Assembly (NCBI GenBank): GCA_963662175.1
Contig: OY759222.1
Coordinates: 10,674,222-10,738,221 of the forward strand
Source of the DNA: Aradus depressus
Lineage: Eukaryota; Arthropoda; Insecta; Hemiptera; Aradidae
Length of the DNA: 64,000 nt
Reading direction: 5' to 3'
Shown: piece by piece, positions 1 to 64,000 of the stretch
Layout of the letters: each line of letters begins with the position of its first letter
How positions within the stretch are numbered: position 1 is the first letter of the stretch
Translations under genes and position numbers: made by a program
The notes under the pieces: model-generated
Databases searched by the model: none
The model's input: the letters and a program-made list of their open reading frames with translations, nothing else
What the model was told of the DNA's origin: nothing

Positions 1-3000
1 TACAAACCCAAGCCACAAAAAGGAACTTGAGTCTTGAACAGACTGAAATTGCTGCTCAGCCAAACGTTGCTTGGCCACTTTCAGTTGGGACCGGAGGGCG
101 TCTGCCTCTTGCTGGGACAGAAGCAGGCGATCGCTCGTCTCCCACAGTTCACTGCTTAAATTTTCAATATGCAAACAGTCTTTTTTCACCTAAAAAAGAA
201 AAAGTGGTATCATTATTAAAACATAATATATTTATCACCGCACCACTTCTCCTATATATATATATATATATATATATTTTTATAGCAATTACAGACGTTT
301 CGGGAAGCAGTCCCTTCATTTGTAGTTTTAAACTTGGTGTGAATACAGAGGTCGACTCATTAAATATGTTCTATAAAAAGAAGATTCTGATTGTTAGAAG
401 GAATGTTAACATAAATTATAGACACTGATGATGGGAGTGCTTCCCGAAAAGTCTGTAATTGCTATTTATTTTTTTTAAACGAAGAAAATAAATGGGATAA
501 GTGATGTGATAAATATTCTATATATTAATTCAGAATCTCCTTACTCAGCCCAAAAGTAATTATCACAATGGGAATTAACATTTTTGCTGAAAATGAAAAT
601 TCAGACTTCGTAAAAATATTTCTTACAAAAATGGAGGATATCAATGCCTTAATTTTCCAAATGAGCCACTGAGAGATTAATGTATTTTTTAATATTCATC
701 TCTTATATTTATTTATATATCTCATATTATAGCGTGTTTGTCTACTGAGTCCAAGATCACAGGTTTGTGAGCCGTCCTTCGGATGATGATGGTCCCGAGC
801 CTGTTCGAAGTCAGTTGAAGACTCCCATTGTAGAGTCAGGTTCATGCCCACCTGAGCGACGAAAAAGCGCTCAGGTAGTTATGCGATATGAGCACGCAAT
901 CAAACCATAAGTCACAAAAACCAAACCAATCACCATCAATATTTTTAGTAAAATTATACAAACAACTATATAAAGGTCCTCATGAAATTTTCAACCATTT
1001 ATGTCTCCTCAACTCTGAGGTGGGTTCAATATGTAGGAACCTACATCGTTCAAAAAAATGTCAATGGAAATTTTGTTGCACATTCTTCAAGGACATACGG
1101 CTCGAATTCCACCTGACTAGGGTCAACCAAATTTGATATTTAACTCGTTTGCAAACATTTAATGTGCTATTTCAATTTTCATTGACGTTGGACCACTTAC
1201 ATAAAGGGTGTTATGATAATATCATAACCATAATACTGGGAATAACAAATATAATATAAGAATATTAATTTCGTTAATTATGCATGGAGAAAATTCAACG
1301 CTACATGTACAGTGGCTTTTTATGAATACTATTTCTCAATTTTTCAGAATAGAATTACCTTTCCTCTAAGCTGCTCAATTTTCTTTGTGTGTTCTTCAGC
1401 TACTTGGCTCAACTCTTCTTCAAATCGAGATTTCTAAGTAATAAGAACACAAGCATCGATTAAATAATGAAATATAATCTACAATAATTACATACTACAA
1501 CTCAGTAAATAGAATAGAAAACAATTTAGTTGTCAACCAGTATACCATATATCTTTTTCTCTCACAACTTATTGCATCATTTTCAACTCTGGGAGGGCAC
1601 ATAAGGGAACAGGTACACACGATATAGAATAAAAAACACTTATATCTTGATAAAGCGGCTAGTCAGCCTCCACTTCAGTCGTCGAGGGGGTCAGGCATTG
1701 TTGTCACTAGCGAATGCAGGTTTGTGTACATGCTGTATCATTTCGTGCAAGAATGGTAGTTGTGGTGAAGTGTTAAGACGTAATATGGACGTTGTGTGAT
1801 TGTTAGAAGGATTTTATTTTGAATGGCTTGAATTATTTTGTGAGAAGGCTTAGCAGAACCCCAGAGCTGAACACCATACATCCAGATAGGTCTGATCTGT
1901 TTCATAGACACATTTGTTAGTTATTGTGACTCATGTCCGGGGGGCTCTCAACTACGAGATCATATCGCCTACTATCAGAGTGCTCTTTCGTCGCTCTGAT
2001 GGACATGAGCCCAACTCTACTATGGGAGTCCTAAATTTGTATTCACCTAGGGTAAGGGTCTTAGGGGAGTATCTGACATCCTACAGACTCAGGATCCTTA
2101 ACGTCCCTTCCGAAGTACGCCGTGCTCAAGGTTTTTTACTACCCAGATAAAAAACCTAAGGGCCTCGGCCGAGTTTCGAACCCGCGATCTAGCGTCATGG
2201 CGAATTTTAGATAGCTTGTCTATTTGTAAATTCTTTTTTTGTAGTCTGCGCAACGTGTTTGTTGCAAATCAGTCGTCTGTGAAGGTGTAATTGTCTGTCA
2301 TGTTTCAGAGGGATATTATTGAGTCACACGGTTGTACAATCACCGTGCCTCAAGGCGAATGTAACATGAAGCGATTTGGTTTTTATATATTTCTACCTTA
2401 CACATACGGAGCCATCCCTCTAGAAGCTGTCCCTATGGAGATTTGGATGCGTAACTAGTCGATTTAGTAGCTAAGATTGCTATGTTATCGGCATAGGTAG
2501 TTAAGATAAGAGATGTTCGGATCCTGAATATGCTTGCAATATAGAGAAGCAAATCCAGACTTGGAGATGTTGGGATCCTGGATATGCTTGCAATATAGAG
2601 AAGCAGATCCAGACTTGGAGATGTTGGGATCCTGGATATGCTTGCAATATAGAGAAGCAAATCCAGACTTGGAGATGTTTGGATTCTGGATATGCTTGCA
2701 ATATAGAGAAGCAGATCCAGACTTGGAGATGTTGGGATCCTGGATATGCTTGCAATATACAGAAGCAAATCCAGACTTCCTTCTGTAGGATATCAGGTCC
2801 TATGGAATGAATGTCAGCCTTGTCTGACCTGGAAAAACCGATCATCCAAGTAAGAGCAGAGAAGCGATAATAACATGGGGATCGCATGGTCCAGTCCCAA
2901 ATGGCAGCCCAACATGCCAGACACGGTCGAAAGCTTCAACTATTGACATTACATTTCCATTCCAAAGCGGAGAAAATCTCACAAACTAATCGGTAATAAT

Positions 3001-6000
3001 ATCTGTTAATTAAATTATATTAAAGGAAGTTCTCTCAGTCCTCTACTCTTCTATCTCTACACACACAACACACTACATATGCAGACGACACAGACCCAAC
3101 ACAAGCAATCACACCTACAGGAACATTTACACCAGTTAACAGATTGGGCAAACAAATGGAGAATAAAAATTAATAGAGACAAATCTCTGCAAACCACATT
3201 CACTCTCAGACACAACACTTGCCTATCAGCTTACATTAACAATCAGCCCATTCCTGCATCCGACACTGTCCGATATCTAGGACTTCATTTAGACAGACGT
3301 TTAACTTGGACAACGCACAGACCTGCATATGGACGACTGAAATCAATCATCAGACGACGATCGACATTATCGCTTGAACACAAACTTCACATATACATTA
3401 CTATACTAAAACCCATCTGGATTTACGACATACAACTTCTTCAGTCAATACAATACATTATACTACGCCATATTGCCGATGCGCCATTTTACGTCAGGAC
3501 ACGGTATCAAAATTTTCACAACCAACTCCATCTTCAAGCCAATCAACTTATTCTGGAATTAGCCAAACACTCTCCCCACAAATACACCACGTCTCAAGCG
3601 GGCATGGCAGAGGGTCCTACAGGACTAGCCTGGACTCCTCTTCGGTCACGTACCTCAGGAGTACAGCCACACACTTGCCACTGCTCAACATCACTATTAC
3701 TATTGACAAATGTTATGTCGTTGTAAATATGCAAATAAATAAATAAAATAAATGATTAACAAATGAATAACTACAGAATAAATTAATGATAACTAAAGTT
3801 GACAAATATTTTATTGTACCATAACTGAGTTAAGGTTCAGTTACCAGTTTAGCATGTAATTGTAAAAGCCTTCCGTCAAAAGAGTTATTCATCTGATCTT
3901 CATTGTCTATTTGGTTCTCAACTGATCTCAAAATCTCTCTTTCTTCTTCAAGTTTTTTCTCTAAGTTAACCACATCCATTTTTAAAGCCTTGTTCTCGGC
4001 TATCATGCTGAAATAATAAATATACAGTATTAAAAAAATATATATAGAATATGAAGGCTCAAACTGCGAGAGCGGTTTCAATTTATCAATGTAAGTTTAC
4101 AAAATAATATATATACAACAATGTACCTGTCAGTTTTTTGTGTTTCTTCACACATGTTCTGTATTTTTTTATCGAGTATATTTTTCTCGTGTTCATACAA
4201 AGTCACATTCTGCTGTAGATTGTCTATTTCTAGTTGTTTTTCTTTCAATTTGCCACTTAATATTTTTACTTGATCCTCCAGCTGGGCAACCCTTCCGTTT
4301 CTTTCAGAGTTTTCTCTTTCGAAAGAGTCTAGTCTACCTAAAGAATCATTCAAACATTTACATTTATTATTATACTCAGTCTCGATATTCTTTAATTTTT
4401 CTTTGATTTCTGAGTTTTCTTTTCTCCATTTGTCGATAGCTCTGTGCCCTTTGGAAACTGCCAATTCCTCAAATTTGGCTGAATAATACTCAAGTTCTGT
4501 TGTTTTATCTCCAATTTCTCTTTTCAGCTGAGAAACAGTACAATTTAAATCTGTGACTCGTTGTTTACTTTCTACAATATCTTTATTTATACAATCAACG
4601 AAATCTATCAAATTTTGAAGTCCAGAGCTGCGTTGTAACACTTTTGAGTTGATTTTTGATTCAATTTTGTTAAACTTTTCTTGAAGTATTTCTCTAAATT
4701 CTTTCATTTCCATCTCCAAATTGACAACCTCTCTTTTCTTCACATTTAGCTGATGCTCAACTCGTTCTTTATTAAAATTAAGAGATTCCACTTTGGATTT
4801 GAGCAAACTAACAGACTTTTTACTAAACTGAAGTTCTTTTCTATTTTCTTTACTTCTTTCCGACAAAAAGGAAAGTCGATCGTGCAATTCTTTGTTCGAA
4901 GTCTCATTTTCCAACAATTCCGCCCGAAGATGGTCTATTTGTAGAGTCATGTCCTTGATAGTCAAATTCTTCCATTCCAGAGTTTCATTCAACTCTATCA
5001 ACTCTCGAGCTAGTTCATGCTGCGCCACACTACCCTGAGATAGTTTCTCCCTCCACTGACATGCAGACTGTATAAGTTTTTCATTTTTGAAATATTCCCC
5101 GTGGAGTTGCTCCTCAAAACGCGCCACTTCTTTGCTCTGTTGCTCTATCGTTGCTCTAAGTTGACATGTTCCTTTATCTTTTGATATTATCATTTTACTA
5201 TAATCATCTTCAAGTATTTTCAAATCATTTGTCTTATCTACTAAACATTTATTTAAAAATTCTAACTCGTCTTTTAAATCTTCCAAATTATTCTTTTTTT
5301 CGCATAGTTCACACTTGAGTGCAAGTATTTCTTCTTTGCGCTCTTCATCCTTTTGACTATATTCACTCATAATAACATTCATTTCCTTTTTAAGCTCCGC
5401 TATAAGTTCTTCACAGCCTTTTTTCGAAACTTCACAACTTTTTAAATCATTACATTTCGCATCTAAGCATTCCTTAAGTTTATCACATTCTATATTTCTT
5501 TCTTTGAGTTCCTCAGCACTCATCCTTACTTCAGTTTTAAGTATATCACAATTTTTACAAATATATTCTACTTTTGACAATTTTATTTGATCTTGTAGCT
5601 CTGCAATTAAACAATTGGATCTAAAATTTTCCTCCGTCAATCGTTTCAATTCCGATAGTCGTTCTTCCAATAGTTCTCCCTGTTGTCGAAGTTCCTCTTG
5701 TAATTCAGCACATTTCATATCGACAACAGACTCTAATGTTTCTGAATCTACAAATTGAAAACTTTCATCAAAACTCATTTTGCTTCTCTCAGATAAGATT
5801 GCGTTCTGTTCCTGGGGAGAAAAAGGAAATAATAATAATGAAAATCATTTTAATATGATAGAAATTAAAATAAAGATTTTCATAATGCATACCTCACAAG
5901 TACTCTTTAGCGACGACACCAATGCTTCAAGATCATCTACCTTCGAGGCAAGATTCGTATTTTTCATTTCAAATTCCATACATTTAGCTTCAACAATCCT

Positions 6001-9000
6001 TCTTTCAGAAACATAATTTTTATGCTTAAATAGGAAAAAAAAAATCATCAATTGCTAATGACTATAAGGATTAGGAGGCAGTATAGGAAAACAATTACCA
6101 TGTAAAAATGTAATGGATTTTTTTTAATGTGGTATGAAAATAGTCGTTTGAAGTAGAGTATGAGGGTAACGACATTCAAAGCCAATGATACAGGGTTCGA
6201 ATTCCGACGTGAACAGTAATGTAAACATATAATTTATATTCCTGCGAATGTTTAGAAAACCTGCAGATAGCCCACTGCTGATGCCAACAGTTGATGCGAA
6301 ATCCCCCCGAAAAAGTTAAAAGTTACGTCATAGAAAAATAAAAGACGTCTCCCACTGTTTTATTTTTGACCAGAACCGGTTTTCGTTCTAAGCAATGGCG
6401 TCATCATCAGTGGTACATCTATGATAAAATAAATATAATATACAAATAATGGAGAGTAATCTTAAAGCATCAGGGTACAGAGCAACAGAATAAAAACTTA
6501 CCTCACCCACACAGCGTAGCGGTTAAAGGATAACTGGCATAGCTCAAAGAGGTGGGGATAGCTAGGTTCACTCACTCTACGTACCCTGATGCTTTGAGAT
6601 TTATACTTTTCATAATTTGTATGTTACATTTATTGTATCATAGATGTACCACTGATGATAATGTTTTGTTGAAAACCGGTTCTGGTCAAAAATGAAACAA
6701 TGGAAAGACGTATAGTCGTATTTCTAGGAGAAATCTCGTCCCACCACTATTATCTTACTATCACATATAAAAATCTTTTTATATTTATAGTATATTGAAG
6801 TATTGTAATCGTGCGAAAATCCGAGGTCGAAGTTTCAACGGACTCTCACGTTTCAAGTTCCCCTCAATATGTTTTGACCATTTTCGCGATGATGTCTATG
6901 TGTTTGTTTATGTGAATGGAAAGTTGTGAGCGCTCTACCGCAAAAACGATTGTAGCTATGAACTTGAAATTTGGAATGAAAACATTTTCGAGTTAAGACT
7001 CCCCCCCTAATCCCCACTTTCCCTTTGATCGATTTGGCTAAAAATCAATAGGTGTCGTCCTTATGGGGTTCTGGATGCACATATAAAATTTCGTGTCATT
7101 TATTCTCTTAATGTCAATACATTTATTCTACCGGGAGTGTCATTGTCACACGATAGATACACAAACAAGCAGAAATTACATTTTTGGAATCAGGTCGGAA
7201 AACATGAAATTCCGGTGAAAAACCAACATCGAATTTCTGATCGATTACATAACTTCCCCAATACTTCGAATAGCTGGGGAAGTAAAATCTCATTTCTATG
7301 CGTTTTGAGGGAAGGTTTCCTTACAGAAACATGAATAATAATAAATATAATCTCACCTTTTCCAAAAGAGTTTTTTTCTCGTCATTAACATTATCTAAAT
7401 CTTCTTTTGAAATAATTAACGCAGTCTCTAATCTTTGAATTTCTTCTCTAAGTTTGACTATTTCGTTCTTCTCTTCACCCAACTCCAGACGCCGCATGTT
7501 ACTCAACGTATCCCCTCCGCCATTTTCTTCCAACACTTTCTCCCTTTCTTCCAAATTAGAATAAACTTGTGTTTTTAGACGAGCCAACTCAGTGGCTTTG
7601 GATTCCAATTTTTTAGCTGGAATCATAAAACAATTTGAATAATATTAATGGGATTATTAATTGTATTTAAAATTATTAATTGTAATAATACTGACATGTT
7701 TCTGTAAGAAGATGCTTGTTCAAATCCAATTCTTCTTGTAAGTGTTGCTTCTCACAGTTCAGGAGGTCTACCTTACTTCGAAGTGATCTTATTTCGGACA
7801 ATGTTAGACATCTTGGAGACTAAAAACAGGATTGTTATCATATTAAAAGAGCAATAACAAAAAAAAATATGAGTGGGAAGAAAGAATGAATTAAATAGCA
7901 TTTGTAAAGTAATGTCGGGCTATATTAGTTAGTTAATATGACTCATGCCCGGGCTCTACCTATAAGGTCATATCGCCTACTACCAGAGCGCTCTTTCGTC
8001 ACTCTGGTGGACATAAGCCCGACTCTACTATGGGAGTCCTAAATTTTGTCTATCTTGAGCTCAGTAAGCAAGCACGGATACCATTGAGCTACTACCGGCT
8101 CCCTCTTGTGTCGGGCTATGTTACTGTACATCGCCAATTTTAGAAATAGTGTCGCGGCCGTAAAAAAACAGGTGAATGTATGCCCCAGGTCGAAGGGCTG
8201 GCATACCGGGTCCTATGGTTAATGCTAGATAGTAGGTTGACTCTATAAAAATGATTTACAATATATAACCTATTTCACAAGATATATAAAATATATGGTA
8301 GCAATACCGAAAGTGCTCCCATCTTGTGAAATAGACAATATTTTTATTAAGTGGTTCATAATATCTCTGCAAAAATGTTAAGTATCAATAAATAACCCAT
8401 CTGAAATATTGTTACAATAATAATAAACAACCTGTAAATAGGGTTTTCCAGTAGGGGTTGTGTACGACCTAGGAGACGAGACAAAACTAGAGTTTCCCTC
8501 CTCATTTTCATCGTCTGAAAATATTGACAAAAAAATAACATGAATATTACAATAGTAATTGTAACTAAACTCAAGATAACGTACTTTTCAAGTTGTAAAA
8601 TAAAGACCAACCTGAAGCAACATCCAGTACAGCATCCATAACCAATTGTCTATTGACCAGATGGCGAGGAGTATAAACAAAACGTTCTATAAATGCCTGG
8701 ATCTTGAGCTGTAGGGAGGTATGGAGTCCGTAAAGAGGTGTTCGAAAGTCTTGCGACTCCAGGGAAGCCCACAGAAGGATAACGGAAGAGACAAGTGTGA
8801 CTTCATCGCTGTCCCAATAGCCAAGAAGTCGAAATCCAACAAATTCCGCTAGAAATAACAATATCAATGAAAAAATAAAATAATTTAAGCATTTCAATGG
8901 TGTAAAAAACGTTTAACGTAATAGAACCTTTAAGGAAGTTTTCAATAACTTTATAAATATCTTCATTTCCATTGGAGCTATTTTTAAAATAATCCTTGGA

Positions 9001-9359
9001 TTCCCTTAAAAAAAAAACAAAAAAAAAAAACAGAAAATTAATTCTACAAATACACATGAAAAATAAATAGGTTTGAAATAAACCGTAAGAATCTTACGTT
9101 CGTTCGATGAGCTCAATAAAATAAGGCTTTCTGACCAGATCTAATATTTCAATAACTGGATCTTCCAATAAATTTAATGAATTAGCCTAAGAGAAGCAAT
9201 AACAAGGAAAAAAAAAACAGATAAATAAGATCAATTACATACATAAATTTATTACCAATTACCACAATAAATTAGTTTTAAAATAACTGTTTTGAATGAG
9301 AAATGTATAAGCATTATTACCCAAGATATAATTACATTCTGCCAACCTGAAATCTTCAT
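1..9359 (-). CDS. NuMA-like (mud): NuMA/Mud-like spindle-pole coiled-coil protein, 5' part (12 exons, runs off window)
   Basis: Coding exons read on the minus strand: 9359-9321, 9186-9098, 9004-8928, 8848-8612, 8514-8432, 7819-7696, 7616-7357, 6024-5893, 5811-4127, 4007-3845, 1433-1359 and 189-1 (still open at the window edge). Every join is GT-AG and keeps frame, giving about 1051 residues so far. The start (MKISGWQNVIISWANSL) aligns by eye with the vertebrate NuMA N-terminus, which also has an SW-NSL stretch followed by an acidic DPV motif. Residues 1-150 match the Hook-like domain pattern of NuMA. Exon 6 resembles the NuMA segment where the coiled coil begins (SP...LRSKV...LLTET). From about residue 180 the protein is almost entirely heptad coiled coil, rich in Glu, Lys and Leu. 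NuMA/Mud links dynein to the cortex and spindle poles. The N-terminus supports the assignment well; the coiled coil alone would not. The C-terminal LGN/Pins-binding part is not in the window. Confidence 0.75.
190..480. repeat. Foldback element with ACGT-type hammerhead cores (TA microsatellite in left flank)
   Basis: Inverted ends (AGCAATTACAGAC, GTTTCGGGAAGCA and their complements) lie at 283-313 and 441-464. The right arm holds a perfect hammerhead core; the left arm has the same stem II with a decayed core. A (TA)n run at 253-278 lies just outside. Within the NuMA-like intron 190-1358. Confidence 0.65.
405..475 (+). ncRNA. Hammerhead-ribozyme-like motif, ACGT family
   Basis: CTGATGA at 425-431 is followed by stem II GGGA-GTGCT-TCCC, then GAA at 446-448, AAGT and C453, a GTC cleavage triplet. 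Flanks can form stem I as ACA/TGT next to the core plus a distal AUAAAU/AUUUAU helix separated by an internal loop, as in natural type I hammerheads. The mirror copy has the fully self-complementary ACGT. Confidence 0.5.
730..892 (+). repeat. SINE family 1, partial
   Basis: Shares CCGTCCTTCGGATG, GATGGTCCCGAGCCTG, GAGCGACGAAA and GCGCT with the full family 1 element; head and end are worn. In the NuMA-like intron 190-1358. Confidence 0.55.
1670..1915 (-). pseudogene. Jockey-like reverse transcriptase remnant
   Basis: Minus-strand translation from about 1910 reads IRPIWMYGVQLWGSAKPSH, then an alpha-helical stretch ending YYVLT, the conserved tail just after the RT thumb in jockey-clade elements. 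It is interrupted by stops and lies in the NuMA-like intron 1434-3844. Confidence 0.6.
1912..2205 (-). repeat. SINE family 1
   Basis: Near full-length minus-strand copy: tRNA-like head on the right (GGTTCGAA-type B box complement at about 2175), body CCGAAG...GGATG, and the conserved 3' end GCCCGGGCATGAGTCACAATA (here slightly changed). Next to an RT remnant. Confidence 0.7.
2513..2782. repeat. 54-bp minisatellite, five copies
   Basis: The phrase TATGCTTGCAATATA recurs at 2529, 2583, 2637, 2691 and 2745, a 54-bp period. Because 54 is a multiple of three, all frames stay open and give spurious 18-residue-repeat ORFs on both strands. In the NuMA-like intron 1434-3844. Confidence 0.85.
3020..3726 (+). 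pseudogene. Jockey-like reverse transcriptase remnant with frameshift after YADD
   Basis: The catalytic YADDT motif is encoded at about 3077-3091 (preceded by SPLLF in another frame), while the following LQEHLHQLTDWANKW...YLGLHLDRRLTW block is in the frame of the 3079-3726 ORF. A frameshift therefore separates palm and thumb, so it cannot encode an active enzyme. The tail (ILKPIWIYDIQLL) is the same conserved RT region as in the remnant at 1670-1915, but on the opposite strand. Confidence 0.75.
6345..6705. repeat. Foldback element with AACCGGTT-type hammerhead cores
   Basis: Arms at about 6345-6425 and 6635-6705 match in inverted orientation (ACATCTATGATA..., CCAGAACCGGTT, TTTTGACC). CTGATGA is at 6410-6404 on the minus strand and 6652-6658 on the plus strand, each followed by GAA and the self-complementary AACCGGTT, then C. 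Stem I can be ACCA/TGGT. Stem II is weak in both copies. Within the NuMA-like intron 6025-7356. Confidence 0.6.
6790..7300 (+). repeat. Modular repeat (family M) with terminal hairpin
   Basis: Carries the module GATTTGGCTAAAAATCAATA, GGTGTCGTCCTTATGGGGTT, ATATAAAATTTCGTGTCATT, then CGGGAGTGTCATTGTCACA and the end hairpin ACTTCCCC...GCTGGGGAAGT at 7253-7285. In NuMA-like intron 6025-7356. Confidence 0.75.
7925..8105 (-). repeat. SINE family 1, internally deleted
   Basis: The right part keeps the A-box region (GCTACT, CTGAGCTCAAGAT) and the left part the 3' end (GACTCATGCCCGGGC). The middle is missing. Confidence 0.65.
8270..8400. repeat. Truncated AGTACT-family repeat arm
   Basis: It holds TGGTAGCAATACCGAAAGTG between two copies of the TCACAAGAT module, then the AATATCTCTGCAAAAATGTT end. 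The CTGAAGA core is deleted. Within the NuMA-like intron 7820-8431. Confidence 0.6.
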
Positions 9360-9654
9360 TATGTACTTTTAATGTATCAATTGAAAAACACAAATCAAAA
9401 ATATAAAGTAGTGAGCCATTTGTGATACGTTATGGAATTGATAAATAAAGAAGGCATTGATTTACCATTGAATACTAATAATGTTACATTTTTGCTCCTG
9501 GAAAATTTAAATAAAAGTAAAATCAAAGAAAAAAATTAATTTGTAAATTGTTTTTTTTTTAAAGAGAACTGCTTTTCAAAGAATATAATTTTTATCGTTG
9601 ATAATGATAAGGTCAGTTCTTAGTGGACACTCCCACTTGTCATATTGTAGTAAC
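9360..9654. promoter_or_regulatory. Bidirectional promoter interval between NuMA-like and ATP6AP1
   Basis: Only 295 bp separate the minus-strand start codon at 9359-9357 from the plus-strand start codon at 9655-9657, so both 5' UTRs and both promoters must lie here or overlap. The interval is AT-rich, contains no recognisable repeat and shows no clear TATA box. Exact transcription starts cannot be seen. Confidence 0.6.
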
Positions 9655-12600
9655 ATGGCTGCGCTTAAGTTTTGTGGATCTTGTATTTTATTTTTTATTT
9701 ATATTAATAATGTATATTGTGGTGTTCCAGTTTTAATTTGGGAATCTAGTGCTATCAGTGAAAAGGATGATGTCGTACCTGCTCTTACGCAATTGGATGT
9801 GGATGAATTTACGAACCATTTGGTAAAGAAGATTCATTCGCAAAAATCTCTTATTGTTTTGTTTTTGGAAGAAACTCTGAGCATTGAAGATTTTAGCTGG
9901 CTGGATAGTCATGGATTGTTTCCACAAGTTAAAAATATAACAAGTATGTCAGCTAAACGAGAATTTTTATCTTCTGTTGATGATCCTGTTGAGTCTTTAA
10001 AACAGTTAATAACTAGTCATGATTACGTGTGGAAAAAGTATAACGGACAGAAACTGCCTGAGATGGCTGGTGTCATATTGTCTGTTAATCTGAAAGATCC
10101 TCAAACCAATGATGCGCTTGCTACCCGGCCAGAATTACTCCGTCAACATGACGGGGACATTGCCGAAATATATAGTCAATTGTTATCAAAGCATAGCCGA
10201 ATAATGGCTATTTATACAGGGAAACAGAGTTCCTGGGTTGAATTTGAGAGTAATCGTGTGAAAAGAGATGCTGAGAGCGATAACTCAACTGGACCATGTA
10301 TTCGAGATACTCTTTTTAATGAACTATGTACTAGTTCTGCGCCAGTACTATCCGATGGCGTTCAGAATTTCACTTTAAGTGAAGCGCCAGAAGTTGTAAG
10401 TATATTTTCTCTGTAGTATCTTGTTACATCATAATTTTTCTTGTTGACAAATCATTTACTTTCGTATATTTTTCGTCCTGTTTTTTTTTAATTTATTTTT
10501 TATATTTCGGATAAGTAAGCTGGAGCCCTCATTTTTCTTATTTTTTTTATAATTTGCTTCTCGTGTAAGGTCACACACAGATTTATGTAAGTGCCACGCC
10601 CCTCTGCTTTATTTCAGATATACTTTTTTTAAATTAATACATCGCAGGATTTTTATTTTTTCAAATATCTGTATTTTTTCTAAGTAAGGTTGTTTATATA
10701 ATGATATATATTATGGCTCATCTGGAATGGTATTGTAATGAAACCATCAAGAACTCTTCCTAGGTTTCTTCTCTTTAAACCCTTCATTTATCAGTTCAGT
10801 GTTACTCATGGTACTACCTGGTATATATATATTTATTTATAATGCCATCGAGGGACAATTTTTTTACCCCCTTTTGCCCGCCGTATTGAATATACATTGG
10901 TACGATTGATACGGAACCCTAATAGACGGTAACACGTTACGAACAGTGAATTGTGATCGAATTAGGTTTATCCATATTTGAGTTATAAACAAATCTATGT
11001 ATAAAATTACAAACAGATCTCTTTTGAAAAGCAATATTTACTAAAAAGTTGTTCAAATTGATTCCAGATGCAAGACACTAGACCTACATTTAACCGAATG
11101 ATCCTTAAGTACACCACCGCTGCTGGCAAAGTTACCAAGATAGTCTTAAGACTTCGTTTTCAAGAAGAAAAAGGTATTTTTTATTTATTTATTTCTAATA
11201 ATTAGTTGTACGTTCAGAAATTGTGATCTGCCTCTTAAGAAATTTTCATATTTGTCCAAATGTGGCAACTTGCTACGTTTTCTTTTTCTTTGCTCCCAAA
11301 ATTCTCTCATTCGAGCACCCTCGTTTTCTACGATCATCACATATTCAAATCGCATCATCAGATATAGAATTATGATTTATTTTGTTTTTTTATTAAAATC
11401 CTTTGTATTTAAGGGTTGTGTAAGGAGATTCTGAATTGATGTATATTTATCTCGGCTCTCATTTCTCCAAATTATTTTTTGATTTTTAAAACCTAGCCAT
11501 TATAGACGTTTCGGGAAGCACTCCTATTATCAGCTTCTGAAAATATTTCATTATAATATTTTACATACAATCATCAAAAATAACTAAATTGATATCATTT
11601 TGTTTTGTCTATTTTATCTTAAGAATTATAGGGTCTCATTTTTTCAAGTATATTTAGATACGTCTTGAGAAATATTCTATTTACATTGTTGGTAGGTCGT
11701 TGGTCTTTGAGAGATATCGAGTATGAAGGAGACAACAACAAAGCTGTCATGTTGGATCCCTCCCAGGAGATTTCCGCCCCGGTTGGAACATCTTTCAAAG
11801 TGGACACTCCAGTTACATTTTCAAAAGGACCCGTCTCCCTCAAGTTTTCTGATCTTCAGGTAGTATATACTTATATTTAAACTTATGATTACCCCTGTCT
11901 AGTGAGATTAGACAGTTCAGTTATTATAAGCCCCACGTAGTTGCCATTAAGGAAAAGGCGATAGCCACTTTCAACGCCCTGAGCCGCGTAGCACGTGCGT
12001 AATGGGGCCTCGACTATTCCGCGTGTAGGATTATCTACACAGGGGTATTCGTGGCTGTAGCAAGGTATGGTGGCATCGCCCCACGAATCGGCAGCGCACG
12101 ATTCTGATGCAAGCCCAGAGAGCAGCCCTTTTAAAAGTTACAATGGCCTATCGAACTGTCTATAGCTGCGCTACAGGTACCATAGACTTGATCTTGGATG
12201 TGGCTGTCGCTTCATACTTCTGCTGCCGCAACATGGCCTTAGAAGCATTTATTGATGAGCCTTTATGCCTAGGTCTGGAGGAAGAGAGGCGCGCACAGTC
12301 CAGACCAGTACGCTGTAAGGACATTGTCCAGAATTGGATAGTGGGAAAATGGCAACAACGTTGGTGACGATGCTCGGATGGCCGAACGCATACTTCCCGG
12401 ACGTCCGGGTACATCTCTGCGTGGGTACGGCCTGATTATGTCCCAAATATTATCAGGTCATGGTGATTTAACCTCCAGGCTGTTCTTTCACTGGAAAAAC
12501 ACCCCGAACTGTTCGTGCGGTGGTATCGAGACTGCAGAACATGTGGTCCTCGAATGTCCGCTGTACGATCAAGCTAGGGTGGAGTTGATTCATGGGACAA

Positions 12601-13355
12601 GATCGTATTTGGGACTGGATCTACGGCAGATGATGACGGAAACAAACTCTCCGATGTTCTGCCCATTCGTCGGCTCCTGGCGGGAGCAGAAACAGGCACT
12701 GTAAGATGGGCTAGGGGTGATCGGCGCAATTGTTACTCCGATAGCCTACCCCAGTCCCTCAGTACCCCCTTGTTCCCTGAGCTCTTCTCTCCACGTTTGA
12801 CAGGGTAATATTCCATCAATGCAAGGCGCATCCTCCTTTAAAACTGAATAAAAAAAAAGAAAGTTCTTAAAGGACAACGTTTAGTTATTGAAGACAAATT
12901 TTTCAATTAGTATTATTTATATTTATTGTGAATTTGCTAAAGGATTTGAGGATGATACTTTTTTTGTATAATTGTTTACTTTTGTAAATACAAAGTTGTA
13001 TAATTTCTCTTTTCGGTGAAAACCTGACATTTTTCTTTTGGATCTTCCGGGTCAACAAGTGCTGTAACTATTCAAAATATTGAATAACGAATTACCTAGG
13101 TAGTGAGTCTGTGACAATATTTTCATTATTTGTTGTTAGGTTGAGGCCTTCAAGTCGAAGAAGGGCTTCTCAGTGAGATCTGCCGGAGACGAGTCCCCTG
13201 TCTTCTTCACAGGCCCCATCTGGTCCGGTCTCATTGTTACCTTTGTTCTTGGTCTCATCCTGACCTGGGGAATCACCATGCTGCTCGACATCAGGACCAT
13301 GGACCGATTTGACGATCCCAAGGGCAAAACTATAACTGTTTCAGCTCAGGAGTAA
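9655..13355 (+). CDS. ATP6AP1: V-type proton ATPase accessory subunit S1 (Ac45), 4 exons, complete
   Basis: Exons 9655-10395, 11068-11173, 11696-11859 and 13140-13355 (stop TAA) give 408 residues with GT-AG introns and consistent phase. I chose the ATG at 9655 over the in-frame ATG at 9604 because it has a better context (AACATGG) and is followed at once by a signal peptide (MAALKFCGSCILFFIYINN). The protein has a luminal domain with N-glycosylation sequons, a furin-type RVKR site at residues 201-204 where Ac45 is processed, a second luminal domain, one membrane span near residues 362-386 (SGLIVTFVLGLILTWGI) and a short cytosolic tail (LDIRTMDRFDDPKGKT) typical of Ac45. It assists assembly and sorting of the proton pump in secretory and lysosomal membranes. 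The 408-residue length lies between those I recall for insect and human homologues. Intron 3 carries an R1-like retrotransposon fragment. Confidence 0.9.
11496..11541 (-). ncRNA. Hammerhead-like motif, ACGT family, solo copy
   Basis: The minus strand reads CTGATAA (one change from CTGANGA), stem II GGA-GTGCT-TCC, GAA, ACGT and C (GTC triplet). It lies in ATP6AP1 intron 2 without a matching second arm. Confidence 0.4.
11930..12860 (+). mobile_element. 3' fragment of an R1-like non-LTR retrotransposon
   Basis: Plus-strand frames with several shifts and stops read NALSRVARA-WGLDYSACRIIY-GVFVAVARYG, then QRAALLKVTMAYRTV, then ILSGHGDLTSRLF and a C-terminal Cys-His knuckle (CSCGGIETAEHVVLECP). 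This is the order expected at the end of an R1/LOA-type ORF2. It ends near 12860 in an A-rich tail (AATAAAAAAAAAG). The fragment is markedly more GC-rich than the flanking ATP6AP1 intron 3, implying a recent arrival with an unlike base composition. Confidence 0.75.
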
Positions 13356-13439
13356 TCAGGTATTACTATTATAGTACTAGCACAAAACTTCTTTCTCCTT
13401 TAATTGATGTTTGGCGCCTTAAAGGCTTGAGTTTTAAAA

Positions 13440-13599
13440 GTCATCGGTGAATCACCGGCTATATACGTCCCCCTCACGAATTAATCAATTAAGTTGTTGC
13501 TCTCCCTTTTAAGCCAATCGAACGTTCGGACTAAGACTCAATATTTGGCTTACGTAGTGGCTTCTGAATCTTCCTACTTAATTGTGTGTGGATATATCC
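13440..13599 (+). repeat. Modular repeat M, 5' piece cut by hAT
   Basis: Begins GTCATCGGTGAATCACCGGC and runs into the 8-bp target duplication at 13600; the same sequence resumes at 14345 (CGGCAGTTATTCGGGTATTC). Confidence 0.65.
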
Positions 13600-13607
13600 A
13601 TTACTTC

Positions 13608-14336
13608 CAGTGCCGGCGTTAGCCAACGCGAGGCCCTGGGCCGTGGATTTTTCGCGAGGCCTTCGCGGTTAAAATTAAATTTCAGCTCAAGGTTTCACCT
13701 CAAGTAACATTTGGGAAGAAAGTTTGTAGTAATACTGCGAATTCTTCGAATAATCATCATCATTTAATAGTATTGTTATGGTATTTTTCAATCGATACTC
13801 CATTGAATGGGTGTTTTTAATAATTTTCAGAATAATATGACGATCAGAATTGTTTTATTCAATATCTCGTGTTCTTAAGGATATTATCAGAAGAAATATT
13901 TTTACATTCGTGACATGCGATAATTAGTTTGATCAAATACATTTCAATTTAGACATGTAAGTTAACCTTGCGAGCTTTTTGTTTTGCAAATGTGTCGATG
14001 ACAGTGTCGAAATCAGTAGTACGCGAAATATCCTTTTCGATTGACAAAATTGCGAGCGATGTCAAGCGATGCTGAGCCAAAGTTGATCTCAAATAGTTTT
14101 TGATTAATTTTAATGTTGAGAACGATCTTTCAGCACTCGCCACAGATATGGGACACGCCTTTCGACAATCGATTATATTCGAAAATCGTTTCAAATCGAA
14201 CTAAGATGCATTCAAGCGTCCATGCAAACACTAATAAATGCACATTAATAAATTGATCAATGTATAAATTTTTTTAATTTACAAGCGCGAGGCCCTGGGC
14301 GGTGGCCCAGGTTTGCCGCACCTAAAACCGCTACTG
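13608..14336 (-). mobile_element. hAT element with transposase C-terminal fragment and 8-bp target duplication
   Basis: Exact 8-bp direct repeats ATTACTTC flank the element at 13600-13607 and 14337-14344. Ends are CAGTGCCGGCGTTAG and, inverted, CAGTAGCGGTTTTAG, followed by a second inverted block (GCGAGGCCCTGGGC). The minus strand at 14194-13949 encodes the hAT dimerisation region (CPISVASAERSFSTLKLIKN then YLRSTLAQHRLTSLAILSIE). It is a deleted, non-autonomous copy. Confidence 0.85.
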
Positions 14337-14344
14337 ATTACTTC

Positions 14345-14825
14345 GGCAGTTATTCGGGTATTCGAGTCAAGCCAGCCATCTCCGATCCCCTCCTTCGACA
14401 AATTCTGAGGAAAATATTTGGTTGTCATCCTTTGACTTTACACATGAAATTTTGTTTCAATACATTCATTACATATTGCAGTTATTGGGATTTTTGAGTT
14501 GAGCTACCCCTTTGATCTCCCCTTCCATTCGGCTGATTCCGCTTAAAGTTAATAGGTGTCGATCTTATAGAGCTTTGACTTAACATATGAAATTTGTCAG
14601 TTTTTATTAGTTTTTGTGTTAAGCCTCCCCTCAATCCCCCCTCTTTCCTTTAGCCAATTTGGTTGAAAATTAATAGGTGTCGTCCTAAGAGTGTCCCGGA
14701 TACATATATAAAATTTTGTGTCGATAATTCCTTTCTTCTAGGAGTTATATTGTTCACAGACATACACACACATGAAATTCTGTTCAAAACTCCGCATCGA
14801 AATTTTGTCCGACCACATAACTATG
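14345..14825 (+). repeat. Modular repeat M, three modules
   Basis: Three diverged modules in a row with CATTCATTACAT..CAGTTATT, CGGCTGATTCCGCTTAAAGT, TAATAGGTGTCG; continues the copy begun at 13440-13599, the hAT at 13608 having split it. Confidence 0.7.
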
Positions 14826-15084
14826 TGAAGAACACTTCATGAAGCTCTCTAGATGGTTAGGCAACCAGCCTCCTCTCCACGGAGCACAGGATTGGGAGCT
14901 CGCTAAAGGGGACGTCACTGAAGCCAGAATTAAATAATAATAATATAGCGACCTCCAAAGGGATAGGAAAATCTGATCGTAATAACCAGTGGTCGTTATA
15001 ATCGATTTTTTTTTTGTTTTTCCCCCAATCGCAACAAATGAAAGGTCAAAACAACAATGGAATAAAGATATTTAACATTTTTGC

Positions 15085-15545
15085 AGAGAGATTGTGAAAC
15101 AATTAATAAATTATAAAGAAAACACGAATGTTTTTTAAATATTGTCTATTTCACAAGATATATAAAATATATGGGACTTTCGGTATCGCCGCTACCATCT
15201 TCAGCCACGACTTAACAAACACTCAGTTTTTGAACCCGCTCTAATCCCCTCTTTCTTTCTGCCGATTCCGCTGCAAATTAATAAGTGTCGTCCTTATGGG
15301 GTTTTGAAATTTTGTCGGCAGTTATTAGAGCTTTTTATGTTAAGCCTCTGCCCTAATCGCCCCTTACCTTTGGTCGATTTCCCTGAAAATCAATAGGTGC
15401 CCTCCTCAGAGGGTTCTGGATTTACATATAAAATTTCGTGTTGATATATTCTTATAAATACTCAGTATTTGTTAAGTCGTGGCTGAAGATGGTAGCAATA
15501 CCGAAAGTACTCCCATAAAAAATATTCGTGTTTTCTTTATAATGG
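15085..15545. repeat. Foldback of AGTACT hammerhead family, interrupted by modular repeat
   Basis: Left arm 15085-15225 and right arm 15450-15545 share, inverted, the blocks TTCACAAGATATATAAAATA, GGGAGTACTTTCGGTATTGC and CAGCCACGACTTAACAAA. A block of the modular repeat sits between them. Confidence 0.7.
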
Positions 15546-15680
15546 AATAAAGGTTTAAAAAACTCAATTTCTTAAAAACAATACATATTTATTTAAAAAA
15601 TAGCACTTATTTACATTAAATAATTGGAAAAATGAGATGTTTTAATGTCTTCGTCTATGACAGCATAGTCGTTCAAATCT
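15281..15680. repeat. 400-bp direct duplication, copy 1
   Basis: Nearly identical to 15974-16373 (offset 693); the differences I see are GTCGTCC/GTAGTCC and AATACCG/AATGCCG. It contains modular-repeat sequence, a hammerhead arm and unrelated AT-rich DNA. Confidence 0.9.
15476..15520 (+). ncRNA. Hammerhead-like motif, AGTACT family
   Basis: CTGAAGA (15483-15489), then T, stem II GGTA with GNRA-type loop GCAA and TACC, GAA, then self-complementary AGTACT and C. Stem I is GTGG/CCAT. Sister copies are near 16176 (+), 15210 (-), 48500 (-), 48558 (+, CTGAAGT), 17460 (-, CTGACGA) and 17505 (+), with decayed ones at 17850 and 17890. Confidence 0.5.
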
Positions 15681-15973
15681 CAATATTCCTACAGTCCAAG
15701 CATTCTACTAAAACTTTTATTTCCTAATAAAGAAAGATAAAATTCCGTGGAAAACTACACATCGAATTTTTGGCAGATTACATAACTTTCCCTATACCTT
15801 ATATAGCTGGGGACGTAAAAATATATTTGTGAACAACAGGACCTCTTGTATGAAAACTGCCCCATTGTAAACAAACTGCACTAAATTTCAATATGAACCA
15901 TTAATTAAAATTAAAAAACGAAATTCAAACGGATAAAAATAGATTAATTGTGGCAAAGGATTAATAGATAATA

Positions 15974-16373
15974 ATAAGTGTAGTCCTTATGGGGTTTTGA
16001 AATTTTGTCGGCAGTTATTAGAGCTTTTTATGTTAAGCCTCTGCCCTAATCGCCCCTTACCTTTGGTCGATTTCCCTGAAAATCAATAGGTGCCCTCCTC
16101 AGAGGGTTCTGGATTTACATATAAAATTTCGTGTTGATATATTCTTATAAATACTCAGTATTTGTTAAGTCGTGGCTGAAGATGGTAGCAATGCCGAAAG
16201 TACTCCCATAAAAAATATTCGTGTTTTCTTTATAATGGAATAAAGGTTTAAAAAACTCAATTTCTTAAAAACAATACATATTTATTTAAAAAATAGCACT
16301 TATTTACATTAAATAATTGGAAAAATGAGATGTTTTAATGTCTTCGTCTATGACAGCATAGTCGTTCAAATCT
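15974..16373. repeat. 400-bp direct duplication, copy 2
   Basis: Second copy of 15281-15680, 293 bp downstream in direct orientation. Its right border meets a T-rich stretch next to the pogo-like remnant. Confidence 0.9.
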
Positions 16374-16399
16374 ATATTTTTTTTCTTTTTCTATACGGG

Positions 16400-16900
16400 T
16401 AAATCGATGTTTGACATCCATTCTGCTAGAGTTTCATTCGTTGACGGCACGGTAGCGTTTTGTGAACTGTGTCTGTCAGAATTGAATCCGCCTATGTTTC
16501 ATCCATCTTCTGACCTATCCATCTTCTCCCAAGCTTTTGACACCATTATTATGGCATCGAGTGAATTGATTGATTTTGATTTCGATCCTTTTTTCAACAC
16601 TGAGAGCTTTCTGAAAATCACTTTTATTCATTTGATAACTCCTTTACATTCTGTCCGTCGTTATAGACCTCTTTTAATTCTCGAAATTATCTAAACTAGC
16701 GTTACTACAGCCGATTTCGTTATATCCACTGTCGTAATAAGGGATATTTTACCTGTAATATAACCGGCAAACCAAACTTTTTCTCGACATTTCGTCGTTA
16801 TAGACCGTACATCGTTATACCCGATATCATTATATATTGTTATCCTTATTTCAGAGTCATTTGGGAAAAAGCTACCATTCAGCAGAAGAACATTCCACGT
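16400..16900 (-). mobile_element. Pogo/Tigger-like transposon remnant
   Basis: Minus-strand frames read DAIIMVSKAWEKM, then an N-rich stretch and ETLAEWMSNIDLPV, resembling the region of Tigger transposases around the KAW...CFR.AGF motif. Beside it are several CGTTATA(T/C)CC repeats near 16700-16850 like the ends of such elements. Heavily decayed. Confidence 0.45.
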
Positions 16901-17159
16901 AGACATTTCTGCTGTTTTTACTTCCCTTCTGTGCAGGCCAGGATTCTTGGTAATAATTTTTAAACCATTTGTTCATTTTTCCGTTGTAAAGAAAAACAAA
17001 TATTTAAATTCTCCTAGTATTATTAACACTGTACATAAGTTTGTATTTCATGTAAATTATTTCTTAGTGTAATAATTATTGAATTTTGTTCTTATTACTG
17101 CCTATGTAGAAGAGTGTAAAATCTACTAATAATTAAATTATTTAAAGATACTTTACATT

Positions 17160-18020
17160 TTAAGCAGAGATATTGTGAAACACTTAAAAAAATAAATAAA
17201 TAACGTATGTTTTTTAAGAATAATGTATATTTACCAGAATATATATACAATATATGGGAATGTCCGAATCCATTTTTTGCGTTCTGTGTTAATATAGTGG
17301 AAATACTAATAAATAAAATAAAATGATAGATAAAACACTTTTTTGAACACTTATATTTGTGGAATTAGACAATATAAGTGTTCAAAAAAGTGCTTTATCT
17401 ATCATTTTATTTTATACAATATATGGGAGTACTTGCGGTATTGTTTCCGTCGTCAGCCACGACTTAACAAACACTCAGTTACTAACTTAGTATCTAAGTC
17501 GTGGCTGAAGATGTTAGCAATGCCGAACGTACTCACATATATTGTATGTGTATATTTTGTAGACAATATTTTGTTTTTTCTTTATTTTTAACTTATTATG
17601 TTTTGGTATTCGGTTAAGGGATCTAGTTGGGTTTAATTTGAATTGAAACATCTGCAATGGTAGGTGTTACAACAATGAATTCTGATGGTGGAAGAGTGGG
17701 TCGGATAAAGCCTAATTTTGTCCAAAAATATATAAAGAAAACGTAACGTAAGTTTTTTAAAATATTGTCTTTTTCACAACATGTATATATATATATTTAT
17801 ATATAATATGGAAGTACTTTCGGTATTGCTACGATCTTCGGCCACGTGGCTGTACAGTACGTGATAATACAGTATTTGTTCAATCGTGCCAGAAAATGAT
17901 AGCAATATCGAAAGTACTTCCATATACTATGTATATTTTGTGATCTAAATAATATTTTCTTAATTGTTTACGAAGTGTTTCACAATATGTCTGAAGAAAA
18001 TGTTAGATATCACTAATTTT
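17160..18020. repeat. Two decayed AGTACT-family foldbacks with a nested short palindrome
   Basis: Copies at about 17160-17590 and 17735-18020 are bounded by ATATTGTGAAACACTT-type ends and have inverted arms with the GTACT...GGTATTG block. A separate 102-bp palindrome (17313-17414, arms about 46 bp) is inserted in the first. Confidence 0.6.
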
Positions 18021-18599
18021 GTCTTGGAAGTAAAAAATTAACACACCTGTCCCCATGGGCAGTAATAGAAAGTGTCTAAAATATTATTTTATTTTATTTC
18101 GATATAACAAACTAATATTGATTTCCTTGCATGTAAAACAAAATTGAATCCAGTAAGCGAAAAATTGATAATAGATATTGACAAGGGATGTTAAATTATT
18201 TTGATAATTTTAAAGGAGATGTACTTTTGAACAGGGTATCGAAATGTTTGCTTACCTTATAAAAACTAATTTCTATATCGCCCTAAACATTCTTTTTCTT
18301 TTTAAAAATATGAATGCTTATTCACTATCGCAATTATCAGACAGGATAATTTAATATTTGTTTTTGCCAATTCCTAATTATTATTTATCATGTTTTTTTT
18401 TTTTAATCAATATGTATTACAAAACATTTTCATTATCTGTACTATTTCATAGCCCACAGAATAATAGATAATTCTATAATTTTTAACCCAAGTTAATTCG
18501 TAGAAACAGTTTATAAATACTCATTCATTTATTTATTTTTGAAACTTAATCTTAAGTAGTTTGTTGAACCTGAATGTTATGAATAAATATGCTATTTGA

Positions 18600-19290
18600 T
18601 ACTTAATTTTTTTTTCTTGACAGAGATATTATGAAACACTTATTAAAAAAATGGAGAAAAATGTATGTTTTTTTGAAAATATTGTCTATTTCACAAAATA
18701 TTCTTGCAATTTAGTCTATGTAGGTCAAACTGGAAGGCCATTTAAAAATCAGGCTAAAAGAACACATATCAGAAGTAGGGTTAAACGTGGACACAACTCA
18801 GTAAAATCCACATAAATGGCATAGGCATACAATACATTTTTGTGACAAAACATTACTCAACTAACTGGAAATAGACATAGCACTACAAAAAGGAAAATTG
18901 TATGAACGATCAGACCAATCTCAAATATTCATCCCTTTTACCGCCATGAATATAATTCTCCAGTCTCTTACTTAACGTAATACGTACCTAACTTACTTTC
19001 TCAAAAAAACTGTAGGTATTTTTATTCTAATGTTTATTGATAATTTTAAGATTTATCTTTGATTTATTTCATATATTAATTTATATTTGTATTCTAATCA
19101 GAACATACTATTTTAAAAATTTTCTTTTATTACTAAGATTTCAAATTCAGTCGAAATTTTATTTTTTAATGTTTTTCATGTTTTAAGACTTCACTGTACA
19201 GGAGGGACAGGTATTTTATATACATATAAATATTTTGTGAAATAGTCAATATTTAAAAAAATATACGTGTTTCTTTATTTTTTTTTAATA
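18600..19290 (+). mobile_element. Penelope-like element relic: GIY-YIG endonuclease fragment flanked by hammerhead-family end modules
   Basis: At about 18708-18812 the plus strand encodes CNLVYVGQTGRPFKNQAK followed by a basic stretch ending KRGHNS, matching the start of the GIY-YIG endonuclease of Penelope-like elements. Stops follow. Upstream (18620-18705) lies the end module GATATT-TGAAACACTT...ATTGTCTATTTCACAA that borders the AGTACT-type hammerhead foldbacks, and its mirror copy follows at 19220-19290. This ties those foldbacks to a Penelope-like source. Confidence 0.6.
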
Positions 19291-19529
19291 CGCTATTTAT
19301 TTGAAACTATCTGTCTTTAAATGTGCATTGTGTATATGGGTTATCCCATTTCTATTATTTTCTGTGCAAGTAGCATTTAATGATAATACAAGAATTACAT
19401 ATTTTCAAATATTTTTTTTTAGCAAATGTTTTAGAGATATGCGTTTAAAAAAATGCGTAATTGGGCGAGGCAGCTAAGAGGGTAGAATGGATACAAATTG
19501 GTTCATGTCAATACATTAGTTTGAATTGT

Positions 19530-19705
19530 TCAATTGTAATAACTGCTGATGAAATTAATGTGTCGATACGAAGTTTCATATGTTGTTTCAAAATTCTATA
19601 ATGATAACATCTATTGATTTTCAGCAGAATCGCCTTAAGGGAAGGGTTGGAGGAGGATTAGAAGGGCTTAACTCAAAAGCCGTAATAGCCGGTGTAATAA
19701 ATATA
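19530..19705 (-). repeat. Modular repeat M, worn minus-strand copy
   Basis: Reverse-complement modules: GTAATAACTGCTGATGAAAT, TGTGTCGATACGAAGTTTCA, ATCTATTGATTTTCAGCAGA, GGCTTAACTCAAAA. Confidence 0.55.
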
Positions 19706-20174
19706 TCTCTGATTAAGACCGATCCTCATGGCTGCAATACTGAGTTATAACCATTTGAAATATCCGGAAGATCCTCAATTTGGATCTTTTTCACATTTTT
19801 ATAAGCTCATATCTCTGATAAGATTACATCAAAAAATTTGAAAATTATACTTTTTGCATTCTCATTGAGTACAACTTAACACTCAGAAAATCTGAGAGGT
19901 CAAAGGTTGAGATGTTGGTTGATTAGAAATGAAATGACCCCATATTTGTGATACATCTGTATGTGTTTTATGTTGTTATTATTATTATTTTATTTTTTCT
20001 CCATATTTGCACACTAAGTTTTGTTTGTTAAATAAATTTGTTGTTTTCTTTATTTTTCTTGTAATCCTTCCTCCTTTCATTCATTCAAAAGAAAAATCAA
20101 TATTTATTTATGTTTCCGAAGCACTCTACACAGCAAAAAATAAACAAAATAATAGTAAATAGTTCAGTATAAAA

Positions 20175-20405
20175 GTGTCCCGGTAAAGGCGAGCAAAGAT
20201 AGCCCTTCGTGGTGAGACGTGGTGATTTTTTTCAAGAAGTCTGCGATATCTGGAAGGCCGGTTTCTCGACGAAATTGGGTGTTCCAGTCTTCGAAGTTTT
20301 TGTATGTTCGTTTTGTTCGTGTCCAGCCAGATGGGTGCTGCATATGTGAATAGTGGTCTGAGTAGAGATGTGTAGAGAAGAATGCTGCAAGTCTACTTGA
20401 GTGGC
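20175..20405 (-). pseudogene. Non-LTR reverse transcriptase remnant
   Basis: The minus strand encodes ILLYTSLLRPLFTYAAPIW followed by LDTNKTNIQKLRRLEHPIS, the RT C-terminal motif of jockey/CR1-type elements. It is short and lacks the catalytic core. Confidence 0.6.
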
Positions 20406-20515
20406 GATCTTCTGTCGATGAGGGGGTTGAGTTGCAATAACCTAGTATGTGCTTGCATGAGTTTTTAGTTTATGTGATGATTCCATATTAATTTTGTGTC
20501 CAAATCAATGGCGAG

Positions 20516-20768
20516 ATATCGTCGGCTGACAAGCAAAAGTGACTAAATCCAATTTTACTGATTTTTTGTTACAAAATCATCTAATAGTAATATAGAACAT
20601 ATTAAAATAAGTAGAACATGCAAGTTATGCCCAAAAAGTATTTAAAAATAGCAAAATAATGATCTCTAAATTTTGCCAGCAGAAATTCTTAATATTCCGG
20701 GTGGAAAAAGTTCTGCATAAAATGTTGTGCTTGGCACTTAGTCACTTTTGCTTGTCAGCCGACGATAT
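20516..20768. repeat. MITE-like foldback with ATATCGTCGG termini, 253 bp
   Basis: A 31-bp perfect terminal inverted repeat begins ATATCGTCGGCTGACAAGC and continues to GTGACTAA at both ends. No ORF. Confidence 0.75.
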
Positions 20769-21067
20769 TTAATTGTTTCCTGGTTAGGAATATAGTCTAT
20801 GTAAGCCTTGTTAAAGTGTAGTTTTGTCAATGTGGTAGAGTTCATTTATTTAAAAATCCTTATGAAAATGTTTTTTTTTTTTTTATTCAAATGTCTAACA
20901 TTCGACATATGCCTAGCCTACATACGGAGACTACAATTGCTAAAAAGGCAATTTTACTTTAACTTTAATTATTAAAATATAATGTAGTGTCGATTAAAAT
21001 AGAATCTTTCATAATTAAATTAACATTTTCGTAGTTTTATATAAAAGTTATCAGTTTCTAAAAAAAA

Positions 21068-21235
21068 GTCAGGCTCGGGACCATCGCTTAATGTCCCATC
21101 CGAAGGACGGCTTGCTTAAATTTTTTTTTTTTTTTACCTCAGATAAAATAAACCAAGGGCCTCGCCCGGGTTTCGAACCCGCGATCTTGAGCTCAGTATG
21201 CAACCGCGCATACATACTACTGAGCTGCCGGCCCC
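21068..21235 (-). repeat. SINE family 1, tRNA-head half
   Basis: Contains, on the minus strand, GGCAGCTCAGTAGTA (A box), GCGGGTTCGAAACCCG (B box), GGCCCTTGG and the CCGTCCTTCGGATGGGAC block; 5' half only. Confidence 0.75.
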
Positions 21236-21455
21236 CCCTATATCAGTAGTTACTGAGGTTTGAGCCCCTATCTGCTTTGGTTGATTTCGCCGGAAATTAT
21301 TAGGTGTCGTCCTTTCAGGGCTTTGAATTTACATATGAAATTTCGTGACAATACATTCATTTCCTTAGCAGTTATTGTGATTTTTGAGTTGATTGAATTA
21401 ATTTAACCGATTACATAACTTCCCCTATACTTTTTATAGCTGGAGAAGTGAAAAA
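21236..21455 (+). repeat. Modular repeat M with hairpin end
   Basis: GATTTCGCCGGAAATTATTA, GGTGTCGTCC, CATATGAAATTTCGTGACAA and the end ACTTCCCCTATAC...AGCTGGAGAAGT. Follows SINE family 1 head at 21235. Confidence 0.65.
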
Positions 21456-21524
21456 GGTTTCCTTGGCACCGCATTTCGAAATTTAAATTCTCGATAATAT
21501 GTTCATTATTCTTCTTGGTAATCA

Positions 21525-21590
21525 TATATATATATATGTTATTATATCATATATATATATGTTATATATCATATATATATATATGTTATT
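21525..21590. repeat. TA microsatellite
   Basis: Three (TA)n blocks broken by GTTAT. Similar tracts lie at 253-278, 40872-40933 and 60385-60454. Confidence 0.8.
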
Positions 21591-21967
21591 ACCGAAAAAT
21601 AACGTTACGTCCTTGGTGAGAAATACAAAGAGTGAGAGGGGTGTGCGTTCATAGTACAGTCATATACATAATCTTTGTGATTCAGAGCGAACAAATGCAA
21701 TAAGGTAAAAGTAGTGATTTGAGAACGATATTTCTTCAATATAATCACAGTGGAAATAAAATGTCTGTCTTTTGTCAACTGAATAAATCTGTACCATTTG
21801 GGAAAAAGTAGATAAGTCGATTTGTGTCCAAAATGAGGTAAATACTCTGGGCAACCCATATTGGTGTCCTATACATCGTGTAAAAGTATGCAAGTCGTAA
21901 TGTCAAGTATCCTTGAAAACGCATTGGGCATTTTTACACAACTCGGAAATTTACTTATGGATTAATA

Positions 21968-22223
21968 CAATTGAGGGGGTAGAAGCAAAGGGATGTAAGT
22001 GACAAAAATGTTATTTCGAGATAATTACCTTCAAAGTTATAGTAACATCGTAAATTCAGGTATTACTCAGGTGTTTTCCACTAGATAGCATTACTGGTAT
22101 ACTAAGAATCGTTCTGATCATTAGCCAGTAGACAGGGAAGGTGTCAAGGAAGATGTTAACACACATATCTCAATTTCAGCCGAATTGTCACTTACATCCC
22201 TTTGCTTCTAACCCCCTCAATTG
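21968..22223. repeat. MITE-like element, 256 bp
   Basis: Terminal inverted repeats of about 38 bp start CAATTGAGGGGGT, then AGAAGCAAAGGGATGTAAG and TGACAA on both arms, with one base inserted in the right copy. No ORF. Confidence 0.7.
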
Positions 22224-22685
22224 CATTTATCTATTTTTATAAAAACCGCGTTCATGCCCTAAAATTGGTTAAACGTATTTATCTTGCTTATATAAACATT
22301 TGCCCAGATGCGGTGAAGAGATAATTACCGGTATGCAGTTCGGAAACACTTCTTTCATTGGCAAACAATAGATAAGTACGTGAATAACTAGGTAAGTGAT
22401 GGTGTAAAATAGACAATTCTTTTGATTTCGGGTGATTAACTAGATAAGTGGGGGTGCAATTTTAGATAAGTCCTAAAAATGTATGATAAAATTACAAAAT
22501 TAAATATATATGCATTCCATAATAAAATATGGAGAAATTGTTGGATAATGGCCGTTGGAAAAATAATTTATCAAAAAAATTCGATTTACACTGAAAACAG
22601 AACACTTCAAGGCGCTGTCCTGAAAACCTGTGATTTTGGACTTGTCTAGTTTTTCCCAAATGGTACAGAAATATTTTAGGCTCAG

Positions 22686-22785
22686 TATTGTCGGTCTCAT
22701 GTCCATTCGAGGATGAAAGAGCGCCTTGGTAGTAGGCGATATGATCTTGTAGTTAAAGCCTGGGCATGAGTCACAATAACTAGTT
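22686..22785 (+). repeat. SINE family 1, 3' end only
   Basis: Carries GAAAGAGCGCC, GTAGTAGGCGATATGATC and GGGCATGAGTCACAATAACT. Confidence 0.6.
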
Positions 22786-23154
22786 TCCTTAAATAATTTT
22801 AACAGAAAAAATTATCCTTTTTTTTTTTGTCTGAATTTGCAGTACCACCTATTCCAAACAATTTAAAAAAATATATTTACTATATAGGTATAATTATTTT
22901 TTTTGTCCAACACTGCTAATACTAAAGATTAAGCAGCCTAATTTCTCAACCGTCACACAAACCGATGATAAGTGAAAAAATAAGAAAATATTTGAATGAT
23001 CTTGTCGAAAATTGCAACTCATGGAGATTACCTACGTTTTATCAGGGCACTTACAATTAGCTTTACAAGCCAGAACAGTTTTCGTCGGCCTTTCGTTCAC
23101 TTTTTGGGAATAAGATGAAAAAAAGGTCGTCGCTTGATCACCAATCAAGGAACT

Positions 23155-23707
23155 GACTTACACAGGGGCCTCTGGATTCTCATACTAAATTTTTTGTTGA
23201 TACATTGGCAGTATTTGAGTCAAGCCCCTCCTCTGACCCCCCTCTTCCCTTCGGCCGATTTCGCGGAAAATTATTAGACGCCGTCCTTATGGGGTCCCCC
23301 TCCTCTTCTGTTCGGCTCATTCCAATGAAAATTCATGGGTGTCATCCTTATGGGTGTTTCAATTAACATATGAAATTTTGTATCGTTCCTTTCATTACAA
23401 TGGCAGTTATTAAAGGTTTTGTGTTAAACCTCCCTCCTAATTACCTCATTCCATTTGGCCAATGTGGCTGAAAATCAGTAAGTGCGGCGTTCCTTTATGC
23501 GGTTCTGGATACACATATAAATTTTTGTACCGATACATTCATTCTATCGGGAGTTATCGTGTTCACAAACACATGGACAGATATGTTTTTTTTTTTTTTT
23601 AATTGGATACAAGTCGGGAAAAGTGAAATTTCGTTGAAAACTCAACATCGAATTTCTAACCGATTATATAACATCTCCTATACTTCGTATAGCTGGGGAA
23701 GTAAAAA
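23155..23707 (+). repeat. Modular repeat M, long copy with hairpin end
   Basis: At least three modules (TCGGCCGATTTCGCGGAAAA and variants), then TCTATCGGGAGTTATCGTG, the CAACATCGAATTTCT segment and the hairpin TATACTTCGTATAGCTGGGG. Confidence 0.75.
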
Positions 23708-23721
23708 TTGTAAAAATAAGG

Positions 23722-24130
23722 CTCAGCTTATAAATGAGGAGTTTGGAGCCAGAGCGGACCAACCCACAATTTTTCGGAAAATGAGTTATTACCATCCTGA
23801 TGTTGGCATGGGTTCCCTTTTTTCAAAACCAGTGTGGATCACTTAGTTTCTTCACTTCAGTGATAGATAGCAGCACTTTAAGTTTAGTCCACAAATATTT
23901 TGTGCATATATTTTCAAAGTCACAATGGATCATACGGCCTTCAAAACTTTATAGAACACAAAAAGGGATCGCTCATCCAATACTATTCTAAAATTTCAAA
24001 TATAAATAAATATTTGGGGCCCATTTATGGAGATAAACAAAATGTACTCAATTTTCAATTGCCATTTTCTTCCTGTTCAGTTTAAACCAGTTGGTCCGCT
24101 CTGGCTCCAAACTCCTCTTATAAGGTTAAG
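23722..24130. repeat. Foldback element, about 410 bp
   Basis: Arms share CTTATAAATGAGGAGTTTGG and AGCCAGAGCGGACCAA in inverted orientation at 23729-23765 and 24085-24122. The interior is AT-rich; short ORFs there have no recognisable product. Confidence 0.65.
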
Positions 24131-24282
24131 TTCTCCTTACAAAATGCATATGGACTCAAAGTCACCAATTATTGCCACAATGATTTTTGAACTCAGAAGT
24201 AGGTACCAAACTCCACAAATTAGCTGGAGACAACATAATTACATTAGAAAAAGAAATTGATTACAAATACAACAAATTTAGC

Positions 24283-24741
24283 ATATCGTCGGTCTTAACG
24301 TGATACCTCAATATGATTTGAAAAAATTGAGATTTCCTATAAAAATATTTTTTAAGTAGGCTTTTTGCACATATTATGTGCAAAAAGCCTACTTTACAGG
24401 AGAGACAAAAAACTGATTAAAAAAATATTTTTTATAGGAAATCTCAATTTTTTCAACATTTGTATTAAGTGAGATGTATATGCATGCCATGAATTGTTTT
24501 TAAGCTAGTTTCCAAATCCAAGTAAAGAATTAACGTACTTGACGGAGTTACCAGATTTCACCAGAATTTCATTGCCATTTCTTTTGCAAGGTTCGGTTCT
24601 TCAAACAGTACTTCATGTTTTTCTTGTTTTATGTCATATATGAGGCCCCTCTAGATCAATAGAGTTTTTTTTTTTTTGGTAAAAAAAAACGATTTTCGGA
24701 AAAATGTCGCTTACGAGGTATCACGTTTAGACCGACGATAT
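24283..24741. repeat. MITE-like foldback with ATATCGTCGG termini, 459 bp
   Basis: Terminal repeats are ATATCGTCGGTCTAAACGTG-like, followed by ATACCTC on both arms. Inside is a long hairpin (24318-24460) around a perfect stem AGTAGGCTTTTTGCACATA/TATGTGCAAAAAGCCTACT. Confidence 0.7.
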
Positions 24742-25119
24742 ATTACAAAGTTTGTGAAAGTTAATCCTTCCTTCTCATCCCCGTCACGAAAATATTCTTA
24801 ACAACTTCACATATCTTTTCCAAAAATATATATTTAAAAAAAATTAATTTAAACTGCAATATCTAGTATTTTTCAACATTTATATTTCCTTTACGAGGCT
24901 ATTACGAAGCTATATTTGCATTAGCATATGCAAATATAATTTAATTATAATTTATAATTAGTCTGTTTTCTATAGTTGGGATGAGGCTATTCAAATGGAA
25001 TCATCTGACACCATATTACAATTATTTCTCTGTCATTATTCACAAATAATTTTTAATTTTTGTGTACCTTTCTATTTGTTTTCATTTGTCACTTTTATAT
25101 CTACTTAATAATACAAAAA

Positions 25120-25440
25120 TTTTTTTACTTCCCTCAGCTATACGAAGTATAAGCAATTTATATAATCGATCAAAAATTCGATGTGGAGTTTCCAACGGAA
25201 TTTCATGTTTAATGTCAGATTCCAAGTATGAAAACAAAAATATCTGTGAACACGATAACACGAAATTTCATATCTGAATCCAGAACCTTCTAATAACACT
25301 TATTGATTTTCTGCCAAATCGACCAAGTGAGGATTAGGGAGGAGGCTTACTTAACACAAAAACATTAATAACTGCCGATGTAATAAATTTATCGACACAA
25401 AATTTAGTATGAGGATTTAGTACCATATGTAAATGTAACT
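25120..25440 (-). repeat. Modular repeat M, minus strand
   Basis: Starts with the complement of the hairpin end (ACTTCCCTCAGCTATACGAA), then AATTCGATGTGGAGTTTCCA, GAATTTCATG and modules in reverse order (ATTGATTTTCTGCCAAATCG). Confidence 0.65.
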
Positions 25441-25739
25441 GTTGAATATTAGCGCAAACTGTCAAATTGTTTTGGAGGGGGAGCGAAACGTTAATTGATT
25501 ATTACGTTCTTGCGAAGTACATTGTCGTTGATTCACCAACTTTTTTTTAAAAATTATTTCTCTATTTGATAACATTGCAGATCTGACTTTGATAAAACGT
25601 GTTAATGGTTTATCAAGCCTAAATAATGAAAGATTAGGTATCTTTATACAAATATTGTTATACACAGAAGCGTAGCTATATCAGCCAACTGGCGATCTTA
25701 ACACTCTTGTAAGTAATCATGAAACCGAAACGTAATCAA

Positions 25740-26092
25740 TTACGTTTCAATTCCCCTCCGTTTGGATAAAAACTAAATAATTGGCTTAAATAAATGCTTC
25801 TTAATCCTCATAATAAATTTCGTGTTAATACATTCATTACAAAGGCAGTTATTACAATTTTTGTGTTAAACCACTACAACAGGTGTCGTGCTTATATGGA
25901 TAAACATATAAAATTTGGTGTCGATCGATACATTCTGTCTATCGGGAGATATATATTTTTTTTATCACCATTTTTATTTTCATTTTTGTAATCAGATGGT
26001 TGGAAAACATGAAATTCTTGTGAAAACTCAACGTCGAATTTCTGACCGATTACATAACTTGCTGTATACTTCGTACAGGGAAGTAAAAAATA
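25740..26092 (+). repeat. Modular repeat M, plus strand, with hairpin end
   Basis: ATTCATTACAAAGGCAGTTA, CAGGTGTCGTGCTTATATGG, ATATAAAATTTGGTGTCGAT, GAAAACTCAACGTCGAATTT and a worn hairpin end at 26060-26090. Confidence 0.65.
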
Positions 26093-26245
26093 ATATTTGA
26101 AATTCATTTTTCATATTTAAATATTAATACAAGAAAGATTTTATAAGATTTTGGTTCAGAATATATAAAAAATTTAGCAAAATTGTTTTTACTAAAATGT
26201 TTCCTTGTTCAATCTGAAAAGGCGAGGGCACAGATGCCCGAAGGA

Positions 26246-26294
26246 TTACGTCAGCCCTGGAGAGTGGGGAAGATGACGTCAATCGATGACGTCA
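26246..26294. promoter_or_regulatory. Cluster of cAMP-response elements upstream of CREB
   Basis: Two perfect palindromic CREs (TGACGTCA) lie at 26274-26281 and 26287-26294, with a one-mismatch copy (TTACGTCA) at 26246-26253. The surrounding 120 bp is GC-richer than its neighbours and is not part of any repeat seen elsewhere in the window. It lies about 3.7 kb upstream of the candidate CREB first exon. CREs in CREB-gene promoters are a known means of autoregulation; the link here is inferred. Confidence 0.5.
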
Positions 26295-26494
26295 GCGTTA
26301 TTCCCAACCGAATTTCAAGTCAACTTTCAGACTTGGACCTTAGCAACAGTTAACCACTATTATTTATGTCCGACAAATATCAACATTTTTTTTTCCTTTT
26401 AATTTCAAAATCTCTACATACAATATTGTGTACATACTCCACTTCACTAAAGCCATCAAATTTCCTAATCAATTTGTTTTACATCCCGATACTA

Positions 26495-27060
26495 TAATGT
26501 AGGGGAGGTTTTTGGAGAGAAAATCCATGTTGAGTTTTCAACAAAATTTGATATTTTCCAACACCCTGTTTCAAGAATAGATTCAGAATCCTCTAAAGAC
26601 GACACCTATCGATTTTCTAATAAATCAGCCGAAGGGAAGGAGGAAATTAAGGGAGAGGCTTAACTCAAAAACTCTAATAACTGCCGATAGAATGAATGTA
26701 TACGATAAAAAATTTCATATGTAAATTCAAAACCCTATAAGGACAACACTTATTAATTTTTAGCGGAATCGGCAGAAGAGAAGAGAGGATCAAACGGGGC
26801 ACAAGTAAAGAAACCCAATAACTGTCGATGAAATGAATATATCGACGTGACATTTCATATTTAAAGTCAAACGTAACCTAGACGTAATCTATCAAATTTC
26901 AGCGATATCGGTTGATTGGAAGGGGAGGTTCAGGGGAGGGACGACACAAAATTTAGTATGAAGATGTAGGAGTCCCTATATAAGTCAACTGTTGAATATT
27001 AGGGCAAACGGTCGACTGGTGTTGCAGGAGGGGGGGGGGGGGGCGAAAATTTAATTGATT
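26495..27060 (-). repeat. Modular repeat M, four modules, G-run at its end
   Basis: Modules in reverse orientation (CCTATCGATTTTCTAATAAA, ATAACTGCCGATAGAATGAA, ATCGACGTGACATTTCATAT) end at a run of about 15 G near 27030. Confidence 0.7.
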
Positions 27061-27663
27061 AATTCCACTCCCCTCACCGACGATTTTTTCCCTTTATTTC
27101 TCCCCTCTCAGTGGAGACAGGAAAGAGGGCCACTTTAAGATTTGTTAAAGTACAAATCTAATTATACCTAATCTGTGTAATCCTGCGGCCTCTGAATAAT
27201 AACCAACATAGAGGATATGAGTTGGAATAGACTCCCTCTTAACCGACTCTATCGGTACCGAAGGTCTGTCGGATAAGTGAAAAAAACGGTTAAAGCTATG
27301 TCCTTTTCGAAGTACTTTAAATAGGAAATAAGATAACGTAAAGAAATTTAAAAAAATATATATTCGTATAAGTATTACAAAAAATTCCGAATTGAATCTT
27401 GATTTTATTGGTGTTAGTAAAAAATATATATACATATATTTTTATAAAGTATTTTTTTTCTTTTTACACACATATATTTACAACTATATAAAGAATATAT
27501 ACAATATAAATATACAAATGTGATAAGGGAGAAAAAACGGCAATGTCAAATGTCAAGAGAAATTCCCTTATAAAGAGTATCTTTTTTTCTTGATGCAATA
27601 AATAGAGAATTTATCACACAATACATATATTTATTATTAAGTGTTTACTTATATATTACATAT

Positions 27664-27870
27664 TGATTCCCGTTCTTTGGATGGGTTGTTAAGTGATGGT
27701 CCCGAGCCTGAACGATGTTAGGTACACGTTAAAGACTGAATGAATAAACCTGGGTAGGCACTTCCATAGTAGAGCCGGGCTCTTGTCCATCAGAGTGACG
27801 AAAGAGCGCTCTACATGTAGGCGATATGACCTCGAAGTTAAAACCCGGGCATGATGAGTCACAATAACAT
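27664..27870 (+). repeat. SINE family 1, 5'-truncated
   Basis: GATGGTCCCGAGCCTG, GTTAAAGAC, GTAGAGCCGGGCTC, CAGAGTGACGAAAGAGCGCT and the 3' CCCGGGCATG...GAGTCACAATAAC. Confidence 0.65.
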
Positions 27871-28214
27871 GTTGCTTTTTACCGTGGTCTCACCGACTCA
27901 TGAGCTAAATGCAGCCTGTTTTAATGACACTCCTTTTCCGAGAAGTTAGTATATTTCCAATTGTTTTTTCGTAGTGAAAGAGTTGCTTCCGTTACGAAGT
28001 CAAGATAATCTCCTGTATATAACTTTCTTAAATGAATTAGATGTTTATCGTAGTAAAGGCCACAAGAAACACAATTATGTATTAGAAAGTTGTTAAACAT
28101 TCGGTTATTTTTTTTTCTCCGCCAATCAAAACGCGAAAATTGATTTTTTTTTAATGGAAAGAGGTTTTCTGGAAAAGGGTCGGTGAAGAGGGAGTCGTCT
28201 GATAAACAGATGTA

Positions 28215-28372
28215 GTTAGTTATTGTGACTCATGCCCGGGCTTTTAACTTCGAGATCATATCATCCTAGGTGAATAAAAATTTAGAGTAGGCAAAATGTT
28301 GGACTCATGTCCACGAGAGCGACGATAGAGTGCTTTGATAGTAGGCGATATGACTTCGTAGTCCAAACAGAT
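28215..28372. repeat. Two joined SINE family 1 ends in opposite orientation
   Basis: A minus-strand 3' end (GACTCATGCCCGGGC, 28228-28265) is followed at once by plus-strand body and end (GTGAATAAAAATTTAGAGTAG...GCGATATGAC), forming a partial inverted pair. Confidence 0.55.
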
Positions 28373-28580
28373 AACATCTTCAAACCTTTTTCCTCAGGTT
28401 TTTCGTTCTTAGAGCGAAGATTGAAATTTTTCCTTATTAATAAACTAATGATCACAATCACAATCATATGAGGTTCAAAGACAGGGAAATCCTTCGTTAT
28501 TTTCTTTTGGTTTTGAATGACGGATAGAAACTTTGAACTGTTCTTTTGAAGGAGTTGTTTGTACTACATAATAATTTATT

Positions 28581-28820
28581 ATAGTTGGTACCAAGTCACT
28601 GAGATGAACACCAATTTATTATAGTTGGTACCAAGTCACTGAGATGAACACCAATTTATTATAGTTGGTACCAAGTCACTGAGATGAACACCAATTTATT
28701 ATAGTTGGTACCAAGTCACTGAGATGAACACCAATTTATTATAGTTGGTACCAAGTCACTGAGATGAACACCAATTTATTATAGTTGGTACCAAGTCACT
28801 GAGATGAACACCAATTTGGC
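28581..28820. repeat. 40-bp minisatellite, six identical copies
   Basis: ATAGTTGGTACCAAGTCACT plus GAGATGAACACCAATTTATT repeats at 28581, 28621, 28661, 28701, 28741 and 28781 without a visible difference until the last two bases. Confidence 0.9.
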
Positions 28821-29839
28821 ACATTCATGAACTAGGTTTGTTTTTTTTTCTTCAAAACCCAGCATAAATTAAGTCAGTTAAACGGAAGATTTTCTCCAAC
28901 ACACTTCGAGTTTTTCATCGTTTTGAGCCGACGGGACGAATGCATGAAAATGGCCTTCTTTACCATCTTCGTAGGAAAAAAAAACGGGAGGCAGGATGTT
29001 AAAAATGTAATAATACGACTTTTTAGAATGCAAACAAAATTGATAAAAACTGATATTTTTTGAAAAAAAAAAAAAAAAATTTAATTATATTGCTTTACGT
29101 AATATTTTCCAAGCCCCCCTGTTACAAGGTTCTACCCCCTCCCCCCCAAGGTGCATTACGTAATTTATGGATGGCCCCTAATCTATTAGAAGACATGAAG
29201 TTTTAACGACAATAATCCTACCTTTTCTGATTTGATTAAAGTAAAATTGTCCAGCAGTAAATAAATACGTATTTATGATGAAATTTGTAATATAGAAAAA
29301 AATATGTAGATGATCAAGAAATTATAGTTAATAATAATTTACTAATGTAAATGTAAATAGTAAGGCCGTTGAAACAAAATCGCCACAAGGGAACCTAAAA
29401 ATCATTATTACATTAATTTTTGTTTAAAAAAATCTTTATGTAATATATAACAATTAAGACCGGAATTAATCGAACTAAACCGAAAAGGAATAATCTTGCC
29501 AAAAAATTAAGAACAGAAAAAAAATAGATAAAAAACACATTTAGATGAATTTGTTATTTTGTTTCTTCCCAATATTTATTATTTTTTATTAACAATCAAC
29601 ATCAGATTCATTTTTTTTCCGCTATAAGTGACTAATTATAGTCTTGAGCGTCAGAAGAACTACAATAAAACATAAAATATAAAAAAACGAAACTATAAAT
29701 TAGATAGATAGTAGATAATTTATTTATCATTAGTTTACACCTATCCAACACTGGATAATAAACATTATTTTGATATTTACAATTTTTTGAATACTATAAA
29801 ATTAAGTAAAGAGAAAAAAAAAATGTTGAATAATGATTG
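28820..29839. other. AT-rich stretch without genes upstream of candidate CREB first exon
   Basis: Low-complexity A and T runs and a C-rich patch at 29116-29150 flanked by TTACGTAATATT/ATTACGTAATTT, a likely small palindromic repeat. No coding signal. Confidence 0.4.
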
Positions 29840-30007
29840 GTTTATTGAAGTGAACGGAGGGCGGGTTGTGCGCACTTGGACTTGCTCCCCCTCCACCCGT
29901 CTTCCCCCCCGTGTGACGACTGTTCGGTATTTTGACGTGGCTTCTACGTATCTCCCTTTCTACCCAGTCCGGTTGCAGGAAACTCTGTGACGAGGAATAC
30001 GTAACTG
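29840..30007 (+). other. Candidate 5' non-coding first exon/promoter of CREB
   Basis: A GC-rich island in AT-rich DNA ends in a consensus splice donor (CTG|GTAAGT, exon end 30007). The next plus-strand acceptor that leads into a recognised exon is at 33802, just before the CREB start codon. The island holds CRE-like half sites (TGACGTGG near 29933, GTGACGACT near 29912). No convincing ORF is present. Its assignment to CREB is by position only. Confidence 0.4.
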
Positions 30008-31689
30008 GTAAGTGTATATGAGGGACCTCCATCTCGTATTTTATCCTCCGTCCGTGGAGAAGGTGTTTATAAAATAGAAACAGGTGTTGATTAGTGTTTT
30101 TACTTGGGTGAAATGTGCCTCCTCTACGTTATAAGGATACAACCAAAGGTAAAAATATGGCGGCGTGTCTAAATAAATATATTTTTAGAAAATTTAAAGG
30201 AAAAAAAAAGTTGGCTCTGTGTTCTGAAATTGTGGCGTATAAACCGGGAAAATTTTATTTCAATTTTGTTTTTCACTTAAGTAAATCTGTATCAAAATAA
30301 TATTTTGTGACCTTGTGAGAAAAGTATAGGTTATTGTGCAGTAAAATTCTATAATATAAACAACTATTTAAACGTTTATTTATTATGACTTGATATCTAA
30401 CCTACACTTATTATATTACTCTTGTTAATAACGTATCCATTGGCTTTTGTTGAATTTTCGTTTAATATGTACTTTCAACGAATTTCTTACTTCTTTCCTC
30501 GTATGATTAGTATTTAAAAAAAAATAGAAATATAATTTTTTGAATTTACTGATTATCCCATTTATAATTATGTTTTAATTATAAATTTAAAAATTATTTT
30601 GATTTTATTTAATAATTATTTTTACCCGACAACAAAACTTGTTGCTGTTATCCTTCTAAAGCCTACGCCTAATCTTTTCTTTATTTATATAATATATAAA
30701 CATATTATGTTTTAAAAATTTGAAAATAGTTTTCTCAATTTATGAAAAAAAATTATTTATTATCTGAGGTATTAACTGTTTAAGAGTTCCTAAATGTGGT
30801 GTAACAGTGATAAGCCAGCAGTTAAACTCAAGGTTATCAGGTCTACTCAACTGATCTCAGCAGTCGTTACAATATAAACGGATAAACTTTTAAAATATTT
30901 TATACATTAAAATAATAATTTTTCGAATAATTGTTGATATTTTCTTCATTAAAACCAAATTGAGTGATGGGGTCGTCGCCGGTACTCATTCAATTATTCG
31001 GCTTACATGTTTCAATTACAATAAACTGCATTTTTATTCAAAGAACACTATATTTGTTATTCATTACTTTTTCCCTGATGGAATTTCCTATGCACTGTGG
31101 TTTTCCTCATTTTGAAAGACAGGCTCCACCGGTTTTTTTTCTTCCTAGGCTTTTTAAGTTATATGACAATTTATGAGTTACAGGCTAATTATTTAAGAAT
31201 AATGATTGTGTTCTGAAGGAATTAAGATATTTTTTATATGTCATTGTATTTAGTTGTTTTGTTGAATTATTATGAATCTTTAAGTGAACTATTGAAATCA
31301 GCTATGCATTCTCCTGTAGGAAGACCCCAGGAAGTACCAAAGTATTTTTATTGAACTTATATATTACACTCTGAATTCGTTTTGTGGGGACGTTCAAATT
31401 CTTATGTTTGTAGATGTGCCCTTTCGAGTGGTAACCCCCAAAAGCTTATTTCGATTTTATGCAAACAAAATCCGTTCATATATAATAAAGTTCAAGTTCG
31501 TGAAACAGAAAAATCGGACCATTGGGAGTAGGGAGAACATTTAAATTCGTCAGTTTTATACATAATAGATTATGCAAAATGTTTTATTGAATTCGAACCA
31601 TAAAACGTAAGTGTCCAGGCCTAGATATCCCCCTAAAAATTGTAGTCTTTACCAAAAACAGTTGTTTTTAGTTGGTACTTAAATTTTGC

Positions 31690-31925
31690 ATTTCACAAAA
31701 AGTCGGCTATGTACTTCCCAGCACGAATTAATTACGTTTTCCCTCCAAAGCCAATCAACCATTTGGGCTAAAACTCAATATTTACACTCTTCTGAATCTC
31801 ATATTAAATTTTTCGTCCTTGTTTTACATATTTGGAATCAAGAGATCGGAAAAAATGAAATTCCTTTGAAAACTCCGCATCGAATTTCTGACCGATAACA
31901 TAACTTCCCCTATACGAAGTAAAAC
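31690..31925 (+). repeat. Modular repeat M, deleted copy
   Basis: CCAAAGCCAATCAACCATTT at the left joins AATGAAATTCCTTTGAAAAC and the hairpin-end segment ACTTCCCCTATACGAAGTA. In the region between the candidate CREB first exon and the coding exons. Confidence 0.6.
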
Positions 31926-32144
31926 GATTTGATAAAATTGCTAAAGGGTATGAATTTACTACATTTTAAATTTTACTCCTTGTATTTTTTTTTTTTTTTT
32001 TTTCAAATTGAGAGTGTTTACTGTGACAGTCAGAAATGGAATTTATTTACAATGGGTTTAAATAAGTGAATATGTTGTGGTGTACCTCATAGGGTTAAAA
32101 ATGTCTTTTCAAGTATAAAATTGACCTTGATTAAAGTTTTCCTC

Positions 32145-32370
32145 AATTTTTACTTCCTCAGCTACACGAAGTATAGGGGAAGTTGTGTAATCGGTTAGAA
32201 ATTTAATGCGAAGTTTTCAACGGAATTTCATGTTTTCCGACCTCCTGATTCCAAATATGAAAAAAAAAATGTCTTTGAAATTGTATATATTTGTATTTAG
32301 AATCATCTAAGAACGACACCTATTGATTTTCAGCCAAATCGGCCAAAGAAAATGGGGGACAATTTTGAGT
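32145..32370 (-). repeat. Modular repeat M, minus-strand end
   Basis: Begins ACTTCCTCAGCTACACGAAG (hairpin end complement), then AATGCGAAGTTTTCAACGGA, ACACCTATTGATTTTCAGCC. Confidence 0.6.
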
Positions 32371-32589
32371 TGTTTGGTTTTGCTTCAGAATGACTCTGAT
32401 GATCATTGATGCCCTTAATCCATGGTGCGTTAACAGAGATTATGTCTAAAGGGATAAACCGGGAGGATAAACATTGAAATAAACCTCGTGTATAGTTAAT
32501 AATGAATTGAATGTACATGGAGGGGAAATAAAATGAGTATTGAATATAATTAATATAATATATATTGTATTCTCATTTATTTTTTTGGT

Positions 32590-32875
32590 TTTTATAACCT
32601 AAGCAAATATACATTTCGGGAAGTACTTCCGATATAATTTATTTGCTGACCTTTATGTAAACAATTTATTTTTATGTTGTTCATTGTATTATTCTTGTTA
32701 AAACATATTTTACGAGTCGACCTCTATGATAAACCCTTAGTCATAGTGGTCGACTCGTAAACAAAAATAATACAAAGAACATTAAAAAAAAAAAAAAACA
32801 ATTACAAAAATGAGCAAATAAATTGTAGATTCTGATGGTGGGAGTTCTTCCTGAAACATATATTTGCCAGATTGT
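32590..32875. repeat. Foldback of ACGT hammerhead family, CpG-decayed
   Basis: Inverted arms (AGCAAATATA, TTCGGGAAGTACTTCC) end at 32596 and 32872, with an inner palindrome around TACGAGTCGACCTC. The right arm keeps CTGATGG...GAAACATA, the left GAAATGTA: both are single transitions away from ACGT. Stem I CAAATA/TATTTG is intact. In the CREB upstream intron. Confidence 0.6.
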
Positions 32876-33079
32876 AAAAAACAAAATAATAAATGGGGGA
32901 AGAATATGTTGAAAAGTATATTATATTTATAAATTCAAAATATTGACAACGAAAACATAAATTCAACATTTAGAAAAAAAATTCACTTATTTTTTTTATC
33001 CAATAAAATATTATTTTCTTTTTAGTTTCTAAAATAAATAAATGGGTAGTTGATAATTCTCTGCGTGATGTCAGATACT

Positions 33080-33232
33080 TGTTACCTACCCCCTTACCCT
33101 GGATAACTAAACCTAGGTGGCAAAATTTAGGATTCCCAAAGTAGAGTCGGGCTCATGTACACCAGAGCGGTGAAAAGCTCTCTGGTTGTAGAATATAAGA
33201 CCTTAGTTGAAGCCCGGGCATGAGTCACAAAA
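33080..33232 (+). repeat. SINE family 1, 3' half
   Basis: AACCTAGGTGGCAAAATTTAG, GTAGAGTCGGGCTCATG, CCAGAGCGG and GCCCGGGCATGAGTCAC. Immediately precedes the region with the mariner remnant upstream of CREB. Confidence 0.65.
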
Positions 33233-33465
33233 ACATAACAATTTTTTCTTTCAATTTTAATTAATTTAATTCAGTAGCCTCAGTGTTAGTAGTATACCAG
33301 CAGAATAACTATGCAATTTGAGTTAGACGATTCTAGGAATTTATTGAAAATTCGATAATTTATAGGCGTCTGAAATCCGATGTCATAAATAAGAACATCG
33401 GACGCGATAAGCACCAATTGCGATTTGATTATTTTATGCAATATATAATATATTGTATTACGATA

Positions 33466-33576
33466 AAGAGAACCTTAAAGGGTCGTCGTTTCACAAGCAT
33501 AGATGAGATTAAAAGCGCATCGCTGAGAGAGCTAAATGCTATCCCAAAGATCGGGGTCCAGAAGTGTTTTCGCTGA
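33466..33576 (+). pseudogene. Mariner transposase C-terminal remnant
   Basis: One open frame reads KRTLKGRRFTSIDEIKSAS, then LRELNAIPKIGVQKCFR and a stop, the conserved region just after the third catalytic Asp of mariner transposases. It lies about 240 bp before the CREB first coding exon. Confidence 0.65.
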
Positions 33577-33815
33577 AGTTGAAAATAATGGAAATGAATA
33601 ACAATTCAGAGTAGCGAGGGAGGTAATAAATGAAGTTTTTATTCTTTGTCTGGGTATCCGAAGTAATAAGCTTCAGGTAAAGCAATATAGCGCAAAGTTA
33701 GTGCCGAGCAACGTCGGGTAACCTTTAGTAATTATTTATTTTGGTAATTATGTATAGAGAAAGTATGTTACTGAAAATTGATTTATTTCTTTGTTAATCC
33801 AGGTGGCACCGTGTA

Positions 33816-36800
33816 ATGGACGGTATGGTGGAAGAGAACGGAGCGAGTAGTAACACGCCGACGGATCCACTGGCCGGACCGATCGGAGTCACCTCGGTCC
33901 AGTCTGTGATCCAAGCCAACCAACAGTCCGTGATCCAGAGTGCTCAGGGCAGTCTTCAGCCAGTCCTCACTAAGGGCAATGTGATCCTTGTCTCCAAGCC
34001 GAACAGTGTCATCCAGACCCCACAGGGCCAGCTACAGACACTCCAGGTAGTTGTATGTTCTCCAGCCTCTAGTCATAATAAATAGTTGTAAATCTATCTT
34101 TATAATATTATAGAGAAGTGTGAAATTGTTCCCCGTACTGACGTCAAACATTCGTTAAAAGGATGGGAAAATGTTGTCAAAAATCACTCCTGGCTTAGCT
34201 CCCTATTAAGCTATAATACTGAAATTTTACACAAAATTTCAGGATGATATCGATGGTCCCTAAGAAGAAAGTCGTTATTCGCAAACCGCGTCAATAACAT
34301 ACGTTATTCGTATAGTCGAACAATAAGGTCGTAATTTAGAGGAAAAAATGAATAAGATGGTATTCAAAAATGTTGTTTACAAAAGGTTGGCAACACCTTC
34401 AGAAGAAGAAAAATGTTTATTATTATCTGATAGTGATATAATTATTTATAATTCCTAATTGATCTATCAAATCTAATAGAGTTTTTATAAATTTTGAAAG
34501 ATATTTTTCTAAAAAACCTTTCCTCCCCTGGGTAGCATATGTAATTTGCACTGTCGCAGCGAACTTGTCAATTTAATTAGAACTTAATTATTATTTAAAA
34601 ATAATTATAAATGATAAAAAAATATATATAATTTGAAATAATAGAAAACAATATTTATTGATGGTTATTTAAAAAAAATTCAGAAATATAAAAAAAATTT
34701 AAGATAATAAAAATAATTTAAAAAAATAACATAGAAAGGGATATATTTGGATTTGATAGATCAATTAGGTATTATAAATAATTATACCACTATCAGATTA
34801 TAATAAACATTTTTCTTCCTCTGAAGGTGTTGCCAACCTTTTGTAAATAACATATTTGAATAACTACCTTATTGATTTTTCCTCTAAGTTACGACTTTAT
34901 TCGAATAGCGTAAGTTATTGACGCGCTTTCTGAGTAACGGCTTTTCTCTTAGGGACCATCTATATTTGCGAAAAATCTGTTCAGCGTAATTTTGAGAGTG
35001 ACTTTCTTATACCAGTCATGTCAGTTTGAAATGAATTTGAAATGGGGAGATGGGCCAGTGAAGGCAACATTTAGGACTCCCACAGTAGAATTGGGCTCAT
35101 GCCCTCCAGAGCGACGAAACAGCGCCCTGGTAGGCGATATGATCTCGTAGTCAAAGCCCGGCCATGAGTCACAATAAACTAAATCATTTTTTTTTTCTCT
35201 ATTTTTAACATTTTTTGGGGGTCATGGCGGCCGTGGGGGGTAGAGCGTGTAAGGCTTTGGTCGCATAGTCTCACCATGGTTTGCGGGTTCGAATCCCGTC
35301 CTGGAGAGTTTTATTTCGTAAATAGAACTCCCTCCCGGGGCCATGGATGTTGTAAATAACTTCATTATAGAGACATGGCTAATATGCATCGTACATCAAG
35401 CCAATGGAGAGAGAGAGAAAAAACACTTTTTTTTATTAAATACTACCAATATTAAAAACATACATATTTTACAATTCGTTGCTATGAAATCGTTGTATTT
35501 TCATGACTCAGAGTGACAGAAACTGTATATATCAAGAAAATGTATATCTAATATATAATATATGGGTAATTCCATGCCAACTCGACATGGCATGACACAT
35601 GACCACCTCGGATCAATGAAAATGAGTGATTTTCAGGCCGAAGGCATCAACATAAGTCCAAAAATGCATTAAAATAATTGGAAATAATTGATCACTACTT
35701 GGTAACGGCGGTTTTTTTAAATGTAAATTTTATGCGTTTTGAAGTACGATTTTTTTATATTTCGTTTAAAGTAACTAATTCGTTTTAAATCAAATGAAAA
35801 AAGCATGTTTCTTATAGGATTTTTGACGTAGATTACGAATCTCGCGTCAAAAGAATGATTTTTGCCAAACCAAACCCCCAAAAATGGCAATAATTAAAAA
35901 AATCGATAAATTTGAATATATCAAAAACTTATGCCTAAAATTTTTTTTCTATACCGCCATTCTACTCCTATGGAGTCATACTAAGCTGCCAATATCAAAT
36001 TTTTGTGGAGAATCACATTGACTGATTTTAACATGTAAATAACCAAATTTTTAATCAGTATATAAAGCTTTTTTTGTGGTTGTACTTAAATAACCATAAC
36101 TTTTACCCATATAATAAAACAAAATAGATTTTTGGTATTTTCGAAATATATTTTTACGCTCTTCAATCGAAAAACAAAATACACTTTTCATATGAAATGC
36201 CAGGAATTAAATTCATGTTCAAATATTTTTGTTGGTAATGAATTGTTTTATACAATTTTATTTTGTTATAATTTTAATAAGTTACAAAATTATATTTCAA
36301 TAAAAGCAGCATATTTAAAGTACAACCACAAAAAAAGCTTTATATGCTGATTAAAAATTCGGTTATTTACATTTTAAAATCAGTCAATGTGATTCTCCAA
36401 AAAAAATTGATATTGACAGCTTAGTATGTGACTCTATAGGAGTAGAATGGCGGTATAGAAAAACATTTTTAGGCATAAGTTTTTGATATATTCAAATTTA
36501 TCGATTTTTTGAAATATTGCCATTTTTTGGAGTTTGGTTTGGCAAAAATCAACCTTTAGACGCGAGATTCGTAATCTACGTCAAAAATCCTATAAGAAAC
36601 ATGCTTTTTTCATTTCATTTAAAACGAATTAGTTACTTGAAACGAAATATAAAAAAATCGTACTTCAAAACGCATAAAATTTACATTAAAAAAAACCGCC
36701 GTTACTAAGTAGTGATCAATTATTTCCAATTATTTTAATGCCTTTTTGGACTTATGTTGATGCCTTCTGCCTGAAAATCACTCATTTTCAATGATCCGAG

Positions 36801-39800
36801 GTGGTCATGTGCGAAACCCTTCAGTGTGTGACCTCATCACACTTCTCTGTAATATTTTTCCATGCTTTATGACGTCAAGAACGAAATAAGACAATTTAAG
36901 GAAAATGTGTGTATATAAGTTTTGCCCGTTGTTTCTTGCTTTACTTTAAATTGGCATTTAGGAAAGAAGGATTGACAACGATGTAATAGGAAAAAGGAGA
37001 GATCAGGCTTATGGTTGCTAAAATCAAAATTCTAGAATTTCCGCCAAGCTTTTGGCACTGAGTGTGCCTTCTTCAGGGTCTGTATTGACATTAAACATTA
37101 TTAGTGATTATTAAAGAGTAAAGATATGACAATAAAACTAAATGTGACTAGACCAACAAAATAACATTTAAATTATTTATACCAAATCAAAAACAAATAT
37201 AATATATCTAGAAAAGAAGCAACACCCTGAGCAAATAGAAGTTAATATTTTAAAACTTCTGTTCGTTCAGAATGTTGTTTTTATTTAGATATATTATATT
37301 ATTTGTTTTTGGTTTAATTTAATTCTTTTTTAAATTTTCACTCATTATATACGTTTTTATTTAGTTATAATTGTTTGTGTTTAGATATAATATTTTACTT
37401 GGTTTTGGTGTAAATATTTGAATGTTATTTTGTCGTTTAGTCACAGTTAGTTGTAGTGTTATATCTTTACTTAATTCTAGCATATATAAACTCACTGATA
37501 TATACGAAGGGTGATGTTGATATAATGTATTGTCATTGATATTAAACAAACGATGGGTGATCAAGAAGTTCCAGGACTTTTTGGATTGCGCGCCAACGGA
37601 GCGTCGGAGAGCGATACGGTTGGCAGCGTTAGTTGTTGTGACTCTTCCTGAGCTCAGCTGTTTTTGTAGATTCTCTACAACCTACTTTGTTGTGATGTAA
37701 CAGACGTTTTGTAAAACAAGTTTTTCGTGTTTTGCTATTTTGTCATCTTCTGTCAAATAAGTCAAAAAGAAGAGCAACGTATTTGTTCTAGGTTTTGTAT
37801 GAAGTAGGGTAAAACTTCTACAGAAATTTATCGGATGTTAAAGTGTATTTTGGGGATGAATACCTGAGTTGATCACGGTGTCATGAGTGGTAAGGAGGTT
37901 CAAAGAAGGCCGGACATCGTCAGAAGACAATCCTCGTTCAGGACGCCCATCAACTTCGACTGACGACGATCATGTTGCCAAAGTGAACATTCTCGTGCGA
38001 TCAAAACGTCGACTAACCATCCGTGAAACTCTGAGACATTTGCGCGAGGCTGTGAGGAGGAAGAAACCTGAGCTGTGGTGTAGTGGGGAGTGGGTGCTGC
38101 ACCATGACAATGCTACTGTTCATTCTGCGTTGCTCATTTGCGATTATTGCACAAAATACGCCATGTCCGTCTTCCCCCAGCCCCCGTACTCACCAGACCT
38201 GCCCCCTGCGGACTTTTTCTTGTTTCCGAAACTCAAGAGACACTTAAAAGGGCAGAGGTTTCACTCAACTGACGAAATTAAAGAAAAATCGGAAAAAAGG
38301 ATGAGCTGAACAGCATTCTAGAAGATGAGTTCTTAGGGTCCTTCCAGCAGTGGAAACGGCGGTGGGGAAAATGTACAGCTTCCCAAGGGGAGTACTTTGA
38401 AGGGGACAATAACTTCTAAATTTTTAAAATAAATTTAAAAAAATCAGTCATGGAACTTTTTGATCACCCCTCATATGTCAATACAAGCTCTGATGAAGGC
38501 GCGCGCACTCAGTGCCGACAGCTTGGCAGAAAGTCTACAAGTTTGTTTTTATCAACTACAAGCCTGATTTCTCCTTCCTATAAAATAATGGGTTGATTTC
38601 GATCAAATTTGATGTACTGTTTTGAGGTGTGAAACTACTGGGCCAGCAATTTTGAAGGTAGAACACTCAAACTGTTTGGAACTAGAGTTTAGCTTTATAA
38701 AGCTTTCAATTTTTGCAGTTCATCGTCAATTGAGGGGGGGGGGGGGGGGAGGTGGTTTTCATGCACTCTTGTTACTCCTGGCCTTGTTCATATCGAAATT
38801 AGGTTAGGTACACACGGGTACATACATTGAACACGTCAGTCCCTAACTAGCCTAACACAGTGCTGCGTCATATCTTAAATGTCTTCTATCTCGTCAAACG
38901 CTCATTACGAAAATTACGCTTGTAAATTTTTAGATTATTTTTTAAAATATTTTTTATTTAATTCATATTTTCCTTTTTTTATTTTTTTTCGCTTTGTGAG
39001 GGCAAGGGTTCTATCTGACTCAGAGATCATTTGAGATATTGAGGTTTGAAACTTGGCAATTCCGTAAAGCATGTGTTTTTGACTTAAGTTAAACATTTTT
39101 TTTCATCGTTAACTAATTCGGTTCCTACTGTATGTTGATGATACAAGTTTTTATTTCTGGATGCTTGTTTATATTATATATATATAATATAATATAAACA
39201 AGCGTCCAGAAATAAAAACTTGTATAAGTATATATGTATATATATATATATTATACTATCTGTAACGATCATAAAAATGTTTTATTGCCCAAACCTAAAC
39301 ATTCCAAAATATCCACCAACACGATAAATTGACTTTTTTCCATTTAAATAATGTATAAAAAAAGTAGTGTTTCGTTTTGGAGAATATTCAATTCCCCCCA
39401 AGCCACTTAAAGTTTATGAAATTCTTCTACATTAAGCCAGGGTTTGACGCAGAGAGGACCTTTTGTTCTGAAAGCCACTATTTAATTGATATATTTTAAA
39501 AGTTTATTATTATTTTGGTCTAGCAAAAAACCCCATGGCTGGCTATACAACCGCTTTCAAAATACCGAGAACGACATATAAGGTATATTTTCTTTATTCT
39601 TTTAAGCTGCGTGTTTTTTCTTTGTCTACAAGAAAGTTGAAGGGCGGGCAATATGTATTTCCAGAAAAATATCTGAAAGTAATAAAATAAAAAAATGCTT
39701 TTGAAAGTATATTGTAAATTATTTATTTATTTGCATTTTTAGTACAATTTATATATTTATTATTAATTTTTTTTTTTTTTCGGGTGTTTTTTCTTTCTTT

Positions 39801-40869
39801 AGGTTGTGGAAGCTGGAAGTGACGAAAGTTTGTCAAATGAAGAAGACGCTACCACTAAAAAAAGACGAGACATTTTATCTAGGCGGCCATCTTATCGAAA
39901 AATTTTAAGTGATCTTGGAGGTAAAAACTATTTGCATTCTCTAAAAACTTACATAAGTGATGCATTGTGGGATTTTTTTTTTTTTTTTTGAAATATTAAC
40001 ATTGTTTTCGTTTTTGATAGAAAAAAATGTCTATGTTTGAGTCAGCTCCCAGGTTTGGGCCGGGCCGTCATATGTACTAAAAATTAAAATTTAATTGTTA
40101 TTGAATTCATTTAAAAGCTAGGGACTTAACGAGCTTCGGTGGGGGCTCCGCCCCCTTGACCTTCTTGCTTCCTTCGCATTTTCCTGCACATCTTTTTTTG
40201 CACAAGTAAAGCAAGTGTCTTAAAAAAAAAAAATATATATATAATATATAAACTAGAAAATTAAATATATATATATATATATATATATTATATTTAATTT
40301 TTTTAATTAGGTTTTTATCTGTACTCAACAAGTGAAACCTAATTTTTTAAAAACCACATGACGAATAGTTTTTTAAAAGCTTTTACATTCGTGGTTGCGC
40401 ATGCTTACAAACAATTTTGTGGAGTACTTAAAAATCAAAAAAAAATTTTTTGAAGTAAATGTCAAATTTACGAGCTTATAACTCCAGTAATTAAGACTAT
40501 GAATTTTCATTCATCACGGCATTGAGCTTATTTTATCTAGATTGTATGAAGAAATTAAATTGTAGAAAAACTTTTGTTTTAATTTTTAAATTTTATTTTG
40601 CAGGTACCAAAGTGGAATCGTCAGGTTCGGATTGTGACTCCAACTTGGACAGTGAACTGTCTTCCCACTCTCTTTCAACGCATTACCAAACAGGTATTTT
40701 TACTGAGTTCAAAGCGAGCGATACATTTCTTTCGTAAATACTCGAGAAAACTTCAACAGGAAATCAAATGAAACAAACATCAAACATGAAATGGTTCATA
40801 TGGTTCCTGTTTCCAAAATGAAAAAAAAAAAAGTCTATTTGTGTCTGTGAACACGATAACTCCCGATAG

Positions 40870-40917
<48 letters not shown>

Positions 40918-43411
40918 TATATATATATATATGATGAATCCAGAACCCTCTAAAGACGACATCTATTTATTTTCAGCCAAATCGGCCAAAGAGAAGCGGG
41001 GTGATTAGGAGGGAAGCTTTAATAATTGTCGTAATGAATGTAACGACACGAAATATTGTATGTAAATTTAAGCCCTCATAAGCGGCATCGGGAAGAGGGT
41101 CTCGACTCATCAAAAACCTCAACAATGATGTAATGAATGTATCGACCCAAATTTAGTACGAGGATTTCGGAGCCACTGAGTAAGAAATACATCTATTAAT
41201 TTTCAACCAAATTTTTAAATTGGGTTCAGAGGGAGAGCGAAAACTAGTTCATTTATTCGCGCTGGGGAAATACTTCGCCGATGATTCACCGACAACTTTT
41301 TTCTTAAGCGTTTTAATATATTTTTTTCTGACAATCCTTCAAAATCGCACCAGAACAATTTTGCACATTTCGCTCTTTATGTTGTTAATGGTGTACTGTG
41401 TTATGTGCAGTGATTCCAGCAGGGACCCTCCAGCTGACCAGCCAAGGGGAGGGCATCCACACCCTCACCATGACCAACTCGACCACTGCTGGAGGCACTA
41501 TAGTCCAGTACACTCAGGGACAGGATGGAGAGTTTTATGTACCTGGAGAGATTGGTGAGCATAACATAAGAAGGAAGTTGTCTGTTTAACAACTAACTTT
41601 AATAATAATCGTTTAAAATGATAATAGCTACAAAACGGTACAATATTCTTAGCTTATTTGAAACATAATTACATTTCTATTCGATTCGACAAACGACTAA
41701 CTTGGAATCCTCACATGAGACTGAAAAGTCAAGAAATGAATAGACCATATAAACTATAAGACCACTGGGCAAAAGATCCGAATTAACTTTGAAATCAAAA
41801 ACGATTTGTATACAACGCAGTACTCAAACCTATGTGGACTTACGGACTTGAACTCTGGGCTTCTGCCAAGGCTTCCAATCCCTTCAATCCAAAATCCTTC
41901 GTACAATAGCCAATGTTCCTTACTACGTCTCCAACAAAACTCTTCACGTTGACCTTAACGTACCTTTTGTGACCGAACTTGCTAAATCCAAGTATAAACA
42001 ATTATTTTCCTCTCCACAAAAAAACGGAATTTTATCATGTTAAAAACTTTTTAATTTATCTTTGCAATCATTTTATATAAGAACGTGTTATCCTCCAAAG
42101 TATAATATAATATATATTGTTTTCTGTTCCCAGTTGTCGCTCAGAACGCTAGTTTAGGTGGGACGTCAATACTAGCTGAGGACCAAGCCAGAAAACGAGA
42201 AATGAGGCTCCTTAAAAATAGGTAATTTTTTATTTTTATTTTATATTTATATAAATATTTGAAACCATTTCCATTATATATTCTTCACTGAGAGTATAAA
42301 ATCTATTTATTTATTTTTCAAACCAAGTTTTTCAAAATAATACAAATAATAATTTAATTATTACATTGATATAATAACTAGATTAAGAAAATTTAACAAA
42401 ATAATGAGATTTTTTGCACTATGTTGAATTCAGGGCTTTTTTTTCTTTTTGACCTTATGTACGATGCATATTAGCCATGTTACTCTGTGTTATTTAGTTA
42501 TTTACGACATCCATGGCCTCGAGAGGGAGTTCTATCTACGAAATAAAACTCACTCCCGGACGGGATTCGAACCCGCAAACCATGGTAAGACCATGCGACC
42601 AGAGCCCTACGCTCTAGCCCGCACGGCCACCATGGCCCTCAATTCAGAGCTTGGGATATAATCAAATAGTTACATAAGATGATGTTTGCAATCTGTATTC
42701 TGTGATCTAAATTCTGTATTTTAAACGTTGATGTGTTCTTCCATATTTACGCTACGATTTCCCGCACTGGGACACATAGAACAAATGTTTCAATAACAAC
42801 TATATTATATTAATATTTATTATGTTATTATAACTATTATTATTAAATGTTAGTTTTTTTTCTTATTGGTTACTTAAAATCGTCAACTTCGTTGTACTGT
42901 AATGTTTTTTTCTTGTTGTTTTTTCTTTCTACCTATACATTTTATTAGGTACAATAAATCACTTTTCCAACTTTTTTTAAATTAATGTATTAATTATAAA
43001 CAGTTTTCTTTAATTCAGTTTACTTAAAACTCGGAAATGTCTTTTAAAATTGTTTAAGTATCTCTTTGTATTTTGAAATTCACAGTGTACGTCACATGAA
43101 AAACTATCTTTCCTATTTAAAAATATTCCTAATCATTCCTATATTTTGGTGTGGTTTATTACAATATTAATATCATTGTTTTTTTATAGACAGCCAAGCA
43201 GTTGCAAATGTTTAATGTTATAACTCTTTCCTACCTAATTTCTAAACATGAAATATGTTACAGAGAGGCAGCGCGGGAATGTCGAAGAAAGAAAAAAGAA
43301 TATATAAAGTGTTTAGAAAATCGAGTGGCTGTTCTCGAAAATCAGAATAAAGCCCTTATCGAGGAACTTAAGTCCTTAAAAGAACTTTATTGTCAACAAA
43401 AATCAGAATAG
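33816..43411 (+). CDS. CREB (CrebB): CREB/CREM/ATF1-family bZIP transcription factor, 6 coding exons, complete
   Basis: Coding exons 33816-34046, 39803-39920, 40604-40693, 41411-41554, 42134-42221 and 43264-43411 (TAG) give 272 residues; the 5' exon begins at an acceptor at 33802. Exon 1 is Gln/Ser/Val-rich (repeated SVIQ). Exon 2 carries the kinase-inducible domain with the PKA/CaMK site SRRPSYRKIL, the phospho-acceptor being Ser107 (Ser133 in mammals). Exon 4 is the constitutive glutamine-rich activation domain (TLTMTN...QYTQGQDG). Exons 5-6 encode the bZIP: basic region at about residues 213-236 (RLLKNREAARECRRKKKEY) and a zipper with Leu241, 248, 255 and 262. It binds cAMP-response elements as a dimer and recruits CBP when phosphorylated. 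It is shorter than mammalian CREB1 (341 residues). The basic region is split between exons 5 and 6. Exon 1 and exon 3 could be skipped in isoforms: exon 1 is in phase 0, and exon 3 is 90 nt, a multiple of three. Confidence 0.93.
34220..34990. repeat. Foldback element, about 770 bp
   Basis: Left arm (34252 GATGGTCCCTAAG, GGTTGGCAACACCTTC, TGATAGTG...TTATAAT) and right arm ending 34960 are inverted copies about 250 bp long, around an AT-rich centre near 34600. Non-coding. In the CREB intron 34047-39802. Confidence 0.75.
35062..35178 (+). repeat. SINE family 1, 3' end
   Basis: TTTAGGACTCCCACAGTAGA, CTCATGCCCTCCAGAGCGAC, GCGATATGATCTCGTAG and the GAGTCACAATAA end. Confidence 0.65.
35219..35425 (+). 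repeat. tRNA-derived SINE, family 2 (long-variable-arm tRNA head)
   Basis: The head runs GGCGGCCGTG...GTAGAGCG...TCTCACCATGG and the B box GGTTCGAATCC, with an extended variable region as in tRNA-Ser/Leu. The body (TTTTATTTCGTAAATAGAAC, GCTAATATGCATCGTACAT) matches the copy at 42440-42650. Confidence 0.7.
35571..36815. repeat. 1.2-kb nearly perfect palindrome
   Basis: Arms of about 570 bp (35596 CACATGACCACCTCGGATCA... and its complement ending 36811) are centred near 36204. Both arms are non-coding and AT-rich. The ORFs at 36132-36350 and 36517-36708 are mirror readings of the arms. In CREB intron 34047-39802. Confidence 0.8.
37000..38575. mobile_element. Inverted-repeat element split by a nested mariner
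   Basis: Matching inverted ends of about 100 bp lie at roughly 36995-37090 and 38475-38575 (GAGAAATCAGGCTT..., CCAAGCT, GGCACTGAGTG, ...TTGACA). Each end carries a hammerhead-like core: CTGAAGA with a 5-bp stem GGCAC/GTGCC on the minus strand at 37076-37040, and CTGATGA at 38490 on the plus strand. The mariner sits inside. Confidence 0.6.
37551..38474 (+). mobile_element. Internally deleted mariner element
   Basis: Terminal inverted repeats GGGTGATCAAxAAGTTCC are at both ends, with a TA next to the right end. The ORF at 37887-38309 begins with the transposase helix-turn-helix tail (RFKEGRTSSEDNPRSGRPS) and jumps to the C-terminal catalytic part (LHHDNATVHSA, PPYSPDLPPADFFLF). The middle, with the first catalytic Asp, is deleted. 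A frameshift near 38300 separates the last block (FQQWKRRWGKC...YFEGDN). About 920 bp against about 1.3 kb for intact elements; not active. Confidence 0.85.
39141..39225. repeat. Short near-perfect palindrome
   Basis: Arms ATACAAGTTTTTATTTCTGG and TGCTTGTTTATATTATAT around a TA-rich centre, one mismatch. In CREB intron 34047-39802. Confidence 0.6.
40785..41285 (-). repeat. Modular repeat M with (TA)n expansion, in CREB intron
   Basis: ACACGATAACTCCCGATAGA is followed by a TA tract (40872-40933), then reversed modules TTTTCAGCCAAATCGGCCAA and GTAATGAATGTAACGACACG. It ends about 125 bp before the CREB exon at 41411. Confidence 0.65.
41680..42045 (+). pseudogene. Jockey-like reverse transcriptase remnant in CREB intron
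   Basis: Reading across frameshifts gives FDKRLTWNPHMRLK, then NAVLKPMWTYGLELW, then LRTIANVPYYVSNKTLHVD and VPFVTELAKSK. These are the thumb and tail signature of jockey-clade RTs, as at 3020-3726 but a different copy. It lies between CREB exons at 41554 and 42134. Confidence 0.6.
42440..42650 (-). repeat. tRNA-derived SINE, family 2, second copy
   Basis: Minus-strand copy of the element at 35219: head GGCCGTGCGGGCTAGAGCGT, B box GGTTCGAATCC, the same body and tail. Lies in the last CREB intron (42222-43263). Confidence 0.7.
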
Positions 43412-43929
43412 CCTCCCAACCTCAACTTGTATATAGTGTATATCTTTTGCCCGCAAAGGAAGGGATTTATTTTATATATACATGTGCATAGATATACGTA
43501 TTATGTATCTATTTTAGTCGACCGTATAGCTAATTTAAAATTTTCCTTCAATTGCAATTTATTTTCATTTTCCGTCCTTATGAGTTTTTAACACCTCATA
43601 AATGGTTATTTTCAAAATTTTATTTTCATAATGTCTGTTGACTAATTCCTGGAAAAACCAAAACCTATTTTCATATGAAGCGAATTTCATAATTTTTTAC
43701 TTCATATTTTAGATGGAAGCGGTTCATGACCAATGTTTCGAATATAACTTCATTCTGCGACTTTGTCGGGTAGGAACGGCGACCATATATACATAGTTGT
43801 TGCGGTATTCAGGCGCCCGACTTCAGTAGCATACACATCAGCTGTTCAGCTAATGTCATATTAATTTAAATAGTTATTGTAACTTTAAATTCGATGGCAT
43901 ATCCAGAGGTCCTACATTTTTTCAACTCA

Positions 43930-44140
43930 GGTTTTGTAACCTAGGAGTGTAGGGGTCTTTCAACGATTACCTGACATAGTACAGGCTCAAGACCACCGTT
44001 CGAAGTCCTATCCATAGGACGGCGTGCTCAAGGTTGTTTTACCTCCCAGATAAAAAAAATAGGGCCTCGAGGTCGGGTAGCGAACCCTCGATCTTTAGCT
44101 CAGTAGGCTAGCACGCTACCTCTAAGCTACCGGCTTTTTT
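43930..44140 (-). repeat. SINE family 1, tRNA-head half downstream of CREB
   Basis: The minus strand shows GCCGGTAGCTTAGAGGTAGC (A box), TGAGCTAAAGATCGAGGGTT, a worn B box, and CCGTCCTATGGAT and GTACTATGTCAGGTAA blocks. Confidence 0.65.
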
Positions 44141-44271
44141 TAAATTATATTTTTATTTAATTCGTTTTAGTGCTTTATTTAAAACATTGAAATCCTTTCG
44201 AAACAAACCTTTACAATACATATATTTTTTAAATCGTCTTTTTGGTTTTTAATAACTTATTTTTTTGAAAT

Positions 44272-44954
44272 AGATAATTAAAATACACAATTTCTTTGTC
44301 AAACTTCACTATATATTCTCAAATACTCAACTAGTTTCGCCGTGTTAAGGCATTATCAAGAGTCACTTACAAACTGACAGAATTGGTTGACAGGGTAGAA
44401 GATACAGTTATGGAGGGGTTTTTTAGGTAATGACGGGGAATCCCTTGTTTTTGTTACTCTATACATTCCAATAAACAGATATTTACAAGATAATAATAAA
44501 TATAAAAATAAAAAAGAAAAAAAAAAAATATATATATATATAAAATCTAATAAAGCGAATCTAACAGTAAAGTGTTGGTATTTATATAGGTATGACTCAT
44601 GAATTATATAAATGTAAAATATAATAAATATTAAAGTGAATAAAAACAAATACATAGAATTTAAAGACAAATTAAAACATCAAATGAAAAATATAGTATA
44701 TTTTTCTTTCTTTTTTATTTTTATATTTATTACTATCTTGTAAATATCTGTTTATTGGAATGTATAGAGTAACAAAAACAAGGGATTCCCCGTCATTACC
44801 TAAAAACCCCCTCCATAACTGTACCTTCTACCCTGTCAACCAATTCTGTCAGTTTGTAAGTGACTCTTGATAATGCCTTAACACGGTGAAACTAGTTGAG
44901 TATTTGAGAATATATAGTGAAGTTTGACAAAGAAATTGTGTATTTTAATTATCT
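44272..44954. repeat. Near-perfect 683-bp palindrome with ACTAGT-type hammerhead-like cores
   Basis: The two arms, about 250 bp each, are nearly identical in inverted orientation, centred near 44613 with an AT-rich spacer. The core on each arm (plus strand 44862-44900) is TTGATAA (two changes from CTGANGA), stem II GCC/GG(C), GAA and self-complementary ACTAGT, then T. Stem I is ACTC/GAGT. The ORF on the minus strand here is an artefact. Confidence 0.7.
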
Positions 44955-47008
44955 ATTCCTAGAATGGAGCTTCACAAAGTAAATCTGGAAACCATAAATT
45001 ATTATTTTTTAGAATTTGGCAAAGCTAGCGTCGGTTGTTTTGTTTTTTCTCCAAAAGTAAAAATAATATTCGAAATGTTGGTCTATAAATGTTTTTACAT
45101 TTTATGAGTACCACCTAAGTACCACTTTCATTTTCTGGCCACAATTTATTTATTTTTTTTGCTGTTGGTAAAAGTGCATAAATTATAAAAATCCGCTCTA
45201 ATTGTTTGTGGCTTTGAAAGTTGGATTATAATCCAAAACTCTTGAAAACCGTAATACTTTGGTACCAAAATGTTTTCTGTGAATGAACTCAGTTTTCTTT
45301 CATCCCTTTTTGTTAATTGAATCCATTGTGAGTGTTAACCTAAAAAAAGTATTCAATTTTTTGCATTTTCTCAAGAATGTTATATTTTGATTATTGGCAG
45401 TAGAAATAACGTGTTTACTGTCGAAGTTGACCATTTCATTGCCATATACATAACATAAAAACACTGAATGAACAAATTTTGTTATTTTTTCTATATATAT
45501 TTTTAACAGATATTACTTAATGTTTCATACAGATAATCTAATTTTCGGGCTCAATTTATCAGTGTCTTTTAATTGATGTAAATGTCTTCGGTAACCCTAA
45601 GAAATTTTAGGGATTATATAGTATTTTTTCTTTTTAGAAAAAAAAAAAAAAATATCTATTTATTAAAAATTGTTAGTTACCATCAATGTTAAGAGATATT
45701 ATTTTTATGGATTAGTTAAATAGATTTTTTTTTTTTGCTACCTTTGACAATTTGTCTGCTTTTATGTAATTTAAATAGGCAATCAAGCATGTTATAAATC
45801 AAATTGTCATGGTGGCTGGTGGTTTCAAAATCTAGTTTTATATTTTTTAAAATAGTATTAGATTGGATTTTATTAATGGATGTAAATGTTTGTATATATT
45901 TCTATGTATTATGTAGTTATTCTAGTTAATAATTGTTATGTAAAGTAAGCGACATGCTTTCATCGCTTTTGGGATGACACAATTCTATCTGATTTAGAAA
46001 AGCCATTTTGAGATATTAAGATTTGAAACATTGCATTTACATGAAAAATTGTTTTTAATAAGTTTGATTTTTTTTTTTTACAACTAATACGTCCCTCGAT
46101 TCCTATGTTTCGAAATTAATTACTTTTAATTAAAAACTGCCAATAATAAAACCATATATGAATTTTAAAATATATTTAAAAATTAGTTGCCATATCCATA
46201 TATTACAATTTAAACGACTATATTCCGTACAGAAATTTATTCTACGTTCTTTGGAGCGCTTTTTATCTCTGGTTCATATTGGTCCTATCTAAACTGAAGG
46301 CATATTAACTGTTGGAAATTTAATAAGGAACAGTTTAGGTAAGAACAAATTGTTCGATCGGAATAACTGTTTTCGCATAAAGCAAGCAAACATCTAAAAA
46401 AATAGTTTCAAAACATTTTAGGATGAATTAACAAATACTATTTTATTACCTGCAAACTTGTTCTAAAAATATCTATCAGGGTCAACGCTTTCTTATAAAC
46501 AATAAATTCACATTTTTTCTATTGTATTAAAAAAGATAATTTCTAGGCGAATACACCACAACCCAAAATTTCTTTTATTATTTTGGTTGTGCTTAATCTG
46601 GCTGACATTAGGCTTCGTATCGACTGTAGGACTTGAGTCCGGTTATGTGAAATGATTGGCCAACATTTTCACTGACGATAGAAACGTCTTATTATATATA
46701 AAAGTCTTATATCCATCAATATTTACGAAAATACAGATAGAACCTTTCATCCCAAGACGACATTTTTTAGGCTTATTTCAGTGGGCTGAATTTGTTTTTT
46801 TTTATTAGTTAACTTTATATATTTTTTTCTTTGTTTATATTTTACCATTCACAATTAATGTATATATGATAATTGTAAATAATAAGTGTAATTCATTTGC
46901 ACATAAGTGCCTTAATCCATTACTGAAGCTTTTTTATTTTATTTTTTAGCTTTAACATAAGTTTTTTTTTTTTCTGAGCTGAAAATACTATTGTGAATTG
47001 TATAGACC

Positions 47009-47301
47009 AGGGTTGGCAACCCACGGCCCTCATGTTACTTGTGCGGCCTATGATTGTTCAGAATTTTTTTTATTTTTTTTTCAGCTAAATAGTTGATTTA
47101 ATCTAAGAAAAATGTTCATTAAAAAAAAAAATAGAGTGGATGGATTTTTCTTGTCATTTTTATCATACCTTATTGACGTATTTAATTTAATTTGTTTTTA
47201 TAAACTGTCCGCGCATGGTATCCTGGTGAATTATGCGACCTGTACTTGAGTACCAAGGGCATATATTGCGGCCCACAAGTGCAGAAAGGGTTGTCTTATC
47301 C
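47009..47301. mobile_element. hAT-like non-autonomous element
   Basis: The left end is CAGGGTTGGCAACC and the inverted right end CAGGGATAAGACAACCC, with Charlie-like GCGGCC blocks inside. Flanks GTATAGAC and GTGTAGCC agree at 6 of 8 positions, compatible with an aged 8-bp duplication. Confidence 0.55.
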
Positions 47302-47689
47302 CTGGTGTAGCCTATATTGTATAGCCAATATTTATATAATAATTTTTACTGTGTAAAATTGCTATTTATGGTTTCTCTGTTAAGTGAAATGTTGATGAGA
47401 AAATTTAGGGTGTCTTTTTGTCCCCTAGCGGTATGAAAATTACTTCAGTTGCCTAAAGAAATTTTGCACAGAGTTGAAGAATGATTTGTACCGTATTAAT
47501 CAATTTCTGAAGAATTGTTTATTTAATTGCATGAAAAAGAAAGAATATTACAGAGAAGTATGATTAGGTCACACATTGAAGGGTTATGTAGGTCATAGTA
47601 ATTTTAATTTCTTCCTACTATTTGAATTAGACGATTCCGTAATTTTCATTTTTTTACTCTAATGTAAATATTTACTCGATTATAGAAAA

Positions 47690-48060
47690 GGAAAGTCATC
47701 GGTGAATCACCTGATTGTATGATACATTCATTACTGCAGCAGTTATTAGGGTTTTGGAGTCTAGCTCCTTTTCTCTGATTCCCCCCTTCCCTTCGGCCGA
47801 TTTCGCGGAAAATTAATATCTGTCGGTTTTGAATTTAAAGATAAAATGTCATATTGATACACTCATTACATCAGCAGTTATTGGTGTTTTTGAGTTGAGC
47901 CCCCTCTGGTCCCCTCCTTCCTTTCGGCCGAGTCCACTGAAATTTCATAGGTGTCATCCTTATAGCGTTTTGAATTTACATATGGAATTTTGTGCCGGCA
48001 TATTCATTACAATGACAATTTTATTTCATTTTTAAAAAAAATAACATGTAAATATTGACT
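47690..48060 (+). repeat. Modular repeat M downstream of CREB
   Basis: AGTCATCGGTGAATCACC, TACATTCATTACTGCAGCAG, TTCGGCCGATTTCGCGGAAA and a second module TTCGGCCGAGTCCACTGAAA. Confidence 0.65.
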
Positions 48061-48396
48061 CAATTACTAAGATAGGTTTAGTTCACCATCACACCACCAG
48101 AATCATCAGCTATTGGGACCCAATTAACTTTTAATAATTCTGTTCTTTTTTTATTGATTATCCTTTGAAAATATTTTTGCCCCTCAAACTAGATAATTAA
48201 CTGAACGGTTTTTGGAAGCAAGTTTTCCCGGAATATGTTCTACCCAACTTAACCCTAAACATTTTTTTTTCTTATTTGTTTTCTGTTTTACCTAACATAT
48301 TTTCCCTACTGATTTTTCGTTACTTCTGGGTATCCCTTTTTAACTTAGTGCAAAATTTCAGTTATATAGTTTCCAAGGTAAGGTAGAGTTAAGTTT

Positions 48397-48685
48397 ATTA
48401 AAATATATAAAGAAAAACGACTGTTTTTAAAAAAATATTGTCTATCCTACAAGATATATAAAATAAATGGGAGTACTTTCGGTATTGCTATCATCTTCAG
48501 CCACGATTTAACAAATACTAAAAAAAAAAAATGCATTTAGTATTTGTTAAGTCGTGGCTGAAGTTGGTAGCAATACCGAAAGTACTCCCATATATTTTAT
48601 ATATCTTGTGAAATAAGCAATATTTAAAAAAATCATTTATATTTTTTATTAAGTGTTTCACAATATCTCTGCGAAAAATGTTGAG
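48397..48685. repeat. Best-preserved AGTACT-family foldback
   Basis: Arms meet at an A-rich spacer near 48525; the left arm has CTGAAGA (minus, 48500-48494) and the right CTGAAGT (plus, 48558). Ends carry the TCACAAGATATATAAAATA and AAGTGTTTCACAATATCTCTGC modules found beside the GIY-YIG relic at 18.7 kb. Confidence 0.75.
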
Positions 48686-48704
48686 TATCATTAAGTTTAT
48701 TAGT

Positions 48705-48922
48705 TAGTTATTGTGATTCATGCCCGGGCTTTACTACAAGATCATGTCGCCTACTACCTAAGCGCTCTTTCGTCGCTCTGGTGTACATGAGCCCGACACT
48801 ACTAAATTTTTCCTACTTGGGTTTATTTACCTAGAGAGGAGGTCTTTAACGTGTATCTAACAACGTACAGGCTCGGGGGCATTGCTTAACGACCCATCCG
48901 AAGGACGGCATGCTCAAGTTAA
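48705..48922 (-). repeat. SINE family 1, 3' two thirds
   Basis: Minus-strand copy: GACTCATGCCCGGGC-type end on the left, CCGTCCTTCGGATGGG near 48900; the tRNA head is missing. Abuts the foldback at 48397-48685. Confidence 0.65.
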
Positions 48923-49277
48923 GTGCAATGTGCTTCAATGTACTCCGTAGTCAAAAAGGTTAGAAAAAATCTAAAAACTGCATGCTCTATTTATTTTATT
49001 TTTTTTGCTCGTGTACTCTTGTGAAGGATATTTTTAGTTTTGTTTTATTTATTATGACATGTTATCATTTTTTTATTGTATTATTGAAATTCGTGAGTAC
49101 ATAAAATGTGTGATATCAAGCTTCTCAGTAATTTCTTTATATTACATATTTATTTCTTTTTTTTTAATTGTCTCAGTGTTTTTGTAAATATAAATTCAAA
49201 AAATTGCTTAAGAAATGATGACATTTTCTGAAAAGAAAATTGTATATAACCATTTAATTATGTAATATATGCACCAT

Positions 49278-49512
49278 CATCTTATCGTCGCTTAAGTCAT
49301 GACAATGTTACCCTAAGTCAAAATTAGGTTTTTATAAGAGTAAACACAGAAAAATCGGCGCCATTGATCAGTACTTAGGGTCAATTTTAAGATGGAAAAT
49401 ATGATGTGTTCATTTATTAGAATATTATGAAAAATGGATTCTAAAACAGTTTTAAATCTCCTGAAAAGTTTGGTTTTTGACTAGTGTTATCACGGCTTAA
49501 GCGACGTTATGT
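49278..49512. repeat. Foldback with ATCGTCGCTTAAG termini
   Basis: The left end is TTATCGTCGCTTAAGTCATG; the inverted right end CATAACGTCGCTTAAGCCGTG. Arms are about 45 bp and imperfect (CTAAGTCAAAA against CTAGTCAAAAA). The start resembles the ATATCGTCGG group. Confidence 0.5.
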
Positions 49513-50104
49513 AAATCTAATTGTGAGAAGAAAAAAAATGAAGACCAGAAAAATATAATATATATTATATGGCATTATGTTTAATAAAGAAATAAACTTA
49601 TATATTTTATATACGAGCTAGTATCTGCTTTAATCCATTTATCCTGAAATATCTCTAGTTTTTGAACCTTTTTTGAGTGACTTCTGAAAAAAAAAGTTCA
49701 TGGGCAATGTACTTCCCCATAACGAATGAATGGGCATAGGAAGAATCATTCTCACGTATACTTTTAGCGGGTAGAACGACACATCTGAGCTTCAACTGCT
49801 CGCCGAGAAAACAACTATTGCTGCAAGAATGTCACAATTCAAATTGAGGGTAGTTATGAGGTTAAGTGAGAAACCTCAGTAAGGCCTGTAGCTGTTACTC
49901 TACATTTTCTCTTCTTTCAATAAAACAAGCTGATAAATTATTCTCGAATGAATGCATCAAGGTAATACACGTCAAAAGTTTGAATTGCTCCTTCTGGAAA
50001 ATCAGAGTTTTTGAGATGTTGCTGTTGCAGCGAATGAGCAATATGTTGTAGAATAGTAAGTTTCTGTTTATATAATACTAGCAGCTTACCCGGCTCGGCC
50101 TGTA

Positions 50105-50352
50105 GTAATTTTAAAAAGGTTAGTAACTAAGGTATTTACATGCCCGGCTTTACGAGCGTCATTTCGCTTACTTACTACTAGAGCGATTTTTCGTCACCCT
50201 AAATTTTGCCTACCCAGGTTTATTTGCCCAGAATAGGGGTCTTTAACGAGTACCTCCATCGCTTAATGTCCCATCCGAAGGCACGCAGCGGGCTTCAAAC
50301 CCGCGATCTTGAGCTCAGTAGACAAGCACACTACCACTGAGCTACCGGCCCT
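50105..50352 (-). repeat. SINE family 1, head-to-head with the next copy
   Basis: The minus-strand copy keeps a clear tRNA head (GGCCGGTAGCTCAGTGGTAG, GCGGGTTTGAAGCCCGC). Its head meets the plus-strand copy at 50353, making an inverted pair. Confidence 0.7.
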
Positions 50353-50598
50353 TAGATTTTTTTTATCTGGGAAGTGAAGAAATCTTGAAGACGAGATTCT
50401 TTGGATGGGACGTTATGCGATGGTCGCGAGCCTGTACGATGTCAGGTACATGTTAAAGACACTTGACCTAAGTGAATAAACCTAGGTAGGCAAAATTTTG
50501 GACTCTCATAGTAGAAACGGGCTCATGCCCACCAGAGCGACGAAAGAACACTGGTAGTAGACGATATGACCGCGTAGTAATAGCCCGGGCATGAAAAT
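50353..50598 (+). repeat. SINE family 1, head lost
   Basis: Begins in the TTTTATCTGGGAAGT segment after the tRNA head and runs to GCCCGGGCATGA. Inverted partner of 50105-50352. Confidence 0.7.
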
Positions 50599-50705
50599 AT
50601 ATATGTACTATATACATGTATTAACCAACATATTAAATTAACTTTTCCGTTCGTACATACGATCGTCACACCCTATATAAAATATAACCAATATATTCAT
50701 TCATA

Positions 50706-51018
50706 TATATAGTTATTATGACTCATGCCCGGGTTTTAACTATGAGGTCATATCGCTTACTACCAGAGCGCTCTTTCGTCACTGTAGTGGACATGAGCCC
50801 GACTCAATTTTGCCTACCCTAAATTTTTATTCACCTAGGGCAGGGGTCTTTAACGAGTATCTGACATCGTAGGCTCGGGACCATCGCATAACGTCCCATC
50901 CGAAAGACGGCGTAATTAAGTTTATTTTACCTCCCAGATAAAATAAACTAAGAGTATTGGTCGGATTTCGAACCCACGATCTTGAGTTCAGAAGGCAAGT
51001 ACGCATACTGGTGCCCTC
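50706..51018 (-). repeat. SINE family 1, near full length
   Basis: One of the best copies: 3' end GACTCATGCCCGGG at 50717, middle AATTTTTATTCACCTAGGGC, CCCATCCGAAAGACGG, B box region GGATTTCGAACCC near 50965. The A box is worn. Ends about 250 bp before the LANCL start codon. Confidence 0.75.
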
Positions 51019-51272
51019 CTATATTTAATCACAAAAAACCATCACCAGATTATTGATTATGGCAGATTATTTATTTACATTCGTCTTGAGACAAATGATT
51101 TAATCCATTATAAAAAAGTTGTACCCAGCTGTTTATAGATCTAAATTGTTCAACAAATAATTTTTGATTTCGCTTCATTTTATTATTTATTATATATCTC
51201 ATAAACTCACAAAATGGCACTAGTACATTAACTTTAAAAGAGAATGACAGATGGGAACCTTAAGAAAATAAA

Positions 51273-54200
51273 ATGGATAGCACAAGGTTTGTGCGACAGG
51301 AGTATGAAGACTATTCTCCAAAAACCAAATATCTTAACAATGATGAGGTAACGTTTTTGAAAAACATTCTACTTAATTAATACTGTATTTTAAACATTTG
51401 CGAAAACTGTCTAGCCCTGGAGGGGGCAATATTTTTGCCCTTACGGTTCGTATTATACCATTGGCAGACAAGCGCGGGCTGCATATCAAGATATAATGAG
51501 TTGTACGAGGCCCTTAGTTTATTTTATCTGGCAGGTAAAATAAACTTAAGCACACCGTCCTTCGGATGGGACGTTAGGCGATGGTCCCGAGCCTGTACGA
51601 TGTCAGGTACTCGTTAAAGACCCCTGCTCTAAGTGAATAAAAATTTAGGGTAGGCAAAATTTAGGACTTCCACAGTAGAGTCGGGCTCATGTCCACCAGA
51701 GTGACGAAAGAGCGCTCTGGTAATAGGCGATATGACCTTGCAGTTAAATCCCGGGCATGAGTCATAAAACCTATCCTATAATAAGTTGAGTGGGCACTAA
51801 GTTTTGAAAACAATTATGTTTTCGCTATCCCTCCAAAGCCAATCGACCATTTGGGCTAAAACTCAGTATTTGACTTTATGTTGTGTCGATACCAGGCGCG
51901 GATATAGTTATTTGCTCAGGGGGGGGGGGGGGGGGGGGGGCAATTTTTATGAGAGTTACCTATCTTCTAGGATATTATTGTTACTACTATTGTTGTTATG
52001 AAGAAAAATATATTTTTTATAATAGAAATTTTTACTTTTTGAATAACTAAAAAATTTTATTCGTGAATCAAATACTGATCTTAAAATTTACTTTTTATAT
52101 TTTTTCCTATCCGTACTGTAAAAAGTACGGGTTGATTCCTTGTTACAAGTCTATATTTGACTCTCCCCCATCGCTCCTGTACCTCCTATACGGGTCTTTC
52201 CTCATGTAATCTTTTTAATTAGAGATAAGTTTATAACGATTCTTGAAAACAGCAAGAAGTTTGGTCGAGGCTCAGGGGGGGGGGCCCATTGCCCCCCCCC
52301 CCTTGTACCCGCGCCTGGTCGATACATTCATTACATCAGCAGTTATTAGTATATTCGAGTCGAGTCCCCCTCCTCTGCTCCCTCTTCCCATTGACCTATT
52401 TGGCTGAAAATCAATAGATGTCATCCTTGGAGGGTTCTAGATACACATATAAAATTTCGTGTCGATATATTCATTCTATCCTGATCACGAAACCATGTTT
52501 CATTTTTGGAATCAAGAAGTCGGAAAATATGAAATTCCGTTACTTTTTAGAAAAACAATTTTCTAGATCCGCCCAGACATTATACGCAAAATTGATGAAA
52601 CAATTGGCATTCTTGATGGAAGAATAGAAAAATATTTACCAAAAATAACAACGGGCATGAATTATGGAGTGTATATTGGGTACAGTGGCATTGCCTATCT
52701 ATTTCTTTTAAAACATGCCAAAACTGGAAATAAAATCTATTTGGATGTAAGTGTTTAATTTTAATATTTGATATACTTTTTTTTTTTAATATCTGGTTTT
52801 GGAGGGAAGAGTACTTAAGCATCTATGCCAAAGTTAATTAGGGGCTTTGACTACTTTACTAGGGACCTACTACTTTACTGAAATCGTAAGCCTTTTTGCA
52901 ATAATTTACCAGTAGTTGCCAATCTTTACCATTTAATAATTCCAACATAAAAGAATAAATCTATGTTGTTTTTAAATATTTTATTTTTAAAATCACCATA
53001 TTTGGGGCAGGTAATGAGGAAGTGATATAGATCTTCTTTACAGGGGCTGTAACACATTGGGCATACAAAGTCCATATCTTCGGAGGTATATTGATTGATA
53101 GGTGTATAACTTAGATGTAGCAGTTCACCTCTAAGTTTAATTATTAATCTAATACTTGACAACGGTAGGTCACTCTGTAAGTAACTATTAACTGAATCTT
53201 GGAACTCCAGTTCCTTACCTAGCAAGGTCTGAGTTTTTAATTTCCTCCCTGAACTGATTGCGATAATGCTCTTTTAAACTATTCCGTATATTTGATAACT
53301 GTGTGTTCCATATCTCGATGTTATTAACAGACAGACTATCTCCCAGATTGTAGTCCGTGATATAGTTATTTATCCGTCGGAACCAGAGCACATTTTTTTT
53401 AATAACCTCTTTAACTAGGGCCTTGGGAAGTCTTGGATTTGCCATGTTTATCACTTTGAGTATGTAATTATGGTGCAGTTTATTTGTATAAATAATAGTC
53501 GGGTCTATCAGAGCAGCTTCTGAACGAGTTGTCATTTTTTCTGTCTAGTATATACAGTATATCAATATTAATATATTTTTGTGATTGAGAAAGCAACCAA
53601 TATTATCGAAGGTGCAGTAGCGAATTTGAAAAACAAAGGAATTAGTTTCCTTGAAGGTGACGCTGGTCCTCTAGCGCTTCAAGTGGTCATTGAGAACATC
53701 AGTTCAGGAGAGAAAAAACTCAGTGAATCGTTTCATAGGTAAGGTGAATTACTTTTTCATTAGAGCGCATGTGCCCTAGGTCAGGCATGGGAAAACGTTT
53801 TTAGGTGCCACCAAAGAAAAAATAACACTGAACATTTTTGCCTGAATACAAAAAATAATGAATATTGTCATTACAAAGTTCGATGAACATCAAGTACGTA
53901 TTTCAGGTTTATGGCTGATTTACGCAGAACATATTGTACACAGTACAATGTGAGAACACGGCATTGTTATCTGGACAACAGGTGTAAAGAGCCGATATAA
54001 TGCAGCTTAATCTAAGAGATGTCTTACAAATATATTTTTTTTAATTAATGCCATTCGAAAAACTAATCAAAAATCAAATAAAAAGTTTTAGTCTACTGGC
54101 TCAGGATTGCGGGTTCGAAACCCGGCCGAGGCTCTTAGGTTTTTTTTACTTTTTCTGAGAGGTAAAAAAATAACTTGACTGCGCGTATTCCTTCGGATGG

Positions 54201-57200
54201 GAAGTTTCGCGATGGTCCTGAGCCTATGCATTGTCTCATACTCGCCAAAGACCTATATCCTAACTAAACCTGAATAGATAACATTTAGGACGCCCGCATT
54301 CCAGACTTGCGAAAGTTCCCTGATTGCAGGCGATATGATCTCATAAATAAAGCCTGGACAGGAGTCACAAAAAACAAACTTGTGTATCTAACCTTCCAGG
54401 AAGAACTAGGATGGTGTGATGATCGGCATTAGGGCTAGGCGAATCTAGTGCTAGGAAAAACATAGTACTGTAGTACTATTCTAGTTTCTTGGAAAAAAGA
54501 TATTTTAACCACAGAAAAAATGCAGTTAACCAATATTTGTTTACGTTTCATTGATTTACCCGAAATCGGTTAGTCCTATCGAAAAATTGATTCTTATCAA
54601 AAATGTTCCTCATAAAATTTCCATCCGCTAATAAGTCTTTAGATTTGAGATAGGATCAATACGACAAAAGTTATAGCGCCTCAAACAATTAAAAATAAAT
54701 TTCCATACGAATCATTTCCAAATGATGTTTAAATTGTATCGCGTAGCAACGAATTCTAAATTATTTTTTATTATTGGTAGTATTTTTTGAAAAATTATAA
54801 AAATTAAGAAAAAAATAAAATATATGTGATTACAGTACTTATTATACCGTTACAGTACTTTATTATACCAACCACGCTTACAGATCACTCCCCCTCCCCC
54901 TACTCAAAATTTTGTCTACTCTCAGGATAACGCTGTACAAAGAGACGAAATGATTTTGAGAAGGGGAGGGGAAGAGAGAGATCTGTAAGCGTTGTTGGTA
55001 TAAGAAAGCCTTGAATGGCCACATCAAATTTTTTTTTCACCATGGATTTAAATTATCGCTCTTAATTTACAGATTACTAGCTTTAGGCGATAAGGACGAG
55101 ACTTTCCCTTATGAGTTGCTCTATGGAAGGGTTGGCTATTTATATTCTCTGTTGTTTGTGAAAAAACATCTCGGTGATACTATAATTCCATATGAAATTT
55201 TCAGAAAAGTAAGCTGAACTTCCTAATAATAAATTTTTGTTAATTATCGCGTTAAAATAACATTTTGTTAATTTTATTTTTTTTATTTTTTAGCATGTGC
55301 AAATAATACTTGATGCTGGACAAAAAAAAGCGAAAATTTCTCGTGCCAAGCCGCCTCTGAAATATGAATGGTACGACACGAACTACCTCGGGGCCGCGCA
55401 TGGCCTGGCAGGAATTCTGTACATACTACTGAATGTAAGAAATTCTATAGCTCCTACTGAATGTAAAAAATTTTATACATACTACTGAATGTAAGAAATT
55501 TTATACATATTACTGAATGTAAGAAATTCTATACATATTACTGAATGTAAGAAATTTCTCTCCAAAGGACAACACCTATAATATTTCAGCCGAATCGTCC
55601 GAAGGAAAGGGGAGGGTGGGGTATAGGAGGAATATAGATTACAGCGAAGAACCTGTAAACGTGTATATTGTTTAGCTAGGTTCACTTGTTCAACTATGAT
55701 GGCATCCCAACATTTACATATAAAATTTCGTATCGATACATTCATTAGAGTTTTTGAGTTAAGCCCTCTCCCCATACCTAATCTTCCCCTTTCCATTGGC
55801 CGATTCAGCTGAAAATCAGTAGTTATTTCTCTTATGAGGTTGAACCTCGCCATTTTAAAACCAAAATCATCATGGCTACTTATTAATAAATAGCAATAAT
55901 CATATCTATTGTTTAGTTTATAAAATAAATTTCCGATTTGTATTTGTTAGTTAAATGACTACCTGACCGAATTTGAAAGAGACAAGCTGATCCGTCCGAC
56001 TCTAGACTGGTTGTCGATCCAACGTTTCTCCAGTGGCAATTTTAAGTCTTCAGAGGGCAACACCCAGGACCGACTCGTCCAGTGGTGCCATGGAGCTACC
56101 GGCTTTGTTCATCTGTATGCTCTCGCTAGCAAGGTATACTTACGTCATGAAACTGACATGAAAAAAAAAATACTCATTCTTATTACTTACTATTTATTTT
56201 AGTGACAGAAAACGAGCAAGAAACTAAACCTGAAAAAGGTAAACAGGGTGTGATACCAGTGTTGCCAGGCCATTCCCCGGAACGAATTAGTCAATTAACT
56301 TTTCTCCCTCCTTCCAAAACCAGTCGACAGTTTACGCTAATATTCGATAGTTGACTTGTAGGGGCTCCTAAATGCTTATAAGCTTAGTATAAATACTAAA
56401 TTTTGTGTCGAAAAATTCATTACATCGGCAGTTATTGGGGTTTTTGAATTGATACCCTCTTCTCTTCGGCCGATATCGCTGAAATAGTACAGATTATGCC
56501 CCCTTTGAGTTTTGACTTCAAATATGAAATTTCATGTCGGTGTGTTCATTACATCGGCAGTTATTAAGGTTTTTGAATTGATACCCTCTTCTCTTCGGCC
56601 GATATCGCTGAAATATTACAGATTATGCCCCCTTTGAGTTTTGACTTCAAATATGAAATTTCATGTCGATGTGTTCATTACATCGGCAGTTATTAAGGTT
56701 TTTGAATTGATAACCTCTTCTCTTCGGCCGATATCGCTGAAATATTACAGATTATGCCCTCTTTGATTTTTGACTTCAAATTTGAAATTTCATGTCGATG
56801 TGTTCATTACATCGGCAGATATTGGGTTTTTGAATTGAGTTCCTCTCTCTGATCATCTGCCGATTTCGCTGAAAATTAATAATATAAAACATATGAAATT
56901 TTGTGTCAATATATTCATTACAATACCATTTGTTAGAGATTTTGAGTTATGCTGAAAATCAATAGGTGTCGTTGTTAGAGGATTCTGTATTTATAATTGA
57001 GTTACTTTATTCTTGCCCAGAGGTCCTTCATCTTCATCAGAGCTTTCACCGTCTTGATCAGTTTCAGAATCCTCTTCTCTTTCCTCTATGTCCTCTTCTG
57101 CATCAGTGTCTGCCTCATCTCCATTGTCCTCTTCAGCGAGTATATCTCCACCTTCATTAATATCATGAATAGCAACCACATCATCATGATTCTGTATGAC

Positions 57201-60200
57201 AAAGAATCTAGGAGTAGATTGTTCTGAGATTGAAGCCATGTTTTTCTGAAAAATCAAAACAAAGTACTGGAAAGATACGAGCGGGCGCAATTCATCTCAC
57301 AGATTGTATAGGAAATAACGATGAATATCATTGAATTAGGGGCTGGAACATAGATATACGAACTATTGCAGGTATATAAAAAGAAATATTGAAAACAATT
57401 TTGTAATTTCGGAAATCCAAAATACTTACCAAATCGGGCTCAACACATCCAACAGATTAAAATGTCCCTGACAGAGACCAACGGTACACTGGAGAAATAA
57501 CAAAGATAGCATTGTTTGATGGGTGGGGAGTCAGGAAGCTACTACTTTGTCGGTAAACCTTGTCCATTGGCACAAAAAAAACTAGGTACGTACAGGGGCG
57601 TAGCCAGGATTTTGAGCAGGGGGGCGGGGCGGGGGGGGGGGGGGGGGCAAAGTTAGGCTACGAGGGTGGGGGGTATAGACTCCCGGGGGCACAGCACGTA
57701 GTTTCCGGGGTTAGCTTTGCAAACTTTTTGTTATTAATTTGGGAGACTCGGACCTCTAGAAGCTCCCCCTGAGGTAACCACTGACTGTAATACTTAAGTT
57801 GACTTTACATGAGCAGCAAAAATGCAAAGCGCAGCAGCAGCAAATGCACGCTGTGGTTTCTGTGCTTTTAGAATTAAATGACTCACAGCCAATAGCGTGT
57901 ATTTGCTGCTGCTGCGCTTTGCATTTTTACTGCGCATGTAAAATCAGCTTTAAGAGTATAACATAAATGACGATTTTGAGCGAGGAAATGAAATGATCGA
58001 ATTCATGTATATTTAAATAGAATCTATTTAAATTATTACATAAATGTACATGTACAAAACAAGTCATATTACATCTGATGTAATATGACTTGTTTTGTAC
58101 ATCTACATTTATGTAACAGCTGATTGCTGATTTAGGAATAAGACGCACGGGAAATTTGAAGATCCTATTGCAAGCAATCCATTTTTAATAAGAATTTTTT
58201 TAGTTTATTTAATTTATATCTTGGTTTTTTGTTCTGCCCAGGGGGGGAGGGGGGGGGGAGGGGCACGCTCATCTAATAGATTATTATATCTAATTCATCT
58301 AATAGATTAGAAGTAATGTAAAGTAAGAAAGTAATGTTTTCAAGACAGATAGTAAAATGAGTAACGAGAGCGGTCAGGCGCGATCCCAAGTTCAAAGACA
58401 AACATTTGAATTTAGAAAGAAACTATACTTAAGTTGAATATTGTCTCAGGTTTACAATAAACAGCGGTACATAGACATGGCTCTTCAATGCGGTGACGTG
58501 GTTTGGGAACGAGGTCTTCTGACCAAGGGATACTCAATATGTCATGGAGTCTGCGGAAATGCATATGCATTCCTTGAACTGTTCAAAGCAACTAAAGTAA
58601 GTATGACGTCTAATTTGAAAAACTAAAATAACTAAATTTAAAAAAATTTTGTTTTTTGAAATATTTTCTAAATATGTTTTCTATTGAACTTTAATTACTG
58701 TGCACAACTGTTTGCTATTATGCATTTAATTTTCATCGATTAGTTTATCTTGTTAGTATTTAATTTTTTTTTTTTAATGTATAAACGTCATTTCACATAT
58801 AAATTAGTTTTTCTTAGTATTATTTAGACAGAAAAAACAAATTCCTAACTGTACAGCCACAGTGGATTTCCTAGTTGAAATGCCTACCATCTTCCTTACC
58901 TGAAATATAAGATTGGTTGGCACTCAGCAAACTAACTTAGTTTATAACTAAACTTGACAATGGTGTAATACCGAAACCGGTATTATATGTATATTATTTC
59001 TTAAGATGAATATTGACTTTAAAATATACCTGTTTATTCGTCAGGATTTAAGACATCTCCATAGAGCAGCCTGCTTCGCGGAGTGGTGCACTTACTACCC
59101 CAGAGATGAGGGAATGAAACCGGATCGTCCTTATTCTTTGTTTGAAGGTACTTTTATTGATAGTACAAATTAAGAAAAAAATTAGTAACTTACCTTCAAT
59201 TAATGTTCGAGTCTTAAAGGTTTTAGGTATGGTAACAGTTCAGATACCAGTTGTTATTATGACTCATGCCCGGGCTTTAACCATAAGCTCATACGCCCTA
59301 CTAATGGGTTCCTGACATATTACAGGCTAGGGACCATCGCTTCTGAAGGATAGCGTGCTCAAGGGTTTTTCATCTGGGATACATCAACTCGAAAACCCCA
59401 ATAATTGCCGATGAAATGAATATATCGACATGAAATTTCATATTTAAATACTAAACACCATAAGGATGGCATCTATTTATTTTCAGCGAAATCAGCCGAA
59501 GGGATGACATGGGCTCAACTCAAAAACTCCAATAACTGCCGATGTAATTAATTTATCGACATAAAATTTAGTATGAGGATTCAGAAATCCCTATGTAAGT
59601 CAACTGCTGGTTTGTAGCTCAAACGGTCGGCTGGTTTTGGAGGTAGAGCGAGAAGTTATTTGATTAAAGCGTTCTGGGGAAGTACATTGCTAGTGATTTA
59701 CCGATTTTTTTTTTATAAGTGTATAAACTTTTCCACACTTATTAAATAAATAATTTGATGTTATTAAAAGCGCTCTGCCCATTTTCATCTTCTCCGCGTA
59801 AAACGAGCAAACGTTGGGTTTCTTCAAGGAAAATCGGACAAAAATTGAATCTACTTTCCTTCGGGGCCTAAGTACACTTTACAAGATACGCTATATATAT
59901 ACGCTTATATTTATGATCTAATTAAAAGTTGTAGATAAAACTGAAAGGTACATTTTATATGAAATACTAATTACTTTCAAAGTTCAAGTTCTTTGCTACA
60001 ATCGTTCTTGGGTTAGAGCGCTCAGAAAGTTCCAAACACACAGACAAACATCATTGCAAAAATGGTAAAAACGTGTACAGGGGACCTTGAAACGTGAAAT
60101 TCCGTTGGAATCTCGATAACGGATTTTCGCACGATTACAATACATATACTAGAGGTGAAAAAAGAAAATGAAATGCAAGTGTTTAGCTTGAATGTAGAAA

Positions 60201-60317
60201 CAATTTTTTCAATTATAAAATTTTGTTTTTGTAATTTCAGGGATAGCAGGTGTGAGTTACTTCCTTACTGACATGAAGGACCCGTTCAACTCTTCATTCC
60301 CAGGATATGGTTTATAA
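51273..60317 (+). CDS. LANCL: LanC-like protein (LANCL family), 9 exons, complete
   Basis: Exons 51273-51347, 52567-52746, 53590-53738, 55073-55208, 55294-55434, 55951-56133, 58450-58596, 59045-59147 and 60241-60317 (TAA) give 396 residues with every junction in frame. The start is the ATG in AAAATAAAATGG; MDSTRF...YEDYS resembles the LANCL3 N-terminus. The alpha/alpha-barrel repeats are visible: FLEGDAGPLAL, ELLYGRVGYLYSLLF, LGAAHGLAGILY (His216), WCHGATG (Cys273-His274), SICHGVCGNAYAF (Cys319-His320) and a final SLFEGIAGVSYFL. The three zinc ligands of the family (Cys, Cys, His) are all present, so the enzyme should be active. Eukaryotic LANCLs bind zinc and glutathione and add glutathione to dehydroamino-acid residues in damaged proteins. 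The length fits LANCL1/2/3 (about 400-450). Whether it is LANCL3 or LANCL1/2 is not settled by eye: the N-terminus favours LANCL3, some inner motifs LANCL1. Exon 3 has a weak pyrimidine tract at its acceptor. Confidence 0.9.
51510..51770 (+). repeat. SINE family 1 in LANCL intron 1
   Basis: AGGCCCTTAGTTTATTTTAT, CCGTCCTTCGGATGGGAC, GATGGTCCCGAGCCTGTACG and GCGCTCTGGTAATAGGCG through CCCGGGCATGAGTCA; the tRNA head is replaced by unrelated sequence. Confidence 0.75.
51800..52545 (+). repeat. Modular repeat M split by hAT, in LANCL intron 1
   Basis: Left piece 51800-51892 and right piece 52318-52545 are one copy interrupted by the hAT element. The right piece ends (GAATCAAGAAGTCGGAAAAT) some 20 bp before the acceptor of LANCL exon 2. 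Confidence 0.7.
51893..52317. mobile_element. Non-autonomous hAT (425 bp) with perfect 8-bp target duplication
   Basis: Target duplication GTCGATAC is at 51885-51892 and 52318-52325. Terminal inverted repeats are CAGGCGCGGATA and CAGGCGCGGGTA. Removing the element and one duplication restores the phrase GTGTCGATACATTCATTACA, found in many copies of the modular repeat, so the insertion into that repeat is proven within the window. Long G and C runs sit just inside the two ends. Confidence 0.88.
52926..53535 (-). pseudogene. Non-LTR retrotransposon ORF2 C-terminus in LANCL intron 2
   Basis: Two overlapping minus-strand ORFs in different frames (53535-53215 and 53225-52926) form one broken C-terminal region ending in a Cys-Cys-His-Cys knuckle (CPMCYSPCKEDLYHFLITC). 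It ends only about 55 bp upstream of LANCL exon 3, so it supplies almost all of the sequence before that acceptor. Confidence 0.65.
54088..54376 (+). repeat. SINE family 1 in LANCL intron 3
   Basis: Starts in the tRNA head (CTCAGGATTGCGGGTTCGAA, ACCCGGCCGAGGC), then TTCCTTCGGATGGGA, TCGCGATGGTCCTGAGCC, and ends GAGTCACAAAAAAC. Older than its neighbours (many changes). Confidence 0.7.
54871..55003. repeat. MITE-like element before LANCL exon 4
   Basis: Terminal inverted repeats TTATACCAACCACGCTTACA and GATC, followed by C/T-rich and G/A-rich complementary blocks. It ends about 70 bp before the exon at 55073. Confidence 0.7.
55550..55850. repeat. Modular repeat M pieces in LANCL intron 5
   Basis: A reversed module (AAAGGACAACACCTATAATA) and a plus-strand module (ATAAAATTTCGTATCGATAC, CGATTCAGCTGAAAATCAGT) flank unrelated sequence. 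Before them, four short direct repeats of TACTGAATGTAAGAAATT at 55425-55555 duplicate the exon 5 donor. Confidence 0.6.
56400..56880. repeat. 129-bp tandem array of the modular repeat
   Basis: The phrase CATTACATCGGCAG starts at 56418, 56547, 56676 and 56805, a constant 129-bp step. Each unit carries CTCTTCTCTTCGGCCGATAT and TTTGACTTCAAATATGAAAT. In LANCL intron 56134-58449. Confidence 0.85.
56991..57239 (-). CDS. Small acidic ORF with upstream spliced leader, antisense in a LANCL intron
   Basis: An 82-residue ORF starts at the ATG at 57239 (MASISEQSTPRFFVIQN...) and becomes almost wholly Glu/Asp/Ser (residues 30-75). Just upstream on the same strand is a good acceptor (TTTTTCAG, exon start 57245), and 183 bp further a consensus donor (TTTG|GTAAGTATT, exon end 57430), suggesting a non-coding first exon at about 57592-57430. 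The ORF stops where the modular repeat begins, and the leader stops where a transposon end (CAGGGGCGTAGCC at 57593) begins. It may be the N-terminus of a piggyBac-type transposase (acidic heads are common there) or a captured gene fragment. I do not recognise it. Confidence 0.35.
   Translation of the reverse strand: MASISEQSTPRFFVIQNHDDVVAIHDINEGGDILAEEDNGDEADTDAEEDIEEREEDSETDQDGESSDEDEGPLGKNKVTQL
57593..57780. mobile_element. Single transposon end (CAGGGGCGTAGCC type)
   Basis: CAGGGGCGTAGCCAGGATTTT-like end followed by a G-rich stretch, a common end of non-autonomous hAT-type elements. The complementary right end (GGCTACGCCCCTG) was not found downstream, so it is truncated or the other end has decayed. 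Confidence 0.45.
57795..57955. repeat. MITE-like foldback bordered by TTAA
   Basis: Arms contain TTTACATG, GCAGCAAAAATGCAAAGCGC and AGCAGCAGCAAAT in inverted orientation. TTAA lies at both borders, as with TTAA-targeting elements. In LANCL intron 56134-58449. Confidence 0.6.
58036..58116. repeat. Short perfect palindrome
   Basis: About 38-bp arms (TTACATAAATGTA...TACAAAACAAGTCATATTAC) with a tiny loop. In LANCL intron 56134-58449. Confidence 0.6.
58801..58992 (+). repeat. ACCGGT-type hammerhead repeat, copy 1
   Basis: Shares with 63710-63900 the blocks AACAAATTC-TAACTGT, GCCTACC...CCTTACCT, CTCAGC, TTTAT and a terminal TAATACCGAAACCG. The core is decayed (TTGACAA), but GAA, ACCGGT and A (GTA triplet) are intact. 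Within LANCL intron 58597-59044. Confidence 0.6.
59250..59385 (-). repeat. SINE family 1, deleted copy in LANCL intron 8
   Basis: GACTCATGCCCGGGCTTTAA at the left, ACAGGCTAGGGACCATCGCT in the middle and ATAGCGTGCTCAAG at the right; large internal deletion. Confidence 0.6.
59390..59705 (-). repeat. Modular repeat M, minus strand, LANCL intron 8
   Basis: ATAATTGCCGATGAAATGAA, ACATGAAATTTCATATTTAA, GCATCTATTTATTTTCAGCG and a second reversed module. Confidence 0.6.
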
Positions 60318-60379
60318 GTTAATGAGATTAATAGAATCCAGTTTTAAACTTGTCATATTTTGTTTATACTTTAAAATAT

Positions 60380-60458
<79 letters not shown>

Positions 60459-62077
60459 TAAAAAGTCATTTAAAAACAATTTTTTCTAAAATATACTTTA
60501 TATTTAAATTATATCACTGAAAAGTAGGAAATAAACATTTTCTTTCCTCAATCTGTGTTAGGAGGGAATATGAATAATAGACATTAAATAAATAAATTCC
60601 TATATTATATAAGGCGTCGCATTTTATGTTGGAGAAACAGTAATTGACAAGATTATCAATGCAACATAAAATGTTGTATATTAATATAGCAATGTATTTC
60701 TTATTCACACTTCCACTCAACAGATTACAGCAAAGATTATCAATGCAACATAAAAAGCCACACCTTATATTGTGTTAGAATTTATTTGTTTAATATCTAG
60801 TAGGTACTCATATTCCCACCGACTCCATTCACTACTTTTCAGTGTAGTATAATTGAAATATAAAATATATTTTTGAAAAAAAAAAATTGTTTTTTAATAA
60901 CCATCGAGGCAAAAGGAGGGGGTTATAAGTTTGTGTGTGTCTGTCTGTGGCATTGTAGCTCCAAGACGGCTAAACACCGATTTCAAAGCGGTTTTTTTGT
61001 TTCAAAAGCTGGTATTTGTGAGATGGTTCTTAGCCATGTTTGGTGGAAATCGCGTATGCCGTTTCCAAGATCTTCAGGTTTCATCAGAGCCTGTGTAGGG
61101 ATCTCGGCCTCCATTACAGCTAGACTTGGAGTTCGAGCTCAAATGTTTATAAGACCAAGCCCCTCCCCCCTAAGCACTTCAGCCCCCCCCCCCCTTTTTA
61201 AATTGTATATTATTTTTTATTTTGTTACTCTTTAGTTATCTGTATTTTAAACCTCATATGGTTTTACTCAACCGTTGTTGATTAATATACATTTTTTTAA
61301 AGTTGTTTAGTTAGAGAAAATAACATTTAGACTGCTATAACCCTGTGAACGTTGGTCCTACTTCAATTTTGACAAAAATTGTTTGTCAGAAATTTCATAA
61401 CATACTTTTTTTGTGATAGATGATTTTTCAATAGATTCAACCGTTTTCTCATAAATCAAGCAAATATATATTTTAAAAAATGATATATGACAAGCACGGA
61501 CAGATGATGAACCGCTCGACTGATGAGGCTGAAATTTTGATATAGTGCATTATGGCATATGTACCAAGTTTCAGCCTTCTAGCTCTATCAAAAGTGACTG
61601 AATAAGATAACGATAGGTTTGACTTCATCAAACTCAATTAATACACGCTACGTGAAAAAAAAAAACTTACAAAAATGAAGAGAATAGGTACAAAAAATTG
61701 AAAAATATGTTATTCTTACGTTCGAAGGACTTCCTCGGACTGTCGGTTGAGATTCAGGTTCTACTCTTGAAGGTCTGTTAAAAAAATACTGTTTACAGCA
61801 ACAAAGTCAAGTTCAGAGCTTGGAGTAGAATTGCATCCAAGTTTAGTTTCGCTAAAATTGAAACATCTATATTTACAACGTTAATCGCATTATTTTGCTC
61901 AATGTGAAATTTGCTATGGTTTGGGATACCGTGTCACATATGATCTGAACTTCACTCTCGAAGGGTCTCTTTGTGAATTCAAGAGTAATGAACACTGGCC
62001 ATGAAACATTTATAGCACCCTAGAGATTCACAAATTTTCTTTCAATATTTCACTCCCCCTTGAGGTTAGGTTAGGTT
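60318..62077. other. Intergenic AT-rich DNA after LANCL
   Basis: Contains a long (TA)n microsatellite (60385-60454), tandem phrases (AAGATTATCAATGCAACATAA twice, 60650 and 60735) and a stretch at 60890-61230 with an open frame lacking any recognisable motif. No gene or poly(A) signal could be assigned with confidence; the LANCL 3' UTR must lie in its first part. Confidence 0.4.
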
Positions 62078-62350
62078 TTATGACTCATGCCCGGACTTTA
62101 ACTACGAGGTCATATCGCCTACTACCAGAGAGCTCTTTCGTCACTGGTGGACATGAGCCCAACTCTACAGTGGGAGTCCTAAATTTTGTCTACTCTAAAT
62201 TTTTATTCACCTAGGGCAGGGGTCTTTAACGAGTACCTGACATCGTACAGGCTCGGGACCATCGCTTAACGTCCCATCCGAAGGACGGCGTTCTTAAGTT
62301 TATTTTACCTCCCAGATAAAATAAACTAAGGGTCTCGGTCGGGTTTACTC
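62078..62350 (-). repeat. SINE family 1, well preserved
   Basis: Runs GACTCATGCCCGGACTTTAA, CTACCAGAGAGCTCTTTCGT, AATTTTTATTCACCTAGGGC, ACCATCGCTTAACGTCCCAT to GGTCGGGTTT, where it stops at the tRNA head. Confidence 0.75.
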
Positions 62351-63044
62351 CCCCTTGAGAAACAAAAACAAAACAAAAAAATATTTTCTTCTTCTTTAAT
62401 ATATTGTGCTATATTATGTACTAATAGACTGAAAACACTTGAAAGAGAGAGAGATGAAGGCACAAGTGATTCGAAGATCACTGTTTTTAAAGGATTAAGA
62501 AAAAAAAAAAAAAATGATACGGATTTAAAAAATGTATAAACTAAAACTTTTCAATTATTAACATAACTTTCATTACTTTTGATAGTAAATCATAACGAAC
62601 ATAGAAGGACGGTTATTTCTTTTTTGATACAAAGAATAATAAGAAAATTTGAAGATTTACAAAAAAATAAATAAGTTTTACATAAAATGTATGCTACATT
62701 CTACTCTTGATAGATATTTCATGTGTATTTATGTATTTCATGTTCAACAAATAAATTTTAAAAAAATACATGCAGACATTCTGACAAAATCCCTTTGTAA
62801 CAAATTGAATTTTCAGGGCAGAGAAGAAATACGAAGTCATGTAAGCAATAGTATTAGGTTGGTAAAAATGTTCTGTCCGTTTTTTTTTCTCTAAAAAATA
62901 AGATTTATTTACTATCGTATTTTACAGTTAATAATTTTTTCTGAAAATATTTATTTTTATTTCCTTTTTTTCAATAACAGAAAAAATGATAAAATTCTAA
63001 CAAGATAAACTAATTTATATGTGATATGCATTAAACGAACAAGC

Positions 63045-63340
63045 ATTCCTGATTCACAACAGAAAGATCCTACGTTGCATCTATAGAGGTGTCTACGAGG
63101 GATAGGACTGGAGGAGAAGAACGAATCTGGAGCTATATCCTTTGTCGCAAGGACCGGACATACTTGGCAAAGATGACAGTATTAGAGGAAATCCACGGGA
63201 CAAGCTACATTGGGAGGATGGTGTTTCGCGTGATGCACGGGTCCTACTTGGAACTGAAGGACAGCAGCTGCACAGGACCGAGACGACTGGCGAAAGCTGA
63301 TCCAGGAGGTCTTGACTTAGAGATGAGTTGTTGCGCCGAT
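63045..63340 (+). pseudogene. Degraded RT-derived C-terminal remnant
   Basis: Frames read FLIHNRKILRCIYRGVYEG and later RGNPRDKLHWEDGVSRDAR, resembling the tail (ERKILR.IY, then GRP..RW.DDV..D) of endonuclease/reverse-transcriptase proteins of arthropod non-LTR elements. The 107-residue ORF at 63089-63412 is a frame-shifted reading of this and is not a gene. Confidence 0.45.
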
Positions 63341-63709
63341 GATGATGCTGCTTTAAATAATGATTGTGTATTTAACAAAAATATTACTGATGACTTGAGA
63401 TCTATAAAATGACTAAATGAATAACAATAAAAATGAAATATAAAGTGAAATTATAACAAAATAAAAATATCAAATAGTGGTAATATAATTGTTATTAAAT
63501 TAGTTATCTTATAGATATGAAATAAGATTATTTTATACTTACCATGTTCCCATGGTAATAGAATAAATAAAAAAATATAAAATAGGAAAAACTTCTGATT
63601 TTAATTCTATTAATATTCTCATGTCATCGGTAATCTTTTGGTTAAATACACATTGATTTTGGTCAATTAAATCACATCTTTAATTCTAGTTTTACCATTA
63701 TTAAAAAAA

Positions 63710-63905
63710 AAAAGGAAGTAAATATTTCTGAACAAACAAATTCTTAACTGTTAAGTCACAGGTAGTTGAAACCCTCACCCTTACCTACCTGATTTACTTA
63801 TAAAAACGGTTCGTACTCAGCTAAATTGTCTGAGTTTATTATTAAACCTGACGATGGAGTAATACCGAAACCGATAGTTTTGGTAAAAATGTTTTTTTTA
63901 TAGTA
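63710..63905 (+). repeat. ACCGGT-type hammerhead repeat, copy 2
   Basis: Second copy of the family at 58801-58992. CTGACGA at 63848-63854 is a perfect core. Stem II is GG..CC, then GAA, ACCGAT (one change from ACCGGT) and A. Stem I is AAAC/GTTT. Confidence 0.6.
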
Positions 63906-64000
63906 TATGTTAAATATATACTGGTTTTCAATAAATGTAGTTGGTGACTCAAAGCTTTCTTAATACAATGAAGTCGTCCACTCACTTTCAAAGCCCCCGC

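What the first reader, a model, noticed from the sequence alone, without database searches (positions are those of the whole stretch)
190..63905. Six unrelated inverted-repeat families share a hammerhead-ribozyme core with a different self-complementary stem III in each
Seen: six families carry CTGANGA or near variants, a short stem II, then GAA and a self-complementary segment: ACGT (283-475, 11.5 kb, 32.6 kb), AACCGGTT (6.4/6.65 kb), AGTACT (15.2-18.0, 48.5 kb), ACCGGT (58.95, 63.85 kb), AGCT (37.05/38.5 kb) and ACTAGT (44.3/44.9 kb). In each the next base is an allowed H17 (C, C, C, A, T, T). In five families the flanking bases can pair as stem I (ACA/TGT, ACCA/TGGT, GTGG/CCAT, AAAC/GTTT, ACTC/GAGT); the AGCT family is weak. 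Known: minimal type I hammerheads with tiny stem III act as dimers in Penelope-like elements and animal retrozymes. Inference: the changing palindromic stem III is compensatory covariation, and the window holds a diverse set of such elements.
Basis: partly seen in the sequence, partly recalled or inferred. Interest (0 to 1): 0.88.

Follow-up and report, generated by a model that had tools for sequence, protein, structure and literature searches.

The report
Paired ribozyme repeats in bug genome
Six families of repeats in this stretch of DNA, likely from a true bug, carry the hammerhead self-cutting RNA core, eroded in many copies, with stems that differ from family to family yet mostly still pair; five families lie as outward-facing mirror pairs, they are likely insertions of Penelope-type jumping elements, and their RNA copies would pair up two by two to cut, which might also explain why such elements land as mirror pairs.

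Summary
The motif is real. A graded descriptor (core, stem II, GAA, palindromic stem III, H17, stem I) puts arms of the six claimed families in the first 14 places of the window, each score expected at most 0.47 times in dinucleotide shuffles. In 20 readable, unrepaired arms, stems I, II and III pair better within families than after swapping 3' strands between families (P = 1/720, 1/720, 12/720). A15.1 is kept in 19 of 20, U16.1 and non-G H17 in 20 of 20. Five of six families (not ACCGGT) form inverted repeats with motifs facing outward. Six of ten such insertions show 8-13 bp flanking duplications; F3 and F6 have one arm longer by a tail of about 37-44 nt. This matches the published anatomy of Penelope inserts (PMC3846280). 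Best reading: ORF-less Penelope-type insertions with minimal type I hammerheads that would work as dimers. Against: no Rfam hammerhead match, no Penelope ORF found, only 5 of 20 arms intact in core, GAA and palindrome together, activity untested, genome not searchable. New, as far as seen: six families in 64 kb with covarying palindromic stem III, a likely U3-A8 core, non-recurring head-to-head junctions, and a testable link between RNA dimers and mirror-image insertion.

The parts
421..457 (+). F1a hammerhead motif, right arm (stem I ACA/TGT, core CTGATGA, stem II GGGA/TCCC, GAA, AAGT for ACGT, C17)
290..326 (-). F1b hammerhead motif, left arm (core decayed to CAAATGA; GAA ACGT C TGT intact)
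11501..11537 (-). F1c, single arm (CTGATAA, GAA ACGT C)
32828..32864 (+). F1d, right arm at 32.8 kb (CTGATGG, GAA ACAT A); left arm near 32602-32640 (-) has lost the core
6648..6686 (+). F2a motif, right arm (ACCA/TGGT, CTGATGA, GAA AACCGGTT C)
6369..6414 (-). F2b motif, left arm (stem II weak)
6349..6703 (.). F2 head-to-head insertion, flanked by AAAGACGT at 6341-6348 and 6704-6711
15479..15516 (+). F3a motif (GTGG/CCAT, CTGAAGA, GGTA GCAA TACC, GAA AGTACT C), intact
15068..15540 (-). F3 head-to-head insertion, long arm left, flanked by AATGGAATAAAG at 15056-15067 and 15541-15552
16172..16209 (+). F3b motif, in a local duplication of the segment around 15.3-15.6 kb
17423..17460 (-). F3f motif, left arm of the 17.45 kb pair
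17501..17538 (+). F3c motif, right arm of the 17.45 kb pair
17808..17845 (-). F3e motif, left arm of the 17.85 kb pair
17886..17923 (+). F3d motif, right arm of the 17.85 kb pair
17723..18012 (+). F3 head-to-head insertion, long arm right, flanked by CTAATTTTGTC at 17712-17722 and 18013-18023
48467..48504 (-). F3h motif, left arm
48554..48591 (+). F3g motif, right arm
48401..48690 (+). F3 head-to-head insertion, flanked by TTAAGTTTATTA at 48389-48400 and 48691-48702
8271..8385 (+). F3 miniature: left arm is tail complement up to CCAT, right arm from stem II on; joined at a shared ATGG that falls at the predicted cleavage site; flanks CAATATATAACC / CAATAAATAACC
58950..58986 (+). F4a motif (TTGACAA, GAA ACCGGT A; stem I broken)
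63844..63880 (+). F4b motif (CTGACGA, GAA ACCGAT A; stem I AAAC/GTTT)
37042..37080 (-). F5a motif, left arm (GAA reads AAA)
38486..38528 (+). F5b motif, right arm (GAA reads GAC)
44863..44901 (+). F6a motif, right arm (ACTC/GAGT, TTGATAA, GCC/GGT, GAA ACTAGT T)
44325..44363 (-). F6b motif, left arm (TTGATAA, GCC/GGC)
44270..45001 (+). F6 head-to-head insertion; arms end at 44964, then a 37-nt tail 44965-45001; flanks TTATTTTTTTGAA 44257-44269 and TTATTTTTTAGAA 45002-45014

Best explanation
These repeats are likely ORF-less insertions of Penelope-like retroelements, most of them two arms joined head to head, in which each arm carries a minimal type I hammerhead motif with a self-complementary stem III, eroded in many copies, so that two RNA copies are predicted to pair through stem III and stem I and cut as a dimer. 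Shown: the motif, its excess over chance, the covariation between families, the outward head-to-head layout of five families, flanking duplications of varying length (8-13 bp) at 6 of 10 head-to-head insertions, and a tail on one arm (F3, F6). Inferred, for F3: the RNA starts about 19 nt before the core, since 7 of 8 paired arms begin at AGTRT and the sequence before it is less alike, so the ribozyme would lie at the 5' end of the transcript. Inferred for all: a Penelope-type protein from another locus makes a staggered break and reverse-transcribes one RNA from each broken end, and the two cDNAs are joined, giving head-to-head arms with a different filler each time. Untested: that the RNAs cleave, that the dimer forms in the cell, and that the dimer is what brings the two templates together.
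For: Descriptor excess. Cross-family swap test on 20 unrepaired arms: stem I 15.50 of 18 against mean 7.28, stem II 15.75 of 18 against 11.21, stem III 10.88 of 12 against 8.10. A15.1 19/20, U16.1 20/20, H17 not G 20/20. The minimum-energy dimer contains all pairs of the double hammerhead for 5 of 20 arms: F3a, F3b, F6a, F6b, and F3d, which has no stem I pairs to contribute. Duplications AATGGAATAAAG, TTAAGTTTATTA and CTAATTTTGTC exact, CAATAWATAACC 11/12, TTATTTTTTWGAA 12/13, AAAGACGT 8/8. F3 arm start shared by 7 of 8 paired arms; centres of 13, 19, 24 and 240 nt share at most 6 bases in a row. PMC3846280 (passages and Discussion read): Penelope inserts with inverted pLTRs, head-to-head, optional 31-bp tail on one, 8-10 bp duplications. 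PMC11167929 (main text read): a Penelope-like protein cuts and extends both strands, two RT start sites explain the tail, and the ORF starts inside its hammerhead, after C3 and G8; here 11 of 20 arms read ATG from A9 on.
Against: No Rfam hammerhead model at the gathering score, at E<=10 on the window, or locally at three sites. No Penelope-type RT or GIY-YIG ORF recognised: a motif scan of 625 stop-free stretches of 40+ aa gave 8 loose matches, none that I could read as GIY-YIG, one of them in the weak RVT_1 ORF at 3010-3726, which I take for a LINE by recall; 10 ORFs were scanned with Pfam. So the Penelope link rests on anatomy, not homology. Four of ten head-to-head insertions gave no convincing duplication (F1 at 0.28 and 32.6 kb, F3 at 17.45 kb, F5). 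Without anchoring, the F2, F6 and 8.3 kb duplications are unremarkable between random flanks (P 0.18, 0.13, 0.09; 17.85 kb 0.02, 15 kb 0.005), and the anchored test used boundaries set where the repeats had been found. 15 of 20 arms do not have the double hammerhead as minimum-energy dimer, all F1, F2, F4 and F5 arms among them. F3 arm starts were located by searching for that start, and two columns before it are 6 of 7 alike. Arms of one insertion are hardly more alike (mean 0.846, n=4) than arms of different insertions (0.821, n=24). My descriptors were written after seeing these families (extra base, palindrome, TTGANAA bonus). In PMC11167929 the ribozyme cut only when protein was added, cleavage was not needed for insertion, and no RNA reads began or ended at the cut site.
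Confidence: 0.72

Rival explanations
1. Terminal inverted repeats of cut-and-paste DNA transposons (MITEs) in which CTGANGAT...GAA is a conserved transposase-binding site and the palindrome part of it.
For: Long inverted repeats, no ORF recognised in them apart from the nested mariner of F5, several copies.
Against: Duplication lengths vary (8, 11, 12, 12, 12, 13 bp), one arm carries an extra tail in F3 and F6, F3 centres do not recur, and the variable parts covary as three RNA stems, which a DNA site does not require.
Confidence: 0.1
2. Animal retrozymes or ordinary type I hammerhead satellites that spread as circular RNA.
For: Type I core, weak stem III, AT-rich short elements; PMC7229834 (passages) describes an axolotl stem III of one pair capped by a palindromic tetraloop. 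One direct pair of F3 motifs exists (15503, 16196).
Against: No tandem array was seen in the window; the direct pair lies in a duplication of a larger segment, and nine pairs plus the 8.3 kb miniature are head-to-head, where a transcript carries one sense motif and cannot release a unit-length circle.
Confidence: 0.07
3. Head-to-head arms arise by self-priming (snap-back) of one cDNA or antisense RNA, as proposed for Adineta Penelope elements, and the RNA dimer plays no part. (This competes with the two-template step only, not with the hammerhead or Penelope reading.)
For: Published proposal (PMC3846280 Discussion). Arms of one locus share some private variants by eye (AGTACTT in both 17.8/17.9 arms, ATTGTAT in both 17.4/17.5 arms).
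Against: Three of the four F3 centres were compared with the unit: best 8-base match 6 to 7 of 8, so they do not look like loops made of element sequence, as simple snap-back would give; the fourth (240 nt) was not compared with the unit.
Confidence: 0.45
4. Chance: the reader collected CTGANGA matches and palindromes from AT-rich repeats.
For: Palindromes of 4 follow 8.5 percent of all GAA in the window (227 of 2677); only 5 of 20 arms keep core, GAA and palindrome together.
Against:: excess over shuffles and swap test.
Confidence: 0.03

Closest known systems
Minimal type I hammerheads of Penelope-like elements (Cervera and De la Pena 2014; Lunse et al. 2017, titled '... cleave RNA as dimers'; both not held, known here by citation and by passages of PMC7761336 and PMC6155905)
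   Same: Core, minimal or missing stem III, predicted dimer action, dispersed in non-coding DNA; start codon inside the hammerhead in PMC11167929, ATG from A9 in 11 of 20 arms here
   Different: Here pairs face outward in inverted repeats without a recognised ORF; stem III is a 4-8 nt palindrome that changes between families; F6 (both arms) has T3/A8 in place of C3/G8. Whether the 2014 and 2017 papers show such cases I could not check
Inverted-pLTR inserts of Penelope in Adineta vaga (PMC3846280)
   Same: Head-to-head inverted terminal units, tail on one side, short duplications (8-10 bp there, 8-13 here)
   Different: The inserts described in the passages read enclose an ORF, part of one, or captured DNA; here only the two arms and a filler are present; the word hammerhead does not occur in that paper's main text
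Axolotl satellite-type hammerheads (PMC7229834, passages)
   Same: Stem III of one pair capped by a palindromic tetraloop, efficient as dimer
   Different: Tandem repeats of 330-350 bp, not inverted pairs
Rfam hammerhead families
   Same: Core consensus (recalled)
   Different: No match at the thresholds tried

Membership tests
Hammerhead ribozyme, type I, minimal | CUGANGA core and GAA at hammerhead spacing | tested here: met
   Exact core in 11 and GAA in 17 of 20 arms; 3 arms pass the strict descriptor with all stems; top 14 of a graded search all in these families
Hammerhead ribozyme, type I, minimal | Stems I, II and III pair, with covariation | tested here: met
   Swap test on 20 arms, P 1/720, 1/720, 12/720
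Hammerhead ribozyme, type I, minimal | A15.1-U16.1 and H17 not G | tested here: met
   19/20, 20/20, 20/20
Hammerhead ribozyme, type I, minimal | Match to a curated covariance model | tested here: not met
   Rfam 15; these models expect a closed stem III (recalled)
Hammerhead ribozyme, type I, minimal | Self-cleavage 3' of H17 | not testable with these tools
   Needs RNA; one junction at 8.3 kb ends at the predicted site but shares ATGG with its partner
Penelope-like element (PLE) | RT plus GIY-YIG ORF, or homology to the pLTR of such an element | tested here: inconclusive
Penelope-like element (PLE) | Head-to-head inverted terminal units with optional tail | tested here: met
   F3 and F6; F1, F2 and F5 show head-to-head arms without a clear tail; F4 is not paired here
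Penelope-like element (PLE) | Short duplications of variable length | tested here: met
   6 of 10 head-to-head insertions, 8-13 bp (caveats in evidence against)
Animal retrozyme | Head-to-tail tandem units with type I hammerheads, circular RNA | tested here: not met
   No tandem array seen in the window; circular RNA not testable
MITE / DNA transposon | Fixed-length target duplication | tested here: not met
   8, 11, 12, 12, 12, 13 bp

The most novel reading that the evidence does not exclude
The hammerhead of Penelope-type elements serves first as a dimerisation device: the palindromic stem III locks two transcripts into a double hammerhead, the element's protein reverse-transcribes one transcript from each end of a staggered break, and the two cDNAs are joined head to head. 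Ribozyme symmetry in RNA is thereby written into the genome as mirror-image insertions, and stem III is free to drift to any palindrome because only self-complementarity matters. Cores may even drift to a U3-A8 pair (F6).
Probability: 0.2. Interest if true: 0.85.

Novelty: new variant of a known kind. Interest (0 to 1): 0.55.

Why it matters
The role of hammerheads in Penelope-like elements is called a mystery in a review (PMC7761336, passages), and in one purified system cleavage is not needed for insertion (PMC11167929). The origin of head-to-head inserts is also open (PMC3846280). Families in which a palindromic stem III, head-to-head arms and non-recurring junctions occur together link the two questions and make the link testable with short RNAs. 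Rfam's models gave no match to the window's motifs, so such elements are probably undercounted.

Tried and rejected
Rfam scans for a curated hammerhead match: none; many of the miRNA-like matches are simply hairpins of inverted repeats. First descriptor gave 5 hits, all at one core mismatch and none in the six families, because it required stem II to start right after A9. A MAFFT alignment of 15 arms (A1) misaligned F2, F5 and F6, so no covariance model was built. IMG/VR scans: a general pattern gave 4 matches, in contigs of 56-67 percent GC and with poor stem I by eye, which I take for chance without having tested it; an F3 pattern gave 0. F5 as mariner end repeats: rejected, the mariner is nested inside the F5 arms. 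Promoter reading of the F3 arm start (TCAGT, TTAGT or TGAGT by eye): kept only as an inference, and not general, since arms of F1, F2 and F6 run on further inward. Self-priming against two-template origin: not decided by arm identities. Duplications for F1, F5 and the 17.45 kb pair: not found or unclear. Four arms or remnants were left out of the 20-arm counts: 15.2 kb left arm (stem II insertion, damaged palindrome), 17.27 kb fragment, 32.6 kb left arm (core lost) and the 8.3 kb miniature.

Full report
What was checked. The window (64,000 bases, 27-43 percent GC in 2-kb steps) is animal DNA: an ORF at 9649-10416 is 63 percent identical to a V-type ATPase subunit S1-like protein of Halyomorpha halys, and the other named matches are from Panstrongylus, Rhodnius, Rhynocoris and Cimex, so the host is likely a true bug.

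Is it more than chance. A strict descriptor gives 3, 5 and 9 hits at 0, 1 and 2 core mismatches against shuffle means of 0.01, 0.065 and 0.86 (200 shuffles); 3, 4 and 6 of these lie in the claimed families. A graded descriptor, run over both strands, puts 14 arms of the six families in the first 14 places, with at most 0.47 expected at that score (40 shuffles). Of the 20 readable arms, 14 are in that set, 4 more are listed at E between 1.4 and 17 (58973, 17525, 32853, 11512), and 2 (301, 17910) are not among the 45 shown. The descriptors were written after seeing the families, so the fairer test is the next one.

Covariation. For 20 arms read as they stand, pairing was counted inside each family and after exchanging the 3' strands between families, over all 720 permutations. 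Stem I: 15.50 of 18 against 7.28. Stem II: 15.75 of 18 against 11.21. Stem III, outer two pairs: 10.88 of 12 against 8.10. P is 1/720, 1/720 and 12/720. The palindromes begin with A in 19 of 20 arms and end with T in 20 of 20, the A15.1-U16.1 pair of hammerheads (numbering recalled), and the next base is never G. Erosion is heavy: exact core in 11, GAA in 17, perfect palindrome in 16, all three in 5 of 20. All arms are read with one extra base between A9 and stem II, T in 16 of 20, and 11 of 20 read ATG from A9. In PMC11167929 (main text read) the ORF of a Penelope-like element starts within its hammerhead, after C3 and G8.

The core itself. F6, whose arms are 96 percent complementary over 274 nt and so likely the youngest, has TTGATAA in both arms; F4a has TTGACAA while F4b has CTGACGA. 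Read as hammerheads, C3-G8 has become U3-A8, which keeps the pair. In PMC11167929 C3G/G8C partly restores activity lost by either change. Against this, G8 alone is changed in F1c (CTGATAA), in F3d G8 and U4 are changed, so decay also hits G8, and F4a has lost stem I.

Anatomy. In F1 (two loci), F2, F3 (four loci), F5 and F6 the motifs lie in inverted repeats and point outward. F3 is the clearest. Seven of its eight paired arms (17.8 kb left arm excepted) begin at AGTRT, 19 nt before the core; in the first five positions the columns are 5 to 7 of 7 alike, before it 3 to 6 of 7 (the arms were located by this start, so the comparison leans towards it). The centres between arms are 13, 19, 24 and 240 nt and share at most 6 bases in a row with each other. 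Downstream, one arm runs on, 44 nt in the 15.2 kb arm, to a shared end near AAGTATCA, where the other stops near TTTCTTTAT. F6 has the same asymmetry, a 37-nt tail on the right. Flanking duplications: 12/12, 12/12, 11/11 and 11/12 for F3 loci, 12/13 for F6, 8/8 for F2. Random anchored pairs reach these scores in 10 to 40 of 6000 trials each, but boundaries were set where the repeats had been found; between random unanchored flanks the values are 0.005 (15 kb), 0.02 (17.85 kb), 0.09 (8.3 kb), 0.13 (F6) and 0.18 (F2) (the 48 kb pair was found). F1 (two), F5 and the 17.45 kb F3 pair gave none that convinces. F4 is not an inverted repeat here.

What it is. Duplications of varying length, a recurring 3' end, an optional tail and head-to-head arms are the anatomy reported for Penelope inserts in Adineta vaga (PMC3846280, passages and Discussion read), and minimal type I hammerheads are known from Penelope elements (PMC7761336 and PMC6155905, passages). 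I therefore read the repeats as ORF-less Penelope-type insertions. Homology to a Penelope ORF could not be tested: none was recognised in the window (the one RT fragment scanned, at 3010-3726, looks like a LINE by recall), and the genome search did not complete.

How it would work. A 4-nt palindrome cannot close on itself, a 6-nt one could form one pair and an 8-nt one two (geometry, not computed), but two RNAs can share it; each active site then uses core and GAA of one strand and H17 of the other. ViennaRNA's minimum-energy dimer contains all pairs of this double hammerhead for F3a, F3b, F3d (no stem I), F6a and F6b, 5 of 20 arms; the other 15 prefer other pairings. In a head-to-head insertion a transcript carries one sense motif, so the partner must be another molecule. 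PMC11167929 reports that a Penelope-like protein cuts and extends both strands. Put together, two RNAs, one per broken end, would yield head-to-head arms with variable filler. That paper also cautions: its ribozyme cut only with protein present, cleavage was dispensable for insertion, and no RNA reads began or ended at the cut. The published rival for head-to-head arms is self-priming (PMC3846280). Fillers that do not look like element sequence (three of four compared) speak against simple snap-back; private variants shared by the two arms of one locus fit either one source locus or snap-back; arm identities do not decide (0.846 within, n=4; 0.821 between, n=24).

A possible trace of cleavage. 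The 8.3 kb miniature has a left arm that ends at CCAT, the first bases after the predicted cut, joined to stem II of the right arm through a shared ATGG. It is what joining of a cDNA of the 3' cleavage product would give, but the shared four bases allow chance, and it is one case.

Novelty. In the held library, the listings of searches showed no paper on ORF-less head-to-head hammerhead elements; the key papers of 2014 and 2017 are not held, so this is a weak statement. The ribozyme kind and the insert kind are known; the combination, the palindrome drift between families in one 64-kb window and the U3-A8 core are, as far as I could see, new variants.

Noticed in passing
window 37556-38469 (ends by eye): A decayed mariner-type transposon (DDE_3 match below Pfam's cut-off, GGGTGATCAA...TTGATCACCC ends) lies inside the F5 inverted repeat, next to its right arm.
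   Followed up: partly
window 8271-8385: 115-bp miniature of family F3 whose head-to-head junction falls at the predicted hammerhead cleavage site, through a shared ATGG.
   Followed up: partly
window 35596-36811: A 1.2-kb nearly perfect inverted repeat (383-nt arms 96 percent, then 114-nt arms 94 percent complementary) with no hammerhead-like motif among the 45 best hits.
   Followed up: no
window 17300-17420: A small inverted repeat (by eye) interrupts the left arm of the F3 pair at 17.45 kb.
   Followed up: no
window about 15270-15660 and 15969-16380: A local duplication of several hundred bases (by eye) that includes F3a/F3b and part of the centre of the 15.3 kb F3 insertion.
   Followed up: partly
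window 56390-56831 and 59383-59589: Adjacent similar units repeated in inverted orientation about 2.6-2.9 kb away (74-84 percent complementary).
   Followed up: no
window 58820-58930 and 63720-63830: The two F4 copies look similar upstream of the motif as well, by eye for about 130 bases (BLAST match 58907-58991 with 63800-63885), so F4 may have a longer 5' part.
   Followed up: partly
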